Positions 1-64,000 of a DNA stretch of 64,000 nucleotides are shown one piece after another; within the stretch, counting starts at the first letter, position 1; each line of letters opens with the position of its first letter. This DNA is from Thraustochytrium sp. TN22. Taxonomy: Eukaryota > Sar > Bigyra > Thraustochytrida > Thraustochytriidae. Both the position numbers and the translations under genes were made by a program. Location: positions 1-64,000 of the forward strand of contig JABLUY010000172.1 of assembly GCA_013306675.1 (NCBI GenBank). The letters are read 5' to 3'. Below the pieces are notes generated by a model. That model was given only the letters and a program-made list of their open reading frames with translations. It made no database searches and was not told where the DNA came from.

Positions 1-427
1 GCGCGCGGCGCGCGGCGGCGCGCGGCGCGGCGGCGCGGCGCGGCGGGCGGGATGCGGGGAGGGATGGCGGGATGGGAGGCAGGCAGGCGCCCGGGCGGGC
101 GAGCGCGCCGCCGCGTTTGAACGGGAGGACGCGAGGCGAGGCGACGCGAGGCGGGCGCCCGGCGGCGCGAGCGCGGGCAGGCGCGGGAGCGGGGAGGAGG
201 AGGAGAGAGAGGAGGAGGAGGGGAGGCAGCGCGCGAGCGAGGAAGCCGAGACGCCAGCGGGAGGCGAGGGACGGCCGAGGGAAATGGTGGATCCGCGCGA
301 GGAGGAGGAGGAGGAGATGGTGGTGGTGGGCGGCGTTGATGTTGGGCTGGGCGGCGAGCGCGGCCGGAGACTGACGGTGATGCGGGAGCGGATGCACAGG
401 AGTAGAGCGAGAGGAAGCGCAAGCAAG
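1..427. other. GC-rich 5' flank of alpha-MPP
   Basis: Bases 1-50 are a run of GGC/GCG simple repeats, followed by purine-rich GGAGG tracts up to about 320. An open frame runs through from 284, but its product (acidic, then Arg-rich) has no family character. The mitochondrial presequence begins only at 428, so I treat this stretch as promoter and leader. Confidence 0.5.
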
Positions 428-1867
428 ATGCTGTCGGCGTCGGCCGGGCGGGCGGCGGCCCGCAAGGTGATGGGCATGCATGCCCGCGGCCTGGCGAGCC
501 AGCCGAGCCTGGACGTGGAGTTCCCCGGTATGCCGGAGCTGACGCCGGCGTCCAAGCAGTCCAAGCCGGAGACCAAGGTGACGACGCTGCCGAACGGGCT
601 GCGCGTGGCGTCGGAGGAGACCTACGGCCAGGTGACCGCCCTGGGCATGTTCGTGGACGCCGGCTCCCGGTACGAGACGGACGCCAACAACGGCATCAGC
701 CACCTGATGGAGCACATGGCGTTCAAGAGCACGGAGTCGCGCTCGCACCTGCGCCTGGTGCGCGACATCGAGGACATTGGCGGCCAGATGGCAGCAGCCA
801 GCGCCCGCGAGTTTATGATCTTCCAGGGCGAGTGCCTGCGCGACTACGTGGAGAAGGCCGTGGACATCCTGGCAGACACGATCGTGCGCCCCAAGCTGGC
901 GCCGTGGGATATTGACGAGCAGCGCAAGGTGATCAGCTACGACCTGGAGAACATGGAGGCGAACGCGCAGTCGGTGCTCACGGAGCTCCTGCACGGCGCC
1001 GCCTACGGCGAGCAGAGCCCGCTCGGCCGCTCGCTGTGGTGCCCGGCCCGCAACCTGAACAAGCTCGGCGAGGACGAGCTGCGCGCCTACCTGCAGTCGC
1101 ACTTCACCTCGGACCGCATGGTGCTCAGCGCCGCGGGCGTCGAGCACGACCGCCTCGTGGACCTCGCCAGCAAGTACTTCGAGGACCTGCCCACCAAGCC
1201 GGTCAACGGCGTGGCGCCGCAGACCGAGACCGCCAAGTACATTGGCGGCGAGCGCCGCATGTCGGCCGACTCCCCGCTCACGCACGTCACCCTCGTCTTT
1301 GACGCCGGTGGCTGGAAGTCTGACGACCTCGTCGACATCTGCACGCTGCACATGCTCCTGGGCGGCGGCGGCTCCTTCTCCGCCGGCGGCCCCGGCAAGG
1401 GCATGTACTCGCGCCTGTACACCAACGTGCTCATCAAGCACCAGTGGGTCGACTCCGCCACCGCCTTCAACTGCATGTACAACGACGGCGGCCTCCTCGG
1501 CATCTACGGCACGTGCGCACCACAGGACGCCGGCCGCCTGGTCGACGTCATGGCGGGCGAGCTCCTCGACGCCGCCTCCAAGCCGCCCTCGGCCGAGGAG
1601 ACTGAGCGCGCCAAGAACCAGCTCAAGTCCTCCGTTCTCATGAAGCTCGAGTCAAGGCAGGTGCTCTTCGAGGACATTGGCCGCCAGATCCTGACCTACG
1701 GCTCCCACGAGTCCGCCGCCGACCTCTGCAAGCGTATCGACGCCGTGACGCCCGAGAGCCTGCAGAAGGCCGCCCAGAAGTGCATGAAGTCCGCCGCCAC
1801 CATTGCCTCCTTTGGCGACGTCTCCGCCGTCCCCTCCTACGACGCCGTTGCCAGCAAGTTCAAGTAA
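428..1867 (+). CDS. PMPCA: Mitochondrial processing peptidase alpha subunit
   Basis: The product is 479 residues of the M16 metallopeptidase fold. MPP removes presequences from proteins imported into the mitochondrial matrix; the alpha subunit binds substrate and the beta subunit cleaves. The alpha hallmark, a glycine-rich substrate loop (GGGGSFSAGGPGKGMYSRLY), lies at about 310-330. Further alpha-type segments are GVEHDRL, EDIGRQILTYG and SFGDVSAVPSYD at the C-terminus. The start at 428 is chosen because it gives a basic, Ser/Ala/Arg-rich presequence (MLSASAGRAAARKV...). In-frame Met codons at 284 and 392 are also possible. Oddity: residues 92-96 read HLMEH, a complete HxxEH zinc motif. In plant alpha-MPP, as I recall it, this site reads HLLER. 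The family call is firm; retained zinc binding is inference. Confidence 0.95.
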   Translation: MLSASAGRAAARKVMGMHARGLASQPSLDVEFPGMPELTPASKQSKPETKVTTLPNGLRVASEETYGQVTALGMFVDAGSRYETDANNGISHLMEHMAFKSTESRSHLRLVRDIEDIGGQMAAASAREFMIFQGECLRDYVEKAVDILADTIVRPKLAPWDIDEQRKVISYDLENMEANAQSVLTELLHGAAYGEQSPLGRSLWCPARNLNKLGEDELRAYLQSHFTSDRMVLSAAGVEHDRLVDLASKYFEDLPTKPVNGVAPQTETAKYIGGERRMSADSPLTHVTLVFDAGGWKSDDLVDICTLHMLLGGGGSFSAGGPGKGMYSRLYTNVLIKHQWVDSATAFNCMYNDGGLLGIYGTCAPQDAGRLVDVMAGELLDAASKPPSAEETERAKNQLKSSVLMKLESRQVLFEDIGRQILTYGSHESAADLCKRIDAVTPESLQKAAQKCMKSAATIASFGDVSAVPSYDAVASKFK

Positions 1868-2203
1868 TTCACCTGAGCAGAGAACGAGAAAACCGGTTGT
1901 CACGTGCGCTTTTTGCTTGTGTGCCAACTACGAGAGCAGAGGAAATCGCTATCTTGCTTGTTTTGGGGCCGAAAAAAGTAAAGGACGAGCAAGTTCACAG
2001 ACCGCAGACGAGCATCCCGCTTGTCACGTTCGCTTTTTGGTAGGGAACCTCTTTTTTTTTACAAAAGCGCAGGCATCAGACTTTCTCTTGCGTATGCGTC
2101 CGCGCCCTGCCAATTGCTGTTTGCTCATCCGCAGCACCGCACGCGCCCGACATGAGCATTCACAACGTATGCTGACTGCTTCAGATCTCTTCTTTACCAC
2201 GAT
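1868..2203. other. Convergent 3' interval with a weak direct repeat
   Basis: This is the 3' flank shared by alpha-MPP (plus) and WDR18 (minus). It is more AT-rich than its neighbours and has a T10 tract near 2050. Two similar words, TTGTCACGTGCGCTTTTTG near 1898 and TTGTCACGTTCGCTTTTTG near 2020, suggest a small diverged tandem duplication downstream of the MPP stop. Confidence 0.4.
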
Positions 2204-3805
2204 TTATGCAGAAAGGTGCTCATCAAGAAATTGGTGCACAGCTGCCGTGTACAGCTGCTCACTCACACGCTTCCATCGAGAACCCTCATCACGAGGGCGC
2301 TTGGCAGAAGGCTGGCCGTCAACGGGAGCCAGAGCGCCAGCTGCAGCGGCTGCCGGGTCAAGCGGAGCGGCGTCGATACGAACGACCACCTCGGAGGCCG
2401 AGGCATTGACCGGCACGACCAGGTTGGGTGGGTTCGCAGCGAGTGGAAAGGGCGTGGCGTCGGGCGCCTTGCGCAAATCGGAAGCGCGGATCTGCACGAT
2501 AGATGTGCCAGAGGAGCCTGGGGCGGCCTGGTAGCGCGCGAGCGGGCGCACGGGCGGAGCCGCGGCGGTCTTGGCGTGCGCCGCCGTCTTGAGCAGGTTG
2601 GCGCCGTGGCCGTGGGAGATCTCGGCCGGCATGGGCATGACGTGGAGCGCCACAATGGGGCGAGTCGCCTCGTTCATGCGCAGCACCTTGAGCGCCTGGC
2701 TCGAGAGCGTGTCCCAGATGCGGCAGGTGCCGTCGAGCGAGCCGGAGACGAGCAGCGCGCCGGACGTGGAGAGCGCCAGGCAAGAGATCGGGCCAACGTG
2801 ACCTTCGAGCGTGCGGTAGGCGGACGCGCCGGCGGTGCCTGGCCGCGGGCGCTTCGCGCCGGCGCGCGCAGCTGGCGCCGCCACCGCGCCCGCGCCCATG
2901 GCCACAGCGCCCGCGCGGTCGTCGCGTGCCCCGGCGCGTAGGCTGACCTCGTAGACCCTGCCGTCGTCGCCACCGACAAAGGCCATGGTCTCCATGGCGT
3001 CCGCCGTGACGCAGGCCAGCGGGGTGGGCAGCACAAAGGTCTGGACGACGGCGGACCCCCGGAAGCCGGGCGGCGGCACAAACCAGGCACGCAGCGTGCT
3101 GTCCTCGGAGCAGCTCAGCACGCGGCAATCCGCGCCGCAATAGCCGGTCCAGAGCTGCGAGATGGGCAGCGAGTGGTCCGAGAGCGTGAAGGCGGCGCGC
3201 GGCGTGGCGACGCGCGTGTCCAGGAGGTCCGCGACATCCCAGGCGTGCGCGATGGCGTCCTTGCCGCCCGTGACGAGCTGCGCATCGCCATCCACGAAGC
3301 GCAGCGCCGAGACGCCGCGGTAGTGCGCCTTCCACACGCGGAGCAGTGCGCCCGAGGAGGACTCCCACAGGTAGCAGGCGCCGGAGTCGCCGCCACCCAC
3401 GATGAAGTCGCCGCCGTTGGACGCGCACATGGCGCCCAGCTTCTCCGGCGCCGTGCACGTGAGCGCCGGCTGCTCCTTCTTCCAAGTCCACAGCTTGATG
3501 GCGTTCTTCTTGTCCTGCACCACCGCGACGAGGTCGCCGCCCGGCCCGTTCACGCCGGCGTCGCGCCGCACGACCGCGAGCCCGTTGGCCACGGCCGCGC
3601 ACTCGCGCAGTGCCGCCACCTGCGTCGCTGCCGGCTTGAGCGCGAAGACGCCGGCGCCCGCGCGCGCCGCAGGCCCTGCCGCCGCGCCACTCGTGGTCGC
3701 GGCGGAGGTCGCCGCCGCCGCGGCCGCCGCCCCGGCGCCGCCATGCCGCACGGCCGACCCGCCGCCGCAGGCGGCCAAGAAGACCAGCTCCTCGCGGTCC
3801 GCCAT
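2204..3805 (-). CDS. WDR18: WDR18/IPI3-like WD40 protein of the pre-60S Rix1 complex
   Basis: The product is 533 residues. WDR18 (yeast Ipi3) works with Rix1/PELP1, TEX10 and Midasin in nucleolar ITS2 processing and 60S maturation. WD repeats fill the first two thirds. Diagnostic segments are WKAHYRGVSALRFVDGD, TLSDHSLPISQLWTG (the LSDHSLP motif typical of WDR18), DSTLRAW, FVGGDDGRVYEVSL and LEGHVGPISCLALS followed by VSGSLDGTCRIWD. The Ala-rich N-terminus (about 20-50) and a KRPRPG basic patch (about 335) are low complexity. The C-terminus RWKRVSEQLYTAAVHQFLDEHLSA looks like a conserved helix. The ATG at 3805 is the first Met before the recognisable domain; the open frame continues antisense through the next gene but is a shadow there. 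It is head-to-head with the glycosyltransferase, 339 bp apart. Confidence 0.85.
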   Translation of the reverse strand: MADREELVFLAACGGGSAVRHGGAGAAAAAAATSAATTSGAAAGPAARAGAGVFALKPAATQVAALRECAAVANGLAVVRRDAGVNGPGGDLVAVVQDKKNAIKLWTWKKEQPALTCTAPEKLGAMCASNGGDFIVGGGDSGACYLWESSSGALLRVWKAHYRGVSALRFVDGDAQLVTGGKDAIAHAWDVADLLDTRVATPRAAFTLSDHSLPISQLWTGYCGADCRVLSCSEDSTLRAWFVPPPGFRGSAVVQTFVLPTPLACVTADAMETMAFVGGDDGRVYEVSLRAGARDDRAGAVAMGAGAVAAPAARAGAKRPRPGTAGASAYRTLEGHVGPISCLALSTSGALLVSGSLDGTCRIWDTLSSQALKVLRMNEATRPIVALHVMPMPAEISHGHGANLLKTAAHAKTAAAPPVRPLARYQAAPGSSGTSIVQIRASDLRKAPDATPFPLAANPPNLVVPVNASASEVVVRIDAAPLDPAAAAAGALAPVDGQPSAKRPRDEGSRWKRVSEQLYTAAVHQFLDEHLSA

Positions 3806-4144
3806 GCTCGCTCCTCGCCGGGCTGCAGACACGAATCGGGCGCCGCGTCGGACGAGTTCTGCGGCGCCCTGCGCGCCATCATGGCCATGGCCGCGCGCCC
3901 GCCACCCGTGCGCGAGCCGGGTCCGCGCGCGCAGTGGGCGCGCGGAGTGGCCTGGGACGGGGCTCACTGTCATTGAGCAGAGAAGATCACATCGCAGAAT
4001 CGCCGCGCCGAGGGCGAGGCGAGGCGAGGCGAGGCGAGGCGAGGCGAGGCGAGGCGAGGCGAAGTAAAGGTCTGACGGAGCCTTCGCCGCGCGCTCGGCC
4101 GCGCGCTCGGACTGGCTCGTGCGTGCGGCGGCGGCGGCGGCGGC
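3806..4144. promoter_or_regulatory. Shared divergent promoter interval
   Basis: Only 339 bp separate the divergent starts of WDR18 (3805) and the glycosyltransferase (4145). The interval holds one exact copy of the recurrent 9-mer TCACTGTCA (3964-3972), almost midway, and the GAGGC pentamer array. A bidirectional promoter is an inference from geometry. Confidence 0.5.
4014..4063. repeat. (GAGGC)n pentamer array
   Basis: About ten perfect head-to-tail copies of GAGGC lie in the divergent promoter interval, about 80 bp upstream of the glycosyltransferase start. The period of five is incompatible with coding, and copy number is likely to vary between strains. Confidence 0.95.
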
Positions 4145-5383
4145 ATGAGCGCGGCCGTGGTCTGCACCGCTGCGCTGCCGCTGCGCGAGGCGGCGGACAA
4201 GGAGACGCGCGAGCTCGCGGAGGCTGGCGTCGAGGTGCTGCGTAGCTGGCTCAAGCACCACCGCGCCCTGGGCTTTGGCCGCGCGTTCGTGTTCTTTGAT
4301 CAACGCGAGGTGGGCCCGACGCACGAGCTTGTGCAGCTGTGCGAGCGGGAGTCCGAGGGAGGCTTCGCGGTGCACTGGTTCCTGCGGAGCGATGCGGCCG
4401 TGCAGGAGGCGCAGCAAGAGCACTGCAGTCTGCATCGCGAGCTGCGGGCAAGTCTGGAGAGCGAGGTGCCGAGCCGCCAGCGCGTCAACGCTGAGTACGC
4501 GCTCTACCTGGCCAGGACGAGCGCGGACTTGGCCGCGGACTGGGTGCTCCACATCGACGTGGACGAGCTGTTCGCACTGCCAGAGGGCGAGGACGCGACG
4601 CGGCACTTCGCGAGGCTGGATGACGCAGGCGTGGGCGCGTGCAAGTACGTGAACCACGAGGCGGTTCCGGAGAACGCCAGCGTTCGCAATTACTTTGCGG
4701 AGGTGTCGCTCTTCAAGCGCAACCACCTGACACTGCCGCTGGACGCGCGCGTGCAGGCGAGTATGGCGGCGTGGGCGGCGCGCACTGCGCACGGGCAGTA
4801 CTTTTTAGCGTATGATAACGGCAAGTCGGCCGTGCGGGCTCTGGCCGGCGTGCGCCCCGTGTCGGTGCACGCGTTCTCGCTTCCGGCAGATTGCGGACTG
4901 CGCGCTGTATGCAACGTGCACGACGTCCGCGACAGCGTGCACACCGTGGACGAGGCGCTGGTTGGCGAGGCCTGCGTCCTGCACTACGTTGTGTGCGGGC
5001 TTGCGTGGCTGCGGCTCAAGTACCGGCTGCTGGGCGACTTTGAGGAGGCATGGCAGGTGGATGCGACGCGCCGCGTCCCGATCGCGCCTTGCTTCCACCT
5101 GGACTGCAAGCGCGCGGCGAGCGAGGGGGCTCTCGACCGTGTGTTTGCCGGGCAGGTCCAGGCGCCCTCAGACGTTGAGAGACACCTCGAGGCGGGCGTC
5201 TGCTTCCGCAGCGCGGAGGCGCGGCCGCCGGGCCGTGTAGGTGCCGCTGCCTCATCAAGGCGAGCCGTGGAGGCAAGCGGTCCAAAGGAGGCAACGGGTG
5301 CGTCGGAAGGTGCGGCAGCGGGGGCGCATCTGAGTTTCGACAAGGCGTGGCTCCTGAGCAACATCGCCAAGGAGTATTTGTAA
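4145..5383 (+). CDS. GT-A type glycosyltransferase (Glyco_tranf_2_4/GT92-like)
   Basis: The product is 412 residues with no signal peptide or membrane segment. The metal-binding DxD motif sits in WVLHIDVDELF (about 134-144), the usual context for the Glyco_tranf_2_4 group. The later YDNGKSAVRAL...VHAF segment (about 222-245) matches that family's acceptor-side motif. The N-terminus, including WLKHHRALGFGRAFVFFDQ, fits the nucleotide-sugar half of a Rossmann-like domain. Donor and acceptor are unknown. The last 60 residues are Ala/Gly/Ser-rich and end in FDKAWLLSNIAKEYL. Oddity: a degraded second copy of this tail lies just downstream. The start ATG follows the (GAGGC)n promoter array and a (GGC)n run directly. 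Confidence 0.8.
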   Translation: MSAAVVCTAALPLREAADKETRELAEAGVEVLRSWLKHHRALGFGRAFVFFDQREVGPTHELVQLCERESEGGFAVHWFLRSDAAVQEAQQEHCSLHRELRASLESEVPSRQRVNAEYALYLARTSADLAADWVLHIDVDELFALPEGEDATRHFARLDDAGVGACKYVNHEAVPENASVRNYFAEVSLFKRNHLTLPLDARVQASMAAWAARTAHGQYFLAYDNGKSAVRALAGVRPVSVHAFSLPADCGLRAVCNVHDVRDSVHTVDEALVGEACVLHYVVCGLAWLRLKYRLLGDFEEAWQVDATRRVPIAPCFHLDCKRAASEGALDRVFAGQVQAPSDVERHLEAGVCFRSAEARPPGRVGAAASSRRAVEASGPKEATGASEGAAAGAHLSFDKAWLLSNIAKEYL

Positions 5384-5394
5384 GCGAGCCGAGC

Positions 5395-5566
5395 CGCGGA
5401 TGCCAGCGCTCCGAGGGAGGACGAGAAGGCGGCGGGTGCGTCAGGGCGGACTGCGTAACATAGCCGAAGGAAGTAGAGATGCCAGAAAGGAGTGAATTTT
5501 TCTTTGTAGGCGAGCAGCGGAGGCGCTTCGACACGGCGGGGCTCCTGGACAAGATCGCCAAATAGT
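5395..5566 (+). repeat. Degenerate tandem copy of the glycosyltransferase 3' end
   Basis: About 5522-5566 would encode FDTAGLLDKIAK plus a TAG stop. It matches the gene's own terminal FDKAWLLSNIAKEYL (5336-5380) at both base and residue level. Upstream, GCGGCGGGTGCGTCAGGGCG near 5430 echoes CAACGGGTGCGTCGGAAGG near 5298. The copy is diverged and lies after the gene's stop, so it is a relic of a tandem 3'-end duplication. The rest of 5384-5691 is unremarkable convergent 3' flank with CTAGCTAGC at 5637-5645. Confidence 0.7.
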
Positions 5567-5691
5567 GAGAGTGAGTGCCCTCGTAGGTTCGAAGTAGTCG
5601 TAAAGCACATGATGGTATCTCTAAAACTATGGAAGGCTAGCTAGCGAGTAGGGTACGTGTCGATCAGATGCGACGGGCGCATCACATCATA

Positions 5692-6342
5692 TCAGCTCAT
5701 GCTAGGCGAGCGAATGGGCAGCGGAGGAGGAGGCGGCGGCAAGGGCGGCACCAATTCGTCCGGGCAAGGCAAATTCTTGAACTCGTCCCAGGAGAGGCCG
5801 GTCACGAGGGCGCTGCCCTCGGAGACGGCGCGCGAGGCCGGCATCTTCTTGCGTCGCAAGGGCGCAGCGCTGGTCTCGGCGGCGCTCTGCTCGGGCGAGA
5901 GCAGGCGCTCGCAGGAGTCGAGGCGCGCATGGAAAAGAGGGAGCGCAGTGCTGGAGTCGCGTGAGGCGCCGTCTGTGGCGAGCGTGGAGCAGCTGTCCGA
6001 GTGTTCCCTGAGCAGCTGCTCCAGCGGGCGGCGCTCCGAGGGGCGCCGCCGCTTGGTGAGGCTGGTGGTTCTCCGCAGCAGGCGGTGTGCGCGCGCGGCC
6101 GGCGACTTGCGGCCGGAGCTGGACGAGTTGGTGCGCTGCACGCCGGCCTCCTCGCCGTGCTGCGGCATGTCCCCTTGAGAGGGCGCGTGCTGCGGCGCCC
6201 TCACCATGGGGCCCTTGTGCAGCGGCGGCATGGCCTCGGTGCGCGCGCGCTGCAGCCGCCGCGGCCTCGGCGCCCTGGGCGACCCACCCTGGCTCGGGCC
6301 CTCGCTGCCGCCACGCATCTCCTTGCCCACCGCGCCGCCCAT
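5692..6342 (-). CDS. Ser/Arg/Pro-rich protein of unknown function
   Basis: I do not recognise this 216-residue product. It has an Arg-rich N-terminal half (GGSPRAPRPRRLQRART), a basic/Ser central block (TNSSSSGRKSPAARAHRLLRRTTSLTKRRR) that looks like clustered phosphosites with a nuclear signal, and an acidic/Ser segment. It ends in VTGLSWDEFKNLPCPDELVPPLPPPPPPLP, a proline run of the SH3/WW/profilin-ligand type. Third-position GC and the absence of stops support coding, and the C-terminal half looks more gene-like than the N-terminal half. The start is uncertain: the ATG at 6342 lies just inside the TCGAG repeats of the leader, and a Met nine codons on would also do. Convergent with the glycosyltransferase. 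Confidence 0.6.
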   Translation of the reverse strand: MGGAVGKEMRGGSEGPSQGGSPRAPRPRRLQRARTEAMPPLHKGPMVRAPQHAPSQGDMPQHGEEAGVQRTNSSSSGRKSPAARAHRLLRRTTSLTKRRRPSERRPLEQLLREHSDSCSTLATDGASRDSSTALPLFHARLDSCERLLSPEQSAAETSAAPLRRKKMPASRAVSEGSALVTGLSWDEFKNLPCPDELVPPLPPPPPPLPIRSPSMS

Positions 6343-6539
6343 TCTGCCTCCGGCCTCGACTCGAGTCGAGTCGAGTCGCTTCGCTCGCTCGCGAAAGAAA
6401 GGCGACGAGAGAAAGTATGAAGCTTGCTGCACCGCCTGTAATGACCCAGGAGGGCCACCCAGGCGCCGCTCCACCGCGCGGCCTCCGCGCGCGCGCGCGA
6501 GCGACACCGCGCGCCTCGCGGACGCGCGCGGGCGAGCCA

Positions 6540-6583
<44 letters not shown>

Positions 6584-6588
6584 GCAGC
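6540..6588. repeat. (GCC)n trinucleotide run
   Basis: About 15 uninterrupted GCC units lie in the leader region of the Ser/Pro-rich gene. It is simple sequence and the frame across it is not otherwise gene-like. Confidence 0.9.
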
Positions 6589-8026
6589 GAGCGCGCAACC
6601 GCGGCGCGAGGGAGGTCTGCTGCCGTGCCGCCGCCGCGGCTGTGCCGCCGTGCGCCGAAGCGCGCCTCCTCCGTGCGCCGCGCGCGCAGCCGCTACTTGC
6701 TACAGCTCCTCGCTGCTAGCTAAGCGCTAGCTGGCTGGAGCACGCTGCGCTGCCAGCGCAGCGCAGCGCCGCGCCGCGCCGCGCCTTGGCCCGAGACGCC
6801 GCAGCCGCGCGCGCGGCCCCGCCCCTGCGCCCGCCCGGTCGCCCGGCTGCGCGGCCCGCGCCTCGCCGCCGCAGGTGATGGTGAGCGCGGCTGCCGGCCA
6901 GGTGGGCTGGTTTAGGCTTTGCAGCGCGGGCGCGGCGGCGCGGCGGCTCGGCGCCGGGCTCGGAATCGGGCGCCTGCCTGGAGTGGCCGGCGCCGACAAG
7001 GCGAACTCGAAGAACTCGAAGCAAACAACATCGGAGCGCATCGGATGAGGCGGCGAGCTGGGGCGAGGGCGCCAGGGCGCCAGGGCGCGCGGTTCCGCGG
7101 GTCGGCGCGGAGCGCGGCGGCGCCGCGCGCCGCCCGCGGCAGGCCGGCGGGAGCCGCTGGCAAGATGGGCTTTCAGCCGCAGGGAGCTAGCGGAGCAAGA
7201 CATGGCGCGACTGGCTGCGACAGGCTCGTGCGGCGGAGCTGGAGGCGGAGAGCAGCTTCTCCGGCGGGAGCAGCGCGACGTGTGCGCAGCCGCAGCCGCA
7301 GGGTGCGGCGGCGGGCCGCCTGCAGCAGCTGCTGCAGTGCAGGCCCGCGAACTTCGGCGCGAAGGCCGAAGCGTCACGGCGCCCAGCCTCCCCTCGCAAG
7401 CGCCGCAAGCTTGGGCCGCCTCGTGCAGCCTCGCGCAGCCTCGCACACGAACAAGTCCTGCGGGCTGGCAGCGCAAGCCTGGTCGCGGCGGGTGCCCACT
7501 GGCACTGGCAGGCAAGGCCGGCCACTGCATCACCACTGTCCGAGTCAGGGCTTGCACCGCGACGTGACCGCGGCACTGCTCTGCTCTGCCAGTGGCTACT
7601 GCTGCGCAGGTGCTATTTTTAGCGCCGGCGCTTCCGGCCCCCCGTGCGTCGCCAAGGCCAAGGCCGGCCGCCGCGAGTCGAGAGCGCCCGAGCGACCACT
7701 CGGTGGCGGGCGATCGCTGGCCGCCGCCGATCGTGCTTGCATTGGCTCGGAGCTCGCCGATGCCCGGGCCGTGGCGCGTGGCGCCGGCGCTGTCGAGCCA
7801 GGCGTTCGTTCGCTTCAAGTTCGATCTCGCTGATTTCGCTCTAGGCTTCAGCTTGGGAAGGGCGCGAACGCAAGAGAAGCGCACCTGGCCACCTGGCTTC
7901 TTCCCAGGCGCCTCTTATCTCCTCACGCCTGGAACAGGCCTATTTACTTGGGTTAGCCCGTTTACATGTCCTACTTGGGGCGTTTTGCTAGCGGCCTATC
8001 ATGCTGGCCGAATGATGATCATCCGA

Positions 8027-8046
8027 ATCATCATGATCATGATGAT
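8027..8046. repeat. 20-bp perfect palindrome in an AT-rich island
   Basis: The sequence ATCATCATGATCATGATGAT reads the same on both strands and sits in a 60-bp island of TGATGATC/ATCATC words, in a stretch otherwise dominated by G and C. It could be a protein-binding site or cruciform-prone DNA; no function can be assigned. Confidence 0.85.
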
Positions 8047-8512
8047 CCGAGTCATCAATCATCATTCATTGTTGAACTTGAGATGTCTTTCAAAGTCAGC
8101 CAGGCTTGATCTTGAACCCAGGCTTGGACTCGGCGGAATCGTCTCTGCTCGGTAACCTTCGGAGTCCGCTGGCTGTAAAAGCCCGCGCGCGCGTCGGGAC
8201 GCTCTGGAAGGGGCCACTTGGTTGGCCGAGGAGCCTCGGAGGAGGGCTGACAGTGAGCAGAGCAGGCTCGCGCTCTCAGGCTGGTACCACTGGCGACTGG
8301 CTGTTTTTTTCTGTTACGGGGAAATTGCATTCCTGCACGCCGCGCTTGGACTTGCTCGGACCAGGGCGCGGAGAAGCCGAGGCCGACGCGCGCGCAGTGC
8401 GGCGGCGGAGCTGCGGCAGAACGGTATCATCGACGAGGAAGCGCACACGAGCGGAGAGCAGCGGCGGCGGCGCAGCAGCAGCAGCAGGCGGCGAACGGGC
8501 GGGCGGGCGAGC

Positions 8513-8566
8513 GTGCGTGCGTGCGCGCAGGCAGGCAGGCAGGCAGACAGACAGACAGGCAGGCAA
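8513..8566. repeat. Tetranucleotide microsatellite cluster
   Basis: Successive GCGT, GGCA and GACA tetranucleotide runs end about 40 bp before the glutaredoxin ATG, so they probably lie in its 5' leader. Confidence 0.9.
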
Positions 8567-8606
8567 AATCGGGGGCGAACAGTCGCAGCCGGCGGCGCAC
8601 GGCGCG

Positions 8607-8909
8607 ATGGCGGCTGAGCTGGACCGCGCGCTCGAGGAGCACGCCGTCGTGGTGGTGTCCAAGACGTGGTGCCCGTACTGCACGCGCGTCAAGTCGGTGC
8701 TGAACGGGTACGAGATCAAGGACATTGTGGTGCTGGAGTGCGACAGCAAGCCGGGCATCCAGAGCCGCGCGACGGACCTTTCCGGCCAGCGCACCGTGCC
8801 GAACGTCTTCATCGGCGGCAAGTCCATCGGCGGCTGCGATGACACCGTGCGTCTGCACAACGCTGGCAAGCTCAAGCCCATGCTCGAGGAGGCCCACGCC
8901 TTTGACTAA
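8607..8909 (+). CDS. Dithiol glutaredoxin (CPYC class)
   Basis: The product is 100 residues, the full length of a classical single-domain glutaredoxin. It uses glutathione to reduce protein disulfides and mixed disulfides. The active site is C22-P-Y-C25 in SKTWCPYCTRVK. The glutathione-binding cis-Pro segment TVPNVFIGG (about 68-76) and the GGCDD motif (about 79-83) are intact. With no targeting extension from this ATG, a cytosolic location is likely. The open frame continues about 167 codons upstream, but that part is low-complexity microsatellite translation, so the ATG at 8607 (context GGCGCGATGG) is preferred. Confidence 0.95.
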   Translation: MAAELDRALEEHAVVVVSKTWCPYCTRVKSVLNGYEIKDIVVLECDSKPGIQSRATDLSGQRTVPNVFIGGKSIGGCDDTVRLHNAGKLKPMLEEAHAFD

Positions 8910-9147
8910 CTGTAAGAGGTGAACCTGGCTGCAGGCCGGGCTTCACGGCCAAGCTCTCGGCCATCCTGATCCTCCGGGCTTACCTTCTCTGGCCCTTGTT
9001 AGCATTTCTTTCTTGTTGATTGACTGTGAGTCAGACCCTTTTTTCTTTACAACATCTTCTTCATTTTTCTTCCTGCCACTCAAGCCGACGATAAGTTAGT
9101 ACATGAGAGGTCGCCGGAGCTGAGGTGGCTGCTCGCTTTGGCTCATC

Positions 9148-10863
9148 TCACTCGATCTTGCTTGCACCACAACACATCTTTTCGCGCACCACCTCGGAGA
9201 GCATGCAGAGGCAGGGCGCACGGACTGGGACGTCAGCAAGGTGGCGAGCGCGGTCAAGCGCGGCGCGCTGTGCATCGTCGAGGGGCGCGCAAAGGTCTGG
9301 AGCGCGCTCGTGGCAGAGATCCAGGCCGTTGAGCGCCCAGACGTTGTCGGGCCAGCGCGCCAGGTTGGGCAAGAACGCGGCGCGCGCCTCCTCGGCGTGG
9401 CCCTGCTCGAGAAGCAGGCTGCCGAGCGCGTGGCGCGCGGGGACCATCCAGGGCCAGGGCTCGTCGTAGGTGAGGCCCTCGTCGCGGCGCACCGCCTCGC
9501 GCAAACAGGCAAAGGCCCGGTCGTAGTCCGCCTTGCGGTAGGAAATCTCGCCCTCGAGCATGGCGTCGGCGACGTGGAGGATGTCGCGCGCCGTGTTGTT
9601 GAAGAGCGTGCGCGAGGCCGGCACGCGGTCGTACGCCGCGAGAAAGGCCTCGCGATCCTGATCCGCGGCCGCCGTGTCGCCCAGCGCCGCGTGCGCGATG
9701 CCCCGCGCGTAGTGGCGCGTGGCGGCGTAGACCGCAAAGAGGTCCTCTTCTGGCGGCGCGCCATCCTCGTCGCGCAGAATGGCGTCCCACTCGCCGAAGC
9801 GGATGCGCACGTGCAGCACGGTGGGCGAGAAGGCCTCCAGAAAGTCCGCCATGCCCCCGTCCCGCATGAAGGCCTGCGTGGCGGCCGAAGTGGCGTCGGC
9901 ACGCAGCTCAAGCGCGGCCTCCATGGCGGCGGCGCGCGCCCCCATCTGCATGGCCGCAAAGGTCTGCATGTGCAGGTCATGGTAGCGGTACGCCGAGTAG
10001 AAGTTGGCCACACCGCGCTCGCGCACGAAGTCGCGGTTCGCCGCGGCCGCCGCGCGACTCGCCGTCACCACCTTGTCGTAGTCGCCGGTCTGTACCCAAA
10101 TGTGCGCCGGCATGTGCAGCAAGTGCGCAAGGTGGGTGCCGGCCGCAACACGCGCCAGCGTCTGCGCCGCCGGCTCGGCGTCCGCGGGGCGCGCGCTCAT
10201 CTCCAGGCAGTGCACCAGCATGTGCAGTAGGCCGAGGTGCGACGGGTGCGCGGCTACGGCAGCCTCGAGGTGCTCGCGCAGCGCGGCCGTGCCGGGAAAG
10301 GCGCCCTCGGCGGGCCGCGGCGCGCCGTCCTCCGCGTACAGGTCCCAGGGCCGCAGCAGCATGACGGCCTCGGCGTAAAGAAGCGCCACGTTCGGATCGT
10401 CCGGCCACTGGTCCACCACGGCGCGCATGCGCGACGCAAAGGCCTCGTTGAGCGCCTTGCGGGCCGCCGCGTCCTTTGGCCCCGGGCTGGCGCTCCGCGC
10501 CGTCATGGCCTCGGCCAGCGCCAGCACCTTGGCGTCCTCGCCGGCCTGCGCGCGCTCCAGCGCCGCAGCCGCCCACGAGACCGCATCCGCGTTCGAGGGA
10601 AAGGCGCCCGGCGCATCCTCGCAGTCACCGTTGTTGTAGTTGACGCCGTTGCAGTACGCGAGCAGCAGCAGCGGCTCCGCGGCCTCGGGGGCCAGCCGCG
10701 CGCACTCCTCGAAGCATCGCAGCGCCTCTTCGTGGTTGAACGCGTACGTCCACTGCACGCCCCGCTCGAACCACGTCTGCGCCTCCACGGACGCGCCCTT
10801 GAGCCGCCACGCCGGCCCGTGCTCCCTCGCCACCTCGAACGGGTAGTCTCCGGCGGCAGCCAT
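9148..10863 (-). CDS. TPR-repeat protein of a bacterial-like family
   Basis: The product is 571 residues, largely helical with tetratricopeptide-like repeats. The first is AQTWFERGVQWTYAFNHEEALRCFEECARLAPEAAEP at about 28-64. A conserved core at about 225-275 has GLLHMLVHCLEMSA and then HLAHLLHMPAHIWVQTGDYDKVV. The paired H..H and HMPxHI motifs are typical of a TPR family common in bacteria and present in some protists. TPR pairs recur to the C-terminus (KADYDRAFACLREAV, ARHALGSLLLEQGHAEEAR). No signal peptide or membrane segment is seen. It probably scaffolds protein interactions. The conserved histidines might bind metal, but that is speculation. The ATG at 10863 begins MAAAGDYPFEVAREHGPAW; upstream sequence lacks gene character. 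Confidence 0.8.
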   Translation of the reverse strand: MAAAGDYPFEVAREHGPAWRLKGASVEAQTWFERGVQWTYAFNHEEALRCFEECARLAPEAAEPLLLLAYCNGVNYNNGDCEDAPGAFPSNADAVSWAAAALERAQAGEDAKVLALAEAMTARSASPGPKDAAARKALNEAFASRMRAVVDQWPDDPNVALLYAEAVMLLRPWDLYAEDGAPRPAEGAFPGTAALREHLEAAVAAHPSHLGLLHMLVHCLEMSARPADAEPAAQTLARVAAGTHLAHLLHMPAHIWVQTGDYDKVVTASRAAAAANRDFVRERGVANFYSAYRYHDLHMQTFAAMQMGARAAAMEAALELRADATSAATQAFMRDGGMADFLEAFSPTVLHVRIRFGEWDAILRDEDGAPPEEDLFAVYAATRHYARGIAHAALGDTAAADQDREAFLAAYDRVPASRTLFNNTARDILHVADAMLEGEISYRKADYDRAFACLREAVRRDEGLTYDEPWPWMVPARHALGSLLLEQGHAEEARAAFLPNLARWPDNVWALNGLDLCHERAPDLCAPLDDAQRAALDRARHLADVPVRAPCLCMLSEVVREKMCCGASKIE

Positions 10864-13027
10864 CTTGCTTGCGTGAAGAAGCTCGAGTCGAAGTTCCAGT
10901 TCTGTGGCGAGCGCCGAGCGAGGTTGCGGCGAGTCGACCCAAAAGGCGCATGCCGAGCGAGCGACTCGGACCTGCCAGCCACAGGCGGGCAAGCTGCGCG
11001 CGCGGAACAGCGCAAATGCACGTGGACGCTGCCAGTGCAAGCTTCAGATCAGTGGCATGAGCCGATGCAAGGGGACGATTCTGGGGACGATGCAAACTAC
11101 GAACGATGTCAAAGACCCTGGGCCGACTCCTCTGGCTGCTCCTTTCTCACTCAGCATGCGCGAGAGGCTTCTCGCCAACGGCCGCGAGCTCTGGACCGAC
11201 CAGATCGAGGTTGTTCAGCGCGACCTCGCCGTTTTCCAGGGTCGCCTCGCCAATGCATCGTCGATATTGATCGCCTCGTCGTCGCCGAAGCCCAAGGGGA
11301 GGCTGGCCATCATCTGCGCGATGCAGATGGATGCTCGGAACGCTGAAGGACTTGAAATTGGAGCACCACGACGCAAGGGTCACGACAAACGAGAGAGCGC
11401 TTGCAGCGCCTCGTGCTGGGCCCCGCCGCGGATGCGCTCGTTGCCCATTGCACGCCTCGATGACCGCGGTGCGCGGCGGCGTGTGCATTCCCAACGAGTG
11501 TATCAGATGAAGACCGTGATGAGGAGGCGTCTGACGTGTGCTGCGAGGTCCAGCTCGGCTTGACTCTGACTCTGAGTCACCGTGCTGTGCCGGAAACCTC
11601 GGTCTCGAGCTGCTTCGCACCGCTTCTGCCACTACAAAGATGCCGAAGACATCGGGCACGAAGTGGGCGGAGGCTGATTTGAGCGCAACGCGCGGTTGTG
11701 GCCCCTTCCAACAAGTCCAGCCCGCCATTTGGCGAAGTACCGGAGGGCCCTCGCCGGCCCTCGCGGCCTCGGGCACGTGGTGGACGATGATGGCAAGCCC
11801 GCTGCCATCGTTTGCGTCCTATTTGCACTGCATGGTCTCGAGCGCGCATCGCCGGGCTGCGCGAAGAAGCCCAGCAGGAGCACTTGCTTCAAGTTGGATG
11901 CAACTTGAAGCTGGTCCTACCGCAAACATGGACAAAGCCTCTCTGCAGTGCAGTGTCTGCACTCCAAGCCTTGGACGTCACCTACGGTCAAAGGGAGGCT
12001 CCCGCGGCGCTGCAGCCGCCGCCGCCGCACACAGGCGCGCAAAGGCTGGCTCAGCAGCTCAGCAGCCTCTGCTGGCACGCGGCGCGGCACGTGCGAGGGC
12101 ACGGAGGGGGGACCCATTCCCCCGCTCCCCTGCCCAGTGTCCGCCGCCTCCTCGCCCCTCGCTGCGGGCGCTTGCCCCCTCTGCGCCCACTGGCGCCCGC
12201 GCCAGGGGCGAGCGGTCCGGAGAAGCGCCTGCATCTCGGCGGTGCGCCTCCGGCCCCTCTGCCCGCCGCGTACCCCAGCGAATTCCCCGCAGACCCCGCT
12301 TGGGCCCAGTGCAGAGGGGGGCCGGATCAGCAGAGGGAGGCGGGGAGCCGCCGCCGCCAGGGGCCGGGTGCGGGAGAGGCCCAGGGCGCGGCGCGGCCCG
12401 CAGCGCGCAGAGCGCGAGGGCACGCGAAGCACCTCAAGTGGCCGCACAACAAAAAACCGCGCACGAGCCCGTGGCGCCGCGCGGCGCAGCCTGAGGTCGC
12501 GCGGCAGGCGAGCAGTCTGGCAGGGCAGGCCTGCGCGCGGTGCGGCCAGGTCATCGCGGCGGCGGCGGCGCGGCGGAGCGAGCGGCCCTGCGCTGCGCTG
12601 CGCTGTGCTGCGCTCGGCGGCGCGGGCCGGCGGCGCGCGGCGGGGGCGGTGTGCGGCTGGCAGCTCGGGCGGCTGACGCTCGTGCTGGTTGGCGCATTAC
12701 GAGGCTGATTTCGAATCGAGGTCCACGCGGCGAGGCGGGCAGGCAGGCATCCATCGATCGATCGAAGGGAGTCGGCGAGGCGGCCGGCGCGCGCGGGAGG
12801 GCGGCGCAGGCCGGGAGGCCAGGAGGCGGCCAGGCCAGGCCAGGCCCGGCGCGCGCGCGCGGCGCGGGTCCGGCGGAGGCGGGAAGGCCGGCGCGGGGCG
12901 GCGCGGCGGCGGCCCGGCGCGCGTGCACAAGGAGCGGGAGGTGGTCGCGGGCGACGGGAGCAGGTACGGCGGCGGCGGGCAGCCTGGCCGTAGGACTGGG
13001 TAGAGGAGACGAGAGAGGGCGAGGAGG
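10864..13027. other. Long intergenic region with one possible coding remnant
   Basis: This 2.2 kb region holds CTGCCAGTG at 11029-11037 and a gene-like patch near 11150-11400. GC-rich simple sequence follows (GCGCTGCGCTGCGCTGTGCTG near 12590, CATCGATCGATCG near 12750, GGCCAGGCCAGGCC near 12830). The last 300 bp before the ALDH are purine/GC-rich leader. No intact gene is recognised. Confidence 0.5.
11147..11400 (+). pseudogene. Possible coding remnant of unknown family
   Basis: Bases 11147-11290 have codon use like the real genes and read LSMRERLLANGRELWTDQIE, then VVQRDLAVFQGRLANASSILIA, an amphipathic helical segment. About 60 bases later a different frame reads DLKLEHHDARVTTNERALAA, also helical in character. 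No single open frame of useful length joins them and I recognise no family. It may be a decayed host gene, an exon of a spliced gene, or chance. Confidence 0.25.
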
Positions 13028-14650
13028 ATGAGCGCGGTGGTGAAGCAGGGCGCGGAGGCGCGCGAGGAGGTGGTCAAGGTGGCCGCGCTGCGCGGCGCGG
13101 CGGAGAACGATATGGAGGTGGACGGCGCGCCGCAGCAGAGCGACGACGAGGTGAAGAACGGCGACGCGGAGAGCGACGTGCAGAGCTGGTGCACGGAGAC
13201 GCCCATGACGCCGGAGGAGGAGATGGCGGAGCTGGTGGCGCGCGCGCGCGTGGCGCAGCGCGTGGCCGAGACGTTCTCCCAGGAGAAGGTGGACCAGCTG
13301 ATCCGCGGCATGGTGTGGGCCGTCTCGCGCCCGGGCGTCGCGGAGGAGATCGCGCAGCTGTGCGTGACGGAGACGCGGCTGGGCAACTACGAGGGCAAGC
13401 TTGCCAAGATCGGCACCAAGACGCGCGCCGGCCTGCTGGACATCGTGGCCGAGCGGTCCGTGGGCGTGATCGAGGAGGACCCGGCGCGCGGCCTGGTCAA
13501 GATCGCCAAGCCCGTGGGCGTCGTGGGCGCCACCTCGCCCAGCACGAACCCGGAGGCCACACCTGTGCTCAAGGCCATCAACGCCGTCAAGGCGCGCAAC
13601 GCCATCGTCATTTCGCCGCACCCGCGCGCCGAGCGCACCAACGCGCTCATTGTAGAGAAGATGCGCGCGGCGCTGGAGCAGCTGGGCGCGCCGGCCGACC
13701 TCGTGCAGCACGTGGCGCAGCCCTCGCGCGCCAAGACCAAGGCGCTGCTCTCGCAGTGCGACCTGGTCTGGGCCACGGGCGGCAAGAACATCGCGCGCAA
13801 CGCGCTGTCCTCCGGCAAGCCCGCCTACGCCTCGGGCGTCGGCAACGCCGTCATCTACGTCGACTCCACGGCCGACCTGGCCTCCGCCGCCGTCTCCATC
13901 AGCCGCTCCAAGACTTTTGACCTGGCCGCCTCGTGCTCGGCCGACAACAGTCTGCTGGCGCAGGACGCCATCTACGACGACCTCGTGGCGCGCCTCGAGG
14001 CCAACGGCGGCCACCTGCTGCGCTCCGAGGCCGACCGCCTCGCGCTGCAGCGCACGCTCTTCAAGCCCAGCCCGTCCGGCAAGGGCGGCCCTGTGCTCAA
14101 CGCTGACGTCGTCGTGCAGCCGGCCCACGTCATCGCCGCGCGCGCCGGCATTGAGCTCCCGCCCGGCAAGACCTTCATCCTGGTCCCCGAATTTGGTGCC
14201 GGCGAGGCCTTCCCGTTCTCCGGCGAGAAGCTCTCCCCGGTCCTGGCGCTCTTTCGCGTTGCGTCCGTGGACGAGGCCGTGGCCAAGGTCAACGCCATTC
14301 AGGACTACCAGGGCCAAGGCCACTCCTGCGGCATCTACAGTTCCTGCCATGACACCATCATGGCCTTTAGTTCCGGCACGCGCACCGCGCGCGTCATGGT
14401 CAACCAGCCTCAGGCGCTCAGCAACTCCGGCTCGCTGTCCAACGGCATGCCCGTCACGCTCTCGCTCGGGTGCGGCACCTGGGGCGGCAGCACCTCCACT
14501 GCCAACATCAACTGGCGTGCGCTCGTCAACCTCACCTGGGTCTCCTCGCCCCTCCCGCAGCCCAAGGTCATCCCGGACGACGCCGCCCTCTTTGGCGATG
14601 TCCTCGCTATTCTTGGTGACGCCGACGTGCCCACCACCGCCTCCTCATGA
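13028..14650 (+). CDS. sauS: CoA-acylating aldehyde dehydrogenase, sulfoacetaldehyde dehydrogenase (SauS)-like
   Basis: The product is 540 residues of the ALDH superfamily, in the branch that includes EutE, the AdhE N-domain and SauS. SauS makes sulfoacetyl-CoA from sulfoacetaldehyde, CoA and NAD(P)+, a step in bacterial sulfonate (taurine/isethionate) breakdown. NAD-site segments are KPVGVVGATSPSTNPEATP (about 158-176) and NAIVISPHPRA. The catalytic Cys lies in FDLAASCSADNSLL, at about residue 303. The C-terminal LGCGTWGGSTSTANINWRAL (about 479-498), continuing VNLTWVSS, is the feature that points to SauS rather than AdhE. An acidic extension of about 55 residues precedes the domain and does not look like a transit peptide. 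Bacterial ancestry is plausible. The exact substrate is unproven; acetaldehyde or another short aldehyde is the main alternative. Confidence 0.8.
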   Translation: MSAVVKQGAEAREEVVKVAALRGAAENDMEVDGAPQQSDDEVKNGDAESDVQSWCTETPMTPEEEMAELVARARVAQRVAETFSQEKVDQLIRGMVWAVSRPGVAEEIAQLCVTETRLGNYEGKLAKIGTKTRAGLLDIVAERSVGVIEEDPARGLVKIAKPVGVVGATSPSTNPEATPVLKAINAVKARNAIVISPHPRAERTNALIVEKMRAALEQLGAPADLVQHVAQPSRAKTKALLSQCDLVWATGGKNIARNALSSGKPAYASGVGNAVIYVDSTADLASAAVSISRSKTFDLAASCSADNSLLAQDAIYDDLVARLEANGGHLLRSEADRLALQRTLFKPSPSGKGGPVLNADVVVQPAHVIAARAGIELPPGKTFILVPEFGAGEAFPFSGEKLSPVLALFRVASVDEAVAKVNAIQDYQGQGHSCGIYSSCHDTIMAFSSGTRTARVMVNQPQALSNSGSLSNGMPVTLSLGCGTWGGSTSTANINWRALVNLTWVSSPLPQPKVIPDDAALFGDVLAILGDADVPTTASS

Positions 14651-14777
14651 GGATAGGATGGATGACGAATTGGGTCCAGAGATTCTGCGAGCCTGCGCGG
14701 CGCTGCAAGCGAGCTTGCGCTGCAAGCAGGCCATTCAAAGATGGACGGAAGGAACGATGGACAAATTGCGAGGAGCT

Positions 14778-15006
14778 AGGCTGCCCGACGCCTGGTTCGA
14801 TCGCGCAAAAAAATGTATGTGTGTGCCAAGCAACTGCTGTGTGTTGATGCGACTACCTAAAAGCTAAGTTAGCCTAGTGATGAAGATGCAGGCTGCCCGA
14901 CGCCTGGCCCGATCGCGCAAAAAAATGTAAGTGTGTGCCAAGCAACTGCTGTGTGTTGATGCGACTACCTAAAAGCTAAGTTAGCCTAGGCTAGTGATGA
15001 AGATGA
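14778..15006. repeat. Tandem duplication of about 112 bp downstream of the ALDH
   Basis: Copy 1 (14778-14889) and copy 2 (14890-15006) share AGGCTGCCCGACGCCTGG, CGATCGCGCAAAAAAATGTA, CCAAGCAACTGCTGTGTGTTG and ACCTAAAAGCTAAGTTAGCC, with only a few substitutions and a short CTAGG insertion in copy 2. It lies about 130 bp after the ALDH stop, so it is probably 3' UTR or flank. Confidence 0.95.
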
Positions 15007-15366
15007 AGCTGCGAAGAGAGTGCGCACGTGAGCAAACGGGCGGCGAGCAGGCGAGTGTCTGATAGGCGCATTCCGCTGCGATTTTCCAGACGTACAAACT
15101 TCGCCTTGTCGACAAAGGAGTTCCGAGGCCGACCACCAAAGTCCGAGGCCGACCACCAAAGTCCCCCGCGTGCGTGGTCGCGCCCTTGAAGGGGAACACC
15201 TGTCTCGATGGGCGCGCGACCCTCGCCGAAGCGCCGTAGCTCGTAAACCGCCTGCCCAAAGCCGCCCGCGCGCAAGGATGCCCACCTGGTCCACGAAGGG
15301 CTCCTTAGCTCTACTTAGTATCGTCTGGGCGTTGAAGATCTTCTTGGCGCCTGGCAATCAATCCCC

Positions 15367-15441
15367 AAGCTTGCCATGAAAAGCATAAGCCTTCATCGTT
15401 TGTGATTTCAATGACATCTTGCTGGTCATGTTGACGCCGAC
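15367..15441 (-). repeat. Tail echo of the P450 gene
   Basis: This block matches 15462-15550, which spans the last codons and stop of the P450 gene. Shared words include AAAAGCATA, AAGCCTTCATC and ACATCTTGCTGGTCAT. Read on the minus strand the echo gives VGVNMTSKM against VKMTSKM at the true C-terminus. It is a tandem duplication of a gene 3' end lying beyond the stop. Confidence 0.8.
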
Positions 15442-15517
15442 TGCTTGGCGATGATCCCCCCTGCAAGCTCTGAAAAGCATACTCATGATAAAAAGCCTTC
15501 ATCCTTGGCAATTTCAA

Positions 15518-17191
15518 TTACATCTTGCTGGTCATCTTGACGCCGCCCGCACGCGGCGTGACGTGAAAATGCATCCCAGTGGGTACGTGGTACGGGCGGG
15601 CCCATCCGACATAGCCCTTCACAACGGGCGGCCGCGTGAGATCTTGCGGCGCGAGCGTGCCGTAGTTGACGCCTTGGTAGGCCTCGCGATCCGCGTCCAG
15701 GTACTCCTGCGTGAGGCGAAAGTCGTAGTTGTGCAGGAGATTCGCGAGGATGAGACGCATCTCCATGTGGGCAAAGTTCTTGCCAATGCAGTCGCGCGAG
15801 GGAAAGGTAAAGGGCGAGAAGCGCGAGGAGGCCGGATTGTAGGCGGCCAGACCCTGGTCGAACCAGAGCTCAGCGTCCTTGAACTCGCGATCCGGGTTGA
15901 ATTCCTCCACGTCGGGACCCCAGAGGTCAGGGTTGCGATGGCGGCTCCAGTTGACAATCTTCAGATGCGTCCCCTTGGGGAGGCGCACCTGGCGGCCGTC
16001 CGGCCCGGTGATGTAGTCGTCGAACTGCACCTGGCGAAAGGTGCCGTTGGGCACGGCGTTCCAGAGACGCAGCGTCTCCATGACGCAGCGCGTCATGAAC
16101 TTGAGCGACTTGAGGTCCTCGTACACGGGCTCGCGGCCGTCGAGACGCGCCCAAAACTCGTCCACCTCGGCCTGCAGGCGGCGCTGCACGTCTGGGTGCC
16201 GCGACAGCTCATACAGCAGCCAGGTCATGGTGTGGCCGGTCGTGTCGTGGCCCGCGAACTCGAAGATGAGCGCGTTGCCCTGGTTCGTCCTGTCGTCCGT
16301 CTGCAGATCGGCGAGGCGGTTGCTGAGCGGGCCGTGCACGTGCGGACACTTGCCGGCCGCCACGAGTTCGGGCGGCGCCGGGCACGTGCGCTCGGGCTGC
16401 GACCAGCGCTCCGAGACCTCTCGGCAGAACTCGCGCACGTAGCCCGCCGGGCCCTCGCCCGACATGGACGAGCGAAAGGCCTTGTTGGTGCGGTTCATGA
16501 AGTCCTCGTCCTCCCCGAAGAGCGCAAGCTGCAGCTGCGCCTGCGTCTCGTAAAGCGCAAACTCGTTCATGTCCACTGGCTGCGAGAAGTCGCGAGAGAC
16601 CTCGCGCAGGCGATCCACGCACGCGCGCGCACGCGCCGCGCTCACCGGCATGATGGCCGCAAGGCTGGCGTGCGGCATGAAGGCCGTCACCAGCGTCTCG
16701 CGCTGCTCGCGCCAGTGGTCGTTGTCCGTCGTCGAGATAATGGACCCGTACAGGCCCGTCGTGAAGTTCGGCTGCTTGCGCACGTGGAACCGCGCCAGCC
16801 GCGCCGCGTCGTCCGGGTTGCCCACGATCACCTGCACTGACCGCTGCGGCGTCGCCAGCGGGCCGTCGTCGCCCTCGCGCGAAAACAGCAGCTGCGGTGC
16901 CACAATGTTGGCCGCCAGGCCCTGCGCGCCGCCGTACTGTCGCTGCCACTTGGCGTACAGCACGTGCGACCGGCCCAGCTTATCCTGCGCGTTGAACTCC
17001 ATGAAGGCGTCCAGCCACGACCGTCCCTCGCGCAGCGGCCCGGCCAGCTCCTGCGCGATGTCAAATTCACCCGGACCCGGCAGGCGGCTCGGCACGTCCT
17101 GCCACGCCAGCGTCTTGCCAAACCAGTCAAACGCGCGGTCCTCCTCGCGCGGCACCTTCTTGCCCTCGGGCATCTCCGGCCTCGATGCCAT
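15518..17191 (-). CDS. Cytochrome P450 monooxygenase
   Basis: The product is 557 residues. Oxygen-binding I-helix FAGHDTTGHT lies at about 308-317, the K-helix ExxR in METLRLW at about 370, the FNPDREF region at about 415, and the heme-binding loop FTFPSRDCIGKNFAHMEMR with the thiolate Cys at about 466. The loop has Pro where most P450s have Gly (FxxGxRxCxG), a tolerated but uncommon variant. No strong N-terminal membrane anchor is seen from the ATG at 17191 (MASRPEMPEGKKVPREEDR...), unusual for a microsomal P450; the protein may be soluble, peripherally bound, or start elsewhere. The GHDTT class is shared by CYP4-like and plant CYP86-like fatty-acid or alkane hydroxylases; the substrate is unknown. 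Convergent with the ALDH gene. Confidence 0.9.
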   Translation of the reverse strand: MASRPEMPEGKKVPREEDRAFDWFGKTLAWQDVPSRLPGPGEFDIAQELAGPLREGRSWLDAFMEFNAQDKLGRSHVLYAKWQRQYGGAQGLAANIVAPQLLFSREGDDGPLATPQRSVQVIVGNPDDAARLARFHVRKQPNFTTGLYGSIISTTDNDHWREQRETLVTAFMPHASLAAIMPVSAARARACVDRLREVSRDFSQPVDMNEFALYETQAQLQLALFGEDEDFMNRTNKAFRSSMSGEGPAGYVREFCREVSERWSQPERTCPAPPELVAAGKCPHVHGPLSNRLADLQTDDRTNQGNALIFEFAGHDTTGHTMTWLLYELSRHPDVQRRLQAEVDEFWARLDGREPVYEDLKSLKFMTRCVMETLRLWNAVPNGTFRQVQFDDYITGPDGRQVRLPKGTHLKIVNWSRHRNPDLWGPDVEEFNPDREFKDAELWFDQGLAAYNPASSRFSPFTFPSRDCIGKNFAHMEMRLILANLLHNYDFRLTQEYLDADREAYQGVNYGTLAPQDLTRPPVVKGYVGWARPYHVPTGMHFHVTPRAGGVKMTSKM

Positions 17192-18325
17192 TCCCCTCGC
17201 CTGGTGTTCGCTCGCTTGCTGCGACGAAAAACAAGATCCCGACGAGGCCGTAAGTTCGTGTCGCGCCGGGTCGTTGCAGTTCTGCGCGCGAGCGAGCGAG
17301 CGAGCGACCGCGGCGCTGCGCGCCGAGCCAGCCCCGTGAGACTGCAGTGCAATGCGCGCCGCGCGGAGTCGCCTTCCTTTCGCGAGTCCGTCCTGGTGCT
17401 TTCGTGCTCGACTTTCGCGCCGTACCGGCGCCCGCCGGGTCCCGCCCGCGCCCGCCGCGCCGGCCGCGCCCGCCGCGCTTCGCCGCGCTTCGCCGCCGCG
17501 CGGGCAGCCTGCCGCCGGCTGGCCGCGCGCCCCGCGCCCCGTGCCCCGCGCCGCGCGCCGCGCCCGCCCGCGCCCGCCGCCGCGCCGCCGCTGCCGTTCT
17601 GCCCGCCGCGTGGTCGTCCCGGCCACGTGCTCCTCCTGGCACGGTACCAGTTGTCGGAACATGCAAGCGCTGCTTAGCCGGCCTTAGCCGCAGTGCCACT
17701 GCCAGTGCGGGACACGACTCGGAACCTCAGGCTGGGCTTGAAGTTGATGACAGTGAGCAACTTGAAGACTTGAACCTCTTGAAGAGCTGCCGCGAGCAGC
17801 CGCGGGCTGCCGCGAGCTGCCGCTCTGCACCGTGTGCAGGCTGCGCCGCTCACTGACAGAGCGCCGCTCACGGGTCTTCGATGTAACACTGCAGCCAGAG
17901 CACCGGGGTGCGCCGCAGCCACCAAGGCCAGCCAGTAGCTCAGAGTCAGGTGGTCGGTATCCGCCAGTACTGCGCCGTGCTTCTTACGCCTTCTTTCGCC
18001 TGCCAGTGTAGTAGGCCTAGGCCAAACGTCGGACGCTGCCAGTGGGACGCTGCTGGCCGCGCGGGGCTCGGACCGCGGCGGCGGCCGGGCACAGGCTGCG
18101 CGGCAGCGCGGGACTCGGACGGACGTGCGGCGAGCGGACCGCAGCGGACCTCGGCGCGGCGCGGCGGGCGCAGACGACGAAGCCCCCCTGACATGGACCT
18201 GACTGTGAGGCCCAAAAGCTGTGCTTGATCACTGCCACAGCCTGAGGCAGTGCCCATGAAGCGAAGAGTCACTGCAACGAAGGAAGGGTGTGCGGCTCGT
18301 GGGGACGTCGCGAGATGGGCTGGAA

Positions 18326-18640
18326 CTGAGTGAAGTCCCGGGTGGACGAATCGAGTCGGAGCATCTTGAAGCGGGGAATAGGCGCGGGACCAGTGACAAG
18401 TGACAAGGACGTACGATTGAGAGCTGTCACAGTCAGTGCACCGGCGCTGGCAACGCCGCGCAGGCGAGGCGTGTATGGCTCGTACAAGTCAGCTAACGTC
18501 GCCTCTCGGGTGCATGAATGAAGTCGAAGCACGGGCAACAGGCTTGAGACAAGCGACAACAACGTGCGATCGCAGCGACTACCGGCATTAGCTAGCTAGC
18601 TAGCGCGTAGCTCGCACAAGTCAGCCAGCGTCACGTCTCG
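18326..18640. repeat. Diverged tandem repeat, unit about 200 bp
   Basis: The order of words TGAAGTC, GGCTTGA or ATCTTGA, CAAGTGACAA or CAAGCGACAA, ACGTACGATTG or ACGTGCGATCG, CTCGTACAAGTCAGC or CTCGCACAAGTCAGC, and CGCCTCTCG or CACGTCTCG is repeated at 18326-18520 and 18522-18640. Clear substitutions and indels mark it as old. Confidence 0.6.
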
Positions 18641-18879
18641 AAAATGATGTCGAAAATGGAGAGTCACGCAGGCCCGACTCGAAGGCAACGCTCCCGCGCT
18701 CATGCGTGCTGCGGGTCTAGGCGTTCGTCAAGTCGCGCTCGTCCGCTTGCCATGACCAGTGCTGCAGGCTTGCCAATCCGCTCTTTCCCGGGCCCTGACT
18801 CCGAGTCCCTCGCTCGCTGTCCTGCCAGTGGCGGCGCTAGCGTGCTCAACGCGGCCCTGGCTGTGGAGTGGCTCTCTTC

Positions 18880-18894
18880 GCCAGTCACGCGTGA
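18880..18894. promoter_or_regulatory. Candidate promoter element GCCAGTCACGCGTGA
   Basis: This 15-bp word, with palindromic core TCACGCGTGA at 18885-18894, lies 157 bp upstream of the first surface-protein ATG. The same 15 bases lie 107 bp upstream of the third paralogue (27264-27278). I did not find it upstream of the middle paralogue. Shared control is inferred. Confidence 0.45.
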
Positions 18895-19050
18895 TTGACA
18901 GGCACGCGACGCGGCGGCGGTGCGGCGCGGCGCGGCCGCCGCAGCCGTCACGATGCTCACTGGCACTGGCAGTGCTCGCCAGACTCAGCGGCGCGCTGAT
19001 GGCAGGCAAAACTCGTTGACGTGGACTAGCAGAGCGGGTTCAGGGAGACC

Positions 19051-20612
19051 ATGGGGCGGCGACTCGCGCTTGCAGCGGCAATGTTGGCGTGGTGCGCAGC
19101 AGGGGCGCTGCGCGCTGAGGCGGGCGAGGGCAAGTGCATCGGCGGCTATCACTTCTCCAACAACTGGTGCGTCGGGGTCGCCTCCGGGTCAACGATCTTC
19201 TTCGGCAAGCAGTTCAGGGAAAAGGAGTACGCATCCTCTGCATTCTGCTATGAAAAGTACCCGGACGGGGTCATCGAGCCGGCGGTGATCCGCAAGAAGG
19301 ACCACAAGAAGGCGCTCACCAACGCGCTCAAGAAGGAGGACATTGACCTGGCGTACATGGGCTGGAAGCCCTATGCGTACAGGTTCAAGAAGGGAGAAGT
19401 GAAAAAGGTCAACGACCGGCTCACCGGCACGGTGCTTTCCGCCAATGCACTCGAAGACAAGATTGGCTCCTTTTACCGCGGTGAGCCGTGCGCCAACTCC
19501 GAGTATGAGGAAGACAACGAGGGCGAGGCTCAGGATGACTCCTACGACGACAACTACTACGATTCTTGGTCCTACTACGACGGCAACCACGTCTACTCAC
19601 ATGACTACCACTCAAGGGACTACGGACACTACGGCAGCCAGGAGTACTACCAGAGCGACCGCCGGGCGCTTGAAAGTACGAAAAAGGTGGAGCAAGCAGG
19701 CGCCGAGCGCCGGGGCCTGAGGCGCGGCGAGCGCAGCGTCTGTGACTACATGCTCCCGATGATATTGAAGAAGAACGGCGACATGACGGTTGCAGACTGG
19801 CGGGAGTTCCCAGGCGAGGACGTGAGCACGATCGACGAACTCACGCAGTTCCTTCGACCCTTTTGCATGTACGAGATGCCCAAGCGGTCCACGTCGCGGA
19901 CTTGCGCCAATCTGGTGGCCGACGGCTTCTGCAGGAGCAAGCACCCAGGCTCCGGCAAGTCCGACTTTGAAGGAAACTACGATCTCCTGAGGAAGGTCTC
20001 CGAGTACGAGTGCTGGCAAAAGTGCCTCGCAGACACGTACTGCAAGGGCTTTGAGTTCTACGGCGGCTCCGTGGACCGCGGCACCTGCGAACTTCACTAT
20101 CTGGATATCGTTGACGTCAAGGTCGGTACGTCCAGGACCGTCGCCCACTGCGTCTCCATGGAGAGGAGCTTCGCCTCCTCGTGCAACAACTTTCAGCCCA
20201 CCCAGCCCACTGCGGCGCCAACGCCCAAGCCATCGGTGCCGCCTGTACCAACGCCCAAGCCATCGGCGCCGCCTGTGCCAACGCCTCAGCCCTCCGTGCC
20301 GCCAGCGCCAACGCCGCAGCCCTCGGCCACTTTGCCGCCCACGTCACAGCGCTCGGTATCTGCTGCGCCCACGTCGGAGCCCTCGGTCGCGCCCAGCTTG
20401 CGCCAGACGAGCGCGCCAACCCCGTCGAGCTCGTCATCTACCAGCACGCCGACCACGACAGCTACCGACGAGCCGCTCGGCCCAACAACTGAGGCGCCTT
20501 CTTCGACGACGGCAACGGGCCGGCCGACAGTAGACTTCAGCGCCCTCTTGGACCAGAACTTCACGGACGGTAGGCCTTCAAGCGCATCGCTCCTGAGCCA
20601 TTCGCTGTTTCT

Positions 20613-20646
<34 letters not shown>

Positions 20647-20661
20647 ATTCTCGCCTGTTGA
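19051..20661 (+). CDS. Secreted/anchored Cys-rich surface protein, paralogue A
   Basis: The product is 536 residues of a family I do not recognise. Signal peptide about 1-25 (MGRRLALAAAMLAWCAAGAL). N-terminal domain about 27-155, with GKCIGGYHFSNNWCVG, KKALTNALKKEDIDLAYMGW and NDRLTGTVLS, shared with the genes at 21446 and 27385. A Tyr/Asp/His-rich linker of about 55 residues follows (DDNYYDSWSYYDG). Next come CDYMLPMIL...FCMYEMP and an Apple/PAN-like Cys module (about 284-367, ECWQKCLADTYCKGFEFYG...GTCELHYL). The Pro/Thr stalk (about 381-480) carries repeats of PTPKPSVPPVPTPKPSAPPV type. The C-terminus is a hydrophobic Ala tail encoded by a (GCT)n repeat, compatible with GPI addition or a membrane anchor. 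Likely an adhesin or cell-wall protein; the function is inferred only. Confidence 0.9.
20612..20646 (+). repeat. (GCT)n microsatellite encoding the membrane tail
   Basis: About eleven near-perfect GCT codons encode the poly-Ala C-terminal hydrophobic tail of paralogue A. Slippage in units of three would change anchor length without shifting frame. Confidence 0.85.
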
Positions 20662-21445
20662 GAACGCCTGCGCCAGTTTTGCGCGTCGACTCGGGCTCTT
20701 AGCCTAGCTAGCGAGACGCTTGTGCTAGTCTACTTCGAAAGCTCAGTTTGAGCAATCAGAGCAACAAATCTTCTGTACCCCAACGCCACAAGTTCAGGAA
20801 CCGCCACCTTCAAGCACTTGGTTGGTTCTGCTTTAATTAAAAAAAAAAAACGCAAGTCCAGCGAATACTCGGCCTTTCATAGCCAGCCATTCGTGCCGCC
20901 CGGCTGCACAGGCCTCGGCCTACTCTCTTCCTGTACTCACAGTCAGCGCGCAAATCTTCCAAAAGTGCCCGCCCACTCGCTTCTCAGGCCCCAGCAATGA
21001 GCCTGAGGTCTGTCAAGGAGGACATTGTCGACTCACACTGCTGGCTCCCGAGTGCAGTCGCGTGCATCGCGTCTGATCAAGCATGACTGACTGAGTCTCG
21101 CTCGTGATCTCACTGTCAGGCTCTGGCCGCAGTGACCATCGTCGTGTTGAAAGCCTGGAGAAGTAAACTGACAGCGAGTGCAGCGTCGCACTCAGCGCGG
21201 ACTCCTGGATAAAGCCAGAGGGATGGATGAAGCTCCAGATTTGACATGGCGGCCGGCGGACCGTCCGGCTCGAGGCGTCGGGGGCGGCCCGGGATGGCGT
21301 GCTGGAGCCAGACCTGAGTGTGGGCGCGGAGCGTGGCTGGCTGAGGCACACGAGACTCGGACGACATTGGCTCATCAACGCAGCTGACGCTGGGAAAAAG
21401 ACGATCGCGAGGCAGCAAAGCTCGAACTCGACCATCCGGTGAACC
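20662..21445. other. Intergenic region between surface paralogues A and B
   Basis: It contains CTAGCTAGC at 20704-20712, an A12 tract near 20838, the 9-mer TCACTGTCA at 21110-21118, and TGACTGACTGAG words near 21083. No gene is recognised. The last 330 bp presumably hold the promoter and leader of paralogue B. Confidence 0.5.
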
Positions 21446-23500
21446 ATGAGGTCTGCACTCGCTCTGCAAGTCTTGGCCGTGTGCTGCGCGGCGCTTCTGA
21501 CGGCCGTGCACGCAGTCGTCGGTTCGGGCAAGTGCGTGGAGGGCTTTTACTACTCCAGCGGCTGGTGCGTGGGCGCTGCGGCGGAACACAACATCTTCTT
21601 TGGCAATCAGTTTCCTGAGAAGGAACATGCGGCAAACGCCTTTTGCTACAACAAGTTTCCGACCGGGCTCATCGAACCTGCGGTGGTCCGGACAGCGGAT
21701 CAGAAGAAGGCGTTGACCAACGCTCTGGCAAAGAATGATGTGGACGCCGCATACATCGGCTGGAAGCCCTACAATTACTATGGCGGCCAGGTGAGGAGGG
21801 TCAATGACCGGCTCACAGGCACGGTGCTTTCCTCTTCGGCTCTGGCCGATCGAATTGGGGATTTTTGGAGGGGCGCGCGGTGCGAAACCTTTTATGACTC
21901 CGATTACGGCGGCATGGCCAAGGACGACGCTGATCATGACTACTCCTCCTGGGAAAGCTACAGTTCTGAAGAGACGTACTATCACTCTAGACTTGGCTAC
22001 TACAGCAACTACTATGACAGCAACTACTATGGTAGCGACCGTCGCATGCTGCAGGATCAAGCCAACGAGACGAGCTCGGTGGCTCAAGACGCCGCACAAT
22101 CCAACGAGACAAGCACAGCGGCCAAGGTGAAGGCTGCCACGGAGATTCGTGACCTCCAGCGAAGCCCATGCAACTACCAGCTCCCGCTCCTCATTAAGCA
22201 GGACGGAGAGATGACCGTCGCGGACTGGCGCGAGTTCCAGGATCAGACCGTCTCGTCAATTGACGAATTTACCAAGCGCATGCGGCCCTTCTGCATGTAC
22301 GAGGTCGCCAACCGAGCCTCCAACGAGGACTGCGCAAACTTTCAAGCCGAGGGCTTTTGCAGATTCACGCACCCTGCCACGGGCAAGACCGGCTTCTCAG
22401 GGAGCTACAACATCCACTACGAGGTGAGCGAGTACTGGTGCTGGCAAAAGTGCGTCGTCACGGAGAAGCAGTGCCGCGCGTACGAGTTTTACGGCGACTC
22501 CGAGGAGAGCGGCACGTGCGAGATTCATTATCTGCCCGTGAGTGACGTCAAGGTGGGTGTCAAGAGGCCTGTGGCCCGCTGCGTGAGCGTCGAGCGGAGC
22601 CTCGCCTCCGTCTGCAACAACTACAAGCCCAAGCAGCCTACCCCTGCCCCGACGCGCCGACCCACCCGTGTCCCGACGCGAGCACCCACGCCGCTGCCTT
22701 CGCGCGCCCCGACCCAGGCTCCCGTCGGCACCTATGAGGCGGCGATGGAGGCAGAGTGCTACAAGACCGAGACCAAGTACTCTGGCAAGACGCTGGGCAG
22801 CACGCAGAACGCGGACGACCCCGCACAGTGCCAGGCACTCTGCGACACCACCGACAAGTGCCAGTACTGGGCCTGGCGCGCTTCCAAGAGCGAGTGCACC
22901 CTCCTCTCCAACCAGGGGTCCTCCAAATCCAACGATGACTTCACCTCCGGCTCGAGCTCGGATCTCTGCTCGCCCCGCATGCCGGAGACCTGCATCAGCG
23001 ACGGCGTCCTGTACACTGGCTCGTACGTGAGCAGGTCCACCAAGAAAATCGACGCAAAGGACGCCTGGAGCTGCCTTACCTTGTGCGAGGAGGAAAACAA
23101 GTGCGTGGCCTGGATCTTCGACCGCTCCGCCACCTCCTGCGCCCTACTCAAGAAGAAGAGCACCAAGGAGAAGACCGGCACCAAGTACGAGCGGTACACC
23201 TCTGGCCACTCGATTACAGCTTGCCCGACATCGGCGCCGACCATGGCGCCCATTCAGTCGCAGCCTGACTGCTTCGAGGATGACATCGAGCTGCGGCCCA
23301 CCAAGAAGCAGACCATTGACACCGTCAAGGACGTGTCTGACAGGATGATGTGTATGGCGCTCTGCCAGCAGGAGGCGGAGTGTATGTACTGGACCTACAG
23401 CGAGAAGGCAAACACGTGCAAGCGCATCTCCGGGGTTGCCGACATCAACCAGCGCCGCAATCGCAGGTACGTCTCTGGCTCGCGTTGCGACACGGAATGA
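21446..23500 (+). CDS. Secreted Cys-rich surface protein, paralogue B, with three extra PAN-like modules
   Basis: The product is 684 residues. Signal peptide about 1-26 (MRSALALQVLAVCCAALLTA). The N-terminal domain parallels paralogue A motif by motif (GKCVEGFYYSSGWCVG, KKALTNALAKNDVDAAYIGW, NDRLTGTVLS). It has a Tyr-rich linker (YYSNYYDSNYYGSD), two NETS N-glycosylation sites and the same central Apple-like module (YWCWQKCVVTEKQCRAYEFYG). A Pro/Thr linker (about 395-427) leads to three further Cys modules starting near 437 (CYKTETKYSG), 515 (CISDGVLYTG) and 608 (CFEDDIELRP), each with a CxxLC...C.xW core typical of PAN/Apple folds. It ends RRYVSGSRCDTE with no hydrophobic tail, so it is probably fully secreted. 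PAN modules usually bind protein or carbohydrate; the ligand is unknown. Confidence 0.9.
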   Translation: MRSALALQVLAVCCAALLTAVHAVVGSGKCVEGFYYSSGWCVGAAAEHNIFFGNQFPEKEHAANAFCYNKFPTGLIEPAVVRTADQKKALTNALAKNDVDAAYIGWKPYNYYGGQVRRVNDRLTGTVLSSSALADRIGDFWRGARCETFYDSDYGGMAKDDADHDYSSWESYSSEETYYHSRLGYYSNYYDSNYYGSDRRMLQDQANETSSVAQDAAQSNETSTAAKVKAATEIRDLQRSPCNYQLPLLIKQDGEMTVADWREFQDQTVSSIDEFTKRMRPFCMYEVANRASNEDCANFQAEGFCRFTHPATGKTGFSGSYNIHYEVSEYWCWQKCVVTEKQCRAYEFYGDSEESGTCEIHYLPVSDVKVGVKRPVARCVSVERSLASVCNNYKPKQPTPAPTRRPTRVPTRAPTPLPSRAPTQAPVGTYEAAMEAECYKTETKYSGKTLGSTQNADDPAQCQALCDTTDKCQYWAWRASKSECTLLSNQGSSKSNDDFTSGSSSDLCSPRMPETCISDGVLYTGSYVSRSTKKIDAKDAWSCLTLCEEENKCVAWIFDRSATSCALLKKKSTKEKTGTKYERYTSGHSITACPTSAPTMAPIQSQPDCFEDDIELRPTKKQTIDTVKDVSDRMMCMALCQQEAECMYWTYSEKANTCKRISGVADINQRRNRRYVSGSRCDTE

Positions 23501-23533
23501 AAGCCTCAGCTGGAATACGCAAGTCTGAGAGGA

Positions 23534-23700
23534 GTTGGTGGATGAGCTTACAATCAATAACCATCGCTGCCGCGTGTCTTGTGCAAGCGAGTGCGCATGG
23601 CGCTTAAGTTTGTGAAGAATCTAAAATACGTTGGTGGATGAGCTTACAATCAATAACCATCGCTGCCGCGCGTTTCCTGCAAGCGAGTGCGCATGGCGCT
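23534..23700. repeat. Two 71-bp direct repeats beside the small heat-shock gene 1 stop
   Basis: GTTGGTGGATGAGCTTACAA and the following 50 bases occur at 23534-23604 and 23630-23700, period 96 bp, with about four differences. They fill the interval between the convergent ends of paralogue B and small heat-shock gene 1. The second copy ends five bases from the gene's stop. Confidence 0.95.
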
Positions 23701-23705
23701 CGCCG

Positions 23706-24263
23706 CTAGTTGATCTGCACGCGATGAATCACCGGCTTGGCCTTGGGCACCGAGACCTCGAGCACGCCGTCGCTGAAGCTGGCGCGAATGCCCTCCGGAT
23801 CCACCTCGGCATCGAACTGCAGGCGGCGGACGCCGCGTGGCATCGAGCGCTCGCGGACGATGAAGGTGGGCGCCTCCTTCTTCTTGTGCTGCTTCTCGTG
23901 CTGCTCAGCGGCGCCCGCGCCCTCCTCTGCGCCCCGCTGCGCGGCGCTCGTCTCCGCTTCGCCCTTGGACTCCTCATTCTTGGCCTCAGCCTCACTCTCA
24001 GGCTCCTTGGGCGTGGCCGGGGCCACCTCGGCCTTGGCACCGCCAGTAATGGTGATGCTGAGAATGTTCTTCTCGAAGGCCAGGTCCACGGCGTCCTTCT
24101 TGACGCCCGGTAGGTCACACGTCACCGTGTAGACGTGCTCGGACTCCACTACGTCGAGCGGGAAGCCCATGGTGCGGCGCCGCTTGGACGCCGGCTGGCC
24201 GCGCTGCAGCTGCTCCAGCGCCAGTGCGAATGGGTCTGTGCTGGTCTCACGCAGGTAAATCAT
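23706..24263 (-). CDS. Small heat-shock protein 1 (HSP20) with a charged insert
   Basis: The product is 185 residues. The alpha-crystallin domain is split: YTVTCDLPGVKKDAVDLAFEKNILSIT (about 46-72) and FIVRERSMPRGVRRLQFDAEVDPEGIRASFSDGVLEVSVPK (about 132-172) are its two halves. The C-terminal HRVQIN carries the I-x-I-like tail that docks subunits. A charged Glu/Lys/Ala insert of about 60 residues (EPESEAEAKNEESKGEAET) separates the halves. It is an ATP-independent chaperone holding unfolded proteins, probably cytosolic. The ATG at 24263 (MIYLRETS) is chosen because the tandem paralogue starts at the same point, although the frame stays open 46 codons upstream. The upstream region carries heat-shock-element-like sequence. 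Confidence 0.95.
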   Translation of the reverse strand: MIYLRETSTDPFALALEQLQRGQPASKRRRTMGFPLDVVESEHVYTVTCDLPGVKKDAVDLAFEKNILSITITGGAKAEVAPATPKEPESEAEAKNEESKGEAETSAAQRGAEEGAGAAEQHEKQHKKKEAPTFIVRERSMPRGVRRLQFDAEVDPEGIRASFSDGVLEVSVPKAKPVIHRVQIN

Positions 24264-24404
24264 CTCGGCTTGTTGAGCTTGTTTCTTCTTGCTCTTACTC
24301 TTGCTCTGGCTGGTTGTTGTTGTGGTTGGCTGCTGCTTTCGGGTCTGCTGCCGCCGCCCGCGCGCCACCGCGCCGGTCTCGGCCGCTCGTCGCGGCGCCA
24401 CCGC

Positions 24405-24440
24405 ATCGCGAAGATCCAGCCACCCTGGATCTTTCTCGAA
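24405..24440. promoter_or_regulatory. Heat-shock-element-like inverted repeat, small heat-shock gene 1
   Basis: CGAAGATCC (about 24409-24417) and GGATCTTTC (about 24427-24435) form an inverted repeat, followed by TTCTCGAA (24433-24440), a TTCnnGAA heat-shock core. It lies about 145-177 bp upstream of the ATG. A second GAA-rich cluster (GGAAGCTTGGAACTTTTAGAA) is near 24657. Confidence 0.5.
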
Positions 24441-25031
24441 CCCAGGCTGGCGCCCGCCAGCTGGCCGGCCACCGGTCCTGCGCTGCGAGCAAGGAACCGC
24501 GTCTCGAGCGCCCGTGCGCCTGGTCGGTCTTGCGATTCCTCGGATGGCTGTTGCCCCTGCAGAGGATCATTGTCTCGCTTGTTGTTGGTTGGTTCTGCCA
24601 GCCAGGCGTGTGTGTGTCACCGCCGCCGGGGCGCTGGCCCAGACTCGGATTCGGCTGGAAGCTTGGAACTTTTAGAACGACCGTGGGTCACTGTTGAAGT
24701 CGTGTGCGCGGCCCAGTGCCACTGGGCCTGACTCGGCCACGAAGCCCGGGCTGCCCGGGCTGCGAAGATGCCAGGTTCGCTATAGGAAATGTCAGCGTGG
24801 CGGCTTGGCCAGTGGCACGAAGAGCCACAATGCCTCCAAGCGGTTTCATACTACGAGCAAGACCCGCCGCTCCGAGTCTTCTTGAGAGGAACGGAGAAAG
24901 GGGAAGGAAAAAAGCGCAACGCAAGATGAGCCTGGCAAGACAACGGTGAATAGGTCTCTCCTTCAGGCCTACTTGCAACGTCATCATCATTCTTGGCTGG
25001 CATTCTCGGTTGGACCAGAGACACAGGCCAA
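24441..25031. other. Upstream flank of small heat-shock gene 1, no gene seen
   Basis: It contains a CCCGGGCTGCCCGGGCTGCG repeat near 24745 and an AT-richer stretch from 24830. A diverged copy of the CTTGCAACnTCATCATCATTCT word near 24972 is an older unit of the 201-bp array that follows. No coding frame is supported. Confidence 0.45.
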
Positions 25032-25436
25032 CTTGCAACATCATCATCATTCTCGGTTGGACCAGAGACAAATTCTTGTTTGTTTCAAGAGAGAATTACA
25101 TTGCCTACGAAGCTGCGGGTTGTCTCAAGCAGCAGACGTGGACGTCACGGTACGCTGCCATGTGTATCAAGCAGCGGGCGCGCGGTGAGCATGTGCACGT
25201 GATCAGTTGATCTGCACGCGGTGGACGAGGGGCTTGCAACATCATCATCATTCTCGGTTGGACCAGAGACAAATTCTTGTTTGTTTCAAGAGAGAATTAC
25301 ATTGCCTACGAAGCTGCGGGTTGTCTCAAGCAGCAGACGTGGACGTCACGGTACGCTGCCATGTGTATCAAGCAGCGGGCGCGCGGTGAGCATGTGCACG
25401 TGATCAGTTGATCTGCACGCGGTGGACGAGGGGCTT
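25032..25436 (-). repeat. Apparently perfect 201-bp tandem duplication including the end of small heat-shock gene 2
   Basis: Copy 1 (25032-25235) and copy 2 (25233-25436) look identical base for base with period 201. Copy 2 runs into the gene and includes its last ten codons (KPLVHRVQIN) and stop. Copy 1 therefore carries a detached duplicate of those codons at 25203-25235. Identity suggests a very recent event or ongoing homogenisation. Confidence 0.95.
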
Positions 25437-25982
25437 GACCTTGGGCAGCGTCACCTCGAGAACGCCGTCGGTGAAGCTGGCGCCAATGGCCTCCGGGTCG
25501 ACGTTGGCGTCGAACTGCACTCGGCGGACCCCGCGGGGCGCCGTGCGCTCGCGAACGAGAAAGGTGGAAGCCTTCTTGTGCACAGTCGGCGTGGAGTCCT
25601 TGGAGGAAGAGGCAGTGCTTGCACGACGTTCCGCGGCGTCCTCCTGCGCGGCAGTGGTTTCCGCCTCGCCCTTGGACTCGTCGGCCTTGGCCTCGTCCAC
25701 GGCGTCGCTCTGGGCGACACCATCTTCAGCGGCCGCGGTCGGCGCGCTCGCCTTGGAAGTGCCCTCGATCGAAATGCTCAGGATGCCCTTCTCGAAGGCG
25801 AGATCGACGGCATCCTTCTTGACGCCCGGCAGATCGCACGTCACCGTGTAGGCATCCTCGGTCTCCACCAGGTCGAGCGGGAAGGCAGCAACGGAGCGTT
25901 GCTTGGTCGTCGGGTGACCGCGCTGCAGCTGCTCCAGCGCCACGGCAAAAGGGTCGGCGGTGCTGCCGCGAAGGTAGATCAT
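25404..25982 (-). CDS. Small heat-shock protein 2 (HSP20) with a charged insert
   Basis: The product is 192 residues, a tandem paralogue of the gene at 23706-24263 in the same orientation. Both start MIYLR and end HRVQIN. The crystallin halves YTVTCDLPGVKKDAVDLAFEKGILSISIEG (about 46-75) and FLVRERTAPRGVRRVQFDANVDPEAIGASFTDGVLEVTLPK (about 140-180) flank an Asp/Glu/Ala/Ser insert whose sequence differs from paralogue 1 much more than the domain does. Chaperone role as for paralogue 1. The promoter block GGTCTCGGCCGCTCGTCGCG...CGCATCGCGAAGATC is shared with paralogue 1, so promoter and gene were duplicated together. Confidence 0.95.
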   Translation of the reverse strand: MIYLRGSTADPFAVALEQLQRGHPTTKQRSVAAFPLDLVETEDAYTVTCDLPGVKKDAVDLAFEKGILSISIEGTSKASAPTAAAEDGVAQSDAVDEAKADESKGEAETTAAQEDAAERRASTASSSKDSTPTVHKKASTFLVRERTAPRGVRRVQFDANVDPEAIGASFTDGVLEVTLPKVKPLVHRVQIN

Positions 25983-26117
25983 CTTGGCTTGCTTGTTTTG
26001 CTTTGTTTGCTTGCTTTCTCGCTTGCTTCTGTTTTGCTTGTTTCGGGTCTGCTGCTGCCGCCCGCGGCGCGCGCTGCCACGCGGGCAGGTCTCGGCCGCT
26101 CGTCGCGTTCACGCCGC

Positions 26118-26175
26118 ATCGCGAAGATCGCGCCTCGTCGCTTCGCGATCCTCTCGCGCCGGACTCTTTCGCGAA
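26118..26175. promoter_or_regulatory. Heat-shock-element-like inverted repeats, small heat-shock gene 2
   Basis: ATCGCGAAG (26118-26126) and CTTCGCGAT (26141-26149) form a perfect inverted repeat. TTCGCGAA at 26168-26175 is a TTCnnGAA core. They lie 136-193 bp upstream of the ATG, in the same relative position as the elements of gene 1. Confidence 0.55.
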
Positions 26176-27263
26176 GCCCGACGGGCGCCGTGACCGTCGG
26201 GTGCCGGCCGAGGCGAGGCGCGCGCTCAGGCAGAAGCTGAGGGGCGCTCGCGCCGCGCACAGAGTCGCCGTGGTGATTGTTGGTCTCTCTGCAAGTCCTG
26301 CGCGCGACAGCCGGCGCTTGGCAAGTTGCCGCCTCTGAGTCTATCCCCCCGCACTCCACTTCGAGTCGGAGGAGAAGACCAGTCACTTGGTGTGTCTTGC
26401 ACCGGTGACCGTCGTCAGACTCGTGGCCCGGGCACAGCAGTGGCACAGCCTGAGAACTGCAGGCACTGCAGAGGCATCTGCGCAGTCTGAGAGGCGCCGG
26501 CGCCGTCCTGGTCTTCTGACTCGAGTCGGAGCGGCGGAGTCACCCGGGCAGTCGTCAAGGGGCGACGTGGCCAACCACAAATTTTTCAAAATTTAAATTG
26601 CCCTTGGCGCGGTCGGGACCAGCTTAGTCGCGGTCCAGGCGGGCGGTTGCGGAATACTTCATGCGCGCAGCTCACTGGGTCTGAAAGGTTTGATCGCGCT
26701 CGCTCTAGAGGCAGCGGCTGTGCTCTAGTCACGCTTGCATCGGCTGACAGTGAGTGCCGTTCCACTCCACTTCATCGACCTGCGCAAGAGCAAGGCAGGC
26801 TGGAGCCAATCACAACTTGTGCGCGGCCGGGCTTTGCATGCAGGATGGTGCTTACGTTCCGAACGGACAATCCCGTATGCCTACCGGGAGCGCGAGACGC
26901 TGGACAAGCACATGTAAAACTTTCCACGTACGGAGAGGGGTTGGTAAAAGCCACGTCCAGTGCAACAGGGTTACCTTCTTCTTTTTCCATCTTACTACCT
27001 GCTCAGCCAGGGGCAAGAAATCTCAACGTCTAGGTCGATCTGGAACTCATCGCTCTGACTTGAGCGCCCCGCCGTGCAAGATGCCGCCCGAGATGATACG
27101 TTGACAACGAAACGCCTCAGGCTGGTGCGCTAGAGATTTGTCACACGTGACTGACAGAGCCTTGACCAGCGCGGCTCTGCTTGTCTCGAGGTACGCCGTT
27201 TCTCTCTGGCGTCTCTTGTCCGGGCCGCAAAAGTACGTCGGTCACAGGTGATGGATAAGCAGA

Positions 27264-27278
27264 GCCAGTCACGCGTGA
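27264..27278. promoter_or_regulatory. Second copy of GCCAGTCACGCGTGA
   Basis: This 15-bp word is identical to that at 18880-18894 and lies 107 bp before the paralogue C ATG. A related TCACACGTGACTGAC lies near 27140. Confidence 0.45.
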
Positions 27279-27384
27279 CAGGGAGGAAAAGTAACGGCTA
27301 TGCGGGGCCGGCCCGAGCGTGACCATTCCTCTGGAAAAGCAAATCTAAAACTCTGGTCGAAGGAAAGAGAACGAGCTTGCAAAG

Positions 27385-28470
27385 ATGTCTACCCGTCGCT
27401 CTGCCGCCGCGCTTTCGCTCTGCATCGCAGGCTTCGCGGCGTGCATGCCAGGTACCTCGGCGCGCAAGTGCATCGACGGCTACTACTACTCGAACAACTG
27501 GTGCATTGGCACTGAGTCGGACGAGAAGATCTTTTACGGCGATCAATTTGGAGAGGACGAGAAGGGGTACTGCTACATGTACTACCCGGACGGGAGTTTG
27601 GAGCCCGCGGTGATTACAACCAGGGCTCAGAAGAAGGCGCTCGTTCGCGCGCTCAACGAGAAGGACATGGACCTCGCCTACATTGGCTGGAAGCCCTACA
27701 ACTATAAGGAAGGCCGCGTGAAGAAGGTCAGCGTCCGCACGTCTGGCGAGGTGCTGTCCAGCGACCAGCTCGCGAACAAAATTGGCGACTTCTTCCGCGG
27801 AACACGTTGTCGGAATGTGGGTGGGGACGGGGACTCGGATTACTACTCCGGTCAGACTGCGGACGACTCTCCCGAGACTGACTATTATTCTTGGAGCAAC
27901 TGGTACAACGAGGCTATCGACGATGACAAGAGCACGAACTCAACGGAGACCGATGAAGATGTTAACGTCGCCTTCTCGAGCAGTAAGCGGAGCGCCTGTG
28001 ACTACTCGCTTCCCCTCGTCGTCAAGAAGAGTGGGGGCCTCACGGTCGGAGACTTTCGAAACATCAACGGTGTAAAGAACGGCGCGGAGGCCGGGCAGAC
28101 GCTGAAGCATCTGCCGGCGTTCTGCATGTACGAGATGCCGAACCGCAGCAAGGAGGCGACTTGCGCCAACCTGCTCGCTGAGAACGGCCACTGCCGTTTT
28201 GCTAACCCGAACGGTGACAACAACTACGAGGGCAGCTACGATACTCACAACGGCATCTCGGAGAGGTTCTGCTACAACAGGTGCGTGAAGGATCGCACGT
28301 GCAAGGCCTTTGAGTTCTTCGGCGACAGTGGAGAGAAGGGCACCTGCCGGCTGCACTTTCTCACCCCAACCCACACGGTAGGTGGCGCGTCCAGCGTTAC
28401 GCACTGTGCGACGCTGGTCACCGGCAAGGCCTCGAACCCGTGCAACCGCTACACGCCGAAGCTGCACTAA
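27385..28470 (+). CDS. Secreted Cys-rich surface protein, paralogue C (minimal form)
   Basis: The product is 361 residues, the shortest of the three. Signal peptide about 1-26 (STRRSAAALSLCIAGFAACM). The N-terminal domain has KCIDGYYYSNNWCIG, KKALVRALNEKDMDLAYIGW and a conserved GDFFRGTRC. The linker is shorter and more acidic than in A and B (DDDKSTNSTETDED). The central CDYSLPLVV...FCMYEMPNRS and Apple-like module (about 259-345, RFCYNRCVKDRTCKAFEFFG...GTCRLHFL) are kept. It ends right after that module (NPCNRYTPKLH), with no Pro/Thr stalk, extra PAN modules or anchor. It is therefore probably soluble and shows the ancestral core of the family. It converges on the vWA receptor gene, 77 bp away. 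Confidence 0.9.
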   Translation: MSTRRSAAALSLCIAGFAACMPGTSARKCIDGYYYSNNWCIGTESDEKIFYGDQFGEDEKGYCYMYYPDGSLEPAVITTRAQKKALVRALNEKDMDLAYIGWKPYNYKEGRVKKVSVRTSGEVLSSDQLANKIGDFFRGTRCRNVGGDGDSDYYSGQTADDSPETDYYSWSNWYNEAIDDDKSTNSTETDEDVNVAFSSSKRSACDYSLPLVVKKSGGLTVGDFRNINGVKNGAEAGQTLKHLPAFCMYEMPNRSKEATCANLLAENGHCRFANPNGDNNYEGSYDTHNGISERFCYNRCVKDRTCKAFEFFGDSGEKGTCRLHFLTPTHTVGGASSVTHCATLVTGKASNPCNRYTPKLH

Positions 28471-28547
28471 GTGGTGGCCAAGTAGGACGCGCGAGCCGAG
28501 ACATCATCATTCAAAAGTAAAACAGTTCGTCACGTAGAATTACATCT

Positions 28548-30895
28548 TCATTGCCCGCGCAGCTGCCACTGCGCGGGTTCGCTAAAACGCGTGTCAGACT
28601 CTGCGACAGAGTCGCTCCCGAAAGAGGCGTCGTCCGAAGCAGCGCTCGAGGAGCCTCTTCGACTGCGCGGGCGCCGAAAATAGGGCGCGTTGTCGGCGGC
28701 GGAGCTGCCAAGCTTCCCCAAGACCGGGTTGTGCAGCACAGCGACAGCGCCACTGTTCGGGTCCTGCCGACGTAGGTTGTAGCGGCGCAGCGCAAAGGCG
28801 GCCAGACCGAGCAGCGCCACGCCAAAGCCCGCCCACACGTACGGGCTGTGGAGGAGGTACAAGAGGACAGATTCGGCCGTCGTGCCCGAAGACGAGGCCG
28901 TGGCCGTTGGGACGCTGCTCGAGTTGGTGCACTCGACCGGTCCAGACACGTAGCTGCTGTCCGGAACGAGGGCGACGTCCTCCGAGGGGGCGGCGGACTT
29001 GAGGTAGCACAGCCCCTCGTCGACGGCATATGAGAAGTACACGCAGGAGACCTGCCAGAAGCAAAAGTCTTTGCACATGGCCACAGAGTCCACGGTCGCG
29101 GCCGGCTCCTGCAGCAGGTTATTGGCTTCCACTGGGTACCGGTAGCCGACTTCCAGGCAGTCGCCCTCGACGGGGTCGCTCGTGGGCGGGGCCGAGGTTG
29201 CGTTGCACTCCTGCGGGCCGGACACGAAGGCATCCACGGCGGCAAGGTCGCCACTCTCGGGCTGCGTGTTTTTGAGGTAGCACAGTTGGTCTTCGGCGTT
29301 CCAGGTGAAAAAGACGCATGAGGAGCTAAGCTGGCACACGAGCTGGCAGCCTCGTGCCGAGCTCACCCAGACCGGCGCGCTCAGCACATTGTGGGCGCTC
29401 AGATTGTACTGGACGTCCTCCAGGTAGCATTGCTCGGCGAAGGTCGGCGCGGGGCTTGGCACGAGCGCCGAGGTCGGCTGCACGGTGGGCGTCAGTGAGG
29501 GCGTGAGGACGGGCATCTGCGTTGGCGCCACGGTGCGCACATTGGTCGGCTGCACGGTCGGCGTCAAGGACGGCATCCTCGTTGGCGCTGGCGTTTCTGC
29601 AGGAGCACTCGTCGTGGGAGGTGCGCGCGTAGGGTACGGCGTGGGTCCCGATCTCTCCGTCGGCTGCTCTGAAGGCTGCCGCGAAGGCAGCTGCGTCGGC
29701 TGCCGCGAGGGTCGCTGCGTCGGCGCGCCCGTCGGCTGTGACGTGGGCTCCTGCTCCGTTGGCTGCTTGGTGGGATCCCTGGTGGGCGTCGCCGTGGAGA
29801 GCTGCGCCGTCGGCGCCGGCGTCGGTGCCGTCGGCAACAGCGTTGGCGCCGTCGGCAATGGCGTCGGCTGTTGTGACGGGCGGCTCGTGGGCGACTTCGT
29901 GGGCAGCGGCGTGACCATACCCGGGCAAAGCTGCACGAGCATCTGTGTGTGCAAGGCCTGTGCGAGCGAAGCGTCCAGATCGGCGGCAGCAGCGCGCATG
30001 TGAAGGTAGCTGGACGCCGACGTGGCGAGGCCAATCCCAGCGAACTGCTGGCGGATGTCGGTAAGGGGCTCGGCGTCGCGGACGAAGAGCAGCTCGGCGA
30101 GGTCGTCCGGAAGTGCGCGCGAGACCCCGCTGGCGCCCTCAAAGTCAAGCTGCACGTAGGCAAAGAAGGTGCCAAAGCTCCCATGCAGGCGGCCGGCCTC
30201 GCCGCGCGAGCAGAGAATGGCTCGGTCGTCGCCCATGGGCCAGGCGCCGTCGGCGCCGGTCCAGTCCTCCTCAGGCCATGTGCAGTCGGTCCAGTCCTCG
30301 CCCTCGTCTTGGTCCCTCTCATTCTCGACCATGCCATCCGAAAGAAAGACAACGACCGGGCGGGCCGCGTTGCGCGTGTTGCCCTTGAATGTGTCCCAGG
30401 CGTTCTGCAGGGCGGACCAGACGTACTTGTAGCGCGACTCGGGCGTGTACGGCGGATAGCGCCACATGGACTCGAGGTAGGACACGATGCTGTTCTTGTC
30501 CTTGGCCTGTGCCGCGGTGAGCGCGACGCGGATCTCCGCCTCGGACGCGAACGCCGTCACGCCGACGCGCGAGCTATACCTGTCGTTGCCCACCGTGAGC
30601 GCGCCGGCGAAGCTCGCCGCGAAGGCGCGCATCTTGTACCACGAATCCACACTCAGCGACCGGGACTGGTCCATGACCAGCACCACGTCCATTGGCGCGC
30701 CGCGGCCGCACCACCCGTCCCCCGAGTCGGCCAGCGCGCGGCCTTCCTCCCTGAGCGCCGCCGCGCCGTGCGCGAGCGCCGCTGCGAGCGCCGCTGCGAG
30801 CGCCGCCAGCACGACCGCCAGCCCGCGCGCCGCGCCCGCGCGCGCGCGCCCGACGTGGCGCCCCGCGCGCGAGTAGGGTTCGCTTCTCGCCAGGC

Positions 30896-30932
<37 letters not shown>

Positions 30933-31043
30933 GCCGCCCTGCCGCCTCGCTCGGGCCGCGCTCCGGCCGGAGGCAGCCGCGCGGGCCTGCGCCGCGCGCG
31001 CGCGCCCGCGCCCGCGCCGCGCGCGCCCGCCGCCGCCATGCAC
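28548..31043 (-). CDS. vWA - Pro/Thr stalk - two PAN-like modules - TM receptor/adhesin
   Basis: The frame gives 831 residues. A hydrophobic segment (about 74-93, GLAVVLAALAAALAAALAHG) is followed by a vWA domain (about 118-350) with a complete DxSxS metal site in VMDQSRSLS (D125, S127, S129). The Pro/Thr stalk (about 378-535) has PTQxPSRQPT repeats. Two Cys modules (about 538 and 628) share a C..C..QxSCVxF.(W/Y)...C core. A TM helix (about 731-752, YVWAGFGVALLGLAAFALRR) and a Ser/Arg cytoplasmic tail end the protein. It is a likely surface adhesin or matrix receptor. Oddity: the frame opens at a GTG and no in-frame ATG precedes the hydrophobic segment; an ATG four bases in (31039) is in another frame across a GGGCGC hexamer run. 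A 5' intron, an indel in that run, or a wrong N-terminus is likely. Everything from the vWA on is solid. Confidence 0.85.
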
Positions 31044-31756
31044 AGCGCCGCGCCGCGCCGCGCGCGCGGCCTCGCGCCGCGCGCCGCCACTGTCGAGTTC
31101 GAGTTATGTGGCGCGCCGCCGGTTCGCCACTTGGGCGCCACGAGCCGCGCCGAGCGGGGCCGCGCCGCGCGGGCTGGCGCCGCGCGCTGCTGCGCGCCGC
31201 GGCAGCTGCGCGCAGCCGGCCGCCGGCCGCCCGTCTGCCGGGCCGCGCGGAGGGGGGCCGGGCGACTGGATGGATGGACGGATGGATGGATGGATGAATG
31301 GGGGATGCCGCGCTGCGCCGCGCCGCGCCGCGAGGGCGGGCGGTTGCCGCGACGGCGCGCGCGCAGGCTGGCAGGCGGGCGGGAGGGAAGGGGAGGCGCG
31401 CGCGAGCCGGAGGGGCGCTGCCGCCGCTGGCGGAGGTGCAGGCGGAGCGAGGGCTCTGGCGGCGGCGGAGGAGAGGGCCGGTGGGCTCGCAAGCGACCCG
31501 GCGCGTGCAAGCACTGCAAGGCAGGCAGCAAGGGGATCACGGCTCGCCAGCCGAGCACAGCGACACGCAGCCCCAAGGCGCGCGCGAAGAGGAGGCGCGG
31601 CCGCGGCGGCCTGCACCGCAGCCTGCAGTCGCGGCGCGCTAGGCAGGCAGGCTGCGAGGCAGGCTGCGGCTGGCTGCCCAGGGGCGGGGCCGCGGCCGGC
31701 CGCAGCGGCCCTGGCGGGCCTGGCGGCCTCGGAGCCGACCCGCCGGCCGCGGTCGC

Positions 31757-31789
<33 letters not shown>

Positions 31790-32267
31790 AGTGGGCTTGG
31801 GCGCGCTTGGGCACACCGCCGCGAGGCATCTATCTATCTGGCATCTGGCTGCGGACACTGATCTCACTGTCGGCTTGCGAGGCGCTTCACTCGCCTCAGC
31901 AAGCGCTGGTGACGATGGCGCTGCCGCTGCTGGTCCCGCACGCCGAGACGCACGCGGCACGCTCTGGCGCTTGATGAGCCTTGCCTTGCGGCGCCGCTGC
32001 AGTGGCCGCCAGGCCACCGCGGCCGGCGCGTGGCCATGCGCGCGCCGCGAGGGCGAATCGGATGTGCCACAGTGTGAAGGAAGGGAGGAACACGGGGAAA
32101 ATCTAGCTTGCACCATCATGATCTCTGGTGCATCTGAAATCTCGATCAATCACGGCGCCGGAGGCCCGGGCTCGGGCTCTGGGCGTCAGGTCGCGTGCGC
32201 GGTGCGCGCGCGGGAATAAATTGTTCAACTTGCTTGCAGAGGCCGGAGGCGCTTCGCTCACCATGAG
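31044..32267. other. Intergenic region with microsatellites
   Basis: This 1.2 kb contains a TGGATGGA-type array (about 31267-31300), an AAGC array (about 31759-31788), an ATCT run near 31830 and the near-motif TCACTGTCGG at 31862. Alternative frames here are compositionally simple (Arg/Ala). No gene is supported. Confidence 0.5.
31759..31788. repeat. (AAGC)n microsatellite
   Basis: About seven perfect tetranucleotide units. It is noncoding. Confidence 0.95.
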
Positions 32268-35200
32268 TCACCTCGAGCTGCTGGAGGCGTCGCGCTCGTT
32301 GATGAGCTCGGCGAGCAGGCGCTCGGGCACGACGGAGGAGTCGTCGTCCTGATCGACGACGGTGTCGCCGTCCATGGCGCGGTGGGAGGCGGCGACGATG
32401 GAGAGCGCGGCGGCAAGAGAGTCGTCCTCGTCCTCGTCGTCCTCGCCGCCGTCGGTCTCGTCTTGGCGCTCGCGGCGGGGCACAGGCCGGGCGCTCGGCG
32501 TGGGGGAGGCCACCGGGATCGCCTGCGGAAGAGGGTGGTCCACGTCTGGTACAAGAAGGTCCTCCTCCTCTTCCTCCTCTTCGTCCTCATCCTCGTCCTC
32601 CTCATCCTCGTCCTCGTCATCGACGTCGCCATGTTCGTCTTGAGCATCACCACTGGAATCGGCCCTGGCGACGAAAATGGCTTCGCCAGTCCCGCTCCCG
32701 CGCGCGGCTTGGCGCCAAGAACGAGCGCGACGCAAGATGTTGGCGAGCGTGCCCGAGGAGCGCGCTGGCTGGTTGGAGCGGCTGGGCACGCTCTCGTCGT
32801 CGCCATCCTCGTCGTCGCCGCCGCCGCCGCCGCCGCCTCCTCGCGCGCGCTCGTTGCGCGGCAAAAAGGGCGCGAGAAGCGCCTCGTCCTCCTCGTAGGA
32901 CGGACCGCCGACCTCCGAGATGTCATCAGGGATCTCAAAGCCTTCGGTCATGGGCGAGCGGCACAGCGGGCACGTACTCTTGACCGAGGCCCATTTGCCG
33001 ACACAGTGCAGGTGGAAGCAGTGCTCACAGGTAAAGGGCATGGCGGTCTGGTCCACGAAGAGGTCCTCGAGGCAGATGGAGCAGCGCTCCAAGAGCGCCT
33101 TGTCGACAGGGAAGAGCTCCTCGAGGTCCTGAAGGTCCGGCAGCGCCATCAGGTCTGGGAAGCGGTGCGCCACGCCCTTGAGCGGGCCCGCCAGCGCGCT
33201 GCGGTCCATGGCCTCGTAGATGGCCGGGAGGCGCGCCAGGCGGACGATTGCGCAGGCGGCATTGCGCGAGATGACCTCACTTTCGGTGTGGATGCGCAGC
33301 GTGCGCTGCAGCACGCTGACGGCGCCTGTCTCAAAGACGGTGCGCTTGGTGGCCTCGAGCGTGGCCAAGTTGCACAGCACGCCGGAGCCAGCCTCGGCCA
33401 CAATGCTGTCCTTGGGGTGCGCGCCCATGGCGCGCAAAGTCCACTCCGTGGCGCCAGCGTCGACCAGGTCCGCGAGGTTGTCCTCGACACAACTCAGGTT
33501 CTGGAGCAGCAACAGCGCGTTGCGCAAAATGTCCAGGTTCAGCACCCACTTCGAGGTAACCCTGGCGAAGAGGTAATTCACCATGCCCGTGCTGCGCAGA
33601 GGCTCGGTGCTGGACCACGAAAGACTCTTGAGCGCCGACACGCCGGCCTCCCACACCTCCTGCGCCTCGGGCCGTAGGTGCATGGCGTCCTCGACCACGG
33701 CGATCATGCCATGCTCCACGAGCTGCGCGCGCACCTCGGGCGCCCAGGCCATGCTGTCGACCAGGCTCAGCGCGTGACTCACCAGGCGCTCATCCTGGGG
33801 AAAGCGCCGCAGCGCGGCGCGCACAAACTCCTCCACACCGACGCTCTCCAGGTCGACGGCTAGCGAGGCGTCCGTGAAGAGCAGGTTCCAAAGCGTCAAG
33901 AAGCAAGCCGCCAGGAGGCGCGCGTCGTCCGAGTTCTCTTGGATCGCCTGCAGCACAACGTCCACGGCGTGCGCATCGTCCATCATTCGCTCCTGGTTGG
34001 CCGGCGCGAAGGAAAGGTTGCTCAGGGCCGCGACGGCGCGCCGCGTCAGCGCGCGCGACCCGTGCGTGCGGCTCGCTTGGACCACGAGCGGCACGGCATC
34101 CGCCATGACGCCGCTGCGAATCGCCTCCTCGCTGAAAGACACGTTGCGCACCAGGCCCACGCCGTGCATCTGGAGCAAGAACGCCCCGGGGAAGGCGCGC
34201 ATCGCGCGCAGCACGGATTCCACGGCCTCGCTCTCCAGCATGCGCACGCGTCGCACGTCGTTCTGCAGGACGTCGTCGCCCGCAGACGCCAGGGACTTGA
34301 GCGCGCCGGCGCCGTCCTCCTGCACGCTCTCGCTGTCCGCATGCTCGCGCATCGCGCGCACCGTGAGCTCCACGGCCGACATTTGCACGAGTGCTAGCTG
34401 CCGGTCCGAGAAGTACGGCTCGAACTGCGATCGCCCGATCACGCGCAAGAGCTTCAAGCACAGCACGACGATTGCCTCGTTGGCGGCGTGGTCCTCCAGC
34501 ACGCGAAGCAGCGTCTTGCCACCGTCCAGGTCCCACAGCCGCGAGAAGAACCACTCACCGCTCGCCGCGGCCACGGGCCGTCCGGAGAAATCGTCGTCGT
34601 CGTCGTCGCGTCCGGCCCAGTCCACGCCGGAGGTGGCGGCGGAAGCGGCGGCGGCGGCGGCGGCCGCCGAGGTCAAGGCCGCAGCCGTGGCTGCCTCCTT
34701 GTCCGCAGCGGTCTCCTGCGCATGCGCTTTGCCGCCGCCACTGCGGCCGCCGCCCAACGCCTTGGAGAACAGCGAGCGCGCGGAAGAGGGCGCCGGCGAA
34801 GGCGCCGGCGAGGCCGCCGCTTCCGCCTTGGGGCCGCCGCTGCTCGTGCGCAGCTGCTTGACAGCCAGCTCCAGCAGCTGCGCGAGGGCGCGCTCCACGT
34901 CGGCGGCCGTGGCGTCAGGCTTGTTGAGCGCGTCGAGCGCGGGCCGCGGCGAGCCCGCGTTGCGCCGCGGCAAAAAGTTGAGCATCGACTGCATCACGCG
35001 GCCCGAGGACCGCGACGAGGACTGCGTGTTGGTCTGGATCGCGGCAAAGAGGCTGGCGGCCGTGGGCCGCCGCGCTGCGTCCTGATTCCAACACTGCGAG
35101 AGCGCCGCGGGGAACCAGACGCCCAAGGCCGCGACAACGCCGTGCTCCACAACGGGCTGCGCGAACTGCTCGCCCACCACCGTGACGACCTCACTGTAAG

Positions 35201-36758
35201 AGGCGCCCGCGAACGGCCGCTTGTGGTGGCTCATTTCGTAGAGCAGCATGCCCGCCGCGTATACATCAGTGGAGAAGGCCAGGCGCCGCGTCGACGAGAC
35301 GCCCGTCTTGAGCAGCTCCGGGGCCATGTACGCGTACTGCACCTGCACAGACTCGCGCACGCTGGCCTCGACCCAGCCAAAGCCAAAGCCCGCGATGCGA
35401 AGCCCGCGCTCGTAGCTGAGCAGCACGTTGTGCGGCGACAACTGCCGGTGCACGATCCCGTGCTGGTGCAGGTGCGCCAAACCGCGGCCGAGGCCGCGCA
35501 TCATGGCGTCCAGCTCGCGGCCCTGCGGCTGGCGGCCCTCCTTGTACAGAAAGTCAAAGAGCGTCAAGTCCGCCGGGTCCATGAGGATGGCCATCGAGTT
35601 CATCGCAAAGACAGCGCCACGCAGGCGCAGCACGTTCTTGTTGTCCAGCCCGGACCACAGCGCTAGTTCGCGCCGAATCTCCACGCGAGACCGCGCGCTC
35701 AGCGAGTCGTACGAGACTGCACCTGTGCCAGAACGGTTCGCTGGCGAAAAGGGCCGGAATGCCAGCAACTTGTTGCCCGCTTCATCCTGCTCCGCGAAGA
35801 GCACCTTGGAACCGAGCCGCACCTTGAGCGAGCCGGCCACCTCGTCCTCCGATACAAAGGGCAGCGCCAACGATACCTGCGCGTCCAGCAGCCCGTTTAC
35901 CTCCTTGACCAGCTGCGCCAGCAACGACCAGATGCGATAGATGTTCTGCCGCTGCAGGTCCTGCACGCCCAGCACGGGAGCAGCCTCGTCCGCGCCGGGC
36001 GCCCGGTCGCTCTCCACGAGCTGCTCCTCGAGCATGCCGGCCAGCTCGCCGGCGCGCTTGCGGCGCTGCATGCGCTCCAGGTCCGCGCCATCCAGCGGCG
36101 CCGCGGCCGTGCCATCGCCGCCATCCGCGCCGTCCAGCGCCTTGCCGGCCTCGTCGCCCACCTCGCGCAGGTCGCGCAGCGCGTCGCGGAGGCGCCGGCT
36201 GTCAGCCGGCGCGTCCTCCTGCGCGTCGACGCGGCTGGCCTCCTCGATGACCTGGCTCAGCGAGCCGCCCAGCGCGCCGGGCCCGGCCGCCAGCACGAGC
36301 GCCTGCAGGTGCATATTCATGTTTGTGCGCTCCGAGTCCAACAGCGAGAAGGCCACCACCGTCTCGTACGCGGACTCGTGCGTCTGTACGTTGCGCACGC
36401 TCTCTAGCAGCGCGTGCAGCACTGCCTCCAGCTGCAGAGGGTTCGCGCCGCCTTCCGCGCCCAGCAGGCCCTCCAGCTCGCGGTCCAGCCTCTGCAGCAG
36501 CTCGTGCAGCAGCTGCGCCTTGCTCCGCATCAGCTCGAAGCCGCCCAGCGTCTCGCACAGCGTCGCGATCAGCGACCGAACCACCCTCACGGGCTCCGGC
36601 TGCAGGCTCGCCAGGACCCGCTCTCGCGTCGTCGCCTCGCGCCGCGACAGCTGCGGCCGCTGCGCCTCCGGGAGCGGTGGCTGCTGCTGCTGCTGCTGCT
36701 GCTTCGCACCGTGCTCCTCGCGCGCCGGCCCCATCATCTCGCTATCCTCCCCTGCCAT
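32268..36758 (-). CDS. Pseudokinase - armadillo repeat - RING-H2 protein (predicted E3 ligase)
   Basis: The product is 1496 residues. A helical N-terminal region (about 30-270) has heptad-like leucines (AQLLHELLQRLDRELEGLL). A protein-kinase-like domain (about 286-575) follows. In it the catalytic HRD reads HRQ (HRQLSPHNVLL, about 434), DFG reads GFG (IAGFGFGW) and no clear VAIK lysine is seen, while the later YMAPELLK and DVYAAGMLLYEM motifs are kept: a pseudokinase. A Ser/Ala linker precedes ARM/HEAT-like repeats (about 740-1210, e.g. ALSNLSFAPANQERMMDD, SGVLCNLATLEATKRTVFETG). A RING-H2 finger (about 1223-1266) has CSIC, CEHCFHLHC and CPLC in perfect C3H2C3 spacing. The acidic tail is disordered. 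It is probably a ubiquitin ligase with ARM substrate recognition and pseudokinase control. The ATG at 36758 is the first plausible one; upstream sequence is Arg/Ala simple repeats. Confidence 0.85.
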   Translation of the reverse strand: MAGEDSEMMGPAREEHGAKQQQQQQQPPLPEAQRPQLSRREATTRERVLASLQPEPVRVVRSLIATLCETLGGFELMRSKAQLLHELLQRLDRELEGLLGAEGGANPLQLEAVLHALLESVRNVQTHESAYETVVAFSLLDSERTNMNMHLQALVLAAGPGALGGSLSQVIEEASRVDAQEDAPADSRRLRDALRDLREVGDEAGKALDGADGGDGTAAAPLDGADLERMQRRKRAGELAGMLEEQLVESDRAPGADEAAPVLGVQDLQRQNIYRIWSLLAQLVKEVNGLLDAQVSLALPFVSEDEVAGSLKVRLGSKVLFAEQDEAGNKLLAFRPFSPANRSGTGAVSYDSLSARSRVEIRRELALWSGLDNKNVLRLRGAVFAMNSMAILMDPADLTLFDFLYKEGRQPQGRELDAMMRGLGRGLAHLHQHGIVHRQLSPHNVLLSYERGLRIAGFGFGWVEASVRESVQVQYAYMAPELLKTGVSSTRRLAFSTDVYAAGMLLYEMSHHKRPFAGASYSEVVTVVGEQFAQPVVEHGVVAALGVWFPAALSQCWNQDAARRPTAASLFAAIQTNTQSSSRSSGRVMQSMLNFLPRRNAGSPRPALDALNKPDATAADVERALAQLLELAVKQLRTSSGGPKAEAAASPAPSPAPSSARSLFSKALGGGRSGGGKAHAQETAADKEAATAAALTSAAAAAAAASAATSGVDWAGRDDDDDDFSGRPVAAASGEWFFSRLWDLDGGKTLLRVLEDHAANEAIVVLCLKLLRVIGRSQFEPYFSDRQLALVQMSAVELTVRAMREHADSESVQEDGAGALKSLASAGDDVLQNDVRRVRMLESEAVESVLRAMRAFPGAFLLQMHGVGLVRNVSFSEEAIRSGVMADAVPLVVQASRTHGSRALTRRAVAALSNLSFAPANQERMMDDAHAVDVVLQAIQENSDDARLLAACFLTLWNLLFTDASLAVDLESVGVEEFVRAALRRFPQDERLVSHALSLVDSMAWAPEVRAQLVEHGMIAVVEDAMHLRPEAQEVWEAGVSALKSLSWSSTEPLRSTGMVNYLFARVTSKWVLNLDILRNALLLLQNLSCVEDNLADLVDAGATEWTLRAMGAHPKDSIVAEAGSGVLCNLATLEATKRTVFETGAVSVLQRTLRIHTESEVISRNAACAIVRLARLPAIYEAMDRSALAGPLKGVAHRFPDLMALPDLQDLEELFPVDKALLERCSICLEDLFVDQTAMPFTCEHCFHLHCVGKWASVKSTCPLCRSPMTEGFEIPDDISEVGGPSYEEDEALLAPFLPRNERARGGGGGGGGDDEDGDDESVPSRSNQPARSSGTLANILRRARSWRQAARGSGTGEAIFVARADSSGDAQDEHGDVDDEDEDEEDEDEDEEEEEEEDLLVPDVDHPLPQAIPVASPTPSARPVPRRERQDETDGGEDDEDEDDSLAAALSIVAASHRAMDGDTVVDQDDDSSVVPERLLAELINERDASSSSR

Positions 36759-37536
36759 CGTCTGCTCCTGCGCCCTTGGCGCGCGCCCTCCCGCGCCCTG
36801 CTCCTGCTCCAGCTCCTGCTCCTGCTCCTGGTCGCCAGCCTCCTCGTCACGCCCGCCCGAACCGGCGCCGCGGGACCGCGCGCCGAGCGCGCACGCGAGC
36901 GCGCTGCACAGCGCGCGGCCTCGCCCCGCGCCGCGCCCGCGCGCGCGCGCGCCCCGGCCCGCGCCGCCGCGCCGCGCCGTCGTCGCGCTCCGAGCCGCGT
37001 GACTCCGCGAGCGCGCGCGCGCGGCACGCGCCGCGCGCGTCGCAGCCCCTCCCCTCCTCCTCCGGCCGCCGCCGCCGCCGCCGCCAGCCCGCCCGCCGCC
37101 CGCCGCCGACGGGCCGCCGCCGCACCGTGCCGCGCGCCGCGCGCGCGCGCCGTGCCGCGCCGCGCCGCGCGCCCCGCGCCGCGCGCTGCGGTTCGAGGTC
37201 TGCCGGGCCCAGCCAGCAGCGCCTATGGGCGAGGGATGCAGGCAGGGCGTGTGGCATCCTCCTCCTTGCATGCATTCCCTCGGCGTGCCCCGCGCCGCGG
37301 CGGCCGGCGCGGCGCGCGGGGGCCGCCGCCGCCGTCCGCCGCGCCGAGCCCCGCGCCCCCTGGCGTGGCCGCGCGGCCTCTGCCCGTGCCGCGCGGGGGG
37401 AACGCGGCGCCGCGTCGCTGGGACGCGGCAGTCTGCCTGCTAGTAGCTAGCTACTAGCTGGGCGAGAGGAACGGAGGAGAGGGCAGAGCGCCGCAGACGC
37501 GGCGGCGGCGGCGCGCGCGCGGCGGCGGCGGCCGCG
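36759..37536. promoter_or_regulatory. Divergent interval between the RING protein and the aminotransferase
   Basis: This 778-bp, very GC-rich interval has GCGC/CCGCC simple sequence and the 18-bp palindrome CTAGTAGCTAGCTACTAG at 37440-37457, 80 bp upstream of the aminotransferase ATG. It probably holds both promoters. Confidence 0.45.
37440..37457. repeat. 18-bp perfect palindrome
   Basis: CTAGTAGCTAGCTACTAG equals its own reverse complement. It is one of the CTAG-rich junction elements seen across the window. Confidence 0.9.
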
Positions 37537-38922
37537 ATGGCGGGCTTCCGCGGGTTCGGCAGCTTCATGGTGGCGGAGAGCGTCGGCGAGATGCTGCAGC
37601 GCGCGTGCCGCGGCGAGGTGGTGGCGGCGCTCCCGTTCGCGGCCGCGAGCAAGACCGCGAGCAAGACCGCGAGCAAGACCGTGACGGCGACGCCCAAGAG
37701 GACGGGAGAGCAGCAGACGGCGGCTGTGGCCGCGAGCGACTTTGGGCTGGATCTAGATGGGTTCACCTTCGTGAACCATGGCGCCTTCGGCGCGGCGCTG
37801 CGCGTGGGCACGCAGCGCGCGCGAGAGTGGCGCGAGTATGCCGAGGGGCAGCCGCTGCGCTACTTCGACAGAGACCTCTTCCCCGGGCTCGTGGAGAGCG
37901 CGCGGCGGCTTGCAGGCTTCGTGGGCGCGCGGCCCGACCACCTCGCACTCACCAGCAACGCCACCGCCGGCCTGGACGCCGTCATGGCCAGCTGCGCCGC
38001 CGCGAGCCCGCTCAAGCGCGTCGTGATCTTCGACACCACGTATGGGAGCGTCAAGAAGATGGCTACGCGGCACTGGGCAGGGCGCGTGCAGGAGCTCCGT
38101 CTGCCGCTGCCGCTGCCGCTGGAGGATGAGACTGATCCTGTGCGCGCCCTCTGCGACGCCATCGAGGACCAGCTCGGCGAGGCAACTGGCGCCGACGTTG
38201 GGCTCGCGGTTGTCGATCATGTCACTTCCAACACCGCACTGCGACTGCCGGTGGAGGCTCTCTGCGACCTGTTCGCGGCGCGCGGCATCCCGATGTTGGT
38301 CGACGGCGCGCACGGGCCCTGGGCCACCGATTTGAATTTGGCTGCGCTCCCGCACTGTGACTACTACGTCGGCAACTGCCACAAGTGGCTCTGCGCGCCC
38401 AAGTCCGTCGGATTTCTCTACGCGCGTGACCCCATTCTCGCGCGCGACGCTGCCCCGCTGCGCCCACGCATCACCTCGCACGGAGACGAGGCTGCCTTCC
38501 CCGACTCGTTCTACTGGGACGGCTGCCGCGATTACGCGGCGGCGCTCGCGCTGCCGGCTGTGCTCGATGTCTGGGACGGCGGCCAGGCCGCGCAGGCCCG
38601 CGCGCAGGCCGTGGATCTCGTCCACCGTGCCGGCGCCATGCTCGAGGACCGCTGGGCCACAGCGCACCTGCGCCTCGCGCCGCGCGGCAGCTCGCTCTTG
38701 GACGTGCCCATGACGCTGGTTGGCCTGCCCGTGGAGGGCGGCGCCACCTCCGCGGACGCGCACGGGCTTCAGGAGGCGCTCTACCACGAGCACCGCGTGG
38801 AGTGCCCGGTCAAGCTCATCCACGGCCGCCTCTACTTGCGCATCTCCGCGCATGTGTACAACGAGCTCGCCCACTACGAGGCGCTCGCGCGCGCCGTGGA
38901 CGCCTGCCTCGGCCGTGCCTGA
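37537..38922 (+). CDS. PLP-dependent class V aminotransferase (isopenicillin N epimerase-like)
   Basis: The product is 461 residues, the usual length of the isopenicillin N epimerase/cysteine desulfurase-like group. The N-terminal fold segment FTFVNHGAFGA (about 75-85) is the family's substrate-side loop. ALTSNATAGLDAVM contacts the cofactor phosphate, and LVDGAHGPW supplies the Asp that binds the PLP ring nitrogen. The Schiff-base lysine is in YYVGNCHKWLCAPKSVGFLY, at about residue 284. The first 70 residues include an in-frame triplicated SKTASKTASKT encoded by a 12-bp repeat and look disordered. The substrate is unknown; amino-acid racemisation or desulfuration are the precedents. No antibiotic-pathway neighbours are present, so the epimerase name should be read only as a fold label. 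The 3' end is partly duplicated downstream. Confidence 0.85.
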   Translation: MAGFRGFGSFMVAESVGEMLQRACRGEVVAALPFAAASKTASKTASKTVTATPKRTGEQQTAAVAASDFGLDLDGFTFVNHGAFGAALRVGTQRAREWREYAEGQPLRYFDRDLFPGLVESARRLAGFVGARPDHLALTSNATAGLDAVMASCAAASPLKRVVIFDTTYGSVKKMATRHWAGRVQELRLPLPLPLEDETDPVRALCDAIEDQLGEATGADVGLAVVDHVTSNTALRLPVEALCDLFAARGIPMLVDGAHGPWATDLNLAALPHCDYYVGNCHKWLCAPKSVGFLYARDPILARDAAPLRPRITSHGDEAAFPDSFYWDGCRDYAAALALPAVLDVWDGGQAAQARAQAVDLVHRAGAMLEDRWATAHLRLAPRGSSLLDVPMTLVGLPVEGGATSADAHGLQEALYHEHRVECPVKLIHGRLYLRISAHVYNELAHYEALARAVDACLGRA

Positions 38923-38979
38923 TCGGCCACGTCCAAGTCATCAAGAGCTTCTTGCCCGTGGACGTTGATGGCTTCAAGT

Positions 38980-39140
38980 TGCCACGTCCGTGGACGCGCG
39001 CGCCGCGCTTCAGGAGGCACACTCTTCCGCGAGCACCGCGTCGCATGCTCGGTCAAGCTCATCCATGGCCGTCTGTACCTATGCATCTCCGCGCATGTCC
39101 TTCGCGTCGTGGACACCTGCCTCGGCCGTGTCTGATCACG
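38980..39140 (+). repeat. Tail echo of the aminotransferase gene
   Basis: This degenerate copy of about 38738-38928 includes CGCGCTTCAGGAGG, GAGCACCGCGT, GGTCAAGCTCATCCA, GCATCTCCGCGCATGT, and GACACCTGCCTCGGCCGTGTCTGATC against the gene's GACGCCTGCCTCGGCCGTGCCTGATC. An internal deletion is visible where the gene encodes VYNELAHYEALARA. The copy lies wholly after the gene's stop. Confidence 0.9.
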
Positions 39141-39184
39141 TTGGTTTGTTTGTTCAAAATCGACTTGATACCCACCTTCTCATT

Positions 39185-39652
39185 TCATACATGATGGCCT
39201 GCGCAGCGCCCGTCGTCAACGTCGACCTTGTCTCCGTCCTCGTCCTCGTCCTCAACGTTCGCCACCGCCTCCTCATCGTCCTCTGCCTCGAGGTCGTGGT
39301 CGTCCAGCACGAGCTTGCCCGGGCGCCCGAGCCTCGCGGCGCGGCGGCGAACCACGACGAGGCCGTGTACTCCTCCTCCGCCACGAGCGCCGCGGGCGAT
39401 GTCCACGAGGCCGCGAGCGCGAGCTTGGCAGCGCCGCTGCAACGCGGCGTACTGCGCCCGGAGCCCGCGCGCGTAGGGCGAGGGGCGCGCGACCTCCGCG
39501 AAGGCGCGCCACTCGGCGTCGGAGCGCCGCCCCGAGACCGCCCCGGACAAGAACGCCGCGGCGGCGCGCGCGAGCTGGCGCGAGACGCGCACGCGCGTCC
39601 ACTGCGAGCGCGCAGCCGCGTTGACGGCCTCGTGGCTGTTTTCGTTCTCCAT
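39185..39652 (-). CDS. Small hypothetical protein with acidic C-terminus
   Basis: The product is 155 residues, unrecognised. A helical basic region (about 17-105, WTRVRVSRQLARAAAAFLSG...EWRAFAEVARPSPYARGLRAQYAAL) is followed by an acidic tail (DLEAEDDEEAVANVEDEDEDGDKVDVDD). Third positions are nearly all G or C, as in the certain genes, and the opposite-strand reading is not gene-like. It lies 127 bp downstream of the hydrolase stop in the same orientation. Oddity: just upstream, in another frame, is GDTSDDSELQIEIVKASLRT, which also looks coding, so the true gene may begin earlier and have an intron or a one-base frame change near 39690. Confidence 0.5.
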   Translation of the reverse strand: MENENSHEAVNAAARSQWTRVRVSRQLARAAAAFLSGAVSGRRSDAEWRAFAEVARPSPYARGLRAQYAALQRRCQARARGLVDIARGARGGGGVHGLVVVRRRAARLGRPGKLVLDDHDLEAEDDEEAVANVEDEDEDGDKVDVDDGRCAGHHV

Positions 39653-39779
39653 CGGCGCGCCGAGCCCGGCGTCCTGAGCGAGGCTTTGACAATTTCGATT
39701 TGCAGCTCCGAGTCGTCCGAGGTGTCGCCATGCACCTCGGCCTCGCGGAGGCGCCGCCTTCGCGCTGCAGCCTTTGCGG

Positions 39780-42700
39780 TTAGTTCTCGTTGACGATGAA
39801 GGCCGGGGCCTGGCAGTACGAGTAGATGTTGCCGTCGCGGTGCAGGAGCATGGAGCGGTCCGCAGCGCGGCGGCCGGTGACGATGAGCTCCTGCAGGTCC
39901 TCGACGAGCACGGGGTTGAGGTTGAAGTAGTTGTGGCGCAGCTTGTGCACGTTGGCCTCCATGTGCGTGGTGTCGATGGCGTCCAGGTCGAGCCAGGGGC
40001 GCTGCGAGGTCTGGCGGCGGCGGCGCTTGCGCGCGGAGCGCGGGCCGCGGCGCACGCGGTGCAGCAGCGTCTGCGAGGCGCCTAGGAGGAGCGAGGCGGA
40101 GTGCTGCACGATGCGCTGGTGCTCGAGGCAGGGCGCGAAGAGGGAGAAGATGCTGCGCCCCACAGTGAGCTGCTTGGAGAAGAGGCGGTCCTGGCCCTGC
40201 GTGCGCACCATCTCGTCCTCGTCGGGCCCGCGGAAGCAGCACATGCAGGCGGCCGGGCAGCACGAGTCGGGGTCCCGCGGTGCGCTGTACTGCGGCGCGT
40301 CCTCGCCGGCGCGGTGCGTGGGCGCGGCCAGGTGCGGCGGGTAGCAGTCCGTGCCAAAGTAGTATTTGATGGTCTGCATGATGCCGTTGCCGCACTCGCT
40401 CCAGAAGAGGGCGCCGTCGCGGCGATTGCCCACCACGGTGATGTGGTCGCACACGCAGCGCAGCGTCGCGAAGCCATGGTCCACGAAGCTCGCCAGGGGG
40501 TAGTCCGGGTTGAGCAGGGTCACGGTGCGCGCGCGCAGGAGCGGGCGGCCGTCGGCGCCTGGGCCCGCGTCCGTGGAGGACGCACCGCTGGCGCCGCGCG
40601 CGCGCGCGCCGTCCAGCGCGCCGCTCGGCCCGCGCTGCGCCGCCGCAAAGTCTGGCGCCAGCGAGAAGCGCTGCGAGACTGCGCTGCGCGTGCCATCGGG
40701 GCGGTCCGCGAAGGCGCCCATGAGCGCGTGCACGCCGAGGCTGTGCGTGAGGAAGTGGATGTCGCGGATGCCGGCGTCGCGCAGACCGTCGAGCATCTCG
40801 CCGAAAGCCTGCACCGTGCGCTCGTCCGAGGCCTTCTCCACGGCCCACAGGTAGGTGGCCACCTGGCCGGCTGGCCAGTTGAACACGAAGGGCTTGATGT
40901 GTGCCGGGAAATGGCCCATGGCCAGGAACTGGCCGAGACGCTCCAGGTTGTTGCGCAGCGACGAGTTGAACCCCGGCACGAAGATGAGCGCCTCGGCGTG
41001 GCCCTCAAGGCTGGACCGCCAGTCGCGCACCCGCAGGTGCGGCATGCTGGCCTGTCCGTTCGCACCGTACATGAGGTCGTCACTCGCGCCGCCGCCGCCG
41101 CCAGCACCACCGTCTGGGTCCCGGACGTCGCTGTGCAGCAGGAGGTGCCGCAAGCTGTCCGGCACGCCGGCGCCGGGCCCGCGCGCGCCGTTCGCGCCAC
41201 GGGCCGTCGGCTCTAGGCTGAAGGCGGCGTTGTCGTACTCGACCGAGTCCGCGTCCGAGAAGCGGCCGCCGTCGAGGCTCTCGCCCTGGCGCGCCCAGGG
41301 CGACGGCCGCGCCCAGCCGCCGGTACCAAGCCCCGTGCTCGCGGCGGCGGGCGGCGTCGTGCCCCACGGCGGGCGCTCCTCGCGCAGACTCACGAAGTTG
41401 TCCTCCTCGCCAGCGTCCGAGAAGAAGTCGCTCGAGCCGCGCCGCTCGACGACCGGTGTTCGCGCGCCCACCTTGGACCGGCCCGGGTTGAACTGGGCGC
41501 TCGTGTCGCCGTTGTTGCCCTCGGCGTCGTCCTCCGACGCGTCCTCGTCCTCGTCCTCGTCTTCGGCGTGTCTGGCGAGCGCGCCGGGCTGGCCGGCCTC
41601 CGCAAAGCCGAGCGAGGACCGCAGCGAAGGCGTGCGCGTGCTGCTGGGAAAGTCACCTTCCAGCAGGCCGTCCAGGCTGTCCACGGTGTCGAGCTCGTCC
41701 GAGGCGTCGAGCGGCGCTGACGCCACGGAGATCATGGTCTCGGCGCGCGCGGCGGCCCCGAAGCGGCGGCCCATCTTCTCGTGCGCGGCGGCTATGGCCG
41801 TCGCCGTGGTGGCGGCCGCCCCGGCCAGGCTACCGTCCTGCCCGGGCATCACAACGTCTACGACGACCTGGCGCACGTCCTCCTGCGAAGAGCCGCCGCT
41901 GGGCGTGTGGCCCGACACCGAGACGCCGCGGGCCTGACTGGCTGTGATGAGCACGCTCGTGACCGGGTGCACGGCGGAGAGGAACTTGAGGCGCTGCAGG
42001 CAGTCAGTGAGCGAGGCGGCCAGACGCAGCCCTGCGGCCGGCGACTCCTCGAGGCAAAGCGAGGAGCGCGTCTCCAGCTGATGGCCCTCGCCGGCAGGCT
42101 CGCCGGCCGGCTCGAGCTCGAACGGGCCGAAGAGCACGCGCGCCGCGGGCAGGTGCGAGAAAAACTCGCCTGAGACGCTGCACTCGACCGAGGCGACGCC
42201 GCAGCGCGTCGGATTGCGGTTCGTGGGAAAGAGCTTGAAGCTCCCAAACTCATCGTCCGTGGCACACACGAAGCCGATGAGGATGGTGTCGAAGGCGCAG
42301 CCGGAGCCAAACTCGCGCGAGCGAAAGGGCCCCACCGGACGGCCGTTCTCCCACCAGCCCGTGAGAATCTCGCCGTGGTACGCGTCGTCCATCCAGTGAC
42401 CCAGGCCGTGCGGCAAGCCCTCCTCGTTGGTCTCGCCGCGATATGTGCACGTGTAGCGGTGCGAGAGCCCGCTCGCGTACGTGAGCGTCCATGGGCCAAT
42501 CATACGCACCTCCCACCACGAGATGGCGCCCACGTGGCGCCGAAACCAGTCGGACGCCAGCAGTCGCGGGTACCCATAGTGCACGAAGAGATAGATGCTG
42601 AGCGTGAGCAGCTCCACCACCAGCAGGCCTACGGTGAGCCAACCGGGCGACTTGGACGCGAAGAGGTTATACTCCTTGTGCAGCATGATATTGATCGCCT

Positions 42701-43163
42701 CCGCAAGCATGAGCCAGTACAGCATCCACCGGAAGACCACGATGATGCGCGTCAGCGTGTACACGACCATGGCTACCGTGATAATGGTGACCAGGCCCCA
42801 GAACCCTAGCTGGCCAAAGGTAAGCTTGACTGAGAACGCCTCCTTGGACAGGCTCGCGCCCGCCACGCCAAAGACCAGCAGCAGCGTGAGGAAGGCCCAC
42901 CACGTCGTGTACGGGCGATCCGAGCTGTAGGTGCCCCAGATGCGCCGAAGGTGCTTGCGCATCTCCATGTGCTGGAACGTCACGTCCACCGGCGTCGCCT
43001 GCGCGCGCTTCCACCGCCGCCGCCGCCGCGTGCCGCCCGTGGCCGCGGCGGCGCCGCCATCCAGGCCGCTCGCGCCGCCGCTGCCATCCCACCCGCTGCT
43101 GCCGCCGCTGCTCTCCGCGGTCGCCGGCGGCCGCTGCAGCAGGCCCTCCTCCAGCGTGCTCAT
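39780..43163 (-). CDS. Multi-pass membrane protein with MORN-like patch and DUF900-type alpha/beta hydrolase domain
   Basis: The product is 1127 residues. A basic RRRRRWKR patch precedes three or four TM helices (about 78-200, WWAFLTLLLVFGVAGASL, FWGLVTIITVAMVVYTLTRI, WMLYWLMLAEAI, LTVGLLVVELLTLSIYLFV). A MORN-like stretch (about 235-285, YRGETNEEGLPHGLGHWMDDAYHGEILTGWWENG) usually indicates lipid or membrane contact. A long disordered acidic/Ser linker follows. The hydrolase domain (about 720-960) has the oxyanion-side segment ALIFVPGFNSSLRNNL, VFNWPAG, and the nucleophile elbow IHFLTHSLGVHALMG (Ser in HSLG). These motifs match DUF900-type serine hydrolases; a catalytic His is likely in the CDHITVVGNRRDGALFW region. 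It is probably a membrane lipase or esterase of unknown substrate. The ATG at 43163 (MSTLEEGLLQRP) is the first in frame. Confidence 0.8.
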   Translation of the reverse strand: MSTLEEGLLQRPPATAESSGGSSGWDGSGGASGLDGGAAAATGGTRRRRRWKRAQATPVDVTFQHMEMRKHLRRIWGTYSSDRPYTTWWAFLTLLLVFGVAGASLSKEAFSVKLTFGQLGFWGLVTIITVAMVVYTLTRIIVVFRWMLYWLMLAEAINIMLHKEYNLFASKSPGWLTVGLLVVELLTLSIYLFVHYGYPRLLASDWFRRHVGAISWWEVRMIGPWTLTYASGLSHRYTCTYRGETNEEGLPHGLGHWMDDAYHGEILTGWWENGRPVGPFRSREFGSGCAFDTILIGFVCATDDEFGSFKLFPTNRNPTRCGVASVECSVSGEFFSHLPAARVLFGPFELEPAGEPAGEGHQLETRSSLCLEESPAAGLRLAASLTDCLQRLKFLSAVHPVTSVLITASQARGVSVSGHTPSGGSSQEDVRQVVVDVVMPGQDGSLAGAAATTATAIAAAHEKMGRRFGAAARAETMISVASAPLDASDELDTVDSLDGLLEGDFPSSTRTPSLRSSLGFAEAGQPGALARHAEDEDEDEDASEDDAEGNNGDTSAQFNPGRSKVGARTPVVERRGSSDFFSDAGEEDNFVSLREERPPWGTTPPAAASTGLGTGGWARPSPWARQGESLDGGRFSDADSVEYDNAAFSLEPTARGANGARGPGAGVPDSLRHLLLHSDVRDPDGGAGGGGGASDDLMYGANGQASMPHLRVRDWRSSLEGHAEALIFVPGFNSSLRNNLERLGQFLAMGHFPAHIKPFVFNWPAGQVATYLWAVEKASDERTVQAFGEMLDGLRDAGIRDIHFLTHSLGVHALMGAFADRPDGTRSAVSQRFSLAPDFAAAQRGPSGALDGARARGASGASSTDAGPGADGRPLLRARTVTLLNPDYPLASFVDHGFATLRCVCDHITVVGNRRDGALFWSECGNGIMQTIKYYFGTDCYPPHLAAPTHRAGEDAPQYSAPRDPDSCCPAACMCCFRGPDEDEMVRTQGQDRLFSKQLTVGRSIFSLFAPCLEHQRIVQHSASLLLGASQTLLHRVRRGPRSARKRRRRQTSQRPWLDLDAIDTTHMEANVHKLRHNYFNLNPVLVEDLQELIVTGRRAADRSMLLHRDGNIYSYCQAPAFIVNEN

Positions 43164-44231
43164 CGCTCTTGCGCTCTTGCGCCGCCCCGCCGCGCCCTGC
43201 CGCGCCGCGCAGCGCAGTGCCGCGCAGCCCTGCTGACCGTCAAGGCCCGTCAAGGTTCAACGCCGGGTTCGCGCTCTGCTACGAGTTCTGGGACGACCGC
43301 GAGGACGGCGCGGCGCCTCACTGTCAGTCACAGCCAATGCTGCTGCTCAAGAAGGATCTTTGCTGCTAGAGAGCAGCTGCAGATGGCCTCACGACTGGCA
43401 GCTGGGGAGGCCCATCCTCGCATCTGCCGTGTAAGTAAAGATGAGGTGCCGGAGGCCTGCCGAAGGCTTGCCGAAGGCTTTTGCCGAAGATGGCCGAAGC
43501 GAGCTTGCTGCGGTGGCTGGCGCAAGGGCATCCTCTCTGTGCTTGCTCGTTCGACTGGGCTTGCGAGGCACTCGAGATGATCTGACTATCTTAATGTGTG
43601 TGCAAGGCCACATGAGAGAGGCGACCGGAGCGCTCCGGCTGGCGTTGCGCTCGCACGCAGACAATGGACACCTGCATGACACTACTGACGAGCTTGCTCA
43701 GCATTTCTTCTTCTCGCTTTGCCTTCGAGCTAGCCTGTCACGCTGGGATGATATTGACGCGAGTCAAGCCATCGCGTAGCGCGCTGATCGATGTGGACCT
43801 CGCATGGAAGCGAAAGCCATTGATGCGTGATGTTGACGCAAGGCTGTCAAGCTTGCCGAGCTTGTCAGGCCTTTGCCAAGTGCTGGCCGGACTTGCCTGG
43901 CGTTCTGGCCTTGATGCGAAAGCCCTCCTGCGATCCAAGTGCCTGCCTGCCTGCCCGTCGATGCGCCTGTCGACGCCCCTCCCTTCCTCGTCATCCTTCT
44001 TCAAGTTATCGTCGTCTCGTCTCTCATCATGCTCATCATGCAGTGCAGTCCGCCAAAGAGGTCAAGCGCGCGCGACGGCGCGCGAGCGCGGGCGGCGCGA
44101 GGCTGGCGGGCAGCCTGCGGCCCGCACGCAGACGCCGACTCCGTCGCGGACGCCGACGCGACGCCGACGCAGAGGCTCGTAGGCCTGCAGAGTCGTAGCA
44201 GGTGACACGGTCGGACGCCAGGAGCGACACC
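43164..44231. promoter_or_regulatory. Divergent interval, hydrolase and VWA8
   Basis: This 1.07 kb contains TCACTGTCA at 43318-43326, 155 bp upstream of the hydrolase ATG, and a CCTGCCGAAGG/CTTGCCGAAGG/TTTTGCCGAAG triple word near 43455-43490. No gene is recognised. Confidence 0.45.
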
Positions 44232-46339
44232 ATGGCGCTCACGAGGCTGCGCGGCGCGTTGCCGACGCTGCGTCGCGAGAGCAGGCGCGCGGTGGTGAGA
44301 CCGGCGACGACTCATGCGGGCCGGCGCGTCCTGTCCTCAACATCGTCCTCAGAAGACACGCCGCCGCGCGTGGTGAGCGTGGGCGACGTGTCGCACGAGT
44401 TCACGGCGGCCAAGGACCTGTCCCGCGTGCCGAGCGGGTACGAGCGCGCAGATGGGTCGGCGGCGTCGCAGACGGCACTGGCGCACCTGCGGTGGATGCT
44501 GCAAAAGGACAAGCTGGGCCAGGACATGTTTTTGCTGGGCCCGCCCGGCCCCGCGCGGCGGTGGCTCGCGTTGCGGTACGCGGAGCTGACGAACCGCGAG
44601 GTGGAGTACGTGTCCATCAGCCGCGACACGACGGAGAGCGACCTGAAGCAGCGGCGCGAACTGGTGCGCGGGTCGGCGCTCTTCGCGGACCAGGCGCCGG
44701 TGCGCGCGGCGCTGCACGGGCGGCTGCTCATCATCGACGGCATCGAGAAGGCGGAGCGCAACGTGCTGCCGACGCTCAACAACCTTCTGGAGAACCGCGA
44801 GATGCAGCTCGAGGACGGCCGCTTCTTGATGGACCCGAAGCGGTACGCGGAGCTCAAGGACCAGGTTGCCATGAGCGCGACGCAAAGCCACATTGTCCCG
44901 ACGCACCCGGACTTCCGCGTGATCGCGCTTGGTGTGCCGGTGCCGCCGTATCGCGGCAAGCCGCTGGACCCCCCGCTGCGCTCGCGCTTTCAGGTGCGCG
45001 TCGTGGAGCCTGCGGCGGCCAGCGAGGCGTGGGGCGACGTAGTGAATGCCGTGGCCGCGGCCGATCCGGACGCGATCCCGGCTGGCGGGGCGGCACCCGG
45101 CGACCTGCCGCGGCTCGCCGCCCTCACGAGCGCGGCCGGCACGCTGCGCGTCATGGAGGAGACCTGGCTCGCGCCGCCGGGTGACGAGACCGCGGTGCAG
45201 GGCGTGCCTCACTTCCCGGAAACAACGCTGCCGCAGCTGGCCGCCCTGGTGCACGCCTTCCCACGCGACGCGGTCGCCACCGTGCTGGCGCGCGCCTTTC
45301 CGTACTTTGGCACTGCGCCCGGCCCCAAGTCGCAGGAGGCGTTGCGCAAGACGTGCTCGCTGCTGCTTGAGGACCGCGCCGCGGCGCTGCTCACGGGCGA
45401 GGGCCGCCCGACGATGTCGGCGCGCGATCCAGCCAGCTTCCACCACACGAGCTACACGCTCGCGGACGTGACGCCGGCGCCCGAGTCGGACCGCGCGGAC
45501 TTTGTGTTTGCGCCTGCTGGCACTCGAGAGGGTCGCGTCACGCTGCAGGGCTTCGTGGGCCCGCAGCTGGCGGGCGGGGAGGCGGGCGAGCGTCTCTCGC
45601 TGGACTCGCGGCCCTTTCACGCGATTGACGAGCACGAGATGCTGGTGAGCGCCATGGCGCAGGACCACTGCGTGGGGCGCGACCTCCTGCTGCTGGGCGA
45701 GCCGGGCAGCGGCAAGTCCCGACTGGCGGAGCACTTTAGCGAGCGCCTCGGCTACCCGACGACGCTCTTCAGCCTGTACAAGGACATGAGCGCGCGCGAC
45801 CTCCTGCAGCGGCGCACGACGGACAGCGAGGGCAACACGGGGTGGGAGTACAGCCCGCTGGTCAACGCGGCGATCCGCGGCGACCTACTCGTACTGGACG
45901 GAGTCGACCGCGTGGACCCGGAGACGCTCACGGTGATCCAGCGTCTGCTGTGCGACCGCGAGGCCGAGCTCTTTGACGGCAAGCGCCTGCGCGCACCGGG
46001 CAGCCCGGGCGCGGCGGCAGAGGCTGGCGACGACGCCGAAGCCGAGGTCATCGCGGTGCACCCGCGTTTCCGCGTCGTGGCGCTGGCCACCACGGCGGGC
46101 GGCGGCGCCCGGGACGCGCAGGCCTGGCTGAACGCGGACCTGCTCGCCATGTTCTCCGTGCATCACCTGCGGCGCATGTCGCCGGCCGACCATGAGGTCA
46201 TTGTGCGTGCCTGCCTGCAGAACGTGCCGGGTGACTTTCTCGCGCTGCTGCGCGAGTTCTCCGCGGCGCTCCTTGAGCCGCGCGACCCGAAGCCGCCGTC
46301 GGCCCAGACGAGCAGCACGTCCAACGCCAAGAGGCAGCC

Positions 46340-46377
<38 letters not shown>

Positions 46378-47702
46378 GCGAGCAGGATGAGGACCTAGTC
46401 TCGCGCGCAGCCGCGCTGGGTGTGCGCCCACTCTCGCTGCGCCAGGTGATGCGCCTGTGCCGATTCGCAGACGCCTTCCCGCAGCAGGCGCTGCCGGAGA
46501 TGCGCGAGCGCCTGCGTACCGTGATGCTGGGCCAGTTCCTGCCGCACTCGCAGTTCCGTGCGCTTGAGGAGCTCATGGACAGTGTGGGCATCCCAGCCGA
46601 CGCGAGCAGCGGCGCCGGCACGGCGAGTCGTGAGGCGCCCGGCACGCACATCAAGATCCAGCTTGAGGCGGACGCTGTGCGCATCGGTGACGTGCGCGCG
46701 CCCGTGTCCGCGCCTGAGGCGCCCGAGCTCGTACCAGCGCCCGTGTTCTTTGACATCCCCAAGCATCGCGAGCTCCTGCGCGACATGCTCGAGGACGTGG
46801 TCTCTGGCGAGCACGCGCGCCACCTCCTACTCATCGGCAACCAAGGCGTTGGCAAGAACAAGCTGGCGGACCGCCTTCTGCAGCTCATGCAGAAGGAGCG
46901 CGAGTACATCCAGCTGCACCGTGACTCTACGGTCGGCAGCCTCACGCTCTCGCCGAGCCTGCGCGACGGCATCGTGGTCTGGGACGACTCTCCGCTCGTG
47001 CGCGCCGCCGTGCGCGGGCGTGCGCTCATGGTGGACGAGGTCGACAAGGCGCCGCTCGAGGTGGTCTCCGTGCTCAAGGCGCTCGTCGAGGATGGTGAGC
47101 TGCTGCTTGCGGACGGCCGTCGCCTCGTTTCGCGCAGCCGCTTCGCGGTCGCCGAGCGCCTCGGCAAGACCGACCGCCTGCTCCCGCTGCACCCGGATTT
47201 CATGATGGTCGTGCTCGCCAACCGCCCGGGCTTTCCCTTTCTTGGCAACCACGTCTTCCGCGAGATCGGTGACATTTTCTCGGCGCACGTCATCCCCAAC
47301 CCTGATGCGGCCTCTGAGCTCGAACTCTTGCAGGCCTACGCGCCCAATGTCGATCGCGGCGTGCTCGCCAAGCTCGTCGCCGCCTTCTCCGAGCTCCGGG
47401 CCCTCGTTGCTGATGGCGTCCTCGTCTACCCGTACAGCACGCGCGAGGCCGTCGCCGTCGCCAAGCATCTCGAAGCCTTCCCGTCCGACGGCCTCGTGCA
47501 TACGCTCGAGAACGTCCTCGGATTCGACACTTTTGACCCGCAGACCATGGACGTCATTGTGGCTGCTTTTCAGCGCCACGGCATCCCGCTGCTCTCACCG
47601 CGCGCGCGCAAGCACGACCCGGATGCCACGCGCTACACAGTTGCCGTCGCCGCTCCGCACAAGCTCCCGCGCCCCTTCCCAACCGAAGAGTGGACCACCT
47701 AG
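44232..47702 (+). CDS. VWA8: VWA8-like mitochondrial AAA+ ATPase lacking the VWA domain
   Basis: The product is 1156 residues. A mitochondrial presequence (MALTRLRGALPTLRRESRRAVVRPATTHAGRRVL) precedes three dynein/midasin-like AAA+ modules. AAA1 has the VWA8-type degenerate Walker A LLGPPGPARRW (about 98) followed by REVEYVSISRDTTESDLKQRR. AAA2 has an intact LLGEPGSGKSRLAEHF (about 487). AAA3 has LIGNQGVGKNKLADRLL (about 867) with Walker B-like ALMVDEVDKAP. A CAG-encoded Gln run of about 12 lies near 705. Human VWA8 is about 1900 residues with a C-terminal VWA domain; here the frame ends at HKLPRPFPTEEWTT, after the AAA core, and no VWA-like sequence follows in the next 1.3 kb. It resembles the short VWA8 isoform of animals. 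Role: matrix AAA+ ATPase of poorly known function. Confidence 0.9.
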
Positions 47703-48802
47703 GATTAATAGTCGCGAAATCAGGCACAAAAACCAAGCACTACCTCTCCTGTACAGGCAGGAGAAGCATTCTTGTGCGGGCGGTGGCTGCCAGTGCCGCG
47801 TGTTTCAACTCTCGACTGGACTCGGCAGCGAGCCTTGTACAATCTCGGGTTAGCAGTCGCTCTGGGACATTCTGACTGCAGCGCAACTGCGCTCAGACCT
47901 CCATCTCGACCCGTTTGGAAAAGCGAGCACCTCTCCGCAATGTGGCTTCAAGCTGATGATTCGAGCGTGCTCCTTCTTTTTGTGGCGCGCATTTGCGTGA
48001 TCTTCAAGCCATCTGCGATTCCCAACTCCGTTTCATCACGGTTGGCGTGGAGACACCTCGTGGCACAAGCACTGCTCTCGCGTTCCCGAGTACCCGCCTT
48101 TCAACGAGCGCATCATGCAGGGTGACGAACTCCCGGATGGCTTTTGGGTCGTGGCGGACGCAGCCAAAGCAACGTGCTCCTCCGTTCTTCACCCGTGCCG
48201 TGTGCGCAAGGTGCACAAGTTCCTAAGGATGCGCGTCTCGGCTTCAACGAGACGCTGTCATCGCGACGAGTCTGCATAGAGCAAGCTTTCGGCGTCCTGA
48301 CCAGTGAGCCACTTGCACCGTTGTGTGGCGCGGCGGCCCCGCGGCTCCGCGGTCCGAGGCTCCGCGTGCACCGCACGTGCAGTAGTCATGGTAGGTAGGC
48401 CTAGCAGCAAAACACGCCTTGCCTCGCGGAGTCAGCGGGCGTCGTCGAGCTCCGGCGCCGCCCGCCGACGCTTACGACAACAACAACGACAACATTAACG
48501 ACGACGACAACATCAACGACGACGATGCCAATGTCAATGACGATGACGATGACGATGACGACGACGACGACGACGATCACGATCACGATCACGACCTTGA
48601 CAGCGAGAGCGACGGCGACGAGCACGTACGAGCACCGCCCCGCGGAGGTCGCTAGGCAGGGCCGCGGCGGGCTAGCTCGCACACACTGTCAGGCTGAAAG
48701 ACTTGGTTGAACCGGCTGCGCCTGTGCAGGTGAAGGCATGCATCGGCGCAGCCAGCGCAATACCTCGCGCTCCATACCTCATCCCGCGCGCGCGCGCTCG
48801 AG

Positions 48803-48835
<33 letters not shown>

Positions 48836-49046
48836 ACCGGCGCCAGGGCGGCCTGCGCGCGGCGTCGAGAAAGCCCGGCTCCCCCCGGCCCGCCCGCGCG
48901 CGGAGCGCACGGCCGCGGCGGCGCGTCGGCACGTCGGCACGTGCGGCGCCTGGCACGTGCGCGAGGAGGGCGGCAACGCCGCGGAGGAGGACGAGGAGGA
49001 CGAGGACTACGTGCGTCGGAAGTTGAAGGACGAGCCGGAGGGCACG
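47703..49046. other. Intergenic region with GAC/GAT microsatellite
   Basis: It contains CTGCCAGTG at 47787-47795, the 120-bp GAC/AAC/GAT array, the near-motif CACTGTCAGG at 48685 and a (GGC)n run near 48810-48835. An in-frame extension of the next gene (from 48738) is possible. I see no trace of a VWA domain that could complete VWA8. Confidence 0.5.
48476..48600. repeat. (GAC/AAC/GAT)n microsatellite
   Basis: An imperfect triplet array passes from AACGAC through GACGAT to CACGAT units. One frame would read Asn/Asp/His repeats, but no gene context supports translation. Confidence 0.9.
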
Positions 49047-50459
49047 ATGGGGTGCTCACAGTCGGCGGAGGACGACGCGAGGCCGCTGAGCACGCGCGTG
49101 CTGGTGGCGCGCAGCATGACCAGGCACGAGCTGGCGCACGCGGCGGCGTGGCGAGAGCTGCTGGCGAACTTGGAGGCGCTCGAGGGCGAGCGGGTGCGCA
49201 GGAGAGGCAAGGAAACGCAGTCGGAGCGGCTCGTGAACCATGCGAGGCGCATGCGCGGCCAGGAGCGCGCCGCCGCGGAGCTGGCCAATGTGGCGCGCGA
49301 CTTTCGGCGGCTCAGCAAAAGGTGCGCGGGATGCACCGCGACGCCGGACATGCACCGCTGCAGCGAGCTCGTGCTGCAGCTCGGGCTCGAGCTCGGGCCG
49401 CTGCACGAGACGGGCGCCGACATGCTCGCGCTCGTGGCGCTGTACTGCGAGCTTGTGCGCAACGCCAGCTCGCCCGAACTTGGCAAGCTGGCGCTCGAGT
49501 ACCTGGAGGACGCGCTGCGCCTCGCGCTGCGCGCGCGCGCGGACGGACGCAGCGTGCAGGAGCTCTTTGTGGGGCCACCCTCCGAAGAGGTCTTTTGTCT
49601 CTTCCTCGTCGGCGAAAGCGGCGACAAGGAGCTGCTCGCGCCGCTCAAGACCATTCTGCGCGAGCAGCTCGACCTCGTGCGCGACTTTCGCTCGACGTTC
49701 TACCGCTTCGACGACGGCCTTTCCTTTAGTGTGCGCACCATGAGCGTCTCCAGCGGCGAGAGCTGCGTGGATCAGCAGGAGCCGCTCATGTCGCACGGGC
49801 TGCGCGCATTTTTGTCCATTCCGGTCCACGAGCTCTTTTTGTTTTTGGTCGCGGACCTCTCCCAGGAGGACCGCGCGCAGTTTTCTGACGGCGTCCTGGT
49901 CCAGGCCACCGGCACGGCCACCTGTAACGCACTCTTCACGCTGGTCGCCGACGAGCTCGCGCGCGCCAAGACGCCACCGCTGCGCTTCGTCGCTGACGGC
50001 GGCGTCTACCACTGGGTGCGCCTCCCGCCCTCAGAGCCCTTTGGCGTTCAGGCGCCTGACCCGCAGTGCATCGTGCGCGGCGCCGAATTCCCGGATGTCA
50101 TCCCGCCGCTCGCCCTGGCCAACAGCCTGCTCCCGGCCGCCGCGCGCGGCGCTCTCGGCTGCGACGGCGACCAAGAGCTCACCGTACGCCCGCTGCTCAT
50201 CGACTCCTCCAAGAAGTCCGCCTCCACCTTTTCTTATGAGATGGCCCGACTCAAGGAGACCAAGGGCGCCGTGCGCGTCTCCGCCAAGGTCCTCGGCCGC
50301 CTGGGCGCCGACCAGCTGCACCGCCTCACGGACCGCATGCATTCCGTCTCCACCATTGAGCGCATGCGCGCCGTCTCCTACCTCATGAGCAGACGCAAGC
50401 TTTCTTTTGACGGACAGGAACTCAACGAATGGCGAAGGGAGCTCAACCACGCGCTATGA
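49047..50459 (+). CDS. Dual-acylated (MGCSQS) protein of unknown function
   Basis: The product is 470 residues, not recognised. The start MGCSQSAEDD fits N-myristoylation (Gly2, Ser6) plus palmitoylation (Cys3), predicting plasma or flagellar membrane attachment. A charged coiled-coil-like region (about 30-85) precedes a mostly helical body with CAGCTATPDMHRCSELVLQL, KLALEYLEDALRLALR and LLAPLKTILREQLDLVRDF. A mixed region (about 230-400, FLSIPVHELFLFLVADLSQEDRA) follows, and the protein ends in a Lys/Arg helix. Codon use is typical of neighbouring genes. An in-frame ATG at 48738 would add 103 residues of Ala/Arg-rich then acidic sequence; the MGC start is preferred for its acylation signal. 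No enzymatic motif is visible. Confidence 0.8.
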   Translation: MGCSQSAEDDARPLSTRVLVARSMTRHELAHAAAWRELLANLEALEGERVRRRGKETQSERLVNHARRMRGQERAAAELANVARDFRRLSKRCAGCTATPDMHRCSELVLQLGLELGPLHETGADMLALVALYCELVRNASSPELGKLALEYLEDALRLALRARADGRSVQELFVGPPSEEVFCLFLVGESGDKELLAPLKTILREQLDLVRDFRSTFYRFDDGLSFSVRTMSVSSGESCVDQQEPLMSHGLRAFLSIPVHELFLFLVADLSQEDRAQFSDGVLVQATGTATCNALFTLVADELARAKTPPLRFVADGGVYHWVRLPPSEPFGVQAPDPQCIVRGAEFPDVIPPLALANSLLPAAARGALGCDGDQELTVRPLLIDSSKKSASTFSYEMARLKETKGAVRVSAKVLGRLGADQLHRLTDRMHSVSTIERMRAVSYLMSRRKLSFDGQELNEWRRELNHAL

Positions 50460-51241
50460 TGAGGACTTTGCTTGAACATTAGTGATCTATACCGCCGCAG
50501 ACACCTTGACGTTCCTTGCGTTAGAAGCAGAGTCGCCAGCTTGAAACCGGGCTTCCCGTGCGGCAGAACGACGATGAGGGCGGACTCTAGCTCGACGAGG
50601 TAGCAGCCAGGTCGCGTGAAACACCAGCATTTACACGAGACAGCCTGTGTCACGAAACGTTAGGGGACACACAAGCCGCATCGCGGAGGAGTTTCTGCAT
50701 TGGCGCACTGCATGCGCGGGGAACTGGTGTGTCTGAGCTCGCGGCTTTCCTGCTTGGCCGCGCACTAAGCTAGTTTGCTGGCATGGGCCCGACTGACATG
50801 TGAGCATTGTGAGGACGACTCGGAGGAGAGAGGACTCGAACTTGAAGGGCGCGACGTGGCTGAACGACCGCCGCGGCGAGCTCGCTATCAGCAGTCGGCG
50901 GGCAGTCGTTGGTTCGTACTCTAGCTAGCTAGCTAGTTCCTGGGCCTGATTGACATGTATGGACGACTCGGAGGAGAGAGAACTCGAACTTGAAGGGCGC
51001 GACGTGGCTGAACGACCGCCGCGGCGAGCTCGCTATCAGCAGTCGGCGGGCAGTCGTTGGTTCGTACTAGCTCCTGGGCCTGATTGACATGTATGGACGA
51101 CTCGGAGGAGAGAGAACTCGAACTTGAAGGGCGCGACGTGGCTGAACGACCGCCGCGGCGAGCTCGCGCGCTCGGAGCAGTTAGCCAGCAGGCAGGAGGG
51201 CAGGCAGGCAAGGCGAACGCGCGCGCGGGCGCAGCGGCGCG
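50460..51241. promoter_or_regulatory. Upstream region of the WD40 gene with a three-fold repeat
   Basis: The first 350 bp are ordinary flank. From about 50813 the promoter or leader is tandemly repeated (listed separately), ending about 70 bp before the WD40 ATG in GCAGGCAGGC simple repeats. A CTAG run is at 50921-50936. Confidence 0.55.
50813..51172. repeat. Three tandem copies of a unit of about 130 bp upstream of the WD40 gene
   Basis: GGACGACTCGGAGGAGAGAG and about 60 following bases (GGGCGCGACGTGGCTGAACG...) occur from 50816, 50954 and 51093. Copies 1 and 2 also share TATCAGCAGTCGGCGGGCAG and TCGTTGGTTCGTACT; copies 2 and 3 share CCTGGGCCTGATTGACATGT. Identity is near perfect. The third copy abuts the leader. 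Confidence 0.95.
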
Positions 51242-53275
51242 ATGGCGGGCATGGCGGGGTGGGAGGAGGGCCCGGACGGAGCGCTGTGGCAGCGGCGCGA
51301 GGCGCTCGCGGAGACGCTGGATGACTTCGGCGGGGTGCAGCGCGCCATCCATGGGGAGGACGCGGTGGCGCGGCGCGCGAGCATCTGCGCGCTGCTGCGC
51401 GAGAGCGCGGAGCTGGACATGGACGCGCGCACGGCGACGACGCGGCTGCTGAGCCAGGCCATGCACGCGCTGAGCTGGGACCCGATGGAACTCGCGTCGC
51501 AGGTGCTGGCGCGCATGACGGGCGAGGAGGATACCGCGCTCGTGCGGACCCTACGCGAGCCGGGGGAGTCCTCGGCGTGGCTACGCCCGGTCAAGCGCAG
51601 CCTGCCACACCCGCGCGGCGCGCTCGTGCACGTGTTGCAGGGCCACGGCACCATGGTGACGAGTGTGGCCATGGACGGCCGCCGCGTGGTGTCTGGGTCC
51701 AAGGATGGCGCGGTGCGCGTCTGGGACCTGCACACGGGCGAGCTCCTGCACGAGCTGCGCAAGCAGGGTGCGCGAGTGTGCAGCGTGGCCATTGAGGACT
51801 CGCGCGTCGCGTCGGGCTCCATGGACAGCGCCGTGCACGTGTGGACGCTGCCCTCAGGCGAGGAGCGCGTCCTCCGCGGGCACACGGACTGGGTGCGGGG
51901 CGTGGCGCTGGCGGGCGACCGCGTCATCTCCGGCTCCGCAGACACCACCGTGCGCGTGTGGGATGCGCGCACGGGCGAGGAGGTCCGTACGCTGGAGGGC
52001 CACACGGGTACGGTGTGGAGCGTCGCGACACATGGCCACCGCGTGGTGTCGGGTTCGGATGACGCGACGGTGCGCGTTTGGGACGCCGACACGGGCGCCC
52101 AGCTCTTCGTGCTCGAGGGCCACGGCGCCACGGTCAACAGCGTGGCGACAGACGGCAATCTCGTGGCGTCCGGGTCCATGGACGAGACCGTGCGCGTGTG
52201 GGACCTGGACACGGGCGAGGAGCTCTATATGCTGGATGACCACGGCGGCCCAGTCGGGAGCGTCGCCCTGGACGGCGACACCTTGGTGACCGGGGCCAGG
52301 GACGCGATTGTGCGCGTGCGGGACTCGCGTACCGGCGAGCTGCTGCGCGCGTTGAGCGGCCACGCAGGCTGGGTGAACGGCGTGGCAGCCTGCGGCGAGC
52401 GCCTCGTCTCGTGCTCCTCGGACACGAGTGTCCGGGTGTGGGACCTGTCGGCGTCCAAGGAGCCGCACGCGCTCGCGAGCCACGCGTCCAGGGTAACAGG
52501 CGTCGCCGTGCAGGGCAACCGCATGGTGTCGGTGTCCACCGACATGGCGGCGCGTGTGTGGGACCTGCAGACGGGCGACCTGCTGCGCGTGCTCAAGGGC
52601 CACACCGGGCCGATCTGGTGCGTGGCGCTGCAGGACGACTGGATCGCGACCGGGTCCTCCGACACGACCGTGCGAGTGTGGAGCGCGGCCACGGGCGAGC
52701 TCAAGCACGTGCTCGAGGGCCACACCGAGGAGGTCTACGGCGTGGCGATTAGCGACGGCCTGGTTGCCTCTGGCGCCAACGACCTCTCGGTGCGCATCTG
52801 GGACCTAAAGACGGGCGAGCAGCTGCGCTTGATCGAGGGTCACATCGACTGGCTCATGGGCGTGCTTCTGGTTGGCGACCGCCTCATCACGGGTTCCTTC
52901 GACAAGTCGGTCCGCGTGTGGGACGTGCACTCCGGCGCGGAGCTGCACAAGGAAGATGTTCCGTTCAGGGTCAGTAAGCTGCGCCTCGACGGCGACATCT
53001 TGACGGCGTACGGCAAGCTCTACGCGGAGAAGGCCTGCAAGCGCTTCGTCTTCCAGCCATCGCAGTCTCCGCCGCTGGCCGCCACGGAGCTGCCCGGCCC
53101 GCTCTGCGTGGACGACGCGACCGAGACCCACCTTTCTCTGCAAGGCGGCTGCGTTGGCTTCTCTACGGACCACGCCATCACTGCCTGGGCCTCGGCTGGC
53201 GATGCCGTCGGCCTCGGCGACGAGAGCGGCATGGTCCACATTTTGCGGAGGGTTCCCTTCTCGCCGCCGCAGTAG
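51242..53275 (+). CDS. WD40-repeat protein resembling the C-terminal half of a bacterial STAND (NACHT/NB-ARC-WD40) protein
   Basis: The product is 677 residues. The N-terminal 110 residues carry LLSQAMHALSWDPMELASQVLARM and WLRPVKRSLPHPRGALVHVLQGHG. That block, helices then WLRPL..SL..PGG.L..TL.GH, is the linker between the nucleotide-binding and WD40 parts of bacterial NACHT/NB-ARC-WD40 proteins. About twelve WD repeats follow (about 125-585) with a near-uniform consensus (GHTxxVxSVAxDGxxVVSGSxDxTVRVWDxxTGE), implying two propellers or one large one. The C-terminal 90 residues are less regular. No NTPase domain is present: the frame starts only about 95 residues before the linker. Highly similar repeats indicate recent homogenisation. 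Function unknown, probably ligand recognition or scaffolding. Bacterial origin is inferred. Confidence 0.85.
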   Translation: MAGMAGWEEGPDGALWQRREALAETLDDFGGVQRAIHGEDAVARRASICALLRESAELDMDARTATTRLLSQAMHALSWDPMELASQVLARMTGEEDTALVRTLREPGESSAWLRPVKRSLPHPRGALVHVLQGHGTMVTSVAMDGRRVVSGSKDGAVRVWDLHTGELLHELRKQGARVCSVAIEDSRVASGSMDSAVHVWTLPSGEERVLRGHTDWVRGVALAGDRVISGSADTTVRVWDARTGEEVRTLEGHTGTVWSVATHGHRVVSGSDDATVRVWDADTGAQLFVLEGHGATVNSVATDGNLVASGSMDETVRVWDLDTGEELYMLDDHGGPVGSVALDGDTLVTGARDAIVRVRDSRTGELLRALSGHAGWVNGVAACGERLVSCSSDTSVRVWDLSASKEPHALASHASRVTGVAVQGNRMVSVSTDMAARVWDLQTGDLLRVLKGHTGPIWCVALQDDWIATGSSDTTVRVWSAATGELKHVLEGHTEEVYGVAISDGLVASGANDLSVRIWDLKTGEQLRLIEGHIDWLMGVLLVGDRLITGSFDKSVRVWDVHSGAELHKEDVPFRVSKLRLDGDILTAYGKLYAEKACKRFVFQPSQSPPLAATELPGPLCVDDATETHLSLQGGCVGFSTDHAITAWASAGDAVGLGDESGMVHILRRVPFSPPQ

Positions 53276-53550
53276 GCCGGCCTCCAGCTAGTCTAGCTAG
53301 CTAGCTAGTCCAGCCCATCCTGGCAGCTAGCTCCCTGGCCAAAGGCAGGCATCCGCGTCTCGGCGCCGCGCAAGACGTTCGTCTCAGGCTGGCTGCACTG
53401 CAGCAGACCACCTCCGCCGTGACCGTGACCTGGTAGTGGTAGGCTGCAGCGCCTGCCTGCCTGCCTGCCTGCCTGCACGCGCCGCGGCGCCACGTCTTCT
53501 AGTTGCGACGCGACGAGGATGGAGAGCGCGCGCTGGCGCTGCAGATCCTG
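53276..53550. other. Short intergenic with CTAG run and (GCCT)n
   Basis: It contains CTAGTCTAGCTAGCTAGCTAG at about 53288-53309 and a CCTG tetranucleotide run at 53452-53475. No gene. Confidence 0.5.
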
Positions 53551-53683
53551 ATGGGCCAGAGGCTCGCGTGCGGCGCGCGGCAGGGCGCGCGCGAGGCGGC
53601 GGCGGCCGCCGCCCACGCCCCGGCCCCGGTGGCGGCAGCGCGGCCCGAGCCCGCCCCCGAGCCGGAGCCTGCGGCGGAACCCG

Positions 53684-53716
<33 letters not shown>

Positions 53717-55185
53717 GGGAAGCCTACTACAGCGCGGACCCGGCGACTACCACCGACGCGCACTCAGGCTGGCAGACGGAGAAAGGCGAGGCGACCTGCG
53801 CGCGCGGAAGGGCGGCGGCGGCGGGCGAGCGGCGGCCAGGCGCGCTGCGCGGAGAGGCCGAGCGGCTGGGCGCGGCGCAGAAGAGGCTGGACGCGGCCGT
53901 CGGCGCGCTTGTGCTCGCGGTGGCCGTCGCAGCGCTGGTGCGGGCGCCAGCGTGGGCGGTGCGCGCGCTGGCCACGGCCGGGCTCGTGGCGCTGCTGCAG
54001 CTGCGCGGCGGGGACCAAGGGGAGGAGCTCGAGGAGGCGCCAGAGGCCGCGAGCGCTGCGCGCGTTCCGTCGGGACCACCTCGTACGCCGCGAGACACGA
54101 GAACAGAAGCAGAGACAAGAGCAAGGACCGTCGAGGCCAGGATGGACGCCAAGGCAGAGCCCGAGGCGACGGGGCCTGCTCCGGCGCAGGCGGCCCAGGT
54201 CGTGGCCTCGGTGGAGGGCGACGTGCCGCTGGATGGTATGCGTGCGACACTGGCGGCCGGCGGGAACGGCGTGGACAAGCCGCTAAGCGTGGAGCAGCTG
54301 AAAATGGTGGAGGAGCTGTACAGGCGCATGGAGGAGGACTTCAAGACGCTCCTGAGCGAAGTCCCCCCAGACGAGTCCTTCGCCACGTACGAAACGTGCC
54401 GGCGGTACCTGGTGGCGCGGTCGTGGGACCTCAAGGCAGCGGAGAAGCAGCTGCGCAGCACGGTCAAGTTCCGCAGGGAGAAGGAGACCGGGCACAAGAC
54501 GTCGGCGGAGAGCCCGATGCCGCGGCGCAACCCGTGGGCGCTCAACATCCGCATGGTGGGCTTCGCGAGCGGCGAGCGGCCGGTGGCGTTCACGACGTTT
54601 TCGGACTCGAATGAGCGGCACGACGTGGAGGGCAGCATGGAGCACATGATGCGGCTCCTGGACGAGATGCGGCGGCTCATCGCGCGGCGCGTGGCCGAGG
54701 GCCTCTCGCGCGAGGCATGGCAGCGGCAGTGGGTGTGGGTGGTGGACTTTCAGGGCTTTGGCCTGCGCGACACAAACCCGCGCACGGGGCTGCACATGTC
54801 TGAGCTGCTCTCGCACTTTCCCGAGTGCCTTTCGTGCATCGTGCTGCTGAACGCGCCGGGCATCTTTAGCGGGCTGTACAAGGTCCTGTACCGCATCCTT
54901 GACGACCGTGTGCGCGCCAAGATCGCCTTCGCGACGCGCAAGGACGCGGCAGAGCTCCTTCACGACAAGCTGGGAGGCGAGGTGGCCGCGTGGGTGGCGG
55001 CCGAGTCGCAGGGCATTAGGGACGGTCGCGGCCAGCAGCGCCGGTACTGGGCGCCGCCCGAGAATGAGGGCGACCACGACCCGCGCGGCCTGCCCTCGTA
55101 TGTGGGCAGTGCCGACTACATCCTGACGCCGGGCGACGCCTATGAGGCGGCGCGCGCGGAGGAGGAGGCTGCCGCAGCGCAATGA
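53551..55185 (+). CDS. Sec14-like CRAL-TRIO lipid-transfer protein with N-terminal hydrophobic segments
   Basis: The product is 544 residues. An Ala/Pro/Glu-rich N-terminus (PEPAPEPEPAAEPAAAAAAA) precedes two short hydrophobic stretches (about 115-155, VGALVLAVAVAALV and AVRALATAGLVALLQL) that could form a membrane hairpin. CRAL-TRIO-N is at about 285-325 (TCRRYLVARSWDLKAAEKQL, then RSTVKFRREKE). The CRAL-TRIO domain is at about 335-520, with VWVVDFQGFGLRD, LLSHFPECLSCIVLLNAPGIFSGLYKVLYRIL and the helical gate ATRKDAAELLHDKLGGEV, all family hallmarks. It binds and moves a hydrophobic lipid such as a phosphoinositide; the cargo cannot be read from sequence. The first in-frame ATG is at 53551 (MGQRLACG); the open frame upstream begins only at a non-ATG codon. 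Its MG start and Cys7 make acylation conceivable. Confidence 0.9.
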
Positions 55186-55304
55186 GTCGCCACACAGCCC
55201 CGCCGGTAGCTAGGCCTACAGGATGCGAAGTAGACCCACAGGTGACGTGGTAAAAAGAATAGTTACGTTTACAACAATCGAGTTCCTTTTCGCTTCTTTT
55301 CTTA
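55186..55304. terminator. Convergent 3' interval
   Basis: Only 119 bp separate the stop codons of the Sec14-like (plus) and FAM227-like (minus) genes, so the transcripts' 3' ends must nearly meet or overlap. It is AT-richer than the flanks (ACGTTTACAACAATCG). No canonical AATAAA is seen. Confidence 0.4.
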
Positions 55305-57449
55305 TCAAGGCACAAGCATGGTGCGCGCATGGGTCCTTGCCTTTTGGCGCTCGCGCTTCTTGGAAGCCTCGATCTTGTCCCTGGCCGCGATGACCCGCTC
55401 CGCCGGGGCCAGATGCGCGTGCACGGCAAGGTTGGCGTTCCAGTCAAGGCGCTTCTCGCCCTGCAGATTGGTGTTACGCGTGCCTTTGGACTCGCCCGAG
55501 ATGGAGCCGTCAGCGGAGCGCGCGCGGTGGCCGACCTTGGCCTGGGCGAGGTCCATGCAGAAGCGGCCGATGCCCTCCATGCCGCCGCGCAGGATGGAGT
55601 CGTGCTGCGCGGAGACGGCGCGGATGTGCGAAGCGAGCGTGGCCCGCGACTTGTGCATGTAGGCGTCGAAGTCCTCGCGCTCGCGCGCGTAGGCCTCGTC
55701 GAGCGGCTTGATACGCGTGGCAGGCTTGGCAGAGCGAAAGGTCCAGGTGCCGCCGACGCGTGCGTTGCGCGTGGGCAGCGTGCGATACACGAGGTGCGGT
55801 GCGGACTGGCCGGGCCTCAACGAGGCGTCCTCGCCCTTGCGCGCCTTGAGGAAGTCGCCGAGCAGCGTTCCCACGAGCGTGGCGTCGTACCGCTCGCGCG
55901 GCTGCAGCGTGGTCCGGTACAGGTCCTCGTCGTGGTCCTCGTCGGTCTCGGGCCTGCTGGAGTCCCCCGCGGCGCCTGCACGTGCGCCATTGGCGTCTGC
56001 AGCGTCGTGGCCGTGCTCATGGTCGCCCCCAGCCGCCGAGGCTTCGTCGCCGTCTGCGCCACCGTCGCCATGGGCGGCGCCACTGCTGCCGCCGCCGCTG
56101 CCCGCAGTGGCGCCCTGGCCGCTGCCGGCGTCCGGACCGGCCTCGGGGGCGGCCCCGAGGAGCGCGTTCGAGGCCTGGGCGGACTCGTCCTCGAAAAGGC
56201 GCACGCGCGTAGCCTGGATGGACACGGCGGTGAGCTGCGCGCCGAGCAGGAGCTCGCAGCAGGTCTCGTAGACGTGCTGCTGCAGCGCCTCTCGGTAGAG
56301 GTGGCGCGATCCCGGACAGAGATAGCGGAAGCCGGTGAGCACCGCCTTGGCGACGGCAAAGGGGATGTAGAGGTGCACGAGGTCACGCTTGATGCGCGCC
56401 ACTCGGCGGTGCAACAGGCGCATGAGCTCGACGTAAAGATTGCTGAGGTCGCTGCGCAAACGGCGCGCCGACTCGGTGGCGCCAGCAATCTCGGCCTGGG
56501 CGCGTCGGCGCGCGTCAGCCAGGCGCTCGATTTCGAGCAGCTGGCGGTTGCGAGGCACGACGAAATGCAGGCAGATGCAGAGCCAGAAGACCTTTCGCAT
56601 GATGCGCTGCACGAGCGGCGAACGCACGACGCGGCGGAAGCTGACGTCGACGTTTTCGTGTGGCGGCAGGTGCATGTGTGTGCTGACGTAGGCCAGCATG
56701 AGGTCCGCCTGGCAGTCGAAGGGCTCGATCCCATACGAGTACGCGATCTTTTCGATGGACCGCGTCACGTTGCGGTCGGCAATGCAGTGCAGCTCGCGCT
56801 CCTGCAGCACGCGCTCGCGCGCGTCCCCCGCGACGCTGGCGCCTCCCTGCAGCGACGACGAGCTCCGCGTCAGCTTGCGTCGCACGTCCGCGACGCTCTG
56901 CTCGTCGCTGGTGCCCGCGTGCGCAGCATGCGCGGCTGCTGCGAGCGCGATCGCAGCACCCCCCACGGGTGCCGCGCCGGCCGGCACAGCAACTGATGAG
57001 CTCGCGGAGACTGCCGCCGTGGCCGCCTGCACGGGCCCCAACACGCTAGATGCCGCTTGCGTCTGGGCGCTGCCGGCCAGGCCGACGGCACCGCGATTGT
57101 TGAAGAGGTGTTTGGCCGTGTAGATGCGCGAGGGCTTGGCACCGCCCGGGCGCGTGGTGAGCAGGCCGGTGAGCTTGAGCGGCGGCGGCATCTCTTGGAT
57201 GGCCACCCGCGCCTTGGCCGCCACGAGCGCGCTGCGCTCCTGGAAGAGCTGCGCCGTGCTGGCGTCCGTGCTGGCGTCCACGTCGCTTTGAAGCGTGCGC
57301 TTGAAGTTCTCCAGTGTCGCGCCCAGATCGTGCACGCGCCCCAGCAGGATCTCCGTCATTTGCTGCGACATGGCCTCCTTTTGCGCCAGCGGCCGCTCCT
57401 CGCCCTGGCCATCTTCGCCGCCGCCCAGCAGCCGGCTCAGGCTTTCCAT
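55305..57449 (-). CDS. FAM227-like protein (predicted ciliary/flagellar)
   Basis: The product is 714 residues. The middle (about 255-430) resembles FAM227: IEPFDCQADLMLAYVSTHMH, PLVQRIMRKVFWLCICLHF, LRSDLSNLYVELMRLLHRRVARIKRDLVHLYIPFAVAKAVLTGFRYLCPGSRHLYREALQQHVYETCCELL. The pattern of a hydrophobic FW helix, then Y..LL, then a P..A.A...F...P.S helix fits what I know of the family, which is mainly found in ciliated organisms. N-terminal 140 residues are helical with Ala-rich linkers. A disordered Gly/Asp insert follows at about 450-540. A C-terminal segment contains RNARVGGTWTFRSAKPATRI and DAYMHKSRATLASHIRAV. The ATG at 57449 (MESLSRLLGG) is preferred; an in-frame ATG at 57641 would add 64 residues of poor character. 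Axonemal location is inference. Confidence 0.65.
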   Translation of the reverse strand: MESLSRLLGGGEDGQGEERPLAQKEAMSQQMTEILLGRVHDLGATLENFKRTLQSDVDASTDASTAQLFQERSALVAAKARVAIQEMPPPLKLTGLLTTRPGGAKPSRIYTAKHLFNNRGAVGLAGSAQTQAASSVLGPVQAATAAVSASSSVAVPAGAAPVGGAAIALAAAAHAAHAGTSDEQSVADVRRKLTRSSSSLQGGASVAGDARERVLQERELHCIADRNVTRSIEKIAYSYGIEPFDCQADLMLAYVSTHMHLPPHENVDVSFRRVVRSPLVQRIMRKVFWLCICLHFVVPRNRQLLEIERLADARRRAQAEIAGATESARRLRSDLSNLYVELMRLLHRRVARIKRDLVHLYIPFAVAKAVLTGFRYLCPGSRHLYREALQQHVYETCCELLLGAQLTAVSIQATRVRLFEDESAQASNALLGAAPEAGPDAGSGQGATAGSGGGSSGAAHGDGGADGDEASAAGGDHEHGHDAADANGARAGAAGDSSRPETDEDHDEDLYRTTLQPRERYDATLVGTLLGDFLKARKGEDASLRPGQSAPHLVYRTLPTRNARVGGTWTFRSAKPATRIKPLDEAYAREREDFDAYMHKSRATLASHIRAVSAQHDSILRGGMEGIGRFCMDLAQAKVGHRARSADGSISGESKGTRNTNLQGEKRLDWNANLAVHAHLAPAERVIAARDKIEASKKRERQKARTHARTMLVP

Positions 57450-58690
57450 CGCCTCCGGCGCGCAACGCTGAGCCAGTCGCGCCGCTCGCCGCTCTTTGAG
57501 ACGTCTATCGAGGCCTCGTGGGCAAAAATCATCATCACGTTGCCGGCCATCACACTCTTCCGTTACGCGGACCCCGGTGTGTTTTCGCACACCTTGACTC
57601 AAGTCGTCCCCGGGCCCCCTGCTTTGCGCCCCTTTCACCATCACTGTCAGTGATTATGCCAGTGGTATGTGGTAAGGTACAGCACTCGCGCGCACCGCGT
57701 TCCAGCGCCCATTCAAGATCAAAGATGAGGCAGGGATCGCTCAGCCTGCCCGGCCCTCCCGGCCACGGCACTGCCAGTGGTCCTGGCAGGCTGGCTTGCA
57801 CTTCTACCGCGCGCGCGAGCAGCTGCAGTGTGCACAGCTATGGGGGTACCATGCAGGTCATACGGCGCGCGCGCGGCAGAGCAAGCGGCTTAACTGACAC
57901 GATCCCCTCGATTACATGGCTCAAGAAGGGGTACAAAGAGGCACATCCGCAGGTGCAAGTTAAACACGTGCAGCGCACCCCCGCGGCCGACCTGCGGGCG
58001 ACTCCCGCGTCCAGCCAGCACGTGCAGCGCAGCACTTGGCCGGCCGTGTCTTGCATTACAGCCATCCATCCTGGCCTGCACTGCGTGGCGCTGCGCTGCC
58101 CTGCCAGCGCTGCACTGCTCGACGCTGCCAGTGCTCGACGCTGGCAGCCGAGTGCCGCGAGGCGCTGCGCCTCCGGCCAGGTTAGCCACTCTGCTTCTGC
58201 GCTTCTGCTTCTTGCTTTTCTGCTCGGCTCGGCTCGGCTCGGCTCGGCTCAGGCTCGGGCTCCGAAAGCTTGGCGCGCGCTCGGGAGCCGTCACGCCGAG
58301 CCTGGCACTGCAGTGCAGGCAGCGATGATGCTCGGCGCGCGCTGCGTTGATCCAAGTTGCCGCCGGCTGCCCGGGCTGGAGCTGCCAGGTGCCGCTGGTG
58401 GCCGCTCGTGAGTCAAGTCGGCGCGCGCGGCGGCCAGAGTCGCGGCGTGCCCCCGCCTCGCGCAGGTGTGCTCTGGTCCCGAGGGCGGCGGAGGCCGGTC
58501 GGAGGGGGCAGCCGGGACAGCGCGCGCGCGCGCGCTTGCACCCCATCCCTCGCGCGCGCGGGATGCAGAACAGAAAGGAAAGAGAGAGAGCAAACCTGAA
58601 TCAAGTCCGGCGCGGAGCAGAGAGCAGAGCGCAGCAGCAGCAGCAGCAGCAGCAGCAGCGGCAGCAGGAGCAGCAGCAGTAGGCGGCAGG
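57450..58690. promoter_or_regulatory. Divergent interval, FAM227-like and phosphagen kinase
   Basis: This 1.24 kb contains TCACTGTCA at 57641-57649, within a larger palindrome-like TCACTGTCAGTGA, CTGCCAGTG at 57771-57779 and 58125-58133, a GGCTC run near 58223-58248, and the CAG array just before the kinase ATG. No gene is recognised. Confidence 0.5.
58631..58680 (+). repeat. (CAG)n array in the 5' leader of the phosphagen kinase
   Basis: Nine or more CAG units followed by CGG/CAG/GAG variants end 11 bp before the start ATG at 58691. If transcribed, it lies in the mRNA leader immediately upstream of the initiator, where it could affect scanning. Confidence 0.9.
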
Positions 58691-59926
58691 ATGGGTTGCG
58701 TGCAGGCCAAGGAGGCGCCGGCGGAGGAGCTGGTGGCCGCGGAGGACGTGGAGGTGGAAGAGCAGGAGGCCGCCGAGGAGGAGCAGGCCGAGGCCGTGGG
58801 CAAGTACGATGAGTACCTGGCCCGCGCCGCGGAGGTGCGCGAGGAGAACCCGGACAACCTGTGCGCGCGGTACCTGACGCCGGAGCTGTTCTACTCGTAC
58901 ACGCCGGAGCAGCAGGACACGCTGTACCAGATCACGCGCACCGGTATCGAGAACCCGAGCTCCGGCACGGGCTGCTACGCCATGAAGCCGGATGACTACC
59001 AGACCTTTGCCAAGTTCTTCGATCAGGTGATCCGCGACTACCACAAGCCCAAGACGAAGAACCCGGTGCACGTCACGGACTGGGACGCCAGCGAGGTGGG
59101 CGACCACGGTGTGCTCGACGTCTCGGAGCTCGGCCTCGACGAGCTGTCCATGCGCGTGCGCGTCGGCCGCAACCTGACCAGCTTTAACCTCCCGGGCCTC
59201 ATGGACCGCGAGGAGCGCATCGCCTTTGAGAAGGTCATGCTCCCGGCCTTCGAGAAGCTCATGTCCATGCCCGAGTACGGCGGCCGCGTCTACTCGCTCA
59301 CGCCCGAGTTCGGCCCGGGCGAGCCCAACCCCAACCTCATCTCGGACGCCGAGTACAACAAGCTCGTCGCCGACCACATCATGTTCAAGGACATGGACGC
59401 CGACCCGTACCTCAAGAGCGCCGGCATCAGCTCCGACTGGCCCTACGGCCGTGGCTGCTACGTCTCGGACGACCGCCAGTTCATCATCTGGTTCGGCGAG
59501 GAGGACCACCTGCGCATCATGTGCATGAAGAAGGGCACCAAGCTGAACGAGGTCTTCGATCGCCTCCGCGAGGCCCTCGACGTGGTCGAGTCTCTCCCGG
59601 GCATTGAGTTCGCCACCTCCAAGAAGTACGGCTTCGTCACCTCGTGCCCGACCAACCTTGGCACGGGCATGCGCGCCTCCGTGCACATTAAGATCCCGAA
59701 CCTCACCGCCGACGGCACTGACACCAAGGCCAAGGCCGTTGCCAAGCCCCTCGGCCTCTCCGTGCGCGGCACCGGCGGTGAGCACACCCCCATCGGCAAG
59801 GACGGCACCGTCGATATCTCCCCCTCCGCCCGTCTCTTCATCAAGGAGAAGGAGATCATTGCTGCTCTCTACAAGGGCATCGGCCTCCTCATGGAGGAGG
59901 AGCACGCCGCCGCCGCTGAGGCCTAA
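58691..59926 (+). CDS. Phosphagen (guanidino) kinase with N-myristoylation signal
   Basis: The product is 411 residues. Phosphagen kinases reversibly move phosphate between ATP and a guanidino compound (arginine, taurocyamine or creatine) and buffer ATP. The signature CPTNLGTGMRASVHI with reactive Cys is at about 318. WFGEEDHLRIM carries the catalytic Glu, and SMRVRVGRNLTSF, KYGFVTS and RGTGGEHTP are ATP-site segments. The guanidino-specificity loop is SSGTGCYAMKPDDYQTF, which by eye does not settle the substrate; stramenopile relatives include taurocyamine and arginine kinases. N-terminal MGCVQAKE is a myristoylation signal with a palmitoylatable Cys, followed by a 40-residue acidic extension, so membrane attachment is predicted. 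The flagellar creatine kinase of sea-urchin sperm is a known myristoylated precedent. Confidence 0.93.
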   Translation: MGCVQAKEAPAEELVAAEDVEVEEQEAAEEEQAEAVGKYDEYLARAAEVREENPDNLCARYLTPELFYSYTPEQQDTLYQITRTGIENPSSGTGCYAMKPDDYQTFAKFFDQVIRDYHKPKTKNPVHVTDWDASEVGDHGVLDVSELGLDELSMRVRVGRNLTSFNLPGLMDREERIAFEKVMLPAFEKLMSMPEYGGRVYSLTPEFGPGEPNPNLISDAEYNKLVADHIMFKDMDADPYLKSAGISSDWPYGRGCYVSDDRQFIIWFGEEDHLRIMCMKKGTKLNEVFDRLREALDVVESLPGIEFATSKKYGFVTSCPTNLGTGMRASVHIKIPNLTADGTDTKAKAVAKPLGLSVRGTGGEHTPIGKDGTVDISPSARLFIKEKEIIAALYKGIGLLMEEEHAAAAEA

Positions 59927-60045
59927 GTGCCCTGTGTGTTTACTGCGCTCCTGCGTCGTTCCTCGGTTCAAGAGCAAGCGAGCATCAGTTGCTCCAACGC
60001 CTTGCTGTGGACATCGTGACCAGGCGCCTGCTGTGTGCTGTCTTG

Positions 60046-60290
60046 ACCAAAAACGAGATTCACTTTTTATGCGGATACGAATACGCCTTGCGGGGCCTTG
60101 CTTTGTGCGCTTGACCCAAAACGAGACTCATCTTTTCTACCGCCATGACCAAAAACGAGATTCACTTTTTATGCGGATACGAATACGCCTTGCGGGGCCT
60201 TGCTTTGTGCGCGCACAATTGTGCGCTTGACTCACTTTTCTACCGCCAATACGAATACGCCTTGCGTGGCCTCGCTCTGTGTGCGCAACA
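60046..60290. repeat. Three tandem copies of a unit of about 100 bp or less downstream of the phosphagen kinase
   Basis: TGACCAAAAACGAGATTCAC, then TTTTTATGCGGATACGAATACGCCTTGCGGGGCC, occurs from 60046 and again from 60145, near identical. A shorter third copy (60245-60290: CAATACGAATACGCCTTGCGTGGCC) follows. Each ends near GCTTTGTGCGC or CTCTGTGTGCGC. It starts about 120 bp after the kinase stop. Confidence 0.95.
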
Positions 60291-60529
60291 TTGTGCGCTC
60301 ACAGTCAGGGCGCTTGCAGTTCTTGCGAGGCAGAGCTGGATTGATTGTCCAGAAGTGTGCCTCGGGTTCATGGTGTCCACAGTAGTTCACCGCCGAGGCT
60401 CCGTGTTCTCTGTCTAAACTGTGGGGGAGGCGGGTCACGGTGAAAGTGAACTTGCGCGAGGGTCCTGAAGCCATAGGCTGGAGTCGAAGCAAGTTCTGCA
60501 GAAAGCACGGTCCTGGGTCTTGTCGCAGT

Positions 60530-60735
60530 CAATGTCTCGGAAATTATCAAAGGCCCAGTTGTGAAGTCAATGTTTTGCTTCACACTGTACGGCAGCAAGG
60601 AGAGCCTAAAACAAGTTTCGTTGCGAGCATATTCAATGTCTCGTCTCTGTCAGCACTTGAAGAAATCACAAAGGCCTGGTTGCGTAGCGAATGCTGTGCT
60701 GCAAGAACAGCACAGCACGGAGAGCAAGAAAAACC
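60530..60735. repeat. Diverged tandem repeat, unit about 105 bp
   Basis: TCAATGTCTCG...ATCAAAGGCCCAGTTGTGAAGTCAATG...GGAGAGCCTAAAAC (about 60530-60612) is echoed by TCAATGTCTCG...ATCACAAAGGCCTGGTTGCGTAGCGAATG...GGAGAGCAAGAAAAAC (about 60635-60735). It is old and heavily substituted. Confidence 0.65.
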
Positions 60736-61879
60736 GCGCTGTCAGCATGGACAGAACGGAGAGACCAAGGAGGGTTTTGAGAGGCCGAAGCAAGGCCGAA
60801 GCAAGGCCGAAGCAAGGTACAGCAAGGTGCAGCAGGGTGCAGCAATGTTTCGCCGCTCGCTGTCATCTTTCCTAGAACCATGACATTTTGGCAATGAAGC
60901 CGCGGACGCTGACGCCAAGACGAAGAATTACTGTTCTTGTCTCGTCCCTTTCTTGCTTGCGGTTCGCATCAGCGCGAGCATTCAGCTTGTTATGAGAGGC
61001 ATGTGAGCCAAGCACAAAGTACAAGGGAGCGCCAGCCTGGAAGCACACCGATCTGATCATGCGATCAAGTGCAGGAGCCAGCTTGCCTGCATCGCGTGAC
61101 GCTGGCCTGCATGGTTGCGGCCATGTGGTCGAGCCACGCGCGGCGAGTCGGCAGGCGGACGACAGCCCAGGCTGCTCTCAGTCGCTGGGTAGCCCAGGCT
61201 GCTGCTCGAGCGAGTACATACTCACACCCGAGCAGGAGGCAGGCTGCTCTCTCACGCCCCAGCGGCTCTTCGAATACTAGCACAAAGTGTCCCCAGGCTG
61301 CTTCAGCACGAACCGCCATCAAGCCGACACGTTTGGTCTCATCAGCAGCGTGTGGCCAACCGAGTTTGAAGTGCAAGTTTGGCCGGCATTCTGCGCGAAT
61401 ACCATTCGCAGGACGACGACCACAAAGTCGATCGCGGCCGACCTCGTAGATCGCGCGGCCGCCCGCGTAGATCGTGCCCGTCCGCGTGGATCGCGACCGC
61501 TCGTCGAGCCGGCCGCGTGGCGCCGCGAGTTGCCAATGATATCTTGGTGTTCTTGTCCCTGGCCGGCCCTGGAGGCTGAGACGATGCAATCGCTGATACG
61601 CGGTCGCGGGTTCCCCTGGGATCTGGTCCGCCTCGTCTCGGCGCGCTCGGCGCGCACAGCCAGCGCGTGCGTGCCCTGCCAGTGTCCGAGCCTCGGCATG
61701 TCCGCGGCGTCGCGGCGGCGAGCGCCGACCTGGCTGCCTGCGCTTGCAAGCAAGATCTTGAAGGTAGTAGAGAAGGCGCGGGCAAGGCGCTGACACGTGT
61801 TGCGTCTGGCACACGAATTTGCCTTGCGTTGCGTTGCGCGGCGAGCCGAATGGTCCAGCGCTCGATCGCCGCGGGGCTG

Positions 61880-61950
61880 CATGATGACGAGCATGATGAC
61901 GGGCATGATGACGGGCATGATGACGGGCATAATGCCGGGCATGATGCCGG
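61880..61950. repeat. 12-bp minisatellite
   Basis: Six copies of GCATGATGACGG or close variants (GCATAATGCCGG, GCATGATGCCGG) lie head to tail. Frames across it read Met/Thr/Gly or His/Asp repeats without gene context. Confidence 0.9.
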
Positions 61951-64000
61951 TGCGACCATGACGGGCTGCTGCTGCAGCTCGGCCGGGCGTGGCAGTGATC
62001 ATGGTCGGCGCCAGGATCGGCGCAACACGTGTCACCGCACCCGTGGCCCCGGATCGGCTTCGATACTGGCGAGGCCGGCAACGGACGGACGCTTCGATGT
62101 ACGATTTCAACTCGGCCCGAGCCCACCCACGACCTGACTCGACACGCTTCGACTTTCAACGTGACTCTTGGATCCAAATTGTGCGACCGCTCGAGCGATG
62201 AATGGGCTAGCTCGAGCTAGCTCGAGCTAGCTAGCAGCCGCGACGACTTGGTTGGAGCGCCCCAGCCAAGCGAGGCGCTCTGGGCGGCCCCAGGCTCAGC
62301 TCAGCATAGCAGTGGTGTTTGTGCACGGACGGGCCTACAAGCTCCTGGGCCGCGGGCTGCGTCAGCGGACTCCAGACCGGCGGGATGGAAAAATCTGGCT
62401 GCCTTATCAAGCAAGGTTTCGCGGAGCAGCTTTCGTGTCAGGAAGCGGAAAAGTCCCTGGTTCGCTCTTGGTTCGCTCTTGCGCGAGCCATACAGTCGCA
62501 AGAACTATCTGAGCCAAGCGAGCTGCGCGAGCCGACAGTGAGCGAGTGTCGGCTGGCTCGGCTCACTCGCTCTCTCAGCACGAGGCGGTGAAATGACGGT
62601 GCGACGAGGCAACGAGGCTTCGACTCGCTACTCGGCCGATGCGTGGAAGCAAGGCTTGCACAACAAGAAAAGGAGCGTGCTGCAATACTTGCTTGCTCGC
62701 TCGCTTGATGTGAAGCGAAGCGATTTCCTGGCAAGGCTTTGCGCCTTATGAGACGGCGAGCGGCTTGAAGACCGCCATTCCTTGGCGGAGGCGGGTGGCG
62801 TAAACGCTGCGTCTGCCCGCTTGCATGCTTCACATCCACTGTAAGCCTTGGTTGTTGAGCAAAAGCAAACTCCGCTGGTCTCTCACTGATCGCGCGCGCT
62901 GCACGTGCCAGTCTTTGGCGCTCGCTCGCTCGCTCGCCGCAGCGCCGTGCAGCTAACTAGCCTGCTAGCTAGAGCCTGCCAGTTGCAACTAGCTCACTTG
63001 CCGGCCGCCAACGGCCGCGCCGAGCGCCTCCGACTCGGAGCGCAACTGCGCGCCGCCGCCAGGCTCTCTCTCTCTCTAGCTAGAAGTTTCCCACCAAGTC
63101 GTCGTACCGCGCCGTCGCGGGCGAGGCAAGCGCTTTGAAGCGAGGCGAGGTGAGGCGAGGCGAGCAGCTCGGCGAGGCTGCGATCAAGCTCCGGGTCGCG
63201 CAAGCACCCAGGCTTGCTTTCTTTGCGTGGCCAGTCGGAAGAGGCGAGCCACGCGCGGCGGGCGGGCCGGTCCAAGCGCGCGCCCCGTGCACGGGTCGCT
63301 CGCCGCCGGGATACCGGCCGCTCGGCGGGCTCTCGCGCCGCGCTCCGCGCTGCTGGCAGCGAAAAGCTCCGGCAGGCCGTCGCCGCGTCTCGCGAGGCCT
63401 CCCAGGCCAGCGCCTGCGAGCTCTCGCGCTCGCCATCGCTCGCCGCGCGGCGCGCTGCGTTCGATCTTTCTCCCTTCTCCCTTCTCCCTTTTTTTTTCCT
63501 TTTTGCCCCCTGGCCGCAGGCGGGCCGGATCCAGGGGACAGCGCACTGCGGCGCGGCGCCCGACCGCGCGGCCAACGCGCGGCAGGCAGGGCCGGGCAGG
63601 GCTGGGCAGGGCAGGGCAGGGCAGGGCAGCCACAGCGGCCAGCAGCCAGCGGCGAGCAGAGAAGGACTCGGCGTTGGCTGCCGTCACCGCTGCCCTGGCG
63701 AAAGCTGCCTTCAAGTTGCCTTACTCGGTCGCAGAGCTGGCCAGCTCCGCGCCGCGGGACGCTGCGGCGCGGTCCCCTCTCGCGCGCGCTGGCCCGGCTC
63801 GCTGGCCGGATGGCAGTCGTGTTGTGGTCACAACTATCTTGGCCGCGACCTGCGGTGCCAGTGCAGTGGCAGCGCAGTGCAGTGGTGATGGCGGCGCCAC
63901 CTGGCCGCCTGGCTGCCTGGCTGCCTGGCTGCCTGGCGGCTGCCTGGCTGCGGATCGCCGCTCTCGCCGCGCCGCGCCGCGTGGCGCCCCGGCCCGGCCC

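Follow-up and report, generated by a model that had tools for sequence, protein, structure and literature searches.

Short segments of DNA are repeated at or just behind the stop codons of several genes in a 64,000-nucleotide stretch of the Thraustochytrium sp. TN22 genome. This raises the question whether duplications really gather at gene 3' ends in this organism and, if so, whether a process directed at transcript ends is needed to explain them. The stretch (C80:1-64000, hereafter the window) belongs to a 37.9-Mb assembly of 453 contigs. Its GC content is 61–73% in 4-kb steps, and the proteins encoded in it are eukaryotic in kind. Seven repeats had been reported in the window from inspection of its letters, and self-alignment found all seven of them. 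They are listed in Table 1 together with the sole duplication in a 5' flank of the window, which is the counter-example.

Table 1. Tail duplications of the window and the one duplication found in a 5' flank (positions are those of the window)
Feature	Position	Strand	Description
GT (Glyco_tranf_2_4, CDS 4145-5383 +)	5336..5566	+	CDS-end segment 5336-5375 against echo 5527-5566, 40 bp, 82%
ALDH (CDS 13028-14650 +)	14778..14989	+	flank duplication, unit 112, 97% over 100 bp, 127-339 bp past stop
P450 (CDS 15518-17173 -)	15387..15550	-	CDS end and stop position 15493-15550 against echo 15387-15444, 58 bp, 86%
sHSP1 flank	23534..23700	.	spaced duplication of 71 bp, 94%, spacer 25 bp, between PAN-domain gene (stop 23500 +) and sHSP1 (stop 23706 -)
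sHSP2 (CDS 25404-25982 -)	24964..25437	-	exact 201-bp tandem duplication across stop (25032-25437), and a 37-bp, 89% repeat farther out
Aminotransferase (CDS 37537-38922 +)	38743..39137	+	CDS end and stop echoed at 38981-39137; 118 bp at 81% and 35 bp at 91%
Phosphagen kinase (CDS 58691-59926 +)	60019..60299	+	flank segment in two to three degenerate copies, 78-88%
Counter-example, sole 5'-flank duplication	50808..51167	.	148-bp offset, 92%; 84-443 bp upstream of WD40 gene at 51251 +

The seven repeats differ in strength and in their relation to the stop. The GT pair is the weakest, and its alignment ends 8 bp before the stop of the CDS, so the TAG of the echo was not copied from the stop of the gene. 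Four echoes had been thought to contain the stop codon. Residue alignments showed that the stop position is carried by three of the seven (P450, sHSP2 and aminotransferase), and that the stop is kept in two of these three and lost in the third. The P450 echo has TCA at the position of the TAA of the gene. The sHSP2 pair has an offset of 201 bp and is identical over 205 bp, stop included, and the aminotransferase echo includes the stop and has an internal deletion, with about 30 bp missing. The sHSP1-flank repeat lies inside the 205-bp gap that separates two convergent stops, at distances of 33 bp and 5 bp from them, and therefore is not attributable to a single gene. The 5'-flank counter-example also starts 348 bp past a stop at 50459.

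The test sample comprised 323.5 kb of the same genome, namely contig C80 in full, 210 kb from C453, and 10 kb from each of C1, C200 and C300; the sampled sequence outside the window is referred to as held-out. Genes were called by a self-trained open-reading-frame model, seeded with 19 Pfam-matched reading frames of the window, which predicted 22 genes in the window and 103 in the 323.5 kb. Gene ends are thus predicted throughout. Among the ten held-out genes beside echoes, six gave a Pfam match (two of the ten were entered in part only) and four rest on the codon model, so that part of the gene ends are supported by the codon model alone. One 3' cluster, C300:9545-9632, hangs on a weak gene call of 57 aa. 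The finder searched for direct repeats at offsets of 25–1200 bp, with low-complexity and short-period sequence removed, and repeats with at least 75% identity and an offset of at most 500 bp were retained. They formed 30 clusters, 2 of which lie wholly within CDS. Two tRNA-gene clusters are still included in the random-placement counts (28 clusters), and were removed for the density, gene-wise, coverage and matched-placement counts, which left 26 clusters that are not wholly coding. All counts come from one assembly and from this small number of clusters.

Duplications were scored by their distance from the nearest stop and start and compared with shuffled positions over the 323.5 kb, and the 3' bias of the original prediction was found and replicates outside the window. 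Of the 28 clusters, 19 have a stop no more than 200 bp away (6.8 expected; none of 2000 random placements reached the observed number), and 2 have a start at that distance or less (8.3 expected). When the 26 clusters were assigned to zones, 17 fell in the 300 bp past stops, 1 before starts and 8 deeper. The density per 10 kb is 8.0 in 3' flanks, 0.95 in deep intergenic DNA, 0.36 in 5' flanks and 0.10 in CDS, which is almost without such duplications (2 in 191 kb). The rate ratio of 3' flank to deep intergenic DNA is 8.4 in the whole sample and 5.2 in held-out sequence (p = 0.0007). The window alone has 7 clusters in 3' flanks, 1 in a 5' flank and 0 deeper. Outside the window, the 3' flanks (16.6 kb) hold 10 clusters, the 5' flanks (21.5 kb) none and the deeper DNA (68.8 kb) 8, with the tRNA clusters removed.

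Counted by gene, a duplication over the stop or within 300 bp after it is present at 22 of 103 genes, and one over the start or within 300 bp before it at 1 of 103 (0 of 81 held-out); in these counts a duplication between convergent genes is assigned to each of them, and a single cluster located largely beyond 300 bp is counted too. The window is richer in tail duplications than the rest of the sample (8 of 22 versus 14 of 81 genes). When stronger gene calls were required, 14 clusters were in 3' flanks, 1 in a 5' flank, 11 in deep DNA and 2 in CDS, and the pattern survives stricter cut-offs of identity, length, offset and gene score. Weak matches of 65–75% identity showed no 3' bias (1 in 3' flanks, 3 in 5' flanks, 5 deep, 4 in CDS), and several of them look compositional in our judgement. 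The wide range of ages noticed in the window was also borne out: 3'-flank duplications span 77–100% identity, outside the window as well, with offsets of about 36–240 bp.

Several trivial sources of this pattern were rejected. One local shuffle of each of two kinds, applied to the 323.5 kb, gave 0 hits at the retained thresholds (at least 75%, offset at most 500) against 30 real clusters, and 5 and 17 weaker hits, which rules out chance resemblance in GC-rich sequence. Blindness of the finder near starts was rejected by implants. Those of 80 bp were recovered in 47–49 of 50 cases at 3' sites, 40–44 at 5' sites, 42–44 at starts and 43–45 in deep DNA. Those of 50 bp were recovered at 42 of 50 sites in 3' flanks, 26 in 5' flanks, 23 at starts and 32 in deep DNA, and those of 120 bp with 18% divergence at 36 of 50 starts versus 47 of 50 stops. 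The detection bias is therefore at most about twofold and cannot account for a ratio of 17 to 1. The idea that overlooked genes fill the deep zone was rejected as well, with 9–11% of deep intergenic DNA looking coding. Dispersed repeats as a control gave 7 hits, too few for use.

The copies themselves look like ordinary mutational products. Among eight aligned pairs, CDS-derived copies differ at 10 of 98, 14 of 98 and 18 of 99 sites at codon positions 1, 2 and 3, respectively; they have decayed at all codon positions, about as expected of an untranslated copy. Both pure tandems and tandems with spacers are present, with apparently short or no terminal homology. In the eight pure tandems, the identical bases running on past the second copy number 4 at sHSP2, 0–2 at six others and 7 at C453:73794, which is a multi-copy array and uninformative for junction homology; most copies in this set are too diverged for a clear reading of their junctions. 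Spacers between copies measure 11–48 bp at several loci and about 150 bp at GT and C453:72039. The tail C453:73794-73954 holds several copies, and most other loci hold two.

The duplications are probably ordinary short tandem or near-tandem events, private to their loci and retained mainly where they are harmless, in tails that are also the AT-richest DNA. We infer an origin in error-prone DNA processes, which may be fill-in and joining of staggered breaks, polymerase-theta end joining, or slippage. From the geometry, a copy made across a stop would alter neither the frame nor the stop of the gene, to which the first copy stays joined, and the second copy past the stop would be an untranslated tail that decays. 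A copy of such size across a start would insert an additional ATG and interrupting sequence upstream of the gene, and a copy inside a CDS would disrupt it. Because the stop-side copy would be harmless and the start-side or internal copy damaging, selection should sort duplications by position, passing those at 3' ends and removing those that cover starts or lie within genes. The AT-richness of tails (57% GC, versus 70% before starts) may raise the rate or the survival of duplications.

The distribution along the tails bears on this reading. Noncoding bases covered by duplications after stops amount to 14.7, 14.6 and 12.8% over 0–300 bp, 8.6% at 301–500 bp, 0 at 501–1000 bp and 7.8% beyond 1 kb, where the 906 covered bases come mostly from one 737-bp cluster. 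Before starts, the coverage is 0.2–1.2% up to 500 bp and then 3.2 and 5.2%. Held-out sequence gave 11.0, 9.1, 8.4, 5.1, 0 and 10.6% in the same bins after stops, and 0, 0, 0, 0.3, 3.9 and 5.5% before starts. Coverage forms a plateau past stops and is nearly absent just before starts, some long repeats lie at a distance from genes, and the profile over the 323.5 kb peaks neither at the stop nor at any fixed distance downstream. Stop-covering duplications number 9, against 4.0 expected without GC matching (p = 0.0008) and 6.8 when placement was matched for GC and CDS overlap (p = 0.06; held-out 5 versus 3.5, p = 0.09). The plateau and the lack of a significant excess over matched placement speak for a filter by position, and nothing clearly marks the stop itself as a target. 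Against such a filter, simple repeats are most abundant upstream of starts (14.4 per 10 kb, versus 9.0 after stops), so the 5' DNA is not closed to every repeat. Deep intergenic DNA also has only about one eighth of the 3' density although about a tenth of it looks coding, and pure tolerance must suppose that deep DNA is constrained. Either much of the deep DNA is constrained, or its composition disfavours duplications, or tails receive them at a higher rate.

That higher rate is the core of the rival that survives best. In a mutational hotspot at gene 3' ends, events at termination or poly(A) sites (R-loops, topoisomerase nicks or polymerase pausing) would produce staggered breaks, and fill-in would duplicate 40–250 bp of tail. 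This is unlikely as the source of the bias, and several observations nevertheless agree with it. The density in 3' flanks is 5–8 times that in deep intergenic DNA, and a 1.6–1.8-fold excess at stops survives matching for GC and CDS overlap (p ≤ 0.003), for which selection is also a possible cause. Among the 11 clusters with hits of at least 90% identity, 7 are in 3' flanks, 1 in a 5' flank and 3 in deep DNA, so the bias is present already in young events. Near inverted repeats are without 3' excess (1 of 16).

In contrast, the absence of a peak at the stop or at any fixed distance is not what a hotspot predicts, and the scarcity in CDS would require a separate explanation. Duplications are equally frequent in convergent (13 of 60) and tandem (9 of 42) gene tails, by which an effect of head-on transcription collision was rejected. 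Echo genes do not differ from other genes in coding score (p = 0.74) or GC3 (p = 0.94), which are weak proxies for expression. The likeness of convergent and tandem tails and the lack of predictive value of codon usage thus give no help to a transcription-linked source, although one may still act. The mechanism acting on transcript ends that had been proposed for the window therefore stands in part: the bias it was meant to explain is real and keeps its residual excess, but the mechanism is unneeded for most of the effect, since matching lifts the expectation substantially, coverage is about flat and the stop is not significantly over-hit. The residual excess leaves a mutational contribution possible. 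The wider proposal, that termination breaks keep duplicating 40–250 bp at 3' ends, so that tails lengthen stepwise and give spare coding ends for new C-termini after stop loss, is likewise doubtful.

Composition offers a second alternative, in which low-GC DNA duplicates, or keeps duplicates, more readily and tails simply are low-GC DNA. The GC content is indeed 0.566 in 3' flanks, 0.663 in deep DNA and 0.705 in 5' flanks, and none of the 251 noncoding 150-bp tiles above 70% GC carries a duplication. With placement matched for GC and CDS overlap, 11.2 clusters instead of 6.6 are expected no farther than 300 bp from a stop. Matching also made the start deficit borderline: within 300 bp of a start, 2 clusters were observed versus 5.5 matched (p = 0.04; held-out 1 versus 3.9, p = 0.06), and start-covering duplications were 0 versus 1.9 (p = 0.05; held-out 0 versus 1.0, p = 0.19). 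Composition may therefore do much of what is credited to selection, and the start side, once matched, is weak evidence for selection. Composition explains a large part of the bias on both the stop and the start sides. As the only cause it is improbable, because the excess within 300 bp of stops persists after matching, with 18 observed in the whole sample (p = 0.0004) and 11 versus 6.1 in held-out sequence (p = 0.003). Moreover, the zones still differ among tiles below 70% GC, where duplications are found in 13 of 86 tiles in 3' flanks, 1 of 71 in 5' flanks and 23 of 374 in deep DNA (long repeats occupy several tiles).

False tandem copies, arising from read errors or merged haplotypes, are very improbable. 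The perfect sHSP2 pair is the kind of repeat that such an artefact would give; most pairs, however, differ at 3–24% of sites or by indels, and an avoidance of CDS is unexpected for assembly error.

The echoes were also compared with the rest of the genome. All seven window echoes are private to their loci, matching only themselves or their own parent in the 37.9 Mb, in a search that passes over simple repeats and scores best candidates only. As a positive control, a dispersed 490-bp repeat of the same genome gave 51 matches in a like search, which is thus able to detect dispersed families. One held-out echo region gave 23 other matches, all of them short partial stretches, and 19 of the 23 fall in the part of the second copy with a GA-rich run. 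Rfam gave 0 matches in the window; the scan of 12 out of 26 fetched genome stretches gave 6 matches, all of them tRNA, and no echo of the window matched a structured RNA family. The insertion of mobile or dispersed elements, or of reverse-transcribed transcript ends, would fit the position behind genes and nothing beyond it, and is rejected as extremely improbable by the genome-wide privacy of the window echoes, with no long poly(A) tract within the aligned copies.

Ordinary duplication followed by sorting would thus be sufficient for most of what is seen. The duplications are a known kind of mutation, their 3' bias is confirmed and generalised beyond the window, and a targeted mechanism is not required. 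A keyword search of the open-licence literature, with short lists of results, found no described 3'-end bias of short tandem duplications, which is weak evidence of absence. If only a filter is at work, the tails of this genome allow one to count how short duplications are sorted among the parts of a gene by selection and composition, and they warn against inferring a mechanism from a bias in position. Should the remaining 3' excess be mutational in origin, tandem duplications would arise steadily at the transcript ends of a eukaryote and offer a route to new protein tails.

Known systems provide partial parallels. Minisatellites and other tandem repeat arrays consist of head-to-tail copies, and the duplications described here share this arrangement, with C453:73794-73954 holding more than two copies; they differ in that mostly two copies are present. 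Natural tandem-duplication insertions produced by patch-mediated break repair were reportedly described in rice by Vaughn and Bennetzen in 2014; judging by its title, that work concerns the same kind of event, i.e. natural tandem duplications in a eukaryotic genome. In Drosophila yakuba, according to the accessible part of the report, tandem duplications take in all or parts of genes (PMC5460883), whereas the units here hardly exceed the last codons of a gene and its flank. A further likeness is to small tandem duplications made in mouse cells at chosen sites with Cas9 nickases, which, in the portions of the two reports at hand, arise from fill-in and end joining of staggered breaks (PMC5730883, PMC8355091). 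In both cases, as far as those portions go, neighbouring sequence is repeated directly; short homology at the ends or filler between the copies occurs in some of the nickase products and may occur in some of the present set. The present set differs from them in containing only old products, in its bias to gene tails and in several longer units. By this analogy, the duplications of the window would resemble the products of known break-repair routes.

Simple sequence repeats of at least 15 bp were counted over the whole sample. Their density was highest before starts (14.4 per 10 kb), followed by 9.0 per 10 kb after stops, 4.2 per 10 kb in the deep noncoding DNA beyond gene flanks and 2.7 per 10 kb in predicted coding sequence. 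This distribution, with its maximum in the 5' flank, differs from that of the tandem duplications. GC content in the same sample was 57% within 300 bp after stops, which is lower than the 70% before starts.

Several other repeats and repeated genes were found in the window and in other stretches of the genome (L-numbered), including the only tandem duplication in a 5' flank.

Repeats and repeated tRNA genes, with offset as the distance between copies
Feature	Position	Offset (bp)	Identity (%)	Remark
Sole 5'-flank duplication	window:50808-51167	148	92	WD40 gene downstream
Diverged repeats, two pairs	C453:62355-63091 and 64828-65563 (L012)	282	75, 70	
Contig-end repeat	L003:1-927 (start of contig C1)	315	80	
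Dispersed repeat, 490 bp	L014:9333-9822 (C453:89333-89822)			
Three tRNA-Val(cac) genes	L013:6134-6922 (C453:76134-76922)			span <800 bp; two direct, one inverted
Three similar tRNA genes	L010:901-995, L010:1248-1344, L012:1447-1545		~89-95	95-99 bp each

The genome search with the dispersed repeat returned 51 matches, seven of which (the query itself counted) were near full-length at 85-100% identity; no coding-like segments were found in the gap containing it. The diverged pairs are coding-like in part, on the minus strand, and the contig-end repeat is possibly subtelomeric. All three similar tRNA genes were detected by Rfam and missed by ARAGORN, and they probably contain an intron.
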